Positions 1 to 64,000 of a stretch of DNA of 64,000 nucleotides are shown piece after piece. A program made the translations under genes and the position numbers. Source of the stretch: Macrocystis pyrifera (Eukaryota > Sar > Phaeophyceae > Laminariales > Laminariaceae). The first letter of the stretch is position 1, and each line of letters begins with the position of its first letter. The stretch spans positions 24,905,039 through 24,969,038 of the forward strand of contig JASSKH010000001.1 of NCBI GenBank assembly GCA_031763025.1, in the 5' to 3' direction. The notes under the pieces are model-generated. The model was not told the DNA's origin, did not search any database, and saw only the letters and a list, made by a program, of their open reading frames with translations.

Positions 1-295
1 TCACAAAGCAACGATGCACACCGACAGCAGCACCACTGGCACCATCACCAACCAACAACGAACACCAGCATGGCATCGACACGAGCACAAGACATCAGAA
101 ACACAATCGCCTACACCACAACCACCACAGAAACCACCACCAACACAGCATCCCTCCAATGCACCTCCTTCATCACCCCCTTCGCCATTGACCACGACCG
201 CAACTACCACTGCTACCACTGCTACTACAACTACTACGACTACTGCTACAGCCACTACCATCACCACCAGCACACATCCAATTCGCTACACTTAC

Positions 296-427
296 GTCGT
301 CCTCGCAGCCGGCGAACTCGAAGTCGAAGTCGAAGTGCATGTTCATCCACTTCAGCTGGTCCAGCAGCTTGCGGAAAGGCGCGTTTATGTTCGCCTCCAG
401 CAACCGCAGCGAGCTCAAGAACTGAAT
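296..427 (-). CDS. Internal exon of an unrecognised gene (partial)
   Basis: On the minus strand a 44-codon open block is bounded by a strong acceptor (TTTTCCAG, ending at 428) and a strong donor (GTAAGT, starting at 295), phase 0 at both ends. The peptide reads IQFLSSLRLLEANINAPF followed by RKLLDQLKWMNMHFDFDFEF and AGCEDD. The pattern of a hydrophobic run, then L-D-x-L-x-W, aromatic/acidic residues and a Cys resembles the segment just before the last membrane helices in large stramenopile multi-pass surface proteins with Cys-rich GCC2/GCC3-type repeats. That resemblance is from memory and weak. Neighbouring exons are not resolved. The next exon should lie below 295 or off the window. It may belong to the giant gene to its right or to a separate gene. 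Confidence 0.5.
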
Positions 428-768
428 CTGGAAAATCATCAGCTAAGCAAACCACAGCGCGCAAAAAAGAAACGCCCGTCAAGAAAAGTGAGAAGAGAAA
501 AACGAACAAAATGTCGGAACATAAAAACGCGCGAACGAAAACACGGACGGCAACCGTTAGAGGAGCACCATCAGCGGGAAGGGCAGTGAAGAATACACCC
601 ATAGCCTTCCGTCGTTTGTTCAGGGAGGAGAGGCGCATGCTCGGGCTGCAGAAACAAAGACGTATCACATCACTCTCATGGACAGAGCTCAGGCACGAAA
701 TTCACGTTAAAACGTACCCACCCACCCACCCCCACCCACCCCCCCTCACACCACCCACACCTTCACCT

Positions 769-809
769 TTACCACCGCCACCCCCCCCCCCCCCCCCCCC
801 CCCACCCCC

Positions 810-893
<84 letters not shown>

Positions 894-900
894 ACCACCA
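769..900. repeat. Poly-C tract with an 83-base uninterrupted C run
   Basis: C-rich sequence begins near 710 as CCCA/CCA repeats and becomes nearly pure C from 781. There are single A interruptions at 804 and 810, then C only from 811 to 893, then CCA repeats. On the minus strand this is a G run. Such a long homopolymer is hard to sequence, so its true length is uncertain. Confidence 0.95.
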
Positions 901-1180
901 CCACTACTTGGCCGCTCGCTCACAATCAAGTCAAGCCGTGGCACAAGCCATCTCGAACCCCCCGGCGACACACCGCCGCAGGGGGAAAAAAAAAAATCGC
1001 GGCGGCATCCCGCTCTCTCTTTTTGCTGCGAAAATAGCGGTTACTCAACCCAACCGGCACTACGTACTAAAAAAAAAAAAAAACTCGACAAGTCACGAAG
1101 CGTCCGGCGTCGTAACTTCTACCCAACTCCCTCTATGGGGCAGAACAATGAGGACCGTTGTGGACTTCGTGTAGATAATT

Positions 1181-1272
1181 AACCTTTAGGACCGCAGTAT
1201 CGTTTGGGGGACAAAACCAGTCTAATTCCAAGTATTTTTTCCCCAAAAAGGGACTGCGGTCCAAAGGGGTTA
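1181..1272. mobile_element. MITE family B, copy 1
   Basis: This short inverted-repeat element has the left end AACCTTTAGGACCGCAGT and a right end that reads the same on the opposite strand (GGACTGCGGTCCAAAGGGGTT). The interior has a second inverted pair around GGGGACAAAACCAGTC and TCCCC. Related copies lie at 36972-37082, 44039-44132 and 52319-52411. It has no coding capacity and is a non-autonomous DNA element. Confidence 0.75.
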
Positions 1273-1616
1273 AAAACGGTCCGCACATTTTTCGAACGGT
1301 CGGTGATAGGATCTCTATTAATAGCAGCAGCACCCGCTGTCTCTCGGCGTGTTTCCTCTGCCGGTCGTCTGCCGGGCACCGTCCGGTGCGGTTTCTGCCA
1401 GTTATTACCCGTCACGCAATAAAACGAAAAAACAGAGCAGCGCACACGTCCAAAACAGATCACGATCTGCTAGATCGCCAGGTAACAGATTCTACGCAGC
1501 CCCCCGCCATGAGCATTTGTGCAGGATTTTGAAAATAGGACCGATGCAACCCCGGAAACCTGTCCAACAGTAGTAGATCATGCGGATTACACGTCCGCCA
1601 CGGCGGGCAACATGCG

Positions 1617-1727
1617 CTATTACGGGGTCCATAGTAAATAGGACCAAAAATTGTCCAGTAAAAATAGCGAAATATATAGGTTTTGGTGTGTACCGTAGGT
1701 CCTATTTAATATGGTCCCCTGTAATAG
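1617..1727. mobile_element. MITE family A, copy 1
   Basis: Terminal inverted repeats CTATTACGGGGTCCATAGTA and, on the other strand, the same from the right end (GGTCCCCTGTAATAG). The interior carries the family hallmark of AT-rich sequence (AAATATATAGGTTTT) between two GGACC-type motifs. It is about 110 bp and non-coding. The termini sit next to TA in most copies, consistent with a TA-targeting (Tc1/mariner-like) transposase acting in trans. That last point is inference. Confidence 0.8.
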
Positions 1728-1964
1728 TACCATACAGATTAACAATACATCTGGCCGGGAACGTCTGGATCGTGAAGTGGGAATCGATCATACGCCCGAG
1801 GTGCGAGGCGCAGCGTCACGTTGCTGCTCTACATACCCTCGAGATCCATTCTTCAGACCAAAATCCAGAATACGAACCAACACGCCTCGTTGTCTCTGGC
1901 AACACTACATCACGGGTTGATTCTTTGGTGCGATTCCTGGTTCCCCAACATTCTCCCCTCCTTT

Positions 1965-2284
1965 CATTTTTTTAAATTTTTTTATCCATCACTTCTACTT
2001 TCCAGCCCACTCGTGGGAGGTTTTACCCTCGACGATCTTCTGGACAAGCCGTGGTCACAGGTGTCGTCCCTTCTCCCCCCCGGTACGTGCCTTTATTTTT
2101 TGTCGCGCATAGGGTTCAGCATTCCCACTGCTCGTCGATTTTCATCGAATGTAGCTAACTCACGCTCTCGCGCTTTCCGCTAATCATTTTTTTATGCAAG
2201 AAAAAGTCCCTATGAGCACGTACTCGGTGAGACTTGAACCCACGAAATTGATCTTGATAGGCACGCGGACCACCTACCAAGCCA
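1965..2284 (-). mobile_element. tRNA-derived SINE, full-length copy
   Basis: On the minus strand the element starts GGCTTGGTAGGTGGTCCGCG, with a pol III B box (GGGTTCAAGTCTCACCGAGT). It continues through the family body, which includes GAAAATCGACGAGCAGTGGG, CACCTGTGACCACGGCTTGT and TCGTCGAGGGTAAAACCTCC, and ends in an A-rich tail, seen as T runs at 1965-1981. The same body recurs at 43615-43933 and 44284-44660 and in truncated copies at 44795-44997 and 47757-47850. It would be transcribed by RNA polymerase III and mobilised by a LINE. Confidence 0.85.
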
Positions 2285-3149
2285 CCGTTCATGGGCCCGC
2301 AGGAATGAAGGCCAAACGCGCTTGGTAGCAAAAAATACTGAATACATAGGTTTTTGTGCATACGATGGGTCCAGATTACTATAGGCACCCATACTAGTGA
2401 AGCAAGCGTGATATACATTTGCGGCGATTGCAAACTCTAGCAAGTGAGACGAACGCTACTGCAGGGAAAAAATTGCGTCTGCTTGTACATTTTATGAGGT
2501 CCGTCACTCAAGGTTAGGCTCGACACTATACCAGGTATATGCTTCAACCAAGAACGATTTTGGGCGAAAAAAAAACTGAAAAGAGCAACCTGACGAATCA
2601 TCCAAATGGCAGAGGAGAGCAACAGATATGAAAGGAAGCCCCCCCAACGTTACCCCAACGATAAGAGGCGAGTTACGAGGAGGGAGACACTATTTAGCAA
2701 AACAAATATTGAGCTTCTTAACCCAATATCGTTGGAATACTGCAATTTTACTATATGGTTCGTGACATGCCTACGTATAGGCTTTGGGATGGCACCATTA
2801 GCTTTGCTCAAAATCAGATTTTCGATTAGGTACGGCGCTCTTGAAGAGAGGAGCCTCGGAAACATTGCTGTACGTGCTACGTCTACCATAGCACCCGTCG
2901 ATGCTACGCAATTCCCTCGGCCGAGTACGTCCGACGGCCAGAAATATTGTGGCCTAAAAGTGCCACCCCTCTTGTATATCACGGCGCGACTGCGCAACAG
3001 TACGAGCAGCACCACGCCGTACGCGTGCCTCTTGTGTTGAAAGAGATGGGACACAAAATCTCGCCATGCCACTACCTCGAAGTCCCTGGCTAGCTCGTGT
3101 TTGAAACAACAAAACGTCTTTTCATTCACGTTTCGTCTCGTTGTCCCTC
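2285..3149. other. Region between SINE and giant gene, no recognised gene
   Basis: A 167-codon open frame occupies 2650-3153 on the minus strand, just downstream of the giant gene's stop. I do not recognise the peptide (for example GGTFRPQYFWPSDVLGRG and RLLSSRAPYLIENLILSK). It overlaps an equally long open frame on the other strand. It could be an exon, a transposon relic or chance. No repeat copy was recognised in 2450-3149. Confidence 0.3.
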
Positions 3150-6100
3150 TCAAGTCCGAACAGGGTCAATATAAAAAACAAAGTGCTTCGAAAAAAGACA
3201 AGCGCGAACAAACAACCCGAGCGCCTCGGGGCCGGAGTCTCCACCCACCAGGCCGAGCGTAGCCGACGGACTCCTCGACGAAACCGTTCCCGGATCAGGC
3301 GTCCCTGGAGCCGTCGTCGTCGCCGTCGTCGACTGCTCGGCGCCAGAGCTCGAAGTCATGTTGCCGGCGGCCTGCCTTCCCGCGGTCGTGTCCGGCACCA
3401 CACCGCCGCCGCCCGTAGTCGTTGTTGCACCGGTAGTCGCGCCTGTCGAAGTCGCGCCTGTTGTCGTAGTCGCGCCTGTAGTCGTTGCGCCCGTCGTCAC
3501 ACCGGTCGTCGCGCCGGTCGTTGTCGTAGCAGCCGTCGAAGTCGTCGCCGCGGCTGCGGTCGTGGTGGCGGTGGCGGCGGCGGCGGTTCCGGTGGACTCC
3601 ACCGCCACCGTCGCTCCGCCTACGGCGCCCGCAGCCGTGCCGCCGGCGACACCGGCAGTGCCGCCACCCGTGGCGGCAGCGGCGGCGCCAGCCGCCCCCC
3701 GCGCTGGTGGTGCTCACCACGCCGCCGCCAGCGGCAGGCGCGACGGCACTAGCTAGGGCAGCTCCGCTAGCGGCGCCTCCGGCACCGCCGCCGGCGCCGG
3801 CACCGCCGACAGCGGCCGCCGCGGTTGCTGCTGTGCTTGCCGCGGTGGACACGGCGGAGGTGACAGTGACCGCAGCGGCAGTGCCTACCACTGCCACCAC
3901 TACCGCGCCGGAGGCCGCCTCGCTCGTGACATCCAGAGCTTCGTCGACGCGGGTGCCGTTGGTCGGCGGCGCGGTGGGAGCCAGGGTAGACTCTACAGGG
4001 GACGCGGTGTCGCCGGGACCAGAGGGCGCAGGAGTTTCCTGGGACGGCGTCCCGCCTGTGTCGAGGGGAGTGGGAACTACGGTCGTCCCTGGAGAGCGGG
4101 TGGCGCCCGTGGGCAGGGGGGATAGGGTCGGAACGGCAACGGGTCCAGGGGTAAAGTCTGGGGCTTGCGTGGAACCCACGGGGAGGGGCGGAATGGTTGT
4201 CGCGGGTGCGGTCGTCTCTGGGGTGGTAACGGGAGCTACGGTCGCCCCTGGAAAAAGCGTGGCTCCAATTGGAAGGGGGGTGACGGTCGGTATGGATTCG
4301 GTCGGCTCGAGACTGGCAATCGGTGCCACGGTCGCCGTTGGGACTCGCGTGACACCTGCAGGAAGGGGGGTAAGGGTTTCCGTGGGTAAGGTCGGCTCTG
4401 GAGTAGGAGCAGGTGCCAAGGTTGTGCCTGGGGCGCGCGTGGTATCAACAGGAAGGGGGGGGAATGTTATTTGGAGTACGGTCGGCTCTGGAGAGGTATC
4501 CGGTGCAAAGGTTGTTTCAGGAGCAGGGGTCGCCTCGACTAAATCGGGGGCGACGGTTAATTCGGGTATGGTCGCCTCTGGAGCAGAACCCGGTGCTACG
4601 GTCGTACCTGGGGCGACTGTGGCGCCAGCCGGAATGGAGGGCAAGGTTGATGGGAGTACGGTCGGCTCTGGAGAGGTATCAGGTGCACGGGTCGTTCCTG
4701 GAACAGGCGTGGCCACGACTGGAAGGGGGGCGAAGGTTGATTCGGCTACGGTCGGCTCAAGAGTAGAAATAGGTGTCGGCTCCGGAGAGGTATCAGGTGC
4801 AAAGGTTGTTCCAGGAGTAGGGGTCGACCCGACTAAATCGGGGGCGCCGGTTAATTCGGGTATGGTCGCCTCTGGAGTAGAACCGGTGCTAGGGTCGCAC
4901 CTGGGGGGTCTGTGGCGCCAACTGGAAAGGGGGGCAAGGTTGATGGGAGTGTGGTTGGCTCTGGAGATGTACGAGGTGCAAGCGTCGTTCCTGGAACAGG
5001 CGCCAAGGTTGATTCGGCTACGGTCGGCTCTCGAGTAGAAATAGGTGTCGGCTCCGGAGAGGTATCAGGTGCAAAGGTTGTTCCAGGAGTAGGGGTCGAC
5101 CCGACTAAATCGGGGGCGCCGGTTAATTCGGGTATGGTCGCCTCTGGAGTAGAACCCGGTGCTAGGGTCGCACCTGGGGGGTCTGTGGCGCCAACTGGAA
5201 AGGGGGGCAAGGTTGATGGGAGTGTGGTTGGCTCTGGAGATGTACGAGGTGCAAGCGTCGTTCCTGGAACAGGCGCCAAGGTTGATTCGGCTACGGTCGG
5301 CTCAAGAGTAGAAATAGGTGTCGGCTCCGGAGAGGTATCAGGTGCAAAGGTTGTTCCAGGAGTAGGGGTCGACCCGACTAAATCGGGGGCGCCGGTTAAT
5401 TCGGGTATGGTCGCCTCTGGAGTAGAACCCGGTGCTAGGGTCGCACCTGGGGGGTCTGTGGCGCCAACTGGAAAGGGGGGCAAGGTTGATGGGAGTGTGG
5501 TTGGCTCTGGAGATGTACGAGGTGCAAGCGTCGTTCCTGGAACAGGCGCCAAGGTTGATTCGGCTACGGTCGGCTCTCGAGTAGAAATAGGTGTCGGCTC
5601 CGGAGAGGTATCAGGTGCAAAGGTTGTTCCAGGAGTAGGGGTCGCCTCGACTAAATCGGGGGCGCCGGTTAATTCGGGTATGGTCGCCTCTGGAGTAGAA
5701 CCCGGTGCTACGGTCGTACCTGGGGCGACTGTGGCGCCAGCTGGAATGGAGGGCAAGGTTGATGGGAGTACGGTCGGCTCTGGAGAAGTATCAGGTGCAC
5801 GGGTCGTTCTTGGAACAGGCGTGGGCACGACTGGAAGGGGGGTGAAGGTTGATTCGGGTGCGGTCGGCTGGGAAAGGGGTGTTGGGGTCGCCCCTGGGGC
5901 TCGCGTGGCACCAAGAGAAGGGGGGGGGGGGGGGGGGTGATGGGAGTACAGTCGCCTCTGGAGTAGAAACAGGTACCATGGTTGTGCCTGGGGCGCGCGT
6001 GGTACCAAAGGGAAGGGGGGCGAAGGTTGATTGGAGTAAGGTCGGCTCTGAAGTGGAAACAGGTGAAAGGCATGTATTCCTGGAGCATTCGTGGCTCCAG

Positions 6101-9100
6101 CTGAAAGGGGAGCGGAGGTTGACTTGAGTAAGGTCGGCTCTGGGGTGGTGAGGGGTGCTAGGGTCGTCCTTGGGGCTCGCGTGGCACCAACAGAAAGGGG
6201 GGCCAAGGTTGATTTGAGTACGGTCGGCTCTGCAGTGGAAATAAGCGTAAGAGTCGTTCCTGGGGCTTGTGTGGCACCCACGGGGCAAAGGTTGATTTGG
6301 GTACGATCGGCTCTGGAGTAGAAACAGGTGCTACGGTTGTCGCTGGGGCGTGCGTGGCACCAAAAGGAAGGGAAGCCAAGGTTGATTGATGTACGCTCGG
6401 CTCGGTAGTGGTACCAGGTTCAAGGGTCGTTCCTGGAGCAAGCGTGGCCCCGACTGGCAGGGGGGCGAACGTTAGTTTGGGCAAGGTCGACTCTGGAGTT
6501 AAAACAGGTGCTAAGGTCGTACCTGGGGCGTCCGTGGCCTCAGCAGGAAGGGGGGCAGAGGTTGATTGCACCGTCGGCTCTGGAGATGTATCAGGTGCAA
6601 GGGTCGGACCTGGAGCACGCGTGGCGTCAACTGGAAGGGGGGGCAAGGTTAGTGTGGGTACGGTCGGCTCTGGAGCGGTATCGGGTGCAAGGGTCGTTAC
6701 TGGGGTTTGCGTGGCACCCACGGCACGGGGTGCCGAGCTTGCCCCGGTTGGGGTCGGTTCGGGAATGGAAACAGGTGTCACGGTTGCCCCTGGGGCGTCC
6801 GTGGCGCTAACAGGAAAAGGGGACAAGGTTGATCCGAGTACGGTCGGCTCCGGGGGGGTATCAGGTGCAAAGGTTGTTCCGGGAGAAGAGGTGGCTCCGA
6901 CTGGGTTGGGGGCGACGCTTAATTCGGGTATGGTCGCCTCTGGAGTAGAAGCCGGTGCTACGGTCGTACCTGAGGAGTCTGTGGCGGCAGCAGGAAGGGG
7001 GGGCAAGTTTGATGGGAGTGTGGTTGGCTCTAGAAATGTATCAGGTGCAAGGGTCGTTCCTGGAACAGGCGCAAAGGTTGATTCGGTTACGGTCGGCTCT
7101 CGAGTAGAAATAGGTGTCGGCTCCGGAAAGGCATCAGGTGCAAAGGTTGTTCCAGGAGTAGGGGTCGCCCCGACTAAATCGGGGGCGTCGGTTAATTCGG
7201 GTATGGTCGCCTCTGGAGTAGAACCCGGTGCTAGGGGCATACCTGGGGCGTCTGTGGCGCCTGCTGGAATGGAGGGCAAGGTTGATGGGAGTACGGTCGG
7301 CTCTAGAGAGATTGATGGGAGTACGGTCGGCTCTGGAGAGGTATCAGGTGCACCAGCCGTTCCTGTAACAAGCGTGGCCACGACTGGAAGGGGGGCGAAG
7401 GTTGATTTGGCCACGGTCGGCTCTCGAGTAGAAATAGGTGTCGGCTCCGGAGAGGTATCAGGTACAAAGGTTGTTCCAGGAGTAGGGGTCGCCCCCACTA
7501 AATCGGGGGCGCCGGTTAATTCGGGTATGGTCGCCTCTGGAGTAGAACCCGGTGCTAGGGTCGTACCTGGGGCGTCAGTGGCGCCAGCTGGAATGGAGGG
7601 CAAGGTTGATGGGAGTACGGTCGGCTCTGGAGAGGTATCAGATGCACCAGCCGTTCCTGGAAAAGGCGTGGCCACGACTGGAAGGGGGGCGAAGGTTGAT
7701 TCGGCTACGGTCGGCTCTCGAGTAGAAATAGGTGTCGGCTCCGGAGAGGTATCAGGTTCAAAGGTTGTTCCAGGAGTAGGGGTCGCCCCGGCGGAATCGG
7801 GGGCGCCGGTTGATTCGGTTATGGTCGCCTCTGGAGTAGAATCCGGTGCTAGGGTCGCACCTGGTCGGTCTGTGGCGCCAACTGGAAAGGGGGGCAAGGT
7901 TGATGGGAGTGTACTTGGCTCTGGAGATGTACGAGGTGCAAGCGTCGTTTCTGGAACAGGCGCCAAGGTTGATTCGGCTACGGTCGGCTCTCGAGGAGAT
8001 ATAGGTGTCGGCTCCGGAGAGGCATCAGGTGGAAAGGTTGTTCCAGGAGTAGGGGTCGCCCCGACTAAATCGGGGGCGACGGTTGATTCGGGTATGGTCG
8101 CCTCTGGAGCAGAACCCGGTGCAAGGGTCGTACCTGGGGCGTCTGTGGCGCCAGCTGGAATGGAGGGCAAGGTTGATGGGAGTACGGTCTGCCCTGGAGA
8201 GGTATCAGGTGCACGGGTCGTTCCTGGAACAGGCGTGGTCACGACTGGAAGGGGGGCGAAGGTTGATTCGGCTACGGTCGGCTCTCGAGTAGAAATAGGT
8301 GTCGGCTCCGGAGAGGTATCAGGTGCAAAGGTTGTTCCAGGAGTAGGGGCCGCCCCGGCTAAATCGGGGGCGACGGTTAATTCGGGTATGGTCGCCTCTG
8401 GAGTAGAACCCGGTGCAAGGGTCGTACCTGGGGCGTCTGTGGCGCCAGCTGGAATGGAGGGCAAGGTTGATGGGAGTACGGTCTGCCCTGGAGAGGTATC
8501 AGGTGCACGGGTCGTTCTTGGAACCAGGCGTGGGCACGACTGGAACAGGCGCAAAGGTTGATTCGGCTACGGTCGGCTCAAGAGTAGAAATAGGTGTCGG
8601 CGCCGGAGAGGTATCCGGTGCAAAGGTTGTTCCAGGAGTAGGGGTCGCCCCGACTAAATCGGGGGCGACGGTTATTTCGGGTATGGTCGCCTCTGGAGCA
8701 GAACCCGGTGCTACGGTCGTACCTGGGGCATCTGTGGCGCCAGCTGGAATGGAGGGCAAGGTTGATGGGAGTACGGTCGGCTCTGGAGAGGTATCAGGTG
8801 CACGGGTCGTTCCTGGAATAGGTGTGGCCACGACTGGAAGGGGGGCGAAGGTTGATTCGGCTACGGTCGGCTCAAGAGTAGAAATAGGTGTCGGCTCCGG
8901 AGAGGTATCAGGTGCAAAGGTTGTTCCAGGAGTAGGGGTCGACCCGACTAAATCGGGGGCGCCGGTTAATTCCGGTATGGTCGCCTCTGGAGTAGAACCG
9001 GTGCTAGGGTCGCACGTGGGGGGTCTGTGGCGCCAGCTGGAAAGGAGGGCAAGGTTGATGGGAGTGTACTTGGCTCTGGAGATGTACGAGGTGCAAGCGT

Positions 9101-12100
9101 CGTTCCTGGAACAGGCGCCAAGGTTGATTCGGCTACGGTCGGCTGTCGAGGAGATATAGGTGTCGGCTCCGGAGAGGTATCAGGTGCAAAGGTTGTTCCA
9201 GGAGTAGGGGTCGCCCCGACTAGATCGGGGGCGACGGTTAATTCGGGTATGGTCGCCTCTGGAGTAGAACCCGGTGCAAGGGTCGTACTTGGGGCGTCTG
9301 TGGCGCCAGCTGGAATGGAAGGCAAGGTTGATGGGAGTACGGTCTGCCCTGGAGAGGTATCAGGTGCACGGGTCGTTCTCGGAACAGGCGTGGGCACGAC
9401 TGGAAGGGGGGCGAAGGTTGATTCGGCTACGGTCGGTTCTCGAGGAGATATAGGTGTCGTCTCCGGAGAGGTATCAGGTGCAAAGGTTGTTCCAGGAGTA
9501 GGGGTCGCCCCGACTAAATCGGGGGCGACGGTTGTTTCGGGTATGGTCGTCTCTGGAGTAGAACCCGGTGCAAGGGTCGTATCTGGGGCGTCGGTGGCAC
9601 TAGGTGGAATTAAGGGCAAGGTTGATGGGAGTACGGTCGGCACTGGAGAGGTATCAGGTGCACGGGTCGTTCCTGGAACAGGCGTGGCCTCGACTGGAAG
9701 GGGGGCGAAGGTTGATTCGGCTACGGTCGGCTCACGAGTAGAAAAAGATGTCGGCTCCGGAGAGGTATCAGGTGCAAAGGTTGTTCCAGGAGTAGGGGTC
9801 GCCCCGGCTAAATCGGGGGCGACGGTTAATTCGGGTATGGTCGCCTCTGGAGTAGAACCCGGTGCTAGGGTCGCACCTGGGGTGTCTGTGGCGCCAGCTG
9901 GAATGGAGGGCAAGGTCGATGGGAGTGTACTTGGCTCTGGAGAGGTATCAGGTGCACGGGTCGTTTGTGGAACAGGCGTGGCCGCCACTGGAAGGGGGGC
10001 GAAGGTTGATTCGGCTACGGTCGGCTCTCGAGTGGAGTGGAAATAGGTGTCGGCTCCGGAGAGGTATCAGGTGCTAAGGTTGTTCCAGGAGTAGGGGCCG
10101 CCCCGGCTAAATCGGGGGCGACGGTTAATTCGGGTTTGGTCGCCTCTGGAGTAGAACCCGGTGCAAGGGTCGTGCTTGGGGCGTCTGTGGCGCCAGCTGG
10201 AATGGAAGGCAAGGTTGATGGGAGTACGGTCTGCCCTGGAGAGGTATCAGGTGCACGGGTCGTTCTCGGAACAGGCGTGGGCACGACTGGAAGGGGGGCG
10301 AAGGTTGATTCGGCTACGGTCGGCTCTCGAGGAGATATAGGTGTCGGCTCCGGAGAGGTATCAGGTGCAAACGTTGTTCCAGGAGTAGGGGTCGCCCCGA
10401 CTAAATCGGGGGCGACGGTTAATTCGGGTATGGTCGCCTCTGGAGCAGAACCCGGTGCTACGGTCGTACCTGGGGCCACTGTGGCGGCAGCTGGAATGGA
10501 GGGCAAGGTCGATGCGAGTACGGTCGGCTCTGGAGAAGTATCAGGTGCACGAGTCGTTCCTGCAACAGGCGTGGGCACGACTGGAAGGGGGGCTAAGGTT
10601 GACTCTGCTACGGTCGGCTCTCGAGTAGAATTAGGTGCCGGCGCCGGAGAGGTATCAGGTGCAAAGGTTGTTTCAGGACTAGGGGTCGCCCCGACTAAAT
10701 CGGGGGCGACGGTTAATTCGGGTACGGTCGCTTCTGGAGTAGAATCCGGTGCTACGGTCGCACCTGGGGGGTCTGAGGCGCCAGCTGGAAAGGGGGGCAA
10801 GGTTGATGGGAGTGTGGTTGGCTCTGGAGATGTACGAGGGTGTAACGGTCGTTCCTGGAACAGACGCCAAGGTTGATTCGGCTACGGTCGGCTCTCGAGT
10901 AGAAATAGGTGTCGGCTCCGGAGAGGTGTCCGGTGCAAAGGTTGTTCCAGGGGTAGGGGTCGACCCGACTAAATCGGGGGCGACGGTTAATTCGGGTATG
11001 GTCGCCTCTGGAGTAGAACCCGGCTCTAGGGTCGTACCTGGGGCGTCTGTGGCGCCAGCTGGAATGGAGGGCAAGGTTGATGGGAGTACGGTCGGCTCTG
11101 GAGAGGTATCAGGTGCACGGGTCGTTCCAGGAACAGGCGTGGCCACGACTGGAAGGGGGGCGAAGGTTGATTCGGCTACGGACGGCTCTCGAGTAGAAAT
11201 AGGTGTCGGCTCCGGAGAGGTATCAGGTGCACGGGTCGTTCCTGGAACGGGTGTGGCCACGACTGGAAGGGGGGCGAAGGTTGATTCGGCTACGGTCGGC
11301 TCTGGAGTAGAACCCGGTGCTTCGGTCGAACCCGGGGCGTCTGTGGCGCCAGCTGGAATGGAGGGCAAGGTTGATGGGAGTACGGTCGGCTCTGGAGAGG
11401 TATCAGGTTCACGGGTCGTTCCTGGAACAGGTCTGGCCTCGACCGGAAGGGGGGCTAAGGTTGATTCGGCTACGGTCGGCTCAAGAGTAGAAATAGGTGT
11501 CGGCTCCTGAGAGGTATCAGGTGGAAAGGTTGTTCCAGGAGTAGGGGTCGCCCCGACTAAATCGGGGGCGACGGTTGATTCGGGTATGGTCGCCTCTGGA
11601 GTAGAACCCGGTGCTTCGGTCGAACCTGGGGCGTCTGTGGCGCCAGCTGGAATGGAGGGCAAGGTTGATGGGAGTACGGTCGGCTCTGGAGAGGCATCAG
11701 GTGCACGGGTCGTTCCTGGAACAGGCGTGGCCACGACTGGAAGGGGGGCTAAGGTTGATTCGGCTACGGTCGGCTCTCGAGTAGAAATAGGTGTCGGCTC
11801 CGGAGAGGTATCAGGTGCAACGGTTGTTCCAGGAGTAGGGCTCGTCACGGCAAAATCGGGGGCGACGGTTAATTCGGGTATGGTCGCCTCTGGAGTAGAA
11901 CCCGGTGCCAGGGTCGTACCTGGGGCGTCAGTGGCGCCAGCTGGAAAGGGGGGCAAGGTTGATGCGAGTGTACTTGGCTCTGGAGAGGTATCAGGTGCAC
12001 GGGTCGTCCCTGGAACAGGCGTGGCCGCGACTGGAAGGGGGGCGAAGGTTGATTCGGCTACGGTCGGCTCTCGAGCAGAAATAGGTGTCGGCTCCGGAGA

Positions 12101-15100
12101 GGTATCAGGTGCAAAGGTTGTTCCAGGAGTAGGGGTCGTCCCGGCTAAATCGGGGGCGACGGTTAATTCGGGTATGGTCGCCTCTGGAGTAGAACCCGGT
12201 GCAAGGGTCGTACCTGGGGCGTCTGTGGCGCCAGCTGGAAAGGGGGGCAAGGTTGATGGGAGTCTACTTGGCTCTAGAGAGGTATCAGGTGCACCAGTCG
12301 TTCCTGGAACAGGCGTGGCCGCGACTGGAAGGGGGGGCGAAGGTTGATTCGGCTACGGTCGGCTCTCGTGTAGAAATAGGTGTCGGCTCCGGAGAGGTAT
12401 CAGGTGGAAAGGTTGTTCCAGGAGTAGGGGTCGCCCCGACTAAATCGGGGGCGACGGTTAATTCGGGTATGGTCGCCTCTGGAGTAGAACCCGGTGCAAG
12501 GGTAGAACCCGGGGCGTCTGTGGCGCCAGCTGGAATGGAGGGCAAGGTTGATGGGAGTACGGTCGGCACTGGAGAGGTATCAGGTGCACCAGTCGTTCCT
12601 GGAACAGGCGTGGTCACGACTGGAAGCGGGGCTAAGGTCGATTCGGCTACGGTCGGCTCAAGAGTAGAAATAGGTGTCGGATCCGGAGAGGTATCAGGTG
12701 CAAAGGTTGTTCCGGGAGTAGGGGTCGCCGAGGCTAAATCGGGGGCGACGGTTAATTCGGGTATGGTCGCCTCTGGAGTAGAACCCGGTGCAAGGGTAGA
12801 ACCCGGGGCGTCTGTGGCGCCAGCTGGAATGGAGGGCAAGGTTGATGGGAGTACGGTCGGCACTGGAGAGGTATCAGGTGCACCAGTCGTTCCTGGAACA
12901 GGAGTGGCCGCGACTGGAAGGGGGGCGAAGGTTGATTCGGCTACGGTCGGCTCAAGAGTAGAAATAGGTGTCGGCGCCGGAGAGGTATCAGGTAAGGTTG
13001 TTCCAGGAGCAGGGGTCGCCCCGACTAAATCGGGGGCGACGGTTGATTCGGGTATGGTCGCCTCTGGAGTAGAACCCGGTGCTTCGGACGAACCTGGGGC
13101 GTCTGTGGCGCCAGCTGGAATGGAGGGCAAGGTTGATGGGAGTACGGTCGGCTCCGGAGAGATATCAGGTGCACGGGTCGTTCCTGGAACAGGCGTGGCC
13201 ACGACTGGAAGGGGGGCGAAGGTCGATTCGGCTACGGTCGGCTCAAGAGTGGAAATAGGTGTCGGCTCCGGAGAGGTATCAGGTGCAACGGTTGTTCCTG
13301 GAACGGGTGTGGCCACGACTGGAAGGGGGGCGAAGGTTGATTCGGCTACGGTCGGCTCTGGAGTAGAACCCGGTGCTTCGGTCGAACCCGGGGCGTCTGT
13401 GGCGCCAGCTGGAATGGAGGGCAAGGTTGATGGGAGTACGGTCGGCTCTGGAGAGGCATCAGGTTCACGGGTCGTTCCTGGAACAGGTCTGGCCTCGACC
13501 GGAAGGGGGGCTAAGGTTGATTCGGCTACGGTCGGCTCAAGAGTAGAAATAGGTGTCGGCTCCTGAGAGGTATCAGGTGGAAAGGTTGTTCCAGGAGTAG
13601 GGGTCGCCCCGACTAAATCGGGGGCGACGGTTGATTCGGGGTATGGTCGCCTCTGGAGTAGAACCCGGTGCTTCGGTCGAACCTGGGGCGTCTGTGGCGC
13701 CAGCTGGAATGGAGGGCAAGGTTGATGGGAGTACGGTCGGCTCTGGAGAGGCATCAGGTGCACGGGTCGTTCCTGGAACAGGCGTGGCCACGACTGGAAG
13801 GGGGGCTAAGGTTGATTCGGCTACGGTCGGCTCTCGAGTAGAAATAGGTGTCGGCTCCGGAGAGGTATCAGGTGCAACGGTTGTTCCAGGAGTAGGGCTC
13901 GTCACGGCAAAATCGGGGGCGACGGTTAATTCGGGTATGGTCGCCTCTGGAGTAGAACCCGGTGCCAGGGTCGTACCTGGGGCGTCAGTGGCGCCAGCTG
14001 GAAAGGGGGGCAAGGTTGATGCGAGTGTACTTGGCTCTGGAGAGGTATCAGGTGCACGGGTCGTCCCTGGAACAGGCGTGGCCGCGACTGGAAGGGGGGC
14101 GAAGGTTGATTCGGCTACGGTCGGCTCTCGAGTAGAAATAGGTGTCGGCTCCGGAGAGGTATCAGGTGCAAAGGTTGTTCCAGGAGTAGGGGTCGTCCCG
14201 GCTAAATCGGGGGCGACGGTTAATTCGGGTATGGTCGCCTCTGGAGTATAACCCGGTGCAAGGGTCGTACCTGGGGCGTCTGTGGCGCCAGCTGGAAAGG
14301 GGGGCAAGGTTGATGGGAGTCTACTTGGCTCTAGAGAGGTATCAGGTGCACCAGTCGTTCCTGGAACAGGCGTGGCCGCGACTGGAAGGGGGGCGAAGGT
14401 TGATTCGGCTACGGTCGGCTCTCGTGTAGAAATAGGTGTCGGCTCCGGAGAGGTATCAGGTGGAAAGGTTGTTCCAGGAGTAGGGGTCGCCCCGACTAAA
14501 TCGGGGGCGACGGTTAATTCGGGTATGGTCGCCTCTGGAGTAGAACCCGGTGCAAGGGTAGAACCCGGGGCGTCTGTGGCGCCAGCTGGAATGGAGGGCA
14601 AGGTTGATGGGAGTACGGTCGGCACTGGAGAGGTATCAGGTGCACCAGTCGTTCCTGGAACAGGCGTGGTCACGACTGGAAGCGGGGCTAAGGTCGATTC
14701 GGCTACGGTCGGCTCAAGAGTAGAAATAGGTGTCGGATCCGGAGAGGTATCAGGTGCAAAGGTTGTTCCGGGAGTAGGGGTCGCCGAGGCTAAATCGGGG
14801 GCGACGGTTAATTCGGGTATGGTCGCCTCTGGAGTAGAACCCGGTGCAAGGGTAGAACCCGGGGCGTCTGTGGCGCCAGCTGGAATGGAGGGCAAGGTTG
14901 ATGGGAGTACGGTCGGCACTGGAGAGGTATCAGGTGCACCAGTCGTTCCTGGAACAGGAGTGGCCGCGACTGGAAGGGGGGCGAAGGTTGATTCGGCTAC
15001 GGTCGGCTCAAGAGTAGAAATAGGTGTCGGCGCCGGAGAGGTATCAGGTAAGGTTGTTCCAGGAGCAGGGGTCGCCCCGACTAAATCGGGGGGGCGACGG

Positions 15101-18100
15101 TTGATTCGGGTATGGTCGCCTCTGGAGTAGAACCCGGTGCTTCGGACGAACCTGGGGCGTCTGTGGCGCCAGCTGGAATGGAGGGCAAGGTTGATGGGAG
15201 TACGGTCGGCTCCGGAGAGATATCAGGTGCACGGGTCGTTCCTGGAACAGGCGTGGCCACGACTGGAAGGGGGGCGAAGGTCGATTCGGCTACGGTCGGC
15301 TCAAGAGTGGAAATAGGTGTCGGCTCCGGAGAGGTATCAGGTGCAACGGTTGTTCCGGGAGTAGGGGTCGTCACGGCTAAATCGGGGGCGACGGTTAATT
15401 CGGGTATGGTCGCCTCTGGAGTAGAACCCGGTGCAAGGGTAGAACCCGGGGCGTCAGTGGCGCCAGCTGGAATGGAGGGCAAGGTTGATGGGAGTACGGT
15501 CGGCTCTGGAGAGGTATCAGGTGCACCAGTCGTTCCTGGAACAGGCGTGGTCACGACTGGAAGGGGGGCTAAGGTCGATTCGGCTACGGTCGGCTCTCGA
15601 GGAGAAATAGGTGTCGGCTCCGGAGAGGTATCAGGTGCAAAGGTTGTTCCAGGAGTAGGGGTCGCCCCGACTAAATCGGGGGCGACGGTTAATTCGGGTA
15701 TGGTCGCCTCTGGAGTAGAACCCGGTGCTACGGTCGTACCTGGGGCGTCTGTGGCGCCAGCTGGAATGGAGGGCAAGGTTGATGGGAGTACGGTCGGCTC
15801 TGGAGAGGTATCAGGTGCACCAGTCGTTCCTGGAACAGGCGTGGTCACGACTGGAAGGGGGGCTAAGGTCGATTCGGCTACGGTCGGCTCTCGAGGAGAA
15901 ATAGGTGTCGGCTCCGGAGAGGTATCAGGTGCAAAGGTTGTTCCAGGAGTAGGGGTCGCCCCGACTAAATCGGGGGCGACGGTTAATTCGGGTATGGTCG
16001 CCTCTGGAGTAGAACCCGGTGCAAGGGTAGAACCCGGGGCGTCAGTGGCGCCAGCTGGAATGGAGGGCAAGGTTGATGGGAGTACGGTCGGCTCTGGAGA
16101 GGTATCAGGTGCACCAGTCGTTCCTGGAACAGGCGTGGTCACGACTGGAAGGGGGGCTAAGGTCGATTCGGCTACGGTCGGCTCTCGAGGAGAAATAGGT
16201 GTCGGCTCCGGAGAGGTATCAGGTGCAAAGGTTGTTCCAGGAGTAGGGGTCGCCCCGACTAAATCGGGGGGCGACGGTTAATTCGGGTATGGTCGCCTCT
16301 GGAGTAGAACCCGGTGCTACGGTCGTACCTGGGGCGTCTGTGGCGCCAGCTGGAATGGAGGGCAAGGTTGATGGGAGTACGGTCGGCTCTGGAGAGGTAT
16401 CAGGTGCACCAGTCGTTCCTGGAACAGGCGTGGTCACGACTGGAAGGGGGGCTAAGGTCGATTCGGCTACGGTCGGCTCTCGAGGAGAAATAGGTGTCGG
16501 CTCCGGAGAGGTATCAGGTGCAAAGGTTGTTCCAGGAGTAGGGGTCGCCCCGACTAAATCGGGGGCGACGGTTAATTCGGGTATGGTCGCCTCTGGAGTA
16601 GAACCCGGTGCTACGGTCGTACCTGGGGCGTCTGTGGCGCCAGCTGGAATGGAGGGCAAGGTTGATGGGAGTACGGTCGGCTCTGGAGAGGTATCAGGTG
16701 CACGGGTCGTTCTTGGAACAGGCGTGGCCACGACTGGAAGGGGGGCGAAGGTTGATTCGGCTACGGTCGGCTCTCGAGTGGAAATAGGTGTCGGCTCCGC
16801 AGAGGTATCAGGTGCAAAGGTTGTTCCAGGAGTAGGGGTCGCCCCGACTAAATCGGGGGCGACGGTTGATTCGGGTATGGTCGCCTCTGGAGTAGAACCC
16901 GGTGCAAGGGTCGTACCTGGGGCGTCAGTGGCGCCAGCTGGAAAGGGGGGCAAGGTTGATGGGAGTGTATTTGGCTCTGCAGAGGTATCAGGTGCACGGG
17001 TTGTGCCTGGCAAAGGCGTGGCCGCGACTGGAAGGGGGGCGAAGGTTGATTCGGCTACGGTCGGCTCAAGAGTAGAAATAGGTGTCGGCTCCGGAGAGGT
17101 ATCAGGTGCAAAGGTTGTTCCAGGAGTAGGGGTCGCCCCGGCTAAATCGGGGGCGACGGTTAATTCGGGTATGGTCGCCTCTGGAGTAGAACCCGGTGCC
17201 AGGGTCGTACCTGGGGGGTCTGTGGCGCCAGCTGGAAAGGGGGGCAAGGTTGATGGGAGTGTACTTGGCTCTGGAGAGGTATCAGGTGCACGGGTCGTGC
17301 CTGGAACAGGCGTGGCCGCGACTGGAAGGGGGGCGAAGGTTGATTCGGCTACGGTCGGCTCAAGAGTAGAAATAGGTGTCGGCTCCGGAGAGGTATCAGG
17401 TGCAAAGGTTGTTCCAGGAGTAGGGGTCGTCTCGGCTAAATCGGGGGCGACGGTTAATTCGGGTATGGTCGCCTCTGGAGTAGAACCCGGTGCAAGGGTC
17501 GTACCTGGGGCGTCTGTGGCGCCAGCTGGAAAGGGGGGCAAGGTTGACGGGAGTGTACTTGGCTCTGGAGAGGTATCAGGTGCACCAGTCGTTCCTGGAA
17601 CAGGCGTGGCCGCCACTGGAAGGGGGGCGAAGGTTGATTCGGCTACGGTCGGCTCAAGAGTGGAAATAGGTGTCGGCTCCAGAGAGGTATCAGGTGCAAA
17701 GGTTGTTCCAGGAGTAGGGGTCGTCTCGGCTAAATCGGGGGCGACGGTTAATTCGGGTATGGTCGCCTCTGGAGTAGAACCCGGTGCCAGGGTCGTACCT
17801 GGGGCGTCTGTGGCGCCAGCTGGAAAGGGGGGCAAGGTTGACGGGAGTGTACTTGGCTCTGGAGAGGTATCAGGTGCACCAGTCGTTCCTGGAACAGGCG
17901 TGGCCGCGACTGGAAGGGGGGCGAAGGTTGATTCGGCTACGGTCGGCTCAAGAGTGGAAATAGGTGTCGGCTCCGGAGAGGTATCAGGTGGAAAGGTTGT
18001 TCCAGGAGTAGGGATCGCCCCGACTAAATCGGGGGCGACGGTCAATTCGGGTATGGTCGCCTCTGGAGTAGAACCCGGTGCAAGGGTAGAACCCGGGGCG

Positions 18101-21100
18101 TCTGTGGTGCCAGCTGGAATGGAGGGCAAGGTTGATGGGAGTACGGTCGGCACTGGAGAGGTATCAGGTGCACCAGTCGTTCCTGGAACAGGCGTGGTCA
18201 CGACTGGAAGGGGGGCTAAGGTCGATTCGGCTACGGTCGGCTCAAGAGTAGAAATAGGTGTCGGCTCCGGAGAGGTATCAGGTGCAAAGGTTGTTCCAGG
18301 AGTAGGGGTCGACCCGACTAAATCGGGGGCGACGGTTAATTCGGGTATGGTCGCCTCTGGAGTAGAACCCGGTGCTACGGTCGTACCTGGGGCGTCTGTG
18401 GCGCCAGCTGGAATGGAGGGCAAGGTTGATGGGAGTACGGTCGGCTCTGGAGAGGTATCAGGTGCACGGGTCGTTTTTGGAACAGGCGTGGCCACGACTG
18501 GAAGGGGGGCGAAGGTTGATTCGGCTACGGTCGGCTCTCGAGTAGAAATAGGTGTCGGATCCGGAGAGGTATCAGGTGGAAAGGTTGTTCCAGGAGTAGG
18601 GGTCGCCCCGACTAAATCGGGGGCGACGGTTGATTCGGGTATGGTCGCCTCTGGAGTAGAACCCGGTGCAAGGGTAGAACCCGGGGCGTCTGTGGCGCCA
18701 GCTGGAATGGAGGGCAAGGTTGATGGGAGTACGGTCGGCTCTGGAGAGGTATCAGGTGCACCAGTCGTTCCTGGAACAGGCGTGGCCACCACTGGAAGGG
18801 GGGCTAAGGTCGATTCGGCTACGGTCGGCTCTCGAGGAGGAATAGGTGTCGGCTCCGGAGAGGTATCAGGTGCAAAGGTTGTTCCAGGAGTAGGGGTCGC
18901 CCCGACTAAATCGGGGGCGACGGTTAATTCGGGTATGGTCGCCTCTGGAGTAGAACCCGGTGCTACGGTCGTACCTGGGGCGTCTGTGGCGCCAGCTGGA
19001 ATGGAGGGCAAGGTTGATGAGAGTACGGTCGGCTCTGGAGAGGCATCAGGTGCACGGGTCGTTCCTGGAACAGGCGTGGCCACGACTGGACGGGGGGCGA
19101 AGGTTGATTCGGCTACGGTCGGCTCAAGAGTAGGAATAGGTGTCGGACCGAAAGAGGTATCAGGTAAGGTTGTTCCAGGAGCAGGGGTCGCCCCGACTAA
19201 ATCGGGGGCGACGGTTGATTCGGGTATGGTCGCCTCTGGAGTAGAACCCGGTGCAAGGGTAGAACCCGGGGCGTCTGTGGCGCCAGCTGGAATGGAGGGC
19301 AAGGTTGATGGGAGTACGGTCGGCTCTGGAGAGGTATCAGGTGCACCAGTCGTTCCTGGAACAGGCGTGGCCACCACTAGAAGGGGGGCTAAGGTCGATT
19401 CGGCTACGGTCGGCTCTCGAGGAGGAATAGGTGTCGGCTCCGGAGAGGTATCAGGTGCAAAGGTTGTTCCAGGAGTAGGGGTCGCCCCGACTAAATCGGG
19501 GGCGACGGTTAATTCGGGTATGGTCGCCTCTGGAGTAGAACCCGGCGCTACGGTCGTACCTGGGGCGTCTGTGGCGCCAGCTGGAATGGAGGGCAAGGTT
19601 GATGAGAGTACGGTCGGCTCTGGAGAGGCATCAGGTGCACGGGTCGTTCCTGGAACAGGCGTGGCCACGACTGGACGGGGGGCGAAGGTTGATTCGGCTA
19701 CGGTCGGCTCTCGAGTAGGAATAGGTGTCGGACCGAAAGAGGTATCAGGTAAGGTTGTTCCAGGAGCAGGGGTCGCCCCGACTAAATCGGGGGCGACGGT
19801 TGATTCGGGTATGGTCGCCTCTGGAGTAGAACCCGGTGCTTCGGTTGAACCCGGGGCGTCTGTGGCGCCAGCTGGAATGGAGGGCAAGGTTGATGGGAGT
19901 ACGGTCGGCTCTGGAGAGGTATCAGGTGCACGAGTCGTTCTTGGAACAGGCGTGGCCACGACTGGAAGGGGGGCGAAGGTTGATTCGGCTACGGTCGGCT
20001 CTCGAGTGGAAATAGGTGTCGGCTCCGGAGAGGTATCAGGTGCAACGGTTGTTCCAGGAGTAGGGGTCGTCCCGGCTAAATCGGGGGCGACAGTTAATTC
20101 GGGTATGGTCGCCTCTGGAGTAGAACCCGGTGCCAGGGTCGTACCTGGGGGGTCTGTGGCGCCAGCTGGAAAGGGGGGCAAGGTTGATGGGAGTGTACTT
20201 GGCTCTGGAGAGGTATCAGGTGCACCAGTCGTTCCTGGAACAGGCGTGGCCGCGACTGGAAGGGGGGCGAAGGTTGATTCGGCTACGGTCGGCTCTCGAG
20301 TAGAAATAGGTGTCGGCTCCGGAGAGGTATCAGGTGCAAAGGTTGTTCCAGGAGTAGGGGTCGTCCCGGCTAAATCGGGGGCGACGGTTAATTCGGGTAT
20401 GGTCGCCTCTGGAGTAGAACCCGGTGCCAGGGTCGTACCTGGGGCGTCTGTGGCGCCAGCTGGAAAGGGGGGCAAGGTTGATGGGAGTGTACTTGGCTCT
20501 GAAGGGGTATCAGGTGCACCAGTCGTTCCTGGAACAGGCGTGGCCGCGACTGGAAGGGGGGCGAAGGTTGATTCGGCTACGGTCGGCTCTCGAGTAGAAA
20601 TAGGTGTCGGCTCCGGAGAGGTATCAGGTGCAAAGGTTGTTCCAGGAGTAGGGGTCGTCCCGGCTAAATCGGGGGCGACGGTTAATTCGGGTATGGTCGC
20701 CTCTGGAGTAGAACCCGGTGCCAGGGTCGTATCTGGGGGGTCTGTGGCGCCAGCTGGAAAGGGGGGCAAGGTTGATGGGAGTGTACTTGGCTCTGGAGAG
20801 GTATCAGGTGCACGGGTCGTTCTTGGAACAGGCGTGGCCGCGACTGGAAGGGGGGCGAAGGTTGATTCGGCTACGGTCGGCTCAAGAGTAGAAATAGGTG
20901 TCGGCTCCGGAGAGGTATCAGGTGCAAAGGTTGTTCCAGGAGTAGGGGTCGTCCCGACTAAATCGGGGGCGACGGTTAATTCGGGTATGGTCGCCTCTGG
21001 AGTAGAACCCGGTGCCAGGGTCGTACCTGGGGCGTCTGTGGCGCCAGCTGGAAAGCGGGGGCAAGGTTGATGGGAGTGTACTTGGCTCTGAAGAGGCATC

Positions 21101-24100
21101 AGGTGCACCAGTCGTTCCTGGAACAGGCGTGGCCGCGACTGGAAGGGGGGCGAAGGTTGATTCGGCTACGGTCGGCTCAAGAGTAGAAATAGGTGTCGGC
21201 TCCGGAGAGGTATCAGGTGCAAAGGTTGTTCCAGGAGTAGGGGTCGTCCCGGCTAAATCGGGGGCGACGGTTAATTCGGGTATGGTCGCCTCTGGAGTAG
21301 AACCCGGTGCCAGGGTCGTATCTGGGGGGTCTGTGGCGCCAGCTGGAAAGGGGGGCAAGGTTGATGGGAGTGTACTTGGCTCTGGAGAGGTATCAGGTGC
21401 ACGGGTCGTTCTTGGAACAGGCGTGGCCGCGACTGGAAGGGGGGCGAAGGTTGATTCGGCTACGGTCGGCTCAAGAGTAGAAATAGGTGTCGGCTCCGGA
21501 GAGGTATCAGGTGCAAAGGTTGTTCCAGGAGTAGGGGTCGTCCCGGCTAAATCGGGGGCGACGGTTAATTCGGGTATGGTCGCCTCTGGAGTAGAACCCG
21601 GTGCCAGGGTCGTACCTGGGGCGTCTGTGGCGCCAGCTGGAATGGAGGGCAAGGTTGATGGGAGTACGGTCGGCTCTGGAGAGGTATCAGGTGCACGAGT
21701 CGTTCTTGGAACAGGCGTGGCCACGACTGGAAGGGGGGCGAAGGTTGATTCGGCTACGGTCGGCTCTCGAGTGGAAATAGGTGTCGGCTCCGGAGAGGTA
21801 TCAGGTGCAACGGTTGTTCCAGGAGTAGGGGTCGTCCCGGCTAAATCGGGGGCGACGGTTAATTCGGGTATGGTCGCCTCTGGAGTAGAACCCGGTGCCA
21901 GGGTCGTACCTGGGGCGTCTGTGGCGCCAGCTGGAAAGGGGGGCAAGGTTGATGGGAGTGTACTTGGCTCTGAAGAGGTATCAGGTGCACCAGTCGTTCC
22001 TGGAACAGGCGTGGCCGCGACTGGAAGGGGGGCGAAGGTTGATTCGGCTACGGTCGGCTCAAGAGTAGAAATAGGTGTCGGCTCCGGAGAGGTATCAGGT
22101 GCAAAGGTTGTTCCAGGAGTAGGGGTCGTCCCGGCTAAATCGGGGGCGACGGTTAATTCGGGTATGGTCGCCTCTGGAGTAGAACCCGGTGCCAGGGTCG
22201 TATCTGGGGGGTCTGTGGCGCCAGCTGGAAAGGGGGGCAGGGTTGATGGGAGTGTACTTGGCTCTGGAGAGGTATCAGGTGCACGGGTCGTTCTTGGAAC
22301 AGGCGTGGCCGCGACTGGAAGGGGGGCGAAGGTTGATTCGGCTACGGTCGGCTCAAGAGTAGAAATAGGTGTCGGCTCCGGAGAGGTATCAGGTGCAAAG
22401 GTTGTTCCAGGAGTAGGGGTCGTCCCGGCTAAATCGGGGGCGACGGTTGATTCGGGTATGGTCGCCTCTGGAGTAGAACCCGGTGCCAGGGTCGTACCTG
22501 GGGCGTCAGTGGCGCCAGCTGGAAAGGGGGGCAAGGTTGATGGGAGTGTACTTGGCTCTGAAGAGGTATCAGGTGCACCAGTCGTTCCTGGAACAGGCGT
22601 GGCCACGACTGGAAGGGGGGCGAAGGTTGATTCGGCTACGGTCGGCTCAAGAGTAGAAATAGGTGTCGGCTCCGGAGAGGTATCAGGTGCAAAGGTTGTT
22701 CCAGGAGTAGGGGTCGTCCCGGCTAAATCGGGGGCGACGGTTGATTCGGGTATGGTCGCCTCTGGAGTAGAACCCGGTGCCAGGGTCGTACCTGGGGCGT
22801 CAGTGGCGCCAGCTGGAAAGGGGGGCAAGGTTGATGGGAGTGTACTTGGCTCTGAAGAGGTATCAGGTGCACCAGTCGTTCCTGGAACAGGCGTGGCCAC
22901 GACTGGAAGGGGGGCGAAGGTTGATTCGGCTACGGTCGGCTCAAGAGTAGAAATAGGTGTCGGCTCCGGAGAGGTATCAGGTGCAAAGGTTATTCCAGGA
23001 GTAGGGGTCGTCCCGGCTAAATCGGGGGCGACGGTTAATTCGGGTATGGTCGCCTCTGGAGTAGAACCCGGTGCCAGGGTCGTATCAGGGGGGTCTGTGG
23101 CGCCAGCTGGAAAGGGGGGCAAGGTTGATGGGAGTGTACTTGGCTCTGGAGAGGTATCAGGTGCACGGGTCGTTCCTGGAACAGGCGTGCCCACGACCGG
23201 AAGGGGGGCGAAGGTTGATTCAGCTACGGTCGGCTCTCGTGTAGAAATAGGTGTCGGCTCCGGAGAGGTATCAGGTGCAAAGGTTGTTCCAGGAGTAGGG
23301 GTTGCCCCGACTAAATCGGGGGCGACGGTTGATTCGGGTATGGTCGCCTCTGGAGTAGAACTCGGTGCTACGGTCGCATCTGGGGGGTCTGTGGCGCCAG
23401 CTGGAATGGAGGGCAAGGTTGATGGGAGTGTGGTGGGCTCTGGAGATGTACGAGGTGCAACGGTCGTTCCTGGAACAGGCGCCAAGGTCGATGCGGCTAC
23501 GGTCGGCTCAAGAGTAGAAATAGGTGTCGGTTCCGGAGAGGTATCAGGTGCAAAGGTTGTTCCAGGAGTAGGGGCCGCCCCGACTAAATCGGGGGCGGCG
23601 GTTAATTCGGGTATGGTCGCCTCTGGAGTAGAACCCGGTGCTACGGTCGTACCTGGGGCGTCTGTGGCGCCAGCTGGAATGGAGGGCAAGGTTGATGAGA
23701 GTACGGTCGGCTCTGGAGAGGTATCAGGTGCACGGGTCGTTCCTGGAACAGGCGTGGCCACGACTGGAAGGGGGGCTAAGGTTGATTCGGCTACGGTCGG
23801 CTCAAGAGTAGGAATAGGTGTCGGATCCGGAGAGGTATCAGGTAAGGTTGTTCCAGGAGCAGGGGTCGCCCCGACTAAATCGGGGGCGACGGTTGATTCG
23901 GGTATGGTCGCCTCTGGAGTAGAACCCGGTGCTTCGGTCGAACCCGGGGCGTCTGTGGCGCCAGCTGGAATGGAGGGCAAGGTTGATGGGAGTACGGTCG
24001 GCTCTGGAGAGGTATCAGGTGCACGGGTCGTTCCAGGAACAGGCGTGGCCACGACTGGAAGGGGGGCGAAGGTTGATTCGGCTACGGTCGGCTCTCGAGT

Positions 24101-27100
24101 GGAAATAGGTGTCGGCTCCGGAGAGGTATCAGGTGCAAAGGTTGTTCCAGGAGAAGGGGTCGTCCCGGCTAAATCGGGGGCGACGGTTAATTCGGGTATG
24201 GTCGCCTCTGGAGTAGAACCCGGTGCCAGGGTCGTTCCTGGGGGGTCTGTGGCGCCAGCTGGAAAGGGGGGCAAGGTTGATGGGAGTGTACTTGGCTCTG
24301 GAGAGGCATCAGGTGCACGGGTCGTTCCTGGAACAGGCGTGGCCGCGACTGGAAGGGGGGCGAAGGTTGATTCGGCTACGGTCGGCTCTCGAGTAGAAAT
24401 AGGTGTCGGCTCCGGAGAGGTATCAGGTGCAAAGGTTATTCCAGGAGTAGGGGTCACCACGACTAAATCGGGCGCGACGGTTAATTCGGGTATGGTCGCC
24501 TCTGGAGTAGAACCCGGCGCTAGGGTCGTACCTGGGGCGTCTGTGGCGCCAGCTGGAATGGAGGGCAAGGTTGATGGGAGTACGGTCGGCTCTGGAGAGG
24601 TATCAGGTGCACGGGTCGTTCCTGGAACAGGCGTGGCCACGACTGGAAGGGGGGCTAAGGTTGATTCGGCTACGGTCGGCTCAAGAGTAGGAATAGGTGT
24701 CGGATCCGGAGAGGTATCAGGTAAGGTTGTTCCAGGAGCAGGGGTCGCCCCGACTAAATCGGGGGCGACGGTTGATTCGGGTATGGTCGCCTCTGGAGTA
24801 GAACCCGGTGCTTCGGTCGAACCCGGGGCGTCTGTGGCGCCAGCTGGAATGGAGGGCAAGGTTGATGGGAGTACGGTCGGCTCTGGAGAGGTATCAGGTG
24901 CACGGGTCGTTCCAGGAACAGGCGTGGCCACGACTGGAAGGGGGGCGAAGGTTGATTCGGCTACGGTCGGCTCTCGAGTGGAAATAGGTGTCGGCTCCGG
25001 AGAGGTATCAGGTGCAAAGGTTGTTCCAGGAGAAGGGGTCGTCCCGGCTAAATCGGGGGCGACGGTTAATTCGGGTATGGTCGCCTCTGGAGTAGAACCC
25101 GGTGCCAGGGTCGTTCCTGGGGGGTCTGTGGCGCCAGCTGGAAAGGGGGGCAAGGTTGATGGGAGTGTACTTGGCTCTGGAGAGGCATCAGGTGCACGGG
25201 TCGTTCCTGGAACAGGCGTGGCCACCACTGGAAGGGGGGCGAAGGTTGATTCGGCTACGGTCGGCTCTCGAGTAGAAATAGGTGTCGGCTCCGGAGAGGT
25301 ATCAGGTGCAAAGGTTATTCCAGGAGTAGGGGTCACCACGACTAAATCGGGCGCGACGGTTAATTCGGGTATGGTCGCCTCTGGAGCAGAACCCGGCGCT
25401 AGGGTCGTACCTGGGGCGTCTGTGGCGCCAGCTGGAATGGAGGGCAAGGTTGATGGGAGTACGGTCGGCACTGGAGAGGTATCAGGTGCACCAGTCGTTC
25501 CTGGAACAGGCGTGGCCACGACTGGAAGGGGGGCGAAGGTTGATTCGGCTACGGTCGGCTCAAGAGTAGAAATAGGTGTCGGCTCCGGAGAGGTATCAGG
25601 TGCAAAGGTTGTTCCAGGAGTAGGGGTCGCCCCGACTAAATCGGGGGCGACGGTTAATTTGGGTATGGTCGCCTCTGGAGTAGAACCCGGTGCCCGGGTC
25701 GTACCTGGGGCGTCTGTGGCGCCAGCTGGAATGGAGGGCAAGGTTGATGGGAGTGTACTTGGCTCTGGAGAGGTATCAGGTGCACGGGTCGTTCCTGGAA
25801 TAGGCGCGGCCACGACTGGAAGGGGGGCGAAGGTCGATTCGGCTACGGTCGGCTCTCGAGGAGGAATAGGTGTCGGCTCCTGAGAGGTATCAGGTGCAAA
25901 GGTTGTTCCAGGAGTAGGGGTCGTCTCGGCTAAATCGGGGGGCGACGGTTAATTCGGGTATGGTCGCCTCTGGAGTAGAACCTGGTGCCAGGGTCGTGCC
26001 TGGGGGGTCTGTGGCGCCAGCTGGAAAGGGTGGCAAGGTTGATGGGAGTACGGTCGGCTCTGGAAAGGCATCAGGTGCACCAGTCGTTCCTGGAACAGGC
26101 GATGTCGCGACTGGAAGGGGGGCGAAGGTTGATTCGGCTACGGTCGGCTCAAGAGTAGAAATAGGTGTCGGCTCCGGAGAGGTGTCAGGTGCAAAGGTTG
26201 TTCCAGGGGTAGGGGTCGCCTCGACTAAATCGGGGGCGACGGTTAATTCGGGTATGGTCGCCTCTGGAGTAGATCCCGGCGCTAGGGTCGTACCTGGGGC
26301 GTCTGTGGCGCCAGCTGGAATGGAGGGCAAGGTTGATGGGAGTACGGTCGGCTCTGGAGAAGTATCAGGTGCACGGGTCGTTCCTGGAACAGGCGTGGCC
26401 ACGACTGGAAGGGGGGCGAAGGTTGATTCGGCTACGGTCGGCTCTCGAGGAGAAATAGGTGTCGGATCCGGAGAGGTATCAGGTGCAAAGGTTGTGTCAG
26501 GAGTAGGGGTCGCCCCGGCTAAATCGGGGGCGACGGTTGATTCGGGTATGGTCGCCTCTGGAGTAGAACCCGGTGCTACGGTCGTACCTGGGGCGTCTGT
26601 GGCGCCAGCTGGAACGGAGGGCAAGGTTGATGGGAGTACGGTCGGCACTGGAGAGGTATCAGGTGCACGGGTCGTTCCTGGAACAGGCGTGGCCACGACT
26701 GGAAGGGGGGCGAAGGTTGATACGACTACGGTCGGCTCTCGAGTAGAAATAGGTGTCGGCTCCGGAGAGGTATCAGGTGGAAAGGTTGTTCCAGGAGTAG
26801 GGGTCGCCCCGACTAAATCGGGGCCGACGGTTGATTCGGGTATGGTCGCCTCTGGAGTAGAACCCGGTGCTACGGTCGTACCTGGGGGGTCTGTGGCGCC
26901 AGCTGGAAAGGGGGGCAAGGTTGATGGGAGTACGGTCGGCTCTGGAGATGTATCAGGTGCAAGGGTCGTTCCTGGAACAGGCGTGCCCACGACTGGAAGG
27001 GGGGCGAAGGTTGATTCGGCTACGGTCGGCTTTCGAGTAGGAATAGGTGTCGGCTCCGGAGAGGTATCAGGTGCAAAGGTTGTTCCAGGAGTAGGGGTCG

Positions 27101-28257
27101 CCCCGACTAAATCGGGGGCGACGGTTGATTCGGGTATGGTCGCCTCTGGAGTAGAACCCGGTGCTACGGTCGTACCTGGGGCGTCTGTGGCGCCAGCTGG
27201 AATGGAGGGCAAGGTTGATGGGAGTACCGTCGGCTCTGGAGATGTATCAGGTGCACCAGTCGTTCCTGGAACAGGCGTGGCCACGACTGGAAGGGGGGCG
27301 AAGGTTGATTCGGCTACGGTCGGCGCTCGAGTAGAAATAGGTGTCGGCTCCGGAGAGGTATCAGGTGGAAAGGTTGTTCCAGGAGTAGGGGCCGCCCCGA
27401 CTAAATCGGGGGCGACGGTTAATTCGGGTATGGTCGCCTCTGGAGTAGAACCCGGTGCTAGGGTCGTACCTGGGGCGTCTGTGGCGCCAGCTGGAATGGA
27501 GGGCAAGATTGATGGGAGTACGGTCGGCTCTGGAGAGGTATCAGGTGCACGGGTCGTTCCTGGAACAGGCGTGGCTACGACTGGAAGGGGGGCTAAGGTT
27601 GATACGGCTACGGTCGGTTCTCGAGTAGAAATAGGTGTCGGCTCCGGAGAGGTATCTGGTGCAAAGGTTATTCCAGGAGTAAGGGTCGCCTCGACTAAAT
27701 CGGGGGCGATGGTTAATTCGGGTATGGTCGCCTCTGGAGTAGAACCCGGTGCCAGGGTCGTACCTGGGGCGTCTGTGGCGCCAGCTGGAATGGAAGGAAA
27801 AATTGATGGGAGTATGGTCGTCTCTGCAGAGGTATCAGGTGCACGGGTCGTTCCTGGAACAGGCGTGGCCACGACTGAAAGGGGGGCGAAGGTTGGTTCG
27901 GTTACGGTCGGCTCTCGAGTAGAAATAGGTGTCGTGGTTGTCGCTGGGGTGTCCGTGGTGCCAGCAGGAACGGGGGTCAAGGTTGAGGTTGATGTGAGTA
28001 CGGTCGGCTCTTGAGTGGAAACAGGTGATAGGGTCGTCGTACCTGGCTGGTCCGTCCCGCCAGGAGCGACCGATGGACTGTTGGCAGGTGAAGGCGATGG
28101 AGACGCCGCGGGTTCAAGGGTCATTCTCGAAGGGGGCGGCGTCTCTCCGGAGCCAACGTCGGGGAAGTCTCGGGGGAAACGCTGGACGACGGTGAAGGCG
28201 CTGGCGTTGGCGTGATACCAGGCGAGGGAGTCGTGCTCGGGTTAGGCGTTTGGTCGC
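3150..28257 (-). CDS. Exon 4: the 98-residue repeat array and C-terminus
   Basis: The acceptor GCCCAG ends at 28258. The exon joins in phase 1 to give PGDQTPNPSTTPSPGITPTP. After a small frame slip near 28140 it reads TPPPSRMTLEPAASPSPSP and enters the array. Each 98-residue unit has three sub-blocks, with cores PGTTFAPDTSPEPTPIS, PGTTRAPDTSPEPTVLPS and PGTTLAPGSTPEATIPEL, joined by spacers such as STREPTVAESTFAPLP and PAGATDA. Near the end, after NGTRVDEALDVTSEA, a hydrophobic stretch (GAVVVAVVGTAAAVTVTSAV, about 3925-3845) could be a membrane helix. An Ala/Thr/Gly tail follows. The final residues before the stop (LFVRACLFSKHFVFYIDPV) differ in composition and may be intron read-through, because a possible donor (CTG then GTGGGT) lies near 3247. 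Confidence 0.75.
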
Positions 28258-31200
28258 CTGGGCGGCGGGGACGGCGGCGGCAGCGGCGGCGGCAAGGGAA
28301 GGGGGGGGGGGTTAGGGTTCCGCAACGGTGAGGTTGACGACGACGGCGACGGCGCGACGGCTACGGTGGAAAAGGCAACGCGAGGGGAAGGGTAGGGGTA
28401 GCTGTGGTCATGACTACTGCTACCACGATGACTATGTTTATGGCTGTAGCTGAGGACACCGATGTGGCTGAGGGAAAACCCATGAACAACAAACGACGAC
28501 GACTACTACTACGACGGCGACGACAACGATGACGGCGACGGCGCAGTGGGGCCAGGGAAAAACGGGGACATCATCGATCGCGGAACGGTCACGGTATTCA
28601 AGGTTAAGGTCACGTTTAGAGTTCGTGTTTGCTTTCGCACTTAGCGCGCTCTGCACGGACACATTATACGCACCTGGGGGGAGGGAAACAGCTGTAGGGA
28701 CCGGTGTCGCGGTGGCTGGTGCGACCGGTAACGCCGTCGGGCTAGGCGTGGGCGTAGCCTCCGGGATTGTGGGGGGAACCGTCCCAGTAATGAGGGTGGG
28801 GGTCGGCTCGAGGGTCGGCTCGAGGGTGGGCATGACGGTGGCCGACGCAACGGGCAAAGGCACTGAGCTAGGCATAGGCGTTTCTGCCGCGGCGGGCAAA
28901 GGCGTGGAGCTAGGAACAGGCGCAGTGCTAGGCACAGGCGTTTCTGCCGTGACGGGCAAATCCGTCGATCTAGGCATAGGCGTTTCTGCCACGATGGGCG
29001 AACCCGTCGAGCTAATCGTAGGCACGGGCGTTTCTCGCGCTAAGGGCAAAGCCGTAGGCATGGGCGTCACTTCTGGCATTGAGGGGGGAACTGTCAAAAC
29101 AGTCGGCGTGGGGGTCGGCGCGGGGGTCAGGGGAGTGCCCGGGGTGGCAATGGGCGCGTCGGTGATCGTACCTGGGGCTGGGGTAGGTGGCGCTGAAGTG
29201 GGCGGAAACGTAGCTGTTGCGGGAGCCACAGAAGGGGGTGCGGGAGGCTCAGAAGGAGCGGGAGCCTCAGTAGGAGATGGGGCGGGCAACTCAGTGGGTG
29301 TGGGGGTGGTTGTAGGAGGTTCGGGCGTTTCGGTAGGAGAAGGCGCCGTCGTTGGGGGGGGGGCGGTGGCGGGCGCTGGAGACGGCACCACAACCGCGCT
29401 TGGCCGCGGAGTCGGTGCAGTCTCCGGGGTCGGCGCGAGCGTAGGCTCCGGATCCGGCTCTGTCGGCGACGGCGTCGTGCGTATCTCCGAGGGCGCAGGG
29501 GTCGTAGGCGCAGTGCTGGGGACGATCGGGATATCCACGGGCGTAACCGACGGCGTTTCTGCAGGAGACGGAGTGGGGCTCGAGGTCCCTTCCTGAATAT
29601 ATTCGACGGAGGAAGATGGGCATGGGGGGAGGGGGAGGGCAGGGAGGGGGGGGGGGGCGGGGGGAGGGGAGGGCGGGGAGGGGAGAGAGATAGAGGGAGG
29701 GAAAGAGGTGAGGGGGGAGGGTGAACGGACGACGGCCCACACGGTCAGAGATTCCCGTTGGGGGTACGAGGTATAGGTGATGGATATGACAATCGGTGCA
29801 GCGGTGCATCGCTATGTACCTAGTCATCTCTACAAATACTCCAGATACCCACCGTGCCCGTCAAGCATCCCCCCAAAATTCAGTCCCAAAATTACCAACT
29901 GAATAGAGCGCTCTTAAGGTACCGCTGGCCGCCCACCAACCCCCCCGCCGCAGCCACCGCCCCCCGTCGCAGCCACCGCCCCCCGTCGCAGCCACCCCCC
30001 CCCCCACAGCCACCGTCATCGATCCGACCGCTAAACAATCCCAAACTGACCTATTAATAGTACTGAACACAGGGTTCTCAAGGCACCACTGGGCGCCCAC
30101 CCCCGCCTTACCACCACCACTACCGATGCCCCCGCGCCGTTTCCACCGTCGGATAACTCACCTGCAGCACGCGTTTATTGGCCGGCATCTTATCCACCAC
30201 CGGTGTAGGCAGCATTTCGAAGAACTCGCTTTCTATCACGTCTTCGACACCGGCGGCCACAGCTCCCTTTCTAACGTTTCCTCGCCTGGCGTTGCCTTCC
30301 CCTCCTCCTCCTCCCGCTCCCGTCCCTCCTCCTCCTTCTCGCATTCCTCCTGCTGTTCTCCCTCTAATTAGGCTTACTTCTCCTCCATCTCTTACCTCTG
30401 TCCCTCTTACTCTCCCTCCTCTGAGACGCGGGCTCAGGCGCGGCGCGGAGGCGTCGCCACCGCCCCTAAGACCCGCCCCTCCCCCCTCTAGACCGTCAGC
30501 GGACCTCGGTGCCGGCGTCATTTCTCCGCTTTCGCCTCCGCGCTCCCTTCTTCCCCTGTCGGCGGCGCTCGATCGTCCAGGAGACATGACTTCGCCGCCG
30601 CTGCTACCACCGCCACCACCACAACCACCGATACCACTACCAACACCACCACCACTACCACCACCACCACGAACACTACCACCACCACCACCATCACCAC
30701 CTTTCAACCGGTATTCGGTATCCCGGTCGCCGACCGAAGAAATGTCATCGACGCCGCCACCGCTGCCGACGCTACCGGCGTCAAGGGCGGTCGAATCCGT
30801 CGCCTCGTCGAGACCAGCATACGGCGCCGAGGATGTCACAGCAGAAGCAGCAGCGCTTGACAGCGCCGCACCCACAAGCACGGCGAGAGCGCCAGCGGCT
30901 AACGTCGTCCCGCTCCCCCACTAAGGTCACCGCCCCTGCCCCTGCCACCACCACCACCGCCTTGCTCCACCGACCCCACCTCCTTCCTGCGAGAAAAATC
31001 TACCGCCATGCCATCTACCGCCGTACCATCACCACCAGCACCTTCGCCACCACCCCTGCTATCCCGCCTGAGCCGCTCACCGTCACCTCGCCGTCCAGGC
31101 CGCCCCTGGTCAACGACAACACCACCGTTGCTGCTGCTGACGTCAGGCCATCCAACCAAACGCGCACGCGGCTCGCACCGATAGCACCCGCTGCCGCTGC

Positions 31201-31855
31201 CACCGTCGCCGCCGATTATCGCGGGGGAACCGCGGCGTGAGGGTTCCGCGCAAGGGAACGGAACCAAAATTCCTCGAGCCTCGGACGAGGCCGGGTCCGA
31301 CGCGTCCAAGGTGCACGGTGAGCCCTTTTTTTGGGCAGGAACGGGGCAAACAGGGAAACAGGGCGCGCGGGGGGAGGGGGGGGTACTCATTATCATGCGT
31401 GGCCGTAGTCGTATGATCGTAGACCCTCGCATCCCTACAATGCTGGGACGGAGCACGTCGGGTTTTCACTTACCAGACAGATATTGCTTGCACCAAGCGC
31501 GAAGCGCCGTGAGGTGTTGGGCGAGTCGCATGAAGGGTGAGCTGCATCCTACTGAGAACCGCTTTAGAGGCGGACTTTCTTGCATATGGATGACAGCATC
31601 AAAGAATTGATTGGGGGGAGGGGTGGGGGGGAGGGGGAAAGAATGCGGACATGTGGGGTGTGCAAAAAAGGCATCGATCGGTGAATGAGCGGGACTGAAC
31701 AACATGGGGAAGCTACGAAGGTGATTTCAGTCCGCGCGGAAAACGTCAACTGCCGAAAATCGAGCCATATACGGGAATGCCAGCGTTGCAGCCTGCCAAG
31801 TACCCAACCCCTTCTCCCCCTCAACGCCATCGTCAACACCTGGTGTGAAAAAAAA

Positions 31856-31890
<35 letters not shown>

Positions 31891-32365
31891 TGCGGCCAGC
31901 ACCATCAAACAAAAAAAATAATAACCACAACTTTACAAAACCAATTTTTGAAGAAAAAAAAAACAAACGCGACCCTCAACCCTCAACCCTCAACGCTGTT
32001 AAAATGAAAACGTTGAAGAATCATGACAACGACGACAAACAAATGAAAAGGACAGGCGACGGCAACGATGGACGACGGTACTACGATATACGGTACGGGT
32101 GCCGTACCATGCACACCAACCAGCACAGGCCACGACTCACGTGTAGCAGCGTCGCTGTTCGCGAGGACGGCAACCGCCCGGCTGAAGGCGGCGACGGCGA
32201 CGACCCCGTCGACGCCGCGGCCAATCCAAGAATAAGCGAAAGAACGGAGGAGATGGACAGCAATCGACCTCCAAACGACTTCCCGCCCCCGGCTACACGC
32301 GCGGCCAAGCCCCGGGAAAATCCCCCGGGTAACCCCCCGGCAGAGCCGGCCGAGCTGGGTGCCAT
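3150..32365 (-). CDS. Giant Thr/Pro-rich tandem-repeat secreted protein (four-exon model, frame-disrupted)
   Basis: The proposed gene reads leftwards with exons 32365-32141, 30920-30162, 29592-28674 and 28257-3150. The three junctions are GT-AG with matching phases (0, 0, 1). The translation has a hydrophobic N-terminal segment, a Gly-rich spacer, a Pro/Thr-rich stretch, about 80 copies of a 98-residue repeat rich in TP, SP, AP and PEPT motifs, then an Ala/Thr/Gly-rich C-terminus with a hydrophobic run. Dense Thr/Ser/Pro without structured domains is typical of O-glycosylated mucin-like proteins; AP/SP/TP dipeptides are also arabinogalactan-protein glycomodules. A wall, matrix or adhesive role is therefore likely but unproven. 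Total length would be about 9,000 residues. About fifteen small indels interrupt the frame, so as assembled it cannot be read through. The strand is supported by splice phases, by absence of point nonsense changes on this strand, and by mucin-like composition. Exon 1 and the exact acceptor of exon 2 are the least certain parts. Confidence 0.7.
4890..5560 (-). repeat. 273-bp variant unit in three near-identical copies
   Basis: GTCTGTGGCGCCAACTGG starts at 4908, 5181 and 5454, a strict 273-bp period. The unit lacks 21 bp (7 residues) compared with the common 98-residue unit. It encodes the variant VPGTTLAPRTSPEPTTLPS with PFPVGATDPP. The near-identity of the three copies indicates recent local expansion. 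Confidence 0.9.
5920..5937. repeat. G18 homopolymer inside the array
   Basis: An 18-base G run lies inside coding repeat sequence. Together with a slip near 6077 it shifts the minus-strand reading frame and then restores it. It may be a collapse or error site. Confidence 0.9.
11239..15345 (-). repeat. 2,055-bp block of seven repeat units duplicated in tandem
   Basis: Block 11239-13293 is repeated almost exactly at 13294-15345. Diagnostic variants recur at a constant offset of about 2055 bp: GGCTCCTGAGAGG at 11503 and 13557, GTCGGATCCGGAGAGG at 12675 and 14732, TCGGACGAACC at 13083 and 15140. By eye there are fewer than ten differences, and several are extra G residues in G runs (13637, 12331, 15087). 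It is either a very recent duplication or an assembly duplication. Confidence 0.85.
28258..28673 (-). other. Intron 3 of the giant gene
   Basis: The 416-bp GT-AG interval (GTGCGT to CCCAG) is phase 1 on both sides. Read as coding sequence it would give Val-rich and Asp/Arg-rich low complexity. It contains triplet-rich GACGACGAC/GCGGCGGCG sequence and a G10 run at about 28300. Confidence 0.6.
28674..29592 (-). CDS. Exon 3 of the giant repeat protein, Pro/Thr-rich
   Basis: The acceptor TTCAG at 29597-29593 follows a very long C/T-rich tract on the minus strand (29700-29620). The exon starts EGTSSPTPSPAETPSVTP and continues for 306 codons of Pro/Thr/Ala/Ser with short internal repeats of the type AETPVPS and LPVAAETPMPSS (about 19-22 residues apart). 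It ends CTCCCCCCAG then GTGCGT (donor at 28673) in phase 1. The phase agrees with exon 2 (0) on one side and exon 4 (1) on the other. Reading past the donor quickly gives unrelated, Val-rich sequence, which supports splicing there. Confidence 0.65.
29593..30161 (-). other. Intron 2 of the giant gene, with minisatellite
   Basis: It is bounded by GTGAGT and TTCAG. It contains about four copies of a 20-bp G/C-rich unit (plus strand CCCCCCGTCGCAGCCACCG, 29940-30012) and, near the acceptor, a 70-base almost pure pyrimidine tract on the coding strand. A diverged direct repeat (CCCACC-ended, 29875-29940 and 30030-30105) flanks the minisatellite. Confidence 0.55.
30162..30920 (-). CDS. Exon 2 of the giant repeat protein (candidate)
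   Basis: The frame has a stop (TAG) at the proposed acceptor and no ATG, so it must be entered by splicing. The acceptor CCTTAG before TGG at 30920 gives a 253-codon exon in phase 0. The exon ends at an excellent donor, CTGCAG then GTGAGT (intron from 30161). The peptide starts with a hydrophobic stretch (TLAAGALAVLVGAALSSAA), then an acidic/Ser part (DEATDSTALDAGS), a long Gly/Arg-rich low-complexity part, and ends EFFEMLPTPVVDKMPANKR then VLQ. The ending looks like ordinary globular protein. The Gly-rich centre corresponds to CCA/CCACCACC microsatellite DNA and might conceal a further intron. Confidence 0.5.
30921..32140 (-). other. Intron 1 of the giant gene (candidate), with a CAA microsatellite
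   Basis: It is bounded by GTGAGT (32140) and CCTTAG (30921). It includes a (CAA)n tract at 31858-31890 and G/A-rich stretches at 31605-31650. Open frames here on the minus strand (30990-31460) are Gly/Arg-rich. A second good acceptor (TTTTTCTCGCAG, near 30988) could define an additional or alternative exon. Confidence 0.4.
32141..32365 (-). CDS. Exon 1 of the giant repeat protein (candidate)
   Basis: An ATG at 32365-32363 (context CGCATGG) opens 75 codons that end exactly at a consensus donor, CAC followed by GTGAGT (intron from 32140). The peptide starts MAPSSAGSAGGLPGGFSRG, has a basic stretch (AARVAGGGKSFGGR), then the hydrophobic run LLSISSVLSLILGLAAA followed by small and Pro residues. 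This looks like a signal peptide or signal anchor with a long N-region. The frame is open further upstream but has no ATG in the part examined. Linkage to exon 2 rests only on phase (0 to 0) and on the need for a start codon, since exon 2 has none. Confidence 0.45.
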
Positions 32366-32541
32366 GCGAACCAGCGGCGGCGGCGGCGGCAGCAGAGGAG
32401 CGCTGAGTGTCTGTGTTTTCGAGCCAAGACGTCCGCTGGACGAAATCCCAAGCCTCTCAATGAAAACCACCTCCTTATTGCGCCGAACACGCCTGCTCCG
32501 AAAGTTGGCAACAGCGGCAGGGGTGGACGTGGGCGGCAAGT

Positions 32542-33136
32542 TGGGGGCGAGAGGGGTGGGGGAACGGCATTGTTAATGGTTTGTTTTTTCCAAATACCTG
32601 GTTCAACCGACGGGACAGCTACAGTATTCGTAGCTAGTCTGCGAAACGATTTGAGTAATACACGATTGAGTACTATTAGTCTACTACTACGGGGGAACAT
32701 GGTAAAAATGACCTACGGTACACACGAAAACCTATATATTCCCCTAAGCGGCAGTCTGGACATGACACTTTTCTTTGCAAAACACCATATCAGCAGTGAA
32801 GCAGAAGCAGTAGCAGCAGCAGCAGCAGTAGCTGTATCGGTTGTTGAGTAGTAACCTATGACATCGGGTTTGGACGTCGGACTTGGGCCCAGCCTCGGCA
32901 AAACGGTATACAGGATAATCCACACTATCGCACCAACTCCTCATCGCTTCTCATTCCAAGAAACTTCCTATTATAGAGTAGGGATAGAGGTGCCAGCTAC
33001 TATTAATACCGTAGATTATACCAGTCGACCGCATCGATCTTTCGATAGCACGTCTCGAACGTGATTTTCTGAGTGTAAACTACAGCAGTACAAACAGACC
33101 GCAAGATTGTCCGAGGTTAAGGGGGTGCTTTGGTCG
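32542..33136. other. Intergenic, upstream of the giant gene
   Basis: This would hold the promoter of the giant gene if exon 1 is right. I see no defined promoter element. There is a CAG-type microsatellite (GCAGTAGCAGCAGCAGCAGC) at about 32800-32832. No gene is recognised. Confidence 0.4.
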
Positions 33137-33236
33137 ATTTTGCCTCAGTTTTGTGGCCGTCGGCGAGGAAGCAGGGTGCAAAGACGTTTTGCCTCAGTTT
33201 TGTGGCCGTTGGCCAGGAAGCAGGGTGCAAAGACGT
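33137..33236. repeat. Two tandem copies of a 50-bp unit
   Basis: TTTTGCCTCAGTTTTGTGGC starts at 33137 and 33187. Both units end GCAGGGTGCAAAGACG and differ at a few bases. Confidence 0.9.
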
Positions 33237-33809
33237 GGCCCCCCCTGCCGGCGACTGACTATATACTTCGTACCCACGTTCAGTGTAGACGGCTCAGGTC
33301 CGAGTGGGATCAGGTCAGTGTGGGATCAGGGTATCACGCGGGCGCAGGGGTGGTCCTCAACCGTTTGTTGGACAAGTGTTGACAAAAAAAAGGCCTTGTT
33401 TGGTCCTCGATCAATACAAGAGCTCATGAATATATATATACCAGCGGTCGCAAGTTCTCGAATTCTCTCGGACCCTGCGATCGCACTACCGCTGTAGACG
33501 AAGATATCAGGAGAGATGTCGAAAAGCAGGCGAACACGTGCGCTGTCAAGGGGTGTAGGATCATAAAGGGCAGAGTGTTTCACACCAAAACCTACTGTAG
33601 GTAATTTGGTGTCAGCCAAGGCCAAAAAAAAAAAAAACAGCAACAACCTCTCATTCGGGACTGCACCCCAGTTCCGGGGGTGCATCACTTGGAATTATAG
33701 TATTAGATAGGTGTTTCTGTAAAGTGCAGTACTAAACTTTGCTGTCTGTCAAGGGGCGAAGGTGCTGCCTCCCTGGCATCTTTGTTCGCAAGTGTCACAT
33801 ACGAATACT

Positions 33810-33857
33810 CCAGCAGCAGCTGCAGCAGCTGCAGCAGCAGCAGCAGCAGCAGCAGCG
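33810..33857. repeat. CAG/CTG microsatellite
   Basis: (CAGCAGCTG) units grade into a pure (CAG)n run. There is no coding context. Confidence 0.9.
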
Positions 33858-33999
33858 GTACTGACTGGTTTATACAGCTGTCAGTGTGCGTTGTGCCTTA
33901 CGTATCCTGTGCGATGGATACGGCATTGAGTTGTCTACTCTCCTGCTGTTGCTGCCCTCCGCAGTACGTATAATCTACGTGTAATATATCTCGTGTAAT

Positions 34000-34110
34000 G
34001 GTTTTGTGACCGTAGATCTGAAGACGTAGACTCGGCACGGGCACTGGATGTGCTGGATGTCGATGGAGGAGGGTAGGAACACATGTGAAGAACACACAAC
34101 AGGAGGCGCA
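34000..34110 (+). mobile_element. LINE 3'-end fragment
   Basis: GGCACTGGATGTGCTGGATG, TCGATGGAGGAGGGTA and ATGTGAAGAACACAC match the 3' tail of the LINE copies at 37.5, 49.6 and 35.7 kb. Only the last 110 bp is present, so it is a 5'-truncated insertion or relic. Confidence 0.6.
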
Positions 34111-35194
34111 CTCCCGACCGTCGGGAGAATGCTCGGGGTGATATCGGATGAAGGGTTTGTGCGCACTTTTAACCATTTAGTAGAAGCACTATCAACCATT
34201 ATACGGCAACACTATCGACTATCAACCATTTCAGTTTGTCCGAGCCCGGCCACAGGTCTCATATATTATATATATGGGAATAAGTGACCTATTGGGACGT
34301 ACAGTCAGATGATGTTCGGGACGATGGCTGGTGGGGGAGAACCCGAGACAGTTCAAGACTTGGCATAGATGCACAGTCGAAGACCTTAGGGAGTTCCGAG
34401 CCACCGAAGGGTCAACGGAACTTGCCACCTTGCTTGGTGTTTGGAGTTGAGACCGCGCTGTGGTCCACTGCTGCAAAAAAGGCGGGGAAGTGGTACCGGG
34501 GGATCCCCGAAGCAACCGAACGGTTCATGGTGAGGTGGCACGAGGCTAGCTGAGTAGGCAGCGCCGCGCATCCGCCGTGGGTGATGTCCAAGGGAATGGG
34601 GGGAGGGGGGAGAACAAGAGGAGTGGCAGAAAACCCGACCAAGGGAATGCGGGAGAGGGGGGGGAACAGGAGTAGAAGGGAAACTGCAGTGGACGAAAGT
34701 AGGAAGGAGATGGCAGACAGGGTAGCAAGGTACCGGGCGGACTAGGAAGTAGAACATGCCTATACTACTCGTGCCACCAACTGGTGCAGCTGGTTCGAAC
34801 GTGGTCTTCTTCCTTTTATTTTTTACTTTTATTTTTATTTCATTTCATTTTCCTCTTTTTGCGCTGACCCTATGTGATTTTCATTTTATTTTTTTCTCTT
34901 CCTTTCTCCGATTGATAACATGATAAGTCTTATTGAAGGAATCGTGTGGCGTGGGTGAATGACGAGCCTGCTTTGCTTGTTTCGTATTGTCTGACGCCGA
35001 GGGGCCAGGCTTAGTTGACGAACGCTGGACGGAGGCGGCAGACAGGGTACGAGGAGCAAGGTACCAGGCGGACTAGCAGGGAGACCCTGGCTGTGCTACT
35101 CGTACCGTAAACCGCTGCCGCTACCTGGAGGATGCTTCATGGGTTGGTTTGCCTGTTATTTTCCCTTAGTTCTTAGTCTTGCTCTGTTGACGAC

Positions 35195-35308
35195 GACTAT
35201 TACGGGGGTCCATAGTTAACAGGACCTATGGTCTACATAAAAACCTATATATTTGCCTATTTTTACTAACAAAATTTGGTCCCGTTAACTATGGACCCCC
35301 GTTATAGT
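35195..35308. mobile_element. MITE family A, copy 2 (inside LINE)
   Basis: The termini CTATTACGGGGGTCCATAGT and ACTATGGACCCCCGTTATAG are inverted repeats of about 30 bp. The AT-rich interior is AACCTATATATTTGCC. Its position inside the LINE 3' region shows it inserted after that LINE copy. Confidence 0.9.
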
Positions 35309-35740
35309 GGTGTTTTTCTTCTTTTTTCCTTTTTTTTTTTCCAGCTCGTTTTTTCTGTGTCTGCCAGATCCCCTGCGGGGGGGGCACGGTGGTTTGTTTC
35401 TTGTATGTATTTCTTGTTTCTTTTTCTCTTTCGAGTGGTCTTCCTTGTGTTTGTTTTTGTTTAGTTTAGTTTTTTTTTCATTTTGTTTTGTTTTGTTTGT
35501 GTTCTTGGTTTGTTTTTTCTCGTTGTTTCGTTTCGTTTTCTCTATTTCATGGAATGTGTATGTCGTGCCTGTCGTATGTAGTATGATGGCATGGCATTGC
35601 ATTGCATACATGGCAACGTAGTATCTTTGCTGCTGTGGCGTAGCTTTGTGACCACAAAACTTGTACATCTCTCTAGGATTGAAGAATCGGCGCGGACACT
35701 GGTTGTGCTGGATGTCGACGGGTATAAAGAACGGTTTAAT

Positions 35741-35778
35741 GTGAAGAAAACAACAACAACAACAACAACAACAACAGC
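35741..35778 (+). repeat. (AAC)n tail of the LINE copy
   Basis: The AACAACAAC run immediately follows the conserved LINE 3' end (AATGTGAAGAA). The other two copies end in (AC)n instead. Confidence 0.8.
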
Positions 35779-35809
35779 AGCACCGCTGTCGCCGGATCGA
35801 AGAACAATT

Positions 35810-36890
35810 AACGAAAGACGCCAAATAAAGGTAGTATGGAAAATTCCTGGAAAAATCGGCGGGCGTAATCAAATACGTGTGGTCATTCTGCTGACTACCG
35901 GTTGCATGATACTGACGTGTTACTGACAACGTACTTGACTTACTGTTAATTGTAAGAAGAGGTCTTGATCCCACCTAATTTATCGATATTTAAAGCCGGG
36001 TAGCTCAGCAGGGACCCAACCTTCACATATACTTTGACCACATCGAGGGCACGGATGGATCCGGATCTCACTTCGAACGTTTCTCCTACAGAAACGCTCC
36101 ATCGCTTGCTTGCTGCTTGCGTCCCTAAAAACATACCCGTATCTCCCTGACTGCCCTATCAAATTGAAACGAAGCCGGTGGCATACTCATGGGTCCACGT
36201 GGTGTTCCCCATCAGATCCGAACGAAGCGCGTCGGTCCTCGGTCCTCGTATATACCTCGTACGTTCGTATTCGGTACCGTCCAATGTTCCTCCGATCAGT
36301 GAGGGCGGAAATAAGTAAATAATACCTGGTACAACTTTTATCCCTGGAGCTAAACGAAACCTTGATATTTACTCCGATAGCCGAGGAGTCCACTAAAAAC
36401 TAACAAACCTTGACAACAATAATATTTTTACAAGAACCGAGGAAATTTCCCGGAATATTCCTCCCTATTTCTGGGACATATACAAATATACTGGTATACC
36501 CGCACGGGGCTTCGTAGAGTTAGGGCCAGGGATTTTATTAATTAATGAAATAATTCGTGAAGAACCTAAATAAAGAATCGCTCGCTATGTGATGAACCGT
36601 TCCATTCGTTCCCACGCCACACGTGTAACCAGAAAATGCAAGGTATATTTTGAGGTTTGGTTACCATCCAAACGTCCCTTGCATTGACGAGTCCGACTGG
36701 CACCAGTGCATGTTATGATTATGATACGAGTGAGAGCGTAAACGTCGAGCGACGCGTCGATGGAAAACATCTCGGATCGGCGCGATATCTCCAGAGCAAA
36801 GTTACAATTTTCGTTCGTGGTGCGCGCTATTAATGACAACAATGCGCTCCCTTAAGGTTTTAAAAATCGAATCTGAAATTCGTGCCACAG
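35810..36890. other. AT-rich intergenic stretch, nothing recognised
   Basis: Only short open frames on both strands and no repeat family member identified. The sequence is moderately AT-rich. Confidence 0.4.
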
Positions 36891-36893
36891 GGG

Positions 36894-36950
36894 GTGTGAC
36901 GTATCATCACCCGTGTCACGTATTATCACCCGTGTGATGTATTATCACCC
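36894..36950. repeat. Three tandem 19-bp units
   Basis: GTGTGACGTATCATCACCC, GTGTCACGTATTATCACCC and GTGTGATGTATTATCACCC lie head to tail. Confidence 0.95.
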
Positions 36951-36971
36951 GCGTTAACGCGGCGGCGGTGA

Positions 36972-37082
36972 AACCTCTCGGAGCACACTTCAGTCCCCTT
37001 TTGGGGTTTTGGGGACAAACCAGATTTTTTTTTTGTCTGGTTTATCCCCAAAAAACGGGACTGAAGCAGCGCTTGAAGGGTT
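36972..37082. mobile_element. MITE family B, copy 2
   Basis: The left end AACCTCTCGGAGCACACTTC is followed by AGTCCC. The right end is the inverse, GGGACTGAAGC to GAAGGGTT. The interior contains GGGGACAAACCAG and its inverse CTGGTTTATCCCC around a T run. Confidence 0.75.
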
Positions 37083-37518
37083 ATCACGTCATCACCGCTT
37101 GAACAAAACTAATTGGTTGGTAATGGCTGCCTGGTTGTTCGGTTTTGATTGTTGACTGGTTGAAGCCGTTCGCCGTGTTGCCGTGTGTCCAAACAGACTT
37201 CTAGACTCGCTCAGGTCGTTGTTGGATGCCTGGTATTGTTTTTACGTTTTTCCATGTGATAAATACCCAGTTTTGTGATCAATCTATCTGTGGGTTTCAG
37301 AGTGGAGTGGGCTCTTTTTCGGCCAATCTCCATGTTTCCCTAAATAATGCAGGCCATAAACTATTCTGCAGGCCACTGCTGTAAAAATTACGTACCAGGT
37401 ATGCACGAAAAATCCCCGGACAAAAGCTACTCAATAATTATGTCACGTACCAGCTTTCTTACGTCCTCGCTTTTTTTCGGTACTGCAGTCCCGTCTAGGG
37501 GATAAACTATTTACGGGG

Positions 37519-39469
37519 TGTGTGTGTGTTCTTCACATTAAACCGTTCTTCTAGTCGTCGACATCCAGCAAGCCCAGTGTCCGTGCTGATTCTTCACCCT
37601 AGAAAGATACGAGCTCTGTGGTCACAGACTACGACACAGATAACACACCGCAATGCATTAATAGCCTGGGCAATGCCATGCCTTCGCACTAGATGCGGCC
37701 GACACAACATACATACATACGCCAGCAACCAAAATACACCATAAAGAAGGAGAAACAACGAAGAAACCACACCGAAAAAGAAAATGAGAATCCCAAATAA
37801 ACAAATAAAATGGGAAGCCAAAGCTCAGACACATGCCCCGAGCATGAGCCAAAATGGACGCGCAAGGGGGAAGAAGGAAGGAACAAGGAAAAAGGGAAAT
37901 ATGCATCCCGGGGAACACTTAACTAAGTAAAAAAGAGAAAGAATGAGTGGGCCAAAACATTAAAAAAAAAAAAAAAAAAACTCGCTCGTCACCCACCCAC
38001 TATGTAGCACTTCTTTCATAAGGATAAGAAAGGGAAAAGATAGGAAAAAGTTAAGTCATGGAAAAAAAATCAAAGCACCAAGCCACTACATACCAAACGG
38101 CCGCAGCAGTTGGCGGTATGAGTAGTAAAGAAAAGTCCAACCTAATAGTCGGCCTGGTACCTTGCTACCCTGTCTGCGGTCTCTCTGCTACTCTCTTCGG
38201 CCGCGGTTTCCCTTCTACTCCTCCCGTTCCCCCCCCTGCCCCCATACACTTGTACGGTGTTCCTTCTACCCCTCCTGCTTTTTCCCCTCCCCTCGTTCCC
38301 TCTAACGCTACCCGCAGCGGATGCACGGCGCTGTCTACTCAGCTTTGCCTCAGCCTCGTGCCACCTGCCCATGAACCGTTCAGCTGCTTCGAGGATTCCC
38401 CGGTACCACTTTCCCGTCTGTTTTGCTGCAGTGGGCCACATTGCGGTCCCAACTCCAAAGACTAAGGGGGAGTCTTCCGTTGATCCCTCGGTGGCTTTGA
38501 ACACTCTAAGGTCCTCAGCAATGGCCCTAGGCCAAGTCTTGAGCTGCCCGCCTGGTTTCGGGCTCTCCCCACCAGCGAACGTCCCGAACATCAACCGACT
38601 GGGCAATCGCCCCTCGTGTTGCCGCACCAGAGCCCCCGCAAAGAAGAGTCGCCGTTTACGGATGGTCGTTTCGATACTTTCGCATCGTGTTATCTTGAGC
38701 GCCTTCGCGTACAAGAGGGTGGTGTGGTCGGTGCGTAGTCGGCGCTGGAAGCCAATGACTCGCAGAAGGACTTCGTGGTGGGCTGATCGAAGCTTGGCGA
38801 AGTGGTCCGCATTGAGGGTCCACGTCACGCAACCGTACAGCAAGGTCTCGATCACCTCGGCCTTCAGCATCCGGACTTTCAGACTAAGCGGTGCGTTCGT
38901 CCTATCGTACAGTTCCGGACCATACCGTTTGAGGCATGCCCGCATCAGACGGATTCGTCGCTCGATTTCGAAGGAGAGGTCAGCGTTCTCGTGGATAATG
39001 CATCCTAGGTATAAAAACTGGGTCGTCTGTTTATACTTCTGGCCTGCAGCTTCGATCGCGAGCGGTGAGGTGGTAAACGTCTGATCCGGTGTTCGTAGGA
39101 GCATCGTCTCTGTCTTCTTCTCGGATACCGTGAGACCTACTGCTTCGAAGACAGTCACGATGACGGTCATCATTCTTGCAAGGCCTTCCGCCGACTTCGA
39201 GACTATTCCTGCGTCGTCTGCATACAACATACCCCACACAGCCCTTTGCACGCATGCCAACGGTTCCCCTTTTCCGACAAGCCTGTCCTCTTCGAGATGA
39301 ACCAAATCCCTTACGATGCATTCGTCTTTGCTGAGGCGTACCAGCACGATGTGTATCGCAGCGGCGAAGAACACGTTGAACAGTAACGGCGATAGTACGC
39401 AGCCTTGCCGCAGCCCCTGGGTTACATTGAACCAGTCCGAGTGTTCACCGTCATCCGCACGCACGCGAG
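37519..39469 (-). mobile_element. LINE (non-LTR retrotransposon) copy 1, 5'-truncated
   Basis: The reverse transcriptase reading frame runs from 39469 to a stop at 38142 without interruption (about 440 residues). It contains the palm motif [16 protein letters not shown], the catalytic GMLYADDAG motif, then thumb and C-terminal region (FLYLGCIIHENADLSFEIERR, ALKITRCESIETTIRKRR, KWYRGILEAAERFMGRWHEA). The 3' untranslated region extends down to 37519 and ends GGTTTAATGTGAAGAAC then (AC)n. Upstream RT blocks present in copy 2 are missing: the sequence stops at GCACGCGAGCC and MITE family A follows directly. No endonuclease domain is present in the window. Clade is not assigned. The intact remaining frame suggests a fairly young copy. 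Confidence 0.9.
38142..39469 (-). CDS. Reverse transcriptase, C-terminal two thirds, from LINE copy 1
   Basis: The open frame lacks the first RT blocks and any start codon of its own. The nominal beginning at higher coordinates (39470-39623) is read-through of the MITE. Catalytic Asp pair YADD is present. It would not be functional without the missing N-terminal part. Confidence 0.85.
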
Positions 39470-39564
39470 CCCCATAGTAAATAGGACTACATATTATGAG
39501 TAAAAAGAGGTATATATATGTTTTGTGTGTACCGTAGGTGCTATTTACTATGGTCCCCCGAAAT
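39470..39564. mobile_element. MITE family A, copy 3, abutting the LINE
   Basis: CCATAGTAAATAGGAC on the left and CTATTTACTATGGTCCCCCG on the right are inverted. The interior has TATATATATGTTTTGTGTGT. The left outer terminus (TTACGGGG) is missing, so the breakpoint with the LINE removed the end of the element. Confidence 0.75.
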
Positions 39565-41674
39565 ACGTGGAATTTGAGGGTTAGGGTTAGAATTTGAGTG
39601 TACACCGTCAAAAGGGACTGCAACTTGCCCGAAAAGGAACAAATAAAAGGACCGCTTGGTATTGTTTACCTTCGGCTTTGCATTCACGTACGTACGGAAA
39701 AACGGCCCTTCTGTTCTATTTCCGCCAAGAGCAGTGGTCGAGGTACTTCTTTCACTTTTCGCACGAAAAAGGTGAGCCCCACATGGGCCCTTTTGGGTTT
39801 CTTCTAGGGCCCCTTTTTTTTCTCCAACTATTATTAATAATAATGCCATCTGTTTTATGCTCTTTTTTTTCTATTAAGCCCCAGCTACTACAGCACAGTA
39901 GTAGCAACTGCTGCTGTCACCTGGTGGTGGTATAGACTCTGTGCGACCAATGATGCTCCATTATTGCCTTTATCCTTGTACAGCTAGTATGCTACGGTGA
40001 AAACGGTCGTCATGGACAGCAAGCAGGAATATACTACGTATCAATAATACTGGTACTACTAGATACCTGGTTCGTGGTAGGTAGGTTCCTCGGAAATCAG
40101 TGCCGCCGTCGACGCCTGGTGTTCGCCAATCATGATACCACGATGTCATATTCTTAATAGTCCTCTCTCCTGTCTACAGATGTAGGAGTATTGTGACTCA
40201 CTTTAACGTCTTATTACAGAGCTATGCAAGGTAGTATCTACATATTCCGGCAATACCTACCATAATTTCTACAGAACGTTTCTTATGGTACCAGATTCTG
40301 CTCCTACAGCAGTAGCGGAGAATTATAGAACTATGCTCTTAACAGCGATTCTGCTCCTACGAGGATAATTCAGCCACGAGTTGCTATAGTATAGCCCTGA
40401 CTATGTTCGCAATATATCACATGCTACCTGGTACGTACGTACCAGGTAGTCTGCAATTATGCTTCGGGGTTCAGAAGGAGAAACATACCAGAAATTCTGC
40501 TGGCACAAGAAACGAAACCAAGGCCGAACTTGACAGCTGTGACCAAAATAGAAAATAGCTGCATGCAGGCTACGGGCGGTGTTTGCCCCTCGAGAGTAAT
40601 TGACCCCTTCCTGATTTTGTATGTCGTTCTTGTTTCGGTTGCGGCGTGGAAATTTCTCAAGAGTTACACCAACACCAAATAAAACCCAAAACCAGGATCA
40701 ACCAAGTCTAGACCTTCAACCCGCCCGCGCCTAGCGCAAGAGCAGTGCTTACTAGACTGGTATCAAAAGCGAGAGTGAGAACTAAACACTCGACCCACTT
40801 AGGGCCGCACTCCCTTTGTTGTGTGGACAAAAACACTCGGAAGGAAAGTCACATTATACTTTATTTGTACATGTACAGATAGTGCAGTAAGGAAGAGGAG
40901 GTTAACGTTCCCTTGTTCAGGTGCTCTGACGGCGATCTCACGGACCCTGCCATGTGTATGGCAACGAAAAAAAAAAAATGAAAAAATGAAAAATCTCGTA
41001 CATCGTATCATACGTACGTACGCCCATGAATGGCAAGGACCCGCCTTCTAAAGCGCATACATGCAACTAGTACCTGGTACCTGGTGTGCAAAGTACCTGG
41101 TGTTGTAGAAATAGTGCACGGGTTTGATGATAACCAGAATGCCGCAACAAAGGCGAAGAACGCGCACACACAGCAAGCAGTTTCGCTGCGTACACTTGAT
41201 ATTGCTGCGTACACTCGCTAGCGACCACGGACTGGCCAATATATACCACGAAAAAAAAAAAAACACAAGACAACTTTCCGTTGACTCATGTACCGGCATC
41301 GTCGTTGCGACCAACAAAACGAGGGGTGAGGGCGGTTTTGCCATTCTTCCATTCTTCCCTCCTACTAGAAATAGGCGTCCTTCTTTAATGCCGGTGCCCG
41401 AAATATTGCCGATTAAATCGCTTGGCACCGATGAGATTCACCAGTGTGGCAGGGTGCGGAACAAGGCCGGCGTATTGGCCTTGCACATGCAAACCGGCAA
41501 GACAGAGAGACCACTACTACTGCGGTACTGTATGTAAGAGTGCGGGCGTGTGTGTAGCAGTATGTACGAGCACCACGAGCAGTTCATGCCGGACACCGCA
41601 CTGCGCACGAGGAGCAGTTCGGACAACTGAAAAACCACAGACCCCCGACCCCAGCCCGATTGCTGTAATAGAGT
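39565..41674. other. Intergenic region with no recognised gene
   Basis: Contains a 26-bp perfect palindrome at 40424-40449, a TACCTGGTACCTGGTG cluster at 41070-41105, and several TACAGCAGTA-type decamers. No coding signal is supported. Confidence 0.4.
40424..40449. repeat. 26-bp perfect palindrome
   Basis: CTACCTGGTACGT is followed directly by its own reverse complement. It contains two copies of the locally frequent TACCTGGTA motif. Confidence 0.95.
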
Positions 41675-41682
41675 TGCATCCC

Positions 41683-42362
41683 GCTTGACTGAGAACCGGG
41701 TACCCGGTGGCGGGTACCCGGAACCGTCGGAACCGGAACCATCCCGGCCTAACTCACGGAATCGCGGGTATGTATACCCCGGGTACCCGGGTACCAGGGT
41801 ACCCGTCAATTGTTCTGTAAGGAGGCCCCAAGACTGGGGTATACCTCGATATATGCATACACTGCAGCAGCAGCTGTGCCCCTAGACTCTCGCCTCCCGC
41901 CCCTGCAGACTACAGGCCGACAATAGAGAATACCCCTACCTGCCTTCGCACAACACGCTACACACGAGTAAACTCAGTACACAGACGCACACGATACCCC
42001 TGCCACAGCGTAAGCGGCCCTACTTTAACATGAACCGAAGAAGATATAAACCAATCACGAGAAAAGTCCCAACCGTTCGGTGTTGCTGTTGGTAGAGAGA
42101 CATATGGGATTGCGGCAATGAGATCGATCATCACGTAAATAGTGTATGGTAACTCAGGTACCCGGGTACCTGTGTCCGCCTTCCCACGCCACCTCTCAAA
42201 CGCAAGAAGGGGAGCAAATAGTGTATGGTAAACCGGTACCCGAGTACCCGGGTACCCGTGACCCGGGTACCCGTGTCTCCTGGGACCCGGGTACCCGGTT
42301 CCGGCTCAATCACCCCCCCCCCCACCCGGTCGGGTACCCGGTTCAAAATTTTGAGGCCGGGG
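41683..42362. mobile_element. Candidate hAT-like non-autonomous element with GGGTACCC arrays
   Basis: Subterminal inverted repeats GAACCGGGTACCCG (41693) and CGGGTACCCGGTTC (to 42344) are perfect over 14 bp. Clusters of GGGTACCC palindromes lie at both ends and once internally (42157). The 8-mer TGCATCCC flanks the element on both sides (41675-41682 and 42363-42370), as an 8-bp target duplication would. The outermost termini are diverged. No transposase is present. Confidence 0.5.
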
Positions 42363-42370
42363 TGCATCCC

Positions 42371-43610
42371 TATATGCTGTAAGCAATCGTCACACACGCA
42401 CAACACACACGTTTATTTTTTTGGTTTTTGCCAAAATCAGGTATACCTGGCCACTTTCGTGCCAAAAACAGTTACATACTGAAATCAAGTACAAAACACA
42501 CACCAGGAGCCCTGCTATTGGCCAAGCTGACGTTGTAACTGATTTTGGCCAACTTTGAACCAATCAGAGAGGCCATACGTACCCTGTGTTTTCTCTCCGT
42601 ATGCGTCTGCCCTCCCTCGGTTGAAATTCTTCTGTATGGACGTATAAACTCTGTACTCGTACGTCATACGTCAAAGTACATATACATGCATACATGCGTA
42701 GGCTGGTTTCACTTTTTCTCCTTTGGGGTGTGCGATGTGCTTCAAAGTTGTTGTGTGCACTCTGTTGTTTTCTATGTTCACACACAGCAGTCTTTACAGC
42801 ACCATGGACACTCGGCGTTTCGTCTGCACCACCCCGCGTCGAGGTGGTCTCAGGTTTGGTACGGCAAGATAATTTCGTGCCGAGCAGGCGGTTCCGCGAG
42901 GACGGTCTGAAAGCTTTAAAGCTGTCAACGGGGGGGGGGGCGCCAGAGCAAATACTCTTGGCGCTCCCGCCGTGGCGAAACAAACGAAGCATATTAATAG
43001 TGACTCTTTGCAGGTCCAAGTGGAGCTGGTGGTACCTAACACTCTGAAGAAAACAATACAATTCAGATTTTGGAGGCCATGTGGCACGCCTAATGCTTTA
43101 ATTTAGGCGCATTTCTTTTTTTACCGGATTGTCATGGACATACACACCGCTCGCGGCGCGCGTTTTTTACTTGGTTTTAGAATGTGCCTGATTTTGGCTC
43201 AAACGGATCAGGTGTACCTGATTTTGGCATTTGCCCTTATTTTTTTGCCACTCTTCGCTTCGCACTCAACAAGTTGGAATTTCAGAGTACCTCGGGGAGA
43301 GAAAACGCAGGCCGAAAAAAAAAAAAGCGAGTAACCGTGGTTACACAGCCAGCGTTTGCCTGCCGCACGAAGCAGCCCCCGGGTTGACAGAATGCATGCA
43401 TACATGCGCACATATATTTATGTACAGGGTACGCACGTGTCCCAATTTGCGACGCAAAAAGGCATTTACGTGCGACGCAAAAGCGCAGGACGATGATTTT
43501 GATACATGTTCATCATCATCATGATTGCATAGTTACCCGGTTATATTCGATAAGGCCGCTCCCGAACTTGCGGTTTTTTAGGTCGTCATACGCTACTACA
43601 CTACCGGCGT
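42371..43610. other. Intergenic region, nothing recognised
   Basis: Short overlapping open frames on both strands only. A G10 run lies at about 42930. No family repeat was identified. Confidence 0.35.
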
Positions 43611-43614
43611 CCCC

Positions 43615-43933
43615 GGTGGCTTGGTAGGTGGTCCGCGAGCCTGTCAAGATCAATTTCGTGAGTTCGAGTCTCACCGAGTGCATGGGACTTTTTCTTGCAT
43701 AAAAAATTGATAAGCGGAAAGCGCGAAAGCGTGAGTTGGCTACATTCGATGAAAATCGACGAGCAGTGGGAATGCTGAACCCTATGCGCGATAAAAACTA
43801 AAGGCACGTACCGGGGGGGAGAAGGGACGACACCTGTGACCACGGCTTGTCCAGAAGATCGTCGAGGGTAAAACCTCATACGAGTGGGCTGGAAAGCAAA
43901 AGTGATGATTAAAAAAAAAAAAAAAAAAAAAAA
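43615..43933 (+). mobile_element. tRNA-derived SINE, full-length copy
   Basis: The head GGCTTGGTAGGTGGTCCGCG has a perfect T-arm, GTGAG-TTCGAGT-CTCAC, which contains the pol III B box. The body includes CGATGAAAATCGACGAGCAG and GACCACGGCTTGTCCAGAAG. The element ends GTGATGATT and an A run of about 24 bases at 43910-43933. The tRNA isotype is not assigned. Confidence 0.88.
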
Positions 43934-44038
43934 TACTATACGCAAGTTCCAGAAGGGGTCATGACAACCATGTTAACAATTTTTACGATATTAATATTAA
44001 TACAGTAGTACTGCAGCCCGGTTGTGTTCGTGTTTTTC

Positions 44039-44132
44039 AACCCTTTTAGTACCGCGGTCCCATTTTGGGAACAAATCACTTGGAAATAGACTGGTTTGTC
44101 CCCAAATCGGGGACTGCGGTACTAAAGAGGTT
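44039..44132. mobile_element. MITE family B, copy 3
   Basis: AACCCTTTTAGTACCGCGGT at the left is the inverse of ACTGCGGTACTAAAGAGGTT at the right. The inner pair is GGGAACAAATC/GGTTTGTCCCC. It is the best-preserved copy of the family. Confidence 0.85.
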
Positions 44133-44138
44133 AAACGC

Positions 44139-44195
44139 TTCTTTCTACCCGTCGACATCCAGCACAACCAATGTCCGTGCCCCCGGGGGACAAGC
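44139..44195 (-). mobile_element. LINE 3'-end fragment
   Basis: CCGTCGACATCCAGCACAAC and CAATGTCCGTGC match the LINE 3' tail (reverse orientation). Only about 55 bp is present. Confidence 0.55.
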
Positions 44196-44283
44196 AAACC
44201 ACTCCTGACTCATCAAAATAAATTCTCACTATTATGTACCAATAGTTTATCCCCAAAACGAGACAATCATTTGTCTCCAAATA

Positions 44284-44660
44284 GGCTTGGTAGGTGGTCC
44301 GCGTGCCTATCAAGATCAATTTCGTGGGTTCAAGCCTCACCGAGTGCATGCTCGTAGGGGCTTTTTCTTGCATAAGAAGAGATTGATCAGCGGAAAGCGC
44401 GAGAGCGTGAGTTAGCTACATTCGATGAAAATCGACGAGCAGTGGGAATGCTGAACCCTATGCGCGATAAAAAATAAAGGCACGTACCGGGGGGGGGGGA
44501 GAAGGGAAGACACCTGTGACCACGGCTTGTCCAGAAGGTCGTCGAGGGTAAAACCTCCTACGAGTGGGCCGGAAAGTGAAAGTGATGATGAAAATAAATA
44601 AAGAAATAAAGAAATAAAGAAAGAAATAAAGAAATAAAGAAAGAGAATAAAGAGAATAAC
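44284..44660 (+). mobile_element. tRNA-derived SINE with (AAATAAAG)n tail
   Basis: The head is CTTGGTAGGTGGTCCGCGTG, the B box GTGGGTTCAAGCCTCACC, and the body is the same as at 43.6 kb. The tail is a variable AAATAAAG/AAAGAAAT microsatellite from about 44590 to 44660 instead of a simple A run. Confidence 0.88.
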
Positions 44661-44696
44661 CATTTTAGGATAACATTAATAGTAACATCAAAAAGC

Positions 44697-45016
44697 TTCT
44701 ATTACGGGGGTCCATAGTTAACAGGACCCATGGTATACATAAAAAACTATATATTAACATATTTTTACTAACAGTATTTGGTCCTATTTTACTATTTTTT
44801 TTTTTTTTTTTAATCATCACTTTTACTTTCCAGCCCACTCGTACGAGGTTTTACCCTCGACGATCTTCTGGACAAGCCGTGGTCACAGGTGTCGTCCCTT
44901 CTCCCCCCCGGTACGTGCCTTTAGTTTTTTATCGCGCATAGGGTTCAGCATTCCCACTGCTCGTCGATTTTCATCGAATGTAGCCAACTCACGCTTTCTA
45001 TGGTCCCCCGTAGTAG
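44697..45016. mobile_element. MITE family A, copy 4, split by a SINE
   Basis: The left part CTATTACGGGGGTCCATAGT to GGTCCTATTTTACTAT ends at about 44794. The right end CTATGGTCCCCCGTAGTAG resumes at about 44998. Between them lies an inverted, 5'-truncated SINE. CTAT occurs on both sides of the SINE, consistent with a short target duplication. Confidence 0.85.
44795..44997 (-). mobile_element. SINE, 5'-truncated, nested in MITE
   Basis: From a T17 run (the A tail in reverse) through ACTTTCCAGCCCACTCGTAC, GAGGTTTTACCCTCGACGAT and GCCAACTCACGC. The tRNA-like head is absent, so it is a 5'-truncated insertion. Confidence 0.88.
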
Positions 45017-45039
45017 TGTTCAGGGACAGAGTAGTACAG

Positions 45040-45085
45040 CAGTTTGTCTCCACAAACGGCACTGCAGCAGTCCTAAACGGGTTGG
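45040..45085. mobile_element. MITE family B, half copy
   Basis: GTTTGTCTCCACAAACGGCA and CTGCAGCAGTCCTAAACGGG correspond to the right half of family B. The left half is not found. Confidence 0.5.
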
Positions 45086-45098
45086 AATATTATTAATA

Positions 45099-45209
45099 CT
45101 ATTGCGGGGGGGCATAGTAAATAGGACCAAACATTGTTAGTAAAAAAAATGAAATACATGGGTTTTTGTGCGTACCGTAGGTCCTATTAACTATGGTCCC
45201 CCGTGATAG
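45099..45209. mobile_element. MITE family A, copy 5
   Basis: The left end CTATTGCGGGGGGGCATAGT and right end ACTATGGTCCCCCGTGATAG are inverted. The interior is AAATACATGGGTTTTTGTGC. Confidence 0.85.
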
Positions 45210-46219
45210 TATACCTGGTATATAACATAAGAGCATGGCGAAATCTCACCTTTCCGCTACCCCATAGCCCAGGCACACTGCTGTAAAAACTATCCAACCT
45301 CAATTCCACGAATAATATTACTACTGCCTGCTGTAGTCAGTGGACCGAGTTTAGACGTTTAGTGCCTGCTACATAGGGTATACAAACTCTGGACGTACCC
45401 GGTTATTATCACCGAAAAAACAGACCCCAGGTCCACCTGGACCAACTGACTGTGCGTTTTAGTAGGTAGGGTGCATGTGGGTATCTCCCGGGTATTACCG
45501 TGAGTGTACCCGGGTACATCCAGAGTATATACCCTACTACTGCAAACACAGCCTTAGCTCTAGACCTACACATATACCAGGTGTATTTCCACGTACGAGT
45601 ATACCTGGTAGACTAGAAGCCGGAGGAATGCGACCAATGAACCGGGGATGCAACGTTAACGTTGACGAGGAATAGGATATAGTATACCGGCAGCTAAAAT
45701 GAAATGACGTGGGGAATGGAAATTGGGAAACGACTGGCAGAGAAGTGTATGAGGTATGAGGGATACGACTGATTTACGGAAGGATATTCGGTTTATATAG
45801 GAACGGCATCTACCCTATATTGTCGGAAGGCAAGAATATAATAATAACTTGAGAAATGGGCGTATCCCCAAACGTGGGTGCAGTTAACCAAACACACAAA
45901 CTGCGAGGCGTGGTCACACCTTGACCTTGAATATTTACAGAGGGTTTCGTGCTTGTCGCCTAAAGCCGACCCTTCGATGCGAACCCCATGTATTATATTA
46001 ATAGTGGTCAGTGCTTGGATGCTCTGCTTGGTAAGAATCACGGTTGACTCGGCCGGCTTGGATACTGCTGTAGTGGGAAAGACTCCAGGTTGATTCTGCT
46101 AGCTCGAGATGCTATACTGCTGGTGGTGGCTGGGAAAGACTCCAGCTCGTAGGTTGATTGAGCCGCACAAAAAATATAGCCTTAGCCAATCAGAGTGCCA
46201 AAATACTGCTGTAGCTTCC
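45210..46219. other. Intergenic, nothing recognised
   Basis: It contains several TACTGCTGTA-type decamers (46060, 46110) and TACCTGGTA motifs (45215, 45580-45610). No gene is supported. Confidence 0.35.
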
Positions 46220-46220
46220 T

Positions 46221-46330
46221 TATTACGGGGGGCCATAGTAAATAGGACCAAATACTGTTCGTAAAAATATGAAAATATATGCGTGTTTGTGTATACCGTA
46301 GGTCCTATTAACTATGGTCCCCCGTAATAG
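46221..46330. mobile_element. MITE family A, copy 6
   Basis: The ends TATTACGGGGGGCCATAGTA and TATGGTCCCCCGTAATAG are inverted. The inverted symmetry extends a few bases outward (CTTCCT on the left, AGGAAG on the right), and its interior is ATATATGCGTGTTTGTGT. Confidence 0.85.
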
Positions 46331-47443
46331 GAAGATTCATTATCGACCCTTGACTACTCTTATACTGCAAGCGGCTACGACCGGACAAGACTACCACAGC
46401 AGTAGACGCGCTTGACAAAAGGGGGGAAACGTCGAAAGCTCTGTCCGGGTTCGACTCGACCATCACTCACACTTCTGATGCGGGGTGCTATGTAGTAGAA
46501 TAGCAGTTCTTGCCGCGCCCTGCCGCCTTCTAAACGGTGGGCCAAGTGCGCTCCCTCTTATTGCAAAGCAACAACTACTGCTGTAGTATACGCGGTAATG
46601 CCTCCACAACAAGGAGCGGGCGTAAGGGGATATTATGCCATGTACCACGTCGCTGCAAGCAGTGACAGACGAAAAATAACCCATGTATACGTACACAATT
46701 CAAGTATCCTCCCAAGGGAGGGGAAAAAAAAGGGGACCACCTTTGGAACTTCGAGCCTCGCTACTGCTTGTAAACAACAGGTGAAAAACCCGATATCGGA
46801 ATGCCGTACGCTATGATGTCATGTACCAGTAATGTCCGATTATATATACAATATTGTCAGTAGCATACATACGAGCAAGTACCGGCCCTCTCATAAGAAC
46901 TCGGACTACCGGCCCGGGCTGGCCAAGTACAAAAAAAGACGGTAATGTGAGTAGCACGCAGTCAGTACCGACCCTTACTCTTCCTAAGAAACCGAGAAAT
47001 AAACTGGCCCAGGCCGACACTGCAGCACGTGTACTCGTATTGTTTTTATTGACAAAAAAAAGGCAAGAAAGGGTGAATTTCCGCATTAAATTCAGTAAAA
47101 ACCGCTCCCGAATTTACTATTTTCCCCAAAATACGTACCAGGTACGCAAGTGTATCAGGCCGAGCGGTCTTGTGAAGCTATAAATATGAGAAACACAAAC
47201 GCGTCAGATGTGATTTGACCTGCGACTGAGTGGTCGACACTCAACTTTGAAAGGCCGAGTGTGTTGTGGGGCTCTTTCGTATGAGAGTAGGGCCGGGCCG
47301 GTAGAGGTATACGATATTATTTACAACATTCTGCTGACAACGACCATCCATGTAACTGTTCTGCCACTCATCTTTTCATGCTTTTAGCCTGTCCTGTGAG
47401 AACGGACCACAGCAGCAGTAATAATTTTTTCGGTGGTGAGTTT
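46331..47443. other. Intergenic, nothing recognised
   Basis: No long unambiguous open frame. A short motif at 47210-47260 (GGTCGACACTCAACTTTGAA) resembles the 75-bp insertion described near 62.2 kb. Confidence 0.35.
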
Positions 47444-47554
47444 CTATTACGGTGGTCCATAGTTAATAGGACCAAATATTGTTATCAAAAATAGGTAAAT
47501 ATATAGGTTTTTATGTGTACCATAGGTCCTATTAACTATGGACCCCCGCAATAG
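47444..47554. mobile_element. MITE family A, copy 7
   Basis: The ends CTATTACGGTGGTCCATAGT and ACTATGGACCCCCGCAATAG are inverted. The interior is AAATATATAGGTTTTTATGT. Confidence 0.88.
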
Positions 47555-47756
47555 TGTGACAACAACAGCTCTTCAATCCACACTCGACACAGAACACCGC
47601 AATTATTGTATTAATAGTAGCATTCTCGCCCTGATGGTGCGATGTGACACCAGTACCAAGCAACAGGCCACAATGATATGATATCTATTACTATTAATAG
47701 TCGACGTCTGTCTCACTGCCTCACGTTTAATTTCATCATACCGAGTCATACGATGT

Positions 47757-47850
47757 GTTCCAGCTCACCTCGTAGGAGGATTTACACGCAACGCCAATCT
47801 GAACAAGCCGTGGTCACAGGGGTCTCTTCCCTGCCCCCCGCGGGTTTTGC
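47757..47850 (-). mobile_element. SINE fragment, diverged
   Basis: CAGCTCACCTCGTAGGAGG and GAACAAGCCGTGGTCACAGG match the 3' body of the SINE in reverse orientation with several changes. The rest of the element is missing. Confidence 0.65.
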
Positions 47851-49592
47851 TATCGTAGGAGATAGATGGTGGCCACAGAAGGCGAAAATAGGAAGGAGTA
47901 CAAGAAAACCAAAACGTTTCGAGCGCCCAAAAAATGGAGGGGGTGTCTCTTTTCACGCGAGTAGGAACGGTGCTCTTGTCTCGAAAGAGATGCGTGGTCA
48001 ACGATCAAATGACTGCATAAGGCAAGCAGCAAATGAGTACGCCGCCTCCCCCCCCCCTCCCCTCCCGCCTGTACTTGCCTTCATTCATATGCATGGACCC
48101 AAAGCACGTTCGTTCATGCCGGCTACCTATCATTCCGCCTTACTACATACGTACCAGTACCAGGTTATGCCGAAGCTGGTATGTGCTTTCTTCATATCGT
48201 TCCGTTCTATCTACCCGGCGAAATTCAGCACAACGTATTGCGACATCCGATTCCCCGCACAGCGCTTCGGTTTCAGACGGAGGTGCGATCGTTTCTCGGT
48301 CCGCATTTCCTCGGTGAGGGGCAGGGTGCCGAGGTATAAGTGCTCGTGCGAGCTGGGCACTGGACATCGTATCGAAATTTCCTAAGTCAAATATATATAT
48401 ATATTGAAACTTTCGATATACGTACGTATCGCACCGAAGAAGGTGTTTTGTGTTTTGCCCTCCATCCCCTGGCATCCCCGTATTTTCAGTACGGGGATAC
48501 CATGCCAGAGTATCATTCTGCAACGAAAGCCTCAAGCTTCCCCATGTGTATAAAAAAAAATCGAAATCGCACATACCGATCAGTTTTTTTTGCTCTTGTT
48601 CACCGATATCGGCATCGTCGTACACAGTATGGGCCCGCCAACAAGAAACACCTAGTCTGGGCAAGATGAGATTTTTATTCGGGCGCCATCTTCAAACAAC
48701 CTTGAGCATAGGCTATTCTATACCAGGTAGGATTTAGTGTAAAGTTCACCACTTTTTCAACTAATTTTCTTAAGGTTCTCCAAAAAGTGAGCATTATGTT
48801 CTCATCGGGCACTTTCTCATTGGCGGGCCTACGCTGTATATTGCAACTCGACTTCCATGGATTCGATATCCCACACCATTAAAAGCTTCGGAAAAATCTC
48901 GACCGACCAGAGTTTTTTTTTTTTTTTAGGAAAGCTCTTTACGAGAGATTTTCGAGAGAAACACCCCGCTTTGACATGGGTGACTACAAAAGTCGGATGG
49001 ACCGCGATCTACACCATCTACTGTTGCTGTTGCCTGTAGATCTTAATCTGCCGTTGGTTGCGAATGTTGTGCAGAACATGTTTGGCACAGATCGTCAACA
49101 CAGGAAATGTGTGTCGATCATTGGGATAATATGCAGGGCTCAGGCTCCCACCTGACAACGTGAGCTACTATACATACGTAGATCACACAGATCAGGACTC
49201 CACGTGCGACCTTCACATAGATCATCAAAAGCGGTAATCCGCCAGGAAGTCGTACCGGTGCGCATCAAGGTAGACGAGATCGGGCAGGGCAAGGCACGGG
49301 ACGGGACCCAGGCTCCTTGCACTGCGTGTACGCATAGCACGAAAAACAATCGTCCCCCGCCCACGCAGTGCACGCGACAGCCACCATGCCCTGCGCCGTT
49401 GTTCGTCGAGCTCCGAAACCGCTTCCAGGCTGGCCCTCTTCTGCACCACCAGGTCTCCTGGAAAATCTTGAGGCCGTCCCTTGGGCGACGTAGAAACCAG
49501 GGGCGCGCGTAGCACATCGCAGGACTCTTGCTCCATAATCGTAACCACTATTCACCCATACCTACTAATGGGTGTCTGGTAGGATTTAGTGC
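47851..49592. other. Intergenic, two unassigned open frames
   Basis: A plus-strand frame to 48385 (235 codons in all) starts before and runs through the SINE fragment, and its peptide is not recognised. On the minus strand 49548-49225 reads MEQESCDVLRAPLVSTSPKG and DFPGDLVVQKRASLEAVSEL, protein-like, with an internal TTTTCCAG acceptor. It could be an exon, but four overlapping frames are open here, so composition may explain it. Confidence 0.25.
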
Positions 49593-51963
49593 GGACAGTG
49601 TGTGTGTGTTCTTCACATTAAACCGTTCTTCTACTCGTCGACATCCAGCAAGCCCAGTGTCCGTGCTGATTCTTCACCCTAGAAAGATACGAGCTCTGTG
49701 GTCACAGACTACGACACAGAGATAACACACCGTAATGCATTAATAGCCTACGCAATACCATGCCTTCGCACTAGGTGCGGCCGACACAACATACATACAT
49801 ACGCCAGCAACCAAAATACACCATAAAGAAAGAGAAGCAACGAAGAAACCAAACCGAAAAAGAACAAGAAAAAGAAAAAGAAAAGGAGAAGAATCCCAAA
49901 TAAATAAATAAAATGGGAAGCCAAAGCTCAGACACATACATACTTACCCCGAGCATGAGCCAAAAGGGACGTGCAAGGGGAAAGATACGAGAAGGAAAAA
50001 GGGGACTATGCATCCCGGTGAACACTTAACAAAAAGAGCAATAGTGAGTGGGCCAAAATACGCTCGTCACCCACCCACTATGTAGTACTTCTTTCATAAG
50101 GATAAGAAGGGAAAAAAATCAAAATGCATACCGAACGGCCGCAGCAGTTGGCGGTACGAGTAGCAAAGAAAAGTCCAACCTATTAGTCGGCCTGGTACCT
50201 TGCTACCCTATCTGCGGTCTCTCTGCTACTCTCTTCTACCGCGGTTTCCCTTCTACTCCTCCTGTTCCCCCCCCTGCCCCCATACACTTGTACGGTGTTC
50301 CTTCTACCCCTCCTGCTGTTACCCCTCCCCCCATTCCCTCTAACACTACCCGCAGCGGATGCACGGCGCTGTCTACTCAGCTTTGCCTCAGCCTCGTGCC
50401 ACCTGCCCATGAACCGTTCAGCTGCTTCGAGGATTCCCCGGTACCACTTTCCCGTCTGTTTTGCTGCAGTGGGCCACAGTGCGGTCCCAACTCCAAAGAC
50501 TAAGGGGGAGTCTTCCGTTGATCCCTCGGTTGCTTTGAACACTCTAAGGTCCTCAGCAATGGCCCTAGGCCAAGTCTTGGGCTGCCCGCCTGGTTTCGGG
50601 CTCTCCCCACCAGCGATCGTCCCGAACATCAACCGACTGGGCAATCGCCCCTCGTTGCCGCACCACAGCCCCCGCAAAAAAGAGTCGCCGTTTACGGATG
50701 GTCGTTTCGATACTTTCGCATCGTGTTATCCTGAGCGCCTTCGCATACGAGAGGGTGGTGTGGTCGGTGCGTAGTCGGCGCTGGAAACCAATGACTCGCA
50801 GAAGGACTTCGTGGTGGGCTGATCGAAGCTTGGCGAAGTGGTCCGCATTGAGGGTCCACGTCACGCAACCGTACAGCAAGGTCTCAATCACCTCGGCCTT
50901 CAGCATCCGGACTTTCAGACTAAGCGGTGCGTTCGTCCTATTGTACAGTTCCGGACCATACCGTTTGAGGCATGCCCGCATCAGACGGATTCGTCGCTCG
51001 ATTTCGAAGGAGAGGTCAGCGTTCTCGTGGATAATGCATCCTAGGTACAAAAACTGGGTCGTCTGTTTATACTTCTGGCCTGCAGCTTCGATCGCGAGCG
51101 GTCAGGTGGTAAACGTCTGATCCGGTGTTCGTAGGAGCATCGTCTCTGTCTTCTTCTCGGATACCGTGAGACCTACTGCTTCGAAGACAGTCACGATGAC
51201 TGTCATCATTCTTGCAAGGCCTTCCGCCGACTTCGAGACTATTCCTGCGTCGTCTGCATACAACATGCCCCACACAGCCCTTTGCACGCATGCCAACGGT
51301 TCCTCTTTTCCGACAACCCTGTCCTCTTCGAGATGAACCAAATCCCTTACGATGCATTCGTCTTTGCTGAGGCGTACCAGCACGATGTGTATCGCAGCGG
51401 CAAAGAACACGTTGAACAGTAACGGCGATAGTACGCAGCCTTGCCGCAGCCCCTGCGTTACATTGAACCAGTCCGAGTGTTCACCGTCATCCGCACGCAC
51501 GCGAGCCCGCATGCCTTCGTGAAAATTGCGAATGATTGTGAGCATCTTGGTTGGTACACCAAGGCGTGTGAGTACCTCCCACAACAGTTCTCGGTCGACA
51601 GAGTCGTACGCTTTCTGCAAGTCGATGAAGCACATGTGCAGGGGGATTTTCTTCTGCCGCCCGAGCTGCTGCAACCGGCGCACGACAAACAGCATATCGA
51701 CTGTTGACCGTGCGGGGCGGAAGCCGCACTGTTCTTCAGGGAGTATATGCTCGGTCTCGCAGTAGCTGCTTAGACGGGACGCAACGATTTTCAGCAACAC
51801 CTTGCCTGCGTGAGCAACAAGCGAAACACCTCTGTAGTTGTTGCAATCAGTTCTATCCTTCTTTTTATGAAGGGTTTTTATGATCGCATCTTTCCATTGC
51901 TGGGGGACTTCTCCCGTTACGCAAACGTTAACAATACGTAGGCCGTAGATCGCTCGTTTTTCG
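49593..51963 (-). mobile_element. LINE copy 2, longer but inactivated
   Basis: Same family as copy 1 and extending further 5' in the RT domain: [77 protein letters not shown] (first catalytic Asp block), [12 protein letters not shown] and GMLYADDAG. Two defects are visible by comparison with copy 1: a point nonsense change near 51103 (TCA to TGA, just after the TFTT residues) and a 2-base loss near 50665 that shifts frame. The 3' end is GGTTTAATGTGAAGAAC then (AC)n at 49593-49610. The 5' side stops at 51963 where an inverted-repeat element begins. Confidence 0.9.
50183..51963 (-). pseudogene. Reverse transcriptase pseudogene in LINE copy 2
   Basis: It reads from [20 protein letters not shown] to ETADRVARYQAD with one premature stop and one frameshift relative to copy 1. 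It spans the fingers, palm and C-terminal regions of a non-LTR RT. Confidence 0.85.
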
Positions 51964-52120
51964 CAGCGCTGTTTACGGGTCAGGGGTCCTTTTATACCTC
52001 ACGGGTCGGGTCGGGTCGGGTCAGGAGGTTTTCAAGCTCTCACGGGTCGGGTCGGGTGACCCTTGTCCGACTCGACCCGACCTGACCCGCGAGGTTCGAC
52101 CCGACCCGTGAGCAGCCCTG
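51964..52120. mobile_element. hAT-like MITE with GGGTCGGGTC subterminal repeats
   Basis: The left end is CAGCGCTGTTTACGGGTCAG. The right end, read inversely, is CAGGGCTGCTCACGGGTCGG. Multiple GGGTC units lie in both orientations near the ends, and the interior is short. CAGNG termini with short subterminal repeats are typical of hAT elements. No clear 8-bp target duplication is seen. Confidence 0.55.
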
Positions 52121-52318
52121 TTTTGTTCTCTTGGCGGACCGTCACCACCATGTACAAAGTTAGTTGTACGAAGCATCTTTGGCAGTTATTCTGTATGTGA
52201 CGCGTCTCACATATCATGCCGTAAAAAAACCGTTGAGTGACGCACGGGGGCGCTACTATCCATTTTTCATCGCTCGTTCGCTTCATCGACTTCTTGCCTC
52301 ATACTATTAATACTACAT

Positions 52319-52411
52319 GAACCCTTTTGGTACTACTGCAGTCCCGATTTCGGGACAAACCACTTGAAATTAGAGTGGTTTGTCCCCAAATCGGGACTGC
52401 AGAGCCGAAAC
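52319..52411. mobile_element. MITE family B, copy 4
   Basis: AACCCTTTTGGTACTACTGC then AGTCCCGATTT at the left, and AAATCGGGACTGCAG at the right. The inner pair is GGGACAAACCACTT/AGTGGTTTGTCCCC. Confidence 0.8.
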
Positions 52412-52519
52412 ATTCCAAACCCAGCAGCGCCTCGGGCGGAGCTGTGGGCGTACCACCAACAAAGGGAAACTATCAAACCTCCTCTGAACCCGGTACATAT
52501 GAGCCGGTATACATTAATA

Positions 52520-52680
52520 GCAGTAGTACACACACTACCAGCCCTCTCGCCAGAAAGAGCCCCAACATGTGTGGGGGTGTTCATCATGTGTTACCTACCT
52601 ACTGAGCTATGGGGGTAAAAGATCGATCCGTTATCCATCCCAGGGTTATCCTAAATAACACTCTATCCCCCCTCTGAACG
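52520..52680 (-). repeat. tRNA-like repeat, copy 1
   Basis: On the minus strand TTACCCCCATAGCTCAGTAGG contains a canonical pol III A box. It is preceded by GGATAACCCTGGGATGGAT, shared with the copy at 52775-52945. No good B box or cloverleaf is visible, so it is a derived repeat and not a tRNA gene. Confidence 0.45.
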
Positions 52681-52774
52681 GCGTGAGCTTTGTGGCGTCG
52701 GTACCGTATACGGCCGTACGCTGACCTACCTACCCGCTTCGTTTCAACACCAGGTGAACCCAGGGAGGCAGCTT

Positions 52775-52945
52775 TTTAGGGACGTACGCGCAAGCGTTTC
52801 TACGAAAGAAACGTTCGAAGTGAGATTCGAACCCGTGTCCTCGACGACGCCGAATGTGAAGGTATTGCCTCCTGAGCTATGGGGGTAAAATATAAATTTT
52901 CGAATATTTATCCAGCCCAGGGTAATCCTTAGAACACATGCATAA
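52775..52945 (-). repeat. tRNA-like repeat, copy 2
   Basis: On the minus strand TTACCCCCATAGCTCAGGAGG (A box) is followed after about 40 bases by ACGGGTTCGAATCTCAC (B box). The upstream part GGATTACCCTGGGCTGGAT matches copy 1. The acceptor stem does not pair well. Confidence 0.5.
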
Positions 52946-53510
52946 ATCACTTATTATCGCGGGATACCCCGGCCCCGGGATACAAGAAATTCGGGACCGG
53001 TGATACTAAATTCAGTGAGGAACGCACGCTTTCTCAAATAAGAAATTTTACAACAAAAAAGAGCAATATGCCAGAGGGCTACTTTAACAAGGAAAGTATC
53101 CCGGCTTCTTCTTTCAGCGAGCCGATACTGCCGCCGTGTTTCGCCCGTTTTTATTGTTTTTTGCATATTTTTTCCCCCCCATTTAAAATCCCCAGGAGGC
53201 GTGTTGTGTGCAGTGTCGTCCTGTGTGCCTCTCTGCGAAGCATCCGGAGACACAAGAATGGTTCTTCTTCAGTACGAACATATTAGTAAGGGGTGTGCTT
53301 TGTTGCTATTATTGCTGCTCGTTGTTACTATTAATATCAATACTGTTCGTTGTTCGCTGCACAACGCAGACCCCATGCCACAGTGCCGTAGGTCGTAAAA
53401 CGCACGTACGAGTAGCGAATAGTAAACCACAACCTCTGGAAAATTGCGTGCGAAAAAATGATTTCGAGTAAAAAATACCGGTTTTGGTTTTCGTGGAATG
53501 CACATGAGTT

Positions 53511-54316
53511 GAGGCCAGATCTTATGCAATATTTTTTGAGTGATTGAAAAAGGCAGGAAGTCGGATTTTCCTGCGGCAAAAAGCCACACCAGATCGGTGC
53601 GCCATGTGCCGTCTTATGGTGTTTTTGGTTTTATTTCATGGGAGAACAAAAATAAAAGAACGAGTCGTTCACGCCGGGTTGGGCGATCAACCTTCACCAC
53701 CAGCTCCTCCAAGGAAGGAACGGAACGTGGAACCTCCTGGGGAGCTGCGTAAGGGGTCGCTGGACCAGCAAGGAGCTCTCGCTCTCGCGGAGCATGAGCT
53801 GCTTGCGGCCGTCGTAGTCAGAAAAGAAGAACGTTAGATTGTTTTGATACTGCTGTAGTCTCGTCCTATTCGTCTCCAAAGTTGTTTTGCCTAGAGCAGC
53901 TGCAGTTGGGCGGCCGCAAGGGACGCGATGGTGGCCAAGGTATTGATGCCCTCTCTCTCCGTAGTGGCCGATGCACAAGTGCTGGAGCCCAGCTGTGTAC
54001 AAGAGTAACCAAGCATGTAGTGTCGTGACCCATCATGAGCCCTGTCTGTAACCTATACAAAATTGTACAATGCCTCCGAGGTCTTGTGCAAAAGCAAATT
54101 TTATCACTTTTAGAGTTGATCAGAAAAGGCTGTCAAAAAAAATCACTTTCTGGAATTTCATGAGTGATAAAATCTCGGAGGAACATTTTTTCCACCAAAC
54201 AGGCCCCATAAGACGTGATTTTGATAAAATCTGATCAGAAACGGGACTAGATACCCCGAAGCCTCCGTAAACAGCCAAATAATCACCTCAAAAAAAATTG
54301 CGTAAGATCTGGCCTG
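53511..54316. mobile_element. Candidate 0.8-kb element with 33-bp terminal inverted repeats
   Basis: GGCCAGATCTTATGCAATAT plus TTTTTGAGTGATT at 53513-53544 is repeated inverted at 54280-54316 (AATCACCTCA to GCGTAAGATCTGGCCT) with few mismatches. A second, inner inverted pair (CCTCCGAGG...TTTTATCAC against GTGATAAAATCTCGGAGG) lies at 54075-54182. There is no transposase and no second copy in the window. Confidence 0.45.
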
Positions 54317-54417
54317 AGACCAGGAATCATCGCATCTCAATCAAGAGATCGTACACAGCAGTAGTACGGAACACCTACATATGAAGCAGGGAAGCTGATT
54401 CCAGGTTTGTATCTCTT

Positions 54418-54530
54418 ATTGTTACGGGGGGGGCATAGTTAATAGGACCTATGGTATACATAAAAACCTATAAATTTACCTTTTTTTTCTAACAATATTT
54501 GGTCCTGTTTACTATGGACCCCCGTAATAG
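54418..54530. mobile_element. MITE family A, copy 8
   Basis: The left end GTTACGGGGGGGGCATAGTT and right end ACTATGGACCCCCGTAATAG are inverted. The interior is AAAAACCTATAAATTTACC. Confidence 0.85.
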
Positions 54531-57500
54531 AGCATGAGCGCGTTCTACACTACCAACTTCAGTTTAACGGCTCCCGAATTTCTTATATCCCTGCAAATCT
54601 CAGCCTTCCTTGCTTGTTGCCCTTGATATTGCTGTCTTCTTGTCCGGTAATAAACAATGTATACGAATCCACAATTGCTCCGAGCAAGAAGTACAGCAGT
54701 ACGACCATGTATGTGACACCTGTGAACCATAAATATCTCCTCTCTCCGCCCCTTATTGCCTCTATTGAGGTTGCTCAGAATGCGCCACACAGGAGAGATC
54801 TCGCCGAGTGCACAGAAGAAGAAGAGCACACCTAGCGAAGTAGGCCAAAGAGGTGTGCGGAGTGCACGCCCTCGAGATTATTGATGCGTATGTGTCACAC
54901 AGGGCTGTTTTGGCTTCACCTCCTAATGTCTTTGATTGGTCGTATACTTTTGTAGGTGTATATCATAAAAGCCTTCCTTAGAAAATCAAACTCCCAGTCG
55001 TAAAGCGAGACGATCCGCCAGAGAGAACTTTTATTAGTATGAATAATACTATCATACAAAAAATATATGCATGCATGCGGTACGTACCATAGACGTACAT
55101 GATAGGGTTGGTGCAAAACGCGACGTAAAGTAAGCCGACAGTCTGCGCCAGGGCAGATGGATGCGACCGGCCGCCACTATTATACTCCTACGTCGTAGGT
55201 GCGGTGTCGCAATAATATCTACTTGTACGTACGGATCTACTTTACAAATTTTAAACACTACCAGGAGGTAGTAGTGCTGTATAACGAGTACCAGGTACGG
55301 TATACATGGACACACAAAGCTGTCGACGGGTCATTCGTTAGCGGAGAACGATGCCTGGTAGATAGATATGCATCCCCACCATCATCACCACATAGACACA
55401 CGGAATAGATATTAACAGTAGAACATCCAGGGAAATCATCAACGTATTTACTACTACCATTATTAATACTCGTACCCCCTCTCGCACATTATTGCACCGC
55501 TGGTAGAAATTAGGCTTGTTTCACCATGATAATAAGGCAAACTGGATACAACATTCACGACTTGCGCATTCTATGAAAGATATGACAAACAAACGCAAAA
55601 GGGTATCAATTAAAACTAGTAGATAGAGCAGCAGCAGTCGCATGCAAAAAAGCGGTTTTAAAAAGTGAAAGCAACACACACAAGACACAGATAGATATTA
55701 CAAAAGACGGTCTCCGAATCTCCAGTCGGCCAGTCGCGGTACTTAAAATAAGTGAAAAATAACCAAGTACTCGTGTACGTATTTCGTAGATTTATCACCA
55801 GCTTCCTTGAACCACGCGCTCTGTCTTTCCCTCCCCTTTTCCGCGTTATTTCCTGTTGTTGATGCGAGCAAGAACACAACAAGGCCTCTCCTCATCAACA
55901 TCATCAACCCATGCATGTAGACCCGACATTGTTGCCCGTCACCCCCCAACGAACCGCGACCAGATGCAATGAAGCCGTGCGCTGCGCAGGAATACCTAAA
56001 TACTGCTGTACACGACGAGATGCTTTTTTTTTCATAGAAAAAGGCGGGATCATCGCACGCATGTATGGGGATGCCGTCAAGCTGCAAAAAAGGCACCATT
56101 CATTTAGGTCGAAAAAACGAGAAAAAAAAGCATCGAAAATTGATTGCATCCAAGTTTTATTATACATAGACGGAAAAATCAATTATGGAGGCAGCGCACA
56201 GCGCACACAGCGGCGCATGGCATGCATGCGACTATAAAAACTGACAGGCCCTGCCTGCTCCCAGTGCTCCGAAAAAGTGAAGCAAAATACATGATGTGCG
56301 GAAAAACTCGAAACAAAGTCTGGGCAGGCAGGCCGCAGCGTTCCTTCCTTGCTTCCGTCCTTCTTTCCTTCCTTCGACCCGAGCGAGCGCTCCAGTCTAA
56401 GGGACCATGCCAAAGGCATGCAAGCGTAGACTGAAAAAGGGCTGGCAGCTACGTAGCAGCTAACCGCGATTGTTGTGGCCGCCAGGTCAGAGGTGCCAAG
56501 CCAAAGGAAAAACACGTAAAACTGGTAGGGCAACACACCAAGTAAAAATTACATTTCCAGCAACCATGTTCACATAATGAAACAAGGTCATTTAGATAAT
56601 TACGGGAAGAGCGAGCGAAGAAATGAAGGAAGCGTGCTTGGTTGTTGTGCTCGTACTCGAACACGCACCTAGGTAGCTAACTATATGTATATCGACGGCC
56701 GCACCGCACCCGGGTGCAGCGGAATTACCTGCACCAGACCCAGTGCTCACCGCGGCTTCGATGGAGTGGGTGGCACAAGGCAGCCTCAACACACCAGCTT
56801 TTATTACTCTAGTTTCAGGGCTGGTGTGCGCAATTCCACCTACTCTGTTACACAGACAGAACTTCTTTCCTTCAGAGATGCAGAGTATGTCCAGAGCACG
56901 GCGGTAATCCGATCCGGTGATGTTGCTCTCACCTGCCCCCGAGTAGTTGCAACGACCGAGCTGCTGTGCGTGGAGCGGTGCACACCTTCTGTCACCCCTC
57001 TACCTCCGTTGCGCCTATCTCTCGTCGCGTCCACGTACTATCTGATTCTCTCTCTATCTCAGATTTGCGGGTCTGCGTTTGAACGTTTTGTTGGGAGTAG
57101 CAGCAGCAGCAACAGCAACGCAGCTCAGCTACAACTGACTGTGACAAACAAAAACTGAAAAAAATCAACAAAATACTGAAACAAAGAGACTGACCGCAAA
57201 TTAAAGTTGAAAATAAAATTCTCGGAATCGGCATAAAAATTCCACGCACCACTTCCAGCTCTCGCGGCCAATCACCTTACACGTCGTACTGCAAATCCAA
57301 TAAATATCCCGGCCGGGCTATCTTTAAATAAACGAAGGTATACCTTGTTTTGGCTGTTCCCGGAGTTTAATGTTGAACCAGGGCCCCCCTCAGGTCCCCT
57401 GTTTTTTACAGCTGTCAACAAACTGTCGAGGGGTGCTGTCTCCCGACATCTTTGGGCCCAGCAGGAGTATCTCTCTCTCCTTGTGTACAAGATCCCCATG

Positions 57501-57637
57501 ATCTCCGCCGGCCTTCTTTGTAGTGTGCGAAATGATCCATTCATTGATACCCGAGGGTACCATACTGACTTGTATGCGATTCATTTTATAAATAAATGCC
57601 ATGTACTTTGTCCCCAAAACGTAGGCGGGTGCGGTTT
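54531..57637. other. Intergenic, nothing recognised
   Basis: Only short overlapping frames. There is a CAGCAGCAGCAACAGCAACG microsatellite at 57098-57120 and TACTGCTGTA-type motifs at 56000. No gene or family repeat was recognised. Confidence 0.35.
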
Positions 57638-57639
57638 TA

Positions 57640-57711
57640 TTTTATTTTATTTTGAAATACGTCAGCTGTGAGTTCGACAGATTAAATAGTTGATACTCAA
57701 CTTTGCAAGCC
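57640..57711. repeat. Dispersed 70-bp repeat, copy 1
   Basis: TTTTGAAATACGTCAGCTGT, GAGTTCGACAGATT and TAGTTGATACTCAACTTTGC are found again, inverted, as a 75-bp insertion at 62202-62276. Confidence 0.85.
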
Positions 57712-58299
57712 GCGTAAAAAGGGGAAGCTAAAAGTGGAAGAAGACTTCCGCCGGTCTCAACCGCCACTATTTATATCTTCAAGATTTACCTGTCAGTGTG
57801 GTACTCGACCGACTCAGGATATATATATATATACAAGGTTCCCCTCCGGGAAGTGCCTAGGGAAGTGGCGCAAGAGCGAAATAATACTCGAATGAAATCC
57901 TGCACACCTGATTAGAAATAGTACCTGCATCCACCCATCATTTTAACGTGAAGAACACACATACATATGTTTGAGGACAGACTATATCATTATTATACTG
58001 TTTGCGGAATTAGTGTGGGATCATAACTACAACTAATATAGAACAGGGTATCGGTATAAATAAGTGGATATATGTATTGATCCCGATGACTCGCGGCGAT
58101 CAATTCAATGTATGTATGCGGCGTAAACGTCGTAAGTGCAAAAAGGTTGCGTGAGGTCGAGGTTGCGCCATAATACTTTTGTGACCGGCTGAGTAAAGCA
58201 CAGCACATACATAGTGGTACCATATAGATTCCCCCAAAATAAATTCTTCTTGGTGCTCAGGGTAACATCAAGGTTTCACAGATACATGCTCGAGAACAA
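57712..58299. other. Intergenic, nothing recognised
   Basis: AT-rich, with a (TA)n run at 57820-57832. No coding signal. Confidence 0.35.
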
Positions 58300-59010
58300 A
58301 TAAATCGCCGTAGCTCGAGTACTGCGAGTATTGGAGTACTGGCGGCCAAAATATTGCGAGTACTGAGAAGGCCCAAATACTGAGAGTAATGAGAGTATGT
58401 ACCCCCGCAGTAGTATCGAAACACGAACTACTTGGAGTAAAGGCAATATGTGCAGTACAGAACCTCAAGATACTGAGAGTATTCGCAAGTACATACATAC
58501 ATGTAGATTCCTTGCAAATGCGTAGTATCTCGAAATACTACCAGACTGCTTTAAGTACTCGAGTTGTCTCCAGCGAAAGTAGCTTGCTCGAACTCCCACT
58601 CGTGTGGGACTGTCTGGGAGTGTTTTGTGCCGACCGCTGGGCCTGGGAATTAATTGTCGACACGGTGCACAGACGGTTGAAAGTACACTTCATACTCGAA
58701 GTATGCTGAGCATATTGAGGGTATTTCGGTACTGCGAGTACTGAGTCTCTAAGAAGCAGTACGAACACAACCTACGGACGAAATACTGCTAGACTAGTAT
58801 AATAATACTCGTAGTACCCGCGGTACAGAACTCCGAGATACTTAAAGCCCAACAGCAGGGGGTATCCACGACAGCAGCAGCAGTAGCGACGAACCCCGCA
58901 TTACTAGAGCGAGCCCGAAAGTATACGTAATAGTATCTGAAGTAGTACAGAACCTCAAAATACTGCGAGTACTCGCAGTATCTTGATCACAAAAACCTCG
59001 ACATACTGCG
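58300..59010. repeat. Degenerate GAGTACTG-type repeat zone
   Basis: TACTGCGAGTA, GAGTACTGAG, ATACTGAGAGTA and CGAGTACT-like strings recur dozens of times without a fixed period over 700 bp. The zone contains no plausible gene. Confidence 0.7.
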
Positions 59011-59724
59011 AGTGTACGAAGTACGTAAAATATCAGTATATTTTCGAACATGCTTTGCTCTACTACCAAGTATTGGGGCTATCAATAGCTATTAATAGCT
59101 GTGAAATGTTGAGGTATGAACGCACGCCACACGTAAGCGCGCCCAAACTCGTCACCACACAAGTAACTTGTATTTTTATTCTATTATATTTTTACGTTCA
59201 AAAAAGCAAGAGGTGGATGAATTGTGTACTTGTGGCACAAAAAAAGTCAGAAGTGGAAAAAAAGCACACCCACCCACAACTTGTATTATTACAATAGTTT
59301 ATCATACTACGTATACGTTGAGAAAAGCAAGGTGGATGAATGTACTAAACTGTTGTAGTACTGGCACAAAAAAAGACAAAGGTGAATTCAAAAAAAAGAA
59401 AAAAAAACGTGGATGGTGCGAGTCGAACCTCGGAAACGAAAATTTCATCGAGCGCAGTATAAAATAAATGTACGCTAGAGCAGTGCTCGTACGACTGGCA
59501 CATGGTGCTTTTTACGCAATCTAAAACACATTGCACGATCTCCTACAGCGGTAGGAGTAGCTCGTACAGGTACGACTGCATATACAGCAGTACTGCTGTA
59601 AAATGCCACGTGAGGAACGTACGTGTACTGATCCCCTTTCAGCTGGCTCTAGGATCTATCGGTCAGCAGTGCAGGATGCACAGCAATCAGAACAGGGTTC
59701 TACACTATTTGAACTTGTCGTGGG

Positions 59725-60092
59725 CATGCCGTGGCGTTGCCATGGTACCGCCAATGGCATACCATGGCATTACCACGGCATCCCATGGTGTGGCATAAGA
59801 TTCCATGGCACGCCGTGGGGGTTGCCATGACATGCCATGGGTAGTACCATGGCAACCCCCGCGGCTACCGCCTCGGCACTCCATGGCAACCCCACGGCAT
59901 GTCATGGCAACCCCCACTACACCCCAACGTCCACGGCACCCAGGTTAATGTTGGGGTTGGGGTTAGGGTTAGGGTTAGGGTTAGGGTTAGGGTCCCATGG
60001 TATGCCGTGGAAGTCCGTGGAAGGTTCCGTGGTATGCCGTGGAAGGTTTTGACGCAGGTGGTGCCACGGCATTCCACGGCATGTCGCGAAAA
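59725..60092. repeat. CCATGGCA/ATGCCGTGG repeat zone around a telomere-like array
   Basis: CCATGGCA, CCACGGCAT and their inverses recur at 8-25-bp spacing on both sides of 59951-59992. Left and right arms are roughly inverted copies (CATGGTATGCCGTGG, GGCATTCCACGGCATG), so the zone could fold back on itself. Confidence 0.75.
59951..59992 (+). repeat. Interstitial TTAGGG array
   Basis: TTGGGG, TTGGGG, then five TTAGGG units in register. It is flanked by the CCATGG repeat zone and not by a chromosome end. Confidence 0.92.
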
Positions 60093-60964
60093 AAGACAAT
60101 AATGTACATACCTCAATCAGAACCACTACTGCTGTAAATGTGATTGGTACGAACGCTGCTGTACGCACGATTTTATAGTATTAATAGTACGAACGATTTG
60201 TTTTTGTTGTACTCGAGTCGACGAATGTATCGGTCCGGAGATAATCGGTACCGAGCAAAAACGGCCGTCACACATTGCGGAAGGTACGTGCATAGGCCAA
60301 TGCCGATGACAACAACGAACACTATTAGTAGTACTGAGCGTACAGCGCGGATCTTCCACATGTGCATAGTACCCTGCCTGCCGCTGCTGTTGGCGCACTG
60401 TGCTGAGCACAGCTGGAGCAGTGAGTGGCAATGTTGGATCACACACAGCAATAAGCAGAAGAAGATTCTTAGAAGCAGGGAGAGAGGCGATGCTGCTGGT
60501 GTGGTCGTGGGTCGTGGCGTGGTCAAGTGATGGATCGAAATCTCCGATAAACCAATTTTAATAACCATGATACGCGCAAGGTGGGCCCACTGCTGCTGCT
60601 GCTGGGCAGCAGGGTTGTGCTGCTGTAGGAAGCTGGAGGTAAGCACGCTCTGTGTGCACTGCTGTGGCTATTGTTCTCTAGGCGTTGGCCCGTGCTCCGT
60701 GCAACAACACACAAAAAAAGTACAGGGATATACGTCATCCTGGGCCTGGGTACATGAGGATCAAAACATGTATGACAGACGGTGGAATGCGGACGGCGGA
60801 CTCCGACAAACACAACCAACCACAGCGACACTGGGCAAATGGGTGTGTCGAACACGCACGGCGTGTGGGCGGCAGCGTTGGAACGATGGGATCTGTGCAT
60901 GTTGTCTGTTGTGTACCTGGTACATGTCTGAGCTGTGTGCTCGTCACCGCTCATGAGTGCTAAT

Positions 60965-61270
60965 CCACGACGATATTTTATGAACTGAGACGACGTTCTC
61001 CGCGACGTTCTTTCACGGCGTTTTGTAAAAAATACGGGGAAACCCTATATTATTTTAAATAATATATACGGGGAAACCATATATTATTTTAGATAATATA
61101 GGGTTTCCCCGTGAAAAAAAAACGTCGCGAAGATCGTCGTCTGGGGAAAAAAAAGACGTCTCGAGGTTACGCCGCTTTATTATCCGTAAAAATACGAAAA
61201 TCTGGGAATTTTACCACGACGAAAAAATCTCACGAGAGGTACTTTTACGGCCTTTTTTTTTTTCGTCGTG
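60965..61270. mobile_element. Foldback/MITE-like structure in copy A (also at 62413-62675)
   Basis: The left arm GACGACGTTCTCCGCGACGT and ATACGGGGAAACCCTATA pair with the right arm TATAGGGTTTCCCCGTG and ACGTCGCGAAGATCGTCGTC. Outer ends CACGACGA and TCGTCGTG are also inverted. Both occurrences lie inside the segmental duplication, so there is no independent second insertion to prove mobility. Confidence 0.5.
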
Positions 61271-62201
61271 AGGATGAACAGCTGCGAACAGACCGCACCC
61301 AGCCCATCCGCCCCTGCTCCATATATATATCCCAACCTTGGCATCCCTCATCTGGGTCGCTGAAAGCAATCCACAGCAGCAGTGTAAACCACGACGACAA
61401 TACCGCTTCAACGTGGGGCCGGCCGGCACCGCAGGAGATACTGCTTTCTGTTTGGGTGCGACCCATCTACAGCTCTGCGCTGATCGCCAGTTGAGTTTCT
61501 TGTCGACGGTAACATGTCCTCGGGTGCACGCAGCAAGGGGCATGCAATCACACCAACAACGAGCGCAAGACATTCCCTTCGTACTTGCACCCCGCAGAGC
61601 CTAGGCCGTCGCGAAGGGTATGGAGAGCCGCAGCATGCCGGACTGGGGGTGGAGGGGGGTGGCGTTGGGCCAGTGAGGGCGACCGGGAGCAACGGCTCTT
61701 CTGTGCGTCTGGGTGATAGTTTTCAAATTGGCTCGCTGGGACTCTCACCGGAGTTTTGTAATTTGTGAGCACGAGGGGTGGGGGAGCTGCTGCTGTCACA
61801 GTGGTTGGAGGTTCGAGCGGGGTGGAGGAGGCAGATCACACAAGGACGAGGATGAGCAGGGGGGGAATAACGCAGGCGGCGGTACCGCAGCAGGATATAT
61901 ATGCTTGGGGTTGTATGTAGCGGGTCATTCGGAGCATATGGCCTTCGTATGATGTACGAAGCTACATGCACGGAGGATCGCTGCATCGCTGCCTACGTGA
62001 TTTTGCGTTTTTTAAGATGTGCTACTGCTGTGCTGTAATGACCAGGCACGAGTGTTTTACACCAGGTATGACACCTGGTAGGAAGTGCTGTTTGCTGTAT
62101 GTACTCGTACGTGCGGCAACTGCTGCTGTACGATCTTCAGGCATCCAGTAAACAACACACACGTGATTGGACCCACGAACGGAAGGGGTGTACAATGGCA
62201 G

Positions 62202-62276
62202 CGCAGCTTGCAAAGTTAAGTATCAACTATTTATGAATCAGTCGAACTCACAGCTGACGTATTTCAAAATTTATAA
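62202..62276. mobile_element. 75-bp insertion with 8-bp target duplication
   Basis: AATGGCAG occurs at 62194-62201 and 62277-62284, flanking an inverted copy of the 57640-57711 repeat. Copy B of the segmental duplication shows the uninterrupted target with a single AATGGCAG. An 8-bp duplication is typical of hAT transposition. The insert has no coding capacity. Confidence 0.85.
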
Positions 62277-62412
62277 AATGGCAGTAGCGCCAGTTTTGAG
62301 CAGCTGTTAGCAAAAACCGGGCCTTCGTTGTTCACGAAAAGGCACGAGCGGCGAGATCTCCATAACTTTCGCAGACTACTCGCCAAACTGTCCTTCAAAC
62401 GTCACGGCGAAC

Positions 62413-63610
62413 TTCACGACGATATTTTAGAAACTGAGACGACGTTCTCCGCGACGTTCTTTCACGGCGTTTTGTAAAAAATACGGGGAAACCCTATAAT
62501 ATAGGGTTTCCCCGTGAAAAAAAAACGTCGCGAAGATCGTCGTCTGGGGAAAAAAAAGACATCTCGAGGTTACGCCGCTTTATTATCCGTAAAAATACGA
62601 AAATCTGGGAATTTTACCACGACGAAAAAATCTCACGAGAGGTACTTTTACGACCTGTTTTTTTTCGTCGTGAGGATGAACAGCTGCGAACAGACCGCAC
62701 CTAGCCCATCCCCCCCTGCTCCATATATCCCAACCTTGGCATCCCTCATCTGGATCGCTGAAAGCAATCCACAGCAGCAGTGAATACCACGACGACAATA
62801 CCGCTTCAACGTGGGGCCGGCCGGCACCGCAGGAGATACTGCTTTCTGTTTGGGTGCGACCCATCTACAGCTCTGCGCTGATCGCCTGTTGAGTTTCTTG
62901 TCGACGGAAACATGTCCTCGGGTGCACGCAGCAAGGGGCATGCAACCACACCAACAGCGAGCGCAAGACATTCCCTTCGCACTCGCACCCCGCAGAACCT
63001 AGGCCGTCGCGAAGGGTATGGAGAGCCGCAGCATGCCGGACTGGGGGTGGAGGGGGGTGGCGTTGGGCCAGTGAGGGCGACCGGGAGCAACAGCTCTTCT
63101 GTGCGTCTGGGTGATAGCTTTCAAATTGGCTCGCTGGGACTCTCACCGGAGTTGTAATTTGTGAGCACGAGGGGTGGGGGAGCTGCTGCTGTCACAGTGG
63201 TTGGAGGTTCGAGCGGGGTGGAGGAGGCAGATCACAAGGACGAGGATGAGCAGGGGGGGAATAACGCAGGCGGCGGTACCGCAGCAGGATATATATGCTT
63301 GGGGTTGTACGTAGCGGGTCATTCGGAGCATATGGCGTTCGTATGATGTACGAAGCAACATGCACGGAGGATCGCTGCCTACGTGATTTTGCGTTTTTGA
63401 AGAGACGTGATTTTGCGTTTTTGAAGATACTTCGTACTGCTGTAATGACCAGATACTGTACGAGGTATGACACCTGGTACGAAGTACTGCTGTTTGCTCT
63501 ATGTACTCGTGTGTGGGGCAACTGCTGCTGTACGACCTTCAGGCATCCAGTAAACAACACACGCGTGATTGGACCCACGAATGGAAGGGGTGCGCAATGG
63601 CAGTAGCGCC
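62413..63610. repeat. Segmental duplication, copy B (empty site)
   Basis: Direct repeat of copy A. It lacks the 75-bp insertion (CAATGGCAGTAGCGCCAG is continuous at 63595-63612) and instead has a 21-bp internal tandem duplication (ACGTGATTTTGCGTTTTTGA at 63381 and 63408). Confidence 0.9.
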
Positions 63611-64000
63611 AGTTTAGCAGCTGTTAACCGTGTCATGAGATAGATGCGGGTTCATGAGTTACAGGTGATGAGAGCACATCAGGGATGCGCGAATCGGCAT
63701 ACTGTAAATATATGTAGGAAATTGGATTTCACGAACTCTTACAGACGTGTGAACCTTCCCCCTCCCTTGCGTACAACGTCTGCTGCTGTACAAACTTGGG
63801 GCCGCCGTATGTGAATTTACACGCAGACATGCACGGTCGCAACGCACTACTATTTTACCTCAACCTACCCGCCGTCCGTAGGGACTCGTACCACTTTTGT
63901 TAAACGAAAGCTTTTATCTTTACACACCCGCGGGGATAACTACCGTTTCCATGTCATCATCAGTGTCCCACGGAAAAAGAGAACCTGGGTTGTAAAATCT
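63611..64000. other. Right end of window, nothing recognised
   Basis: No gene, repeat family or splice-bounded exon was identified. Confidence 0.35.

Follow-up and report, generated by a model that had tools for sequence, protein, structure and literature searches.

A 24.5-kb Pro/Thr/Ser-rich repeat exon and the giant membrane-anchored surface protein it may encode

The repeat array and the putative exons before it

The window, by which we mean the whole stretch of 64,000 nucleotides analysed here, contains a long tandem array which, read on the minus strand, is built of a 98-codon (294-bp) unit. TRF places the homogeneous core of the array at 7312..27934 (period 294, 70.4 copies) and finds further, more diverged copies at 4384-7071. 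Seventy-five near-full copies of the unit were extracted, 67 of them distinct, with a mean pairwise identity of 92.3%. The TRF periods of 90, 114 and 294 are all multiples of three, and the unit can be read as sub-repeats of 30 + 38 + 30 codons; a pattern-based split of the array gave 164 pieces, of which 135 have the 30-residue length and 14 the 38-residue length. The array and its diverged 3' part make up the giant fourth exon of the gene model (3718..28257, minus strand), which is 8,180 codons by length and carries 15 frame changes as sequenced.

On the minus strand the array is composed of 22.7% Pro, 20.7% Thr, 12.5% Ala and 8.0% Ser, so that Pro, Thr and Ser (PTS) make up 51% of it. The 8,085 residues of its frames include 800 acidic against 140 basic residues, only two Cys, and the dipeptides AP (474), TP (365), SP (158) and VP (95); Pro occurs 1,708 times singly and 63 times in pairs in the array segments, and never in longer runs. 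The predicted structure of the unit (mean pLDDT 60.8, pTM 0.14; low confidence, built from six similar sequences) has no helices of four or strands of three residues, and the unit may thus lack regular structure. The array also bears traces of recent block duplication. Stretches of 705, 646 and 494 bp are repeated exactly, 7, 3 and 7 unit lengths away, respectively. A duplicate about 2.1 kb long shows three substitutions and three gaps in G/C runs past its first 100 bases, and another, of 879 bp, shows three substitutions and no gap.

Three exons may precede the array on the same strand. The putative exon 1 (32141..32365) starts with ATG, includes a hydrophobic stretch at about 32210-32263 that resembles a signal peptide, as judged by eye and hydropathy only, and ends at a GTGAGT donor at 32140. 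Exon 2 (30162..30920) is open and phase-compatible, but we regard it and its acceptor as doubtful: the encoded peptide is of low complexity and rich in Gly and Arg, the acceptor has no pyrimidine tract, and GC content by codon position is 0.71/0.67/0.51. The strongest hydrophobic stretch in exons 1-3 lies within it (30846-30902). Exon 3 (28674..29592), identified by translation and composition, lies outside the array and is rich in Pro and Thr, which account for 94 and 64 of its 306 residues, respectively, with no Pro run longer than three. The three GT-AG junctions of the preliminary description (32140/30921, 30161/29593 and 28673/28258) are present, and their phases agree as it had noted. 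Phase-compatible GT/AG pairs are, however, so common at the first two junctions (197 of 416 and 106 of 264, respectively) that this agreement carries little weight, and under a stricter donor and acceptor filter no pair at junctions 1 and 2 passed, the originally proposed ones included.

Elsewhere in the window, 193 ORFs of at least 75 codons were found, and a Pfam scan of 63 of those outside the array, picked mostly by length, detected reverse transcriptase in two. In a separate scan of six stretches, two gave reverse transcriptase above the cut-off, and the others gave weak matches below it or none; one reverse transcriptase ORF had no match in viral contigs. No Rfam family reached its gathering score across the window, and no tRNA genes were found there.

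The 3' end of the array and a candidate membrane anchor

The frame that leaves the array is free of stops from 4896 to 3718, where it meets a GTGAGC donor at 3717. Shortly before this point it encodes a segment resembling a transmembrane helix (3850..3906, minus strand); its best 19-residue hydropathy is 2.16, and 12 windows exceed 1.5 there, whereas the 14 remaining array segments contain no such window. The donor may open an intron, GTGAGC...TTTTCCAG (428..3717, minus strand), with phase 0 on both sides, leading to a putative next exon at 296..427 on the same strand. This exon would specify 44 codons of a peptide of ordinary complexity, is followed by GTAAGT at 295, and has a coding-like GC content by codon position of 0.52/0.25/0.93. 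The 3.3-kb join (3718/427) is one of 58 phase-compatible pairs among 145 and one of the six that pass the stricter filter. When all 20,318 stop-free windows of 44 codons outside 3700-30000 were passed through an exon filter, chosen after the exon had been seen, eight were retained, all of them overlapping 296..427. The gene probably extends past the left edge of the window, with its C terminus beyond. Coding-like sequence past the hydrophobic segment speaks against a GPI-anchor signal at 3850..3906, which would be expected next to the true C terminus. The helix and the exon after it may resemble the C termini of stramenopile surface proteins.

The preliminary description had ended the protein near 3150, which is probably wrong. 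That end would need one more frame change, and we prefer the splice at 3717: from the array the reading frame continues without such a change into the helix-like segment and a donor in phase with the exon at 427-296. A membrane-anchored giant is therefore more likely than a secreted product. The secreted alternative, a soluble glycoprotein of wall or matrix or an adhesive one, with the 427-296 exon belonging to another gene, has in its favour that a Thr/Ala/Gly-rich frame stays open until the stop near 3150 and that the intron at 428-3717 is itself a prediction; the additional frame change and the phase-compatible exon lying next on the same strand weigh against it, and we consider it unlikely.

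On balance, we favour a single eukaryotic gene on the minus strand, about 8,860 codons of which fall within the window, encoding a giant membrane-anchored surface protein with PTS repeats. The earlier reading of a giant mucin-like or AGP-like repeat protein of about 9,000 residues, its end apart, remains the best one, consistent with a combined Pro, Ala, Ser and Thr (PAST) content of 64% and with the low-confidence prediction of an unstructured unit, while the helix-like segment and the further exon lead us to recast a 'wall, matrix or adhesive protein' as a membrane-anchored one.

Frame changes, strand and coding potential

The array had been described as open apart from small indels. As sequenced, it contains 14 frame changes, which divide it into 15 segments, and one more precedes it near 28141, where the originally proposed frame of exon 4 runs into a stop. 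A decaying pseudogene, i.e., a giant repeat protein disabled by these changes, has to be weighed against the intact gene. Decay is expected to yield stops, yet the frame segments, 8,085 codons in all, have only three, each within five codons of a segment end (short gaps between segments lie outside this count). Nine of the 11 breaks in aligned units are gains or losses of one or two copies of an adjacent base, seven of these in runs of at least three, and four of the 11 are missing from a sister unit that differs by no more than one substitution, which suggests a sequencing error or a very recent change in these four cases. The remaining two breaks are not simple base-copy changes, and a one-base loss common to the units 9070-8778 and 4955-4663 may be inherited and real. 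The 879-bp copy without a gap indicates that changes in base runs do not accompany every recent duplication, another point for decay. Of 25 indel occurrences in units, 11 are not multiples of three; the frame-keeping ones are recurrent deletions of 21 bp (eight units) and 3 bp (six units), i.e., two recurrent deletions and not 14 separate events. This and the shared break slightly weaken the case for an intact gene and slightly strengthen those for a pseudogene and for satellite DNA. With near-neutral dN/dS also on its side, we still regard a pseudogene as quite unlikely.

The general openness of the array is not specific to a strand. ORFs over it reach 1,625 residues on the plus strand and 1,676 on the minus strand; their length is therefore uninformative on strand or coding, and we rejected it as proof. 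The array, its unit and its minus-strand composition agree with the preliminary account of a 24-kb array of a 98-residue Thr/Pro unit. A scan for GC3 at a loose threshold gave 69 stretches, mostly in the array and on the plus strand, but its high-scoring plus frame has stops in every one of 59 units. The 59 are those free of deletions, and they were read by consensus column, skipping inserted bases: stops occur in none of the 59 in minus frame 0, in four in plus frame 1 (the rival), and in all 59 in each other frame. None of the 233 distinct variants in minus frame 0 creates a stop, where 3.6 are expected. The absence of stops in this frame, along with coding-like sequence at both ends of the array, favours coding on the minus strand.

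Constraint on the amino acid sequence is weak, a point against coding: dN/dS in the array is about 0.9 (0.88 by distinct variants, 1.09 by occurrences). Among 96 distinct 90-bp sub-units (out of 121 distinct among the 164 pieces, stop-bearing pieces having been removed beforehand), dN/dS by distance bin ranges over 0.58-1.08 in the proposed coding frame, 0.55-1.10 in plus frame 1, and down to 0.47 in frames that are not open; as equally low values also come from closed frames, we rejected this ratio as proof of either coding or strand. A non-coding satellite or minisatellite, open on both strands by composition, would account for the nearly equal plus-strand ORFs, the dN/dS near 1 and the copied blocks, but is very unlikely in view of the stop-free minus frame 0, the dearth of stop-creating variants, the Thr/Pro-rich stretch at 28674-29592 outside the array and, at the 3' end, coding-like sequence that is also on the minus strand.

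Comparison with known surface proteins

The preliminary description knew of no named family with this repeat. In the searches made, nothing similar appeared in Pfam, PDB, IMG/VR or GTDB, which tests the claim in part. Pfam gave no family in three pieces of the model. The best E-values in PDB were 0.23 for the array ORF, 0.036 for the C-terminal composite (low-complexity Ala/Gly matches) and 1.4 for the exon 296-427, and the helix-like segment with its 44 further codons had no convincing match in either database. With the 98-residue unit as the query, 36 pattern-matching stretches in viral contigs (IMG/VR) and 485 in genome contigs (GTDB) yielded no confirmed match, and neither did 91 and 588, respectively, with a 58-residue C-terminal query; records from the window's own genome may have been excluded from these contig searches. 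Among the literature matches listed, no title or beginning of an abstract names the repeat.

Membrane-bound mucins such as MUC4 have long Thr/Ser/Pro tandem repeats followed by a membrane anchor. The present protein likewise has such repeats, PTS-rich and predicted to be without a fixed fold, before an anchor-like segment, but the three pieces of it that were scanned contain no Pfam domain, and its unit is unlike that of any mucin known to us in length and sequence. A high PAST content with AP, SP, TP and VP dipeptides is likewise what is found in classical AGPs, although we know of no AGP core nearly as large. The AGP-like core proteins of brown algae (Herve et al. 2016, cited in PMC8307928) are algal surface proteins that likewise have backbone motifs of the AGP type, whereas no Pfam domain such as WSC was found here. 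Judged by intron style and composition, the source of the window may itself be a brown alga.

The closest known design is MST3 of Chlamydomonas reinhardtii, probably the protein named Mstax elsewhere. MST3 (Cre06.g309951), the central protein of mastigonemes, is described as having 8,572 residues, with 42 repeats containing P13 and P11(XXP)3 motifs (PMC11015965). Giant size, a likely signal peptide, a long Pro-rich tandem-repeat ectodomain (here, 75 near-full units in about 8,860 codons) and a membrane region towards the C terminus are common to both, as would be an extended filament, if the present protein forms one. They differ in that no Pro run in the array is longer than two. MST3 ends in a PKD-like transmembrane domain; of the C-terminal part of the present protein, the window covers a single segment resembling a helix and 44 codons more. 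One may speculate that the protein arose independently as a counterpart of MST3, perhaps in a lineage other than the green algae, with a micrometre-long glycosylated filament of one Thr/Pro-repeat chain fused to a PKD/TRP-like channel domain, which would link flagellar hairs or the outside matrix to a channel in the membrane. We find this quite improbable: no PKD/TRP-like domain is seen within the window, and SIP, which completes the MST3 domain in Chlamydomonas, is reported as not detected outside green algae (PMC10846610).

In the membrane-anchored protein that we favour, a secretion signal would be followed by a Thr/Pro-rich stretch, about 75 PTS repeats of 98 residues and a membrane-spanning helix, and most of the C-terminal region would lie outside the window. 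Dense O-glycans on Thr, Ser and hydroxylated Pro would keep the chain extended; at the PPII rise of 3.1 A per residue (PMC11015965), an array of ~8,100 residues could span up to about 2.5 micrometres. Such a chain may stand on the plasma or flagellar membrane as a long brush or filament, serving in coating, in adhesion, or as a link between membrane and outside matrix. Copy number would change, with the frame preserved, when whole units are exchanged unequally.

The locus makes a demanding test case for assembly and gene prediction. If our reading is correct, it holds a membrane-anchored PTS-repeat protein of ~9,000 residues, encoded mostly by one 24.5-kb exon and built on an unmatched 98-residue unit, and the length of an extracellular filament would be set by unequal exchange of whole units. 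Should the organism, moreover, not be a green alga, giant ectodomains of the MST3 type would have originated, or dispersed, beyond that group.

Organization of the repeat array

One dominant tandem array, with a period of 294 bp, 70.4 copies and 92% matches, was detected by Tandem Repeats Finder (TRF) at 7312-27934, and additional, more diverged copies were found by the same program at 4384-7071. A search with the 294-bp unit produced matches all along 3719-28257, from which 75 near-full units were retained (each spanning more than 280 unit positions and at least as strong as E 1e-30). Together, the TRF array and the extracted units confirm the tandem array of the preliminary description as real. 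Fifty-two of the 75 units are exactly 294 bp long, 67 are distinct in sequence, and pairwise identity averages 92.3% (range 84.6-100%). Exact blocks of 705, 646 and 494 bp recur at distances of seven, three and seven whole units, respectively; this spacing suggests recent unequal exchange.

The consensus peptide of the unit has 98 residues, in which sub-repeats of 30, 38 and 30 residues are readable (TRF periods 90 and 114). The array frames, 8,085 residues in all, consist of 22.7% Pro, 20.7% Thr, 12.5% Ala and 8.0% Ser, with 800 acidic versus 140 basic residues, two Cys and no Trp.

Reading frame, strand and frame breaks

ORF length is unable to decide the coding status of the array, because the longest ORFs are similar on the two strands (1,676 aa on the minus strand, 1,625 aa on the plus strand). 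When stops were counted in the 59 deletion-free units, over consensus columns and with inserted bases omitted, none of the units was interrupted in minus frame 0, the proposed coding frame, four were interrupted in plus frame 1, the rival open frame on the opposite strand, and in each of the four remaining frames all 59 were. The 233 distinct variants include none that creates a stop in minus frame 0, whereas 3.6 would be expected under the same spectrum of mutations (Poisson chance about 0.03). Indels occur 25 times in the units, 11 of them not in multiples of three; the 14 frame-keeping occurrences represent just two recurrent deletions, of 21 bp (8 units) and 3 bp (6 units). The dN/dS ratio of the units is 0.88 if each distinct variant is counted once and 1.09 if every occurrence is counted. 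Among sub-repeats, in bins of increasing distance, the ratio takes values of 0.87, 0.81, 1.08, 0.68 and 0.58; this comparison lacks power, because plus frame 1 gives similar values (0.79, 0.80, 1.10, 0.55 and 0.55) and stop-filled frames go as low as 0.47. The frame of the array is preserved under nearly free drift of its amino acid sequence, a pattern often met with in repeats of mucin-like proteins, and the strand assignment rests on the gene ends, not on the array.

The frame switches 14 times within the array, giving 15 segments, and once before it, near 28141. Three stops occur in the 8,085 codons of the segments (short gaps between them excluded), none of them more than five codons away from the end of a segment. 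The 75 aligned units contain eleven of the breaks; nine are gains or losses of one or two copies of a neighbouring base, seven of which lie in runs of at least three, and the other two are a G inside a C run and a 5-base insertion resembling a tandem copy. For four of the 11 broken units, a sister unit differing by at most one substitution is free of the break. A block copied seven units away, its extent chosen by identity scan, differs by 11 substitutions, of which 8 lie in its first 100 bases, and by 3 gaps, each of them in a G/C run. A one-base loss common to units 9070-8778 and 4955-4663, and a second copied block of 879 bp with 3 substitutions and 0 gaps, count against sequencing error. 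Overall, old decay explains the breaks less well than sequencing error or a very recent change does, although this is no proof.

Ends of the proposed gene and neighbouring elements

Putative exon 1 (32141..32365, minus strand) offers both an ATG and a hydrophobic stretch resembling a signal peptide, and exon 3 (28674..29592) is a Thr/Pro-rich stretch located outside the array; a smaller tandem repeat, whose periods of 60 and 42 bp are each divisible by three, lies within it at 28867-29014. Exon 2 (30162..30920) is doubtful: it is Gly/Arg-rich, it has the most strongly hydrophobic window among exons 1-3, and no pyrimidine tract is present at its acceptor. The phase agreement noted in the preliminary description is weak evidence, because many candidate pairs are phase-compatible (197 of 416 at the exon 1/2 junction, 106 of 264 at exon 2/3) and none at these two junctions passes a stricter filter.

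At the other end, the C terminus had been placed near 3150, which requires a further frame change, whereas the last array frame runs stop-free from 4896 to 3718; we correct the model accordingly. This frame includes a helix-like segment (3850..3906) with a 19-residue hydropathy of 2.16, and the other 14 array segments have no window above 1.5. Next comes a GTGAGC site at 3717. Farther along the minus strand, a 44-codon stretch at 427-296 is flanked by TTTTCCAG and GTAAGT, with GC of 0.52, 0.25 and 0.93 by codon position. Outside 3700-30000, 8 of 20,318 stop-free 44-codon windows pass a filter, all overlapping 427-296, a rarity that is descriptive only, the filter having been built on features of this stretch after seeing it. 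The proposed 3717/427 join is in phase 0 on both sides and is among the 6 of 145 candidate pairs (58 phase-compatible) that pass the stricter filter; in three of these six pairs the donor lies at 3888, within the helix-like segment. The putative intron (428..3717) contains a 113-base run at 781-893, 96% C on the plus strand, which may limit sequence quality there.

Elsewhere in the window, minus-strand ORFs at 38145-39665 and 51105-51998 match reverse transcriptase (Pfam RVT_1, E 1.1e-13 and 7.1e-34). The peptide at 38694-38927 is almost the same as that at 50793-50954, and the two loci are therefore likely copies of one retroelement family. Similar short stretches with motifs like 'tatatagg' and 'ggacccc(c)gta', recognized by eye outside the array at ~1610-1720, 32690-32750 and 35200-35300, are perhaps a dispersed element.

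A proposed giant repeat protein and similar known proteins

The giant gene of the preliminary description is likely real, with 75 + 253 + 306 + about 8,180 + 44 codons in the window, as counted by length. The best reading of its product is a giant, membrane-anchored, glycosylated repeat protein; we infer its glycosylation, secretion, anchoring and function. The structure model of the unit (mean pLDDT 60.8, pTM 0.14) has no helix of 4 residues and no strand of 3 residues. Searches of Pfam, PDB, IMG/VR and GTDB gave no confirmed homologues. Brown-algal AGP-like proteins are cited in PMC8307928.

PMC11015965 describes Chlamydomonas MST3 as a protein of 8,572 residues that combines a likely signal peptide with 42 Pro-rich repeats and a transmembrane domain of PKD-like type, and proposes that the repeats determine maximum mastigoneme length. 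The architecture matches over the part visible in the window, which does not establish kinship: the poly-Pro motifs of MST3 are missing here, the longest Pro run in the array being 2, and the decisive domain would lie beyond the window. An identical complex of MST3 and its partner SIP outside green algae is disfavoured, because SIP was not detected there, according to PMC10846610. We consider it rather improbable that the gene encodes a filament of the MST3 kind joined to a channel-like domain, possibly outside green algae.

The candidate would be a variant of the known PTS-repeat surface giants. At 3.1 Å per residue, the value for a PPII chain in PMC11015965, 8,100 residues would reach ~2.5 micrometres, and recent unequal exchange of whole units would alter the length of such a filament while retaining the frame.
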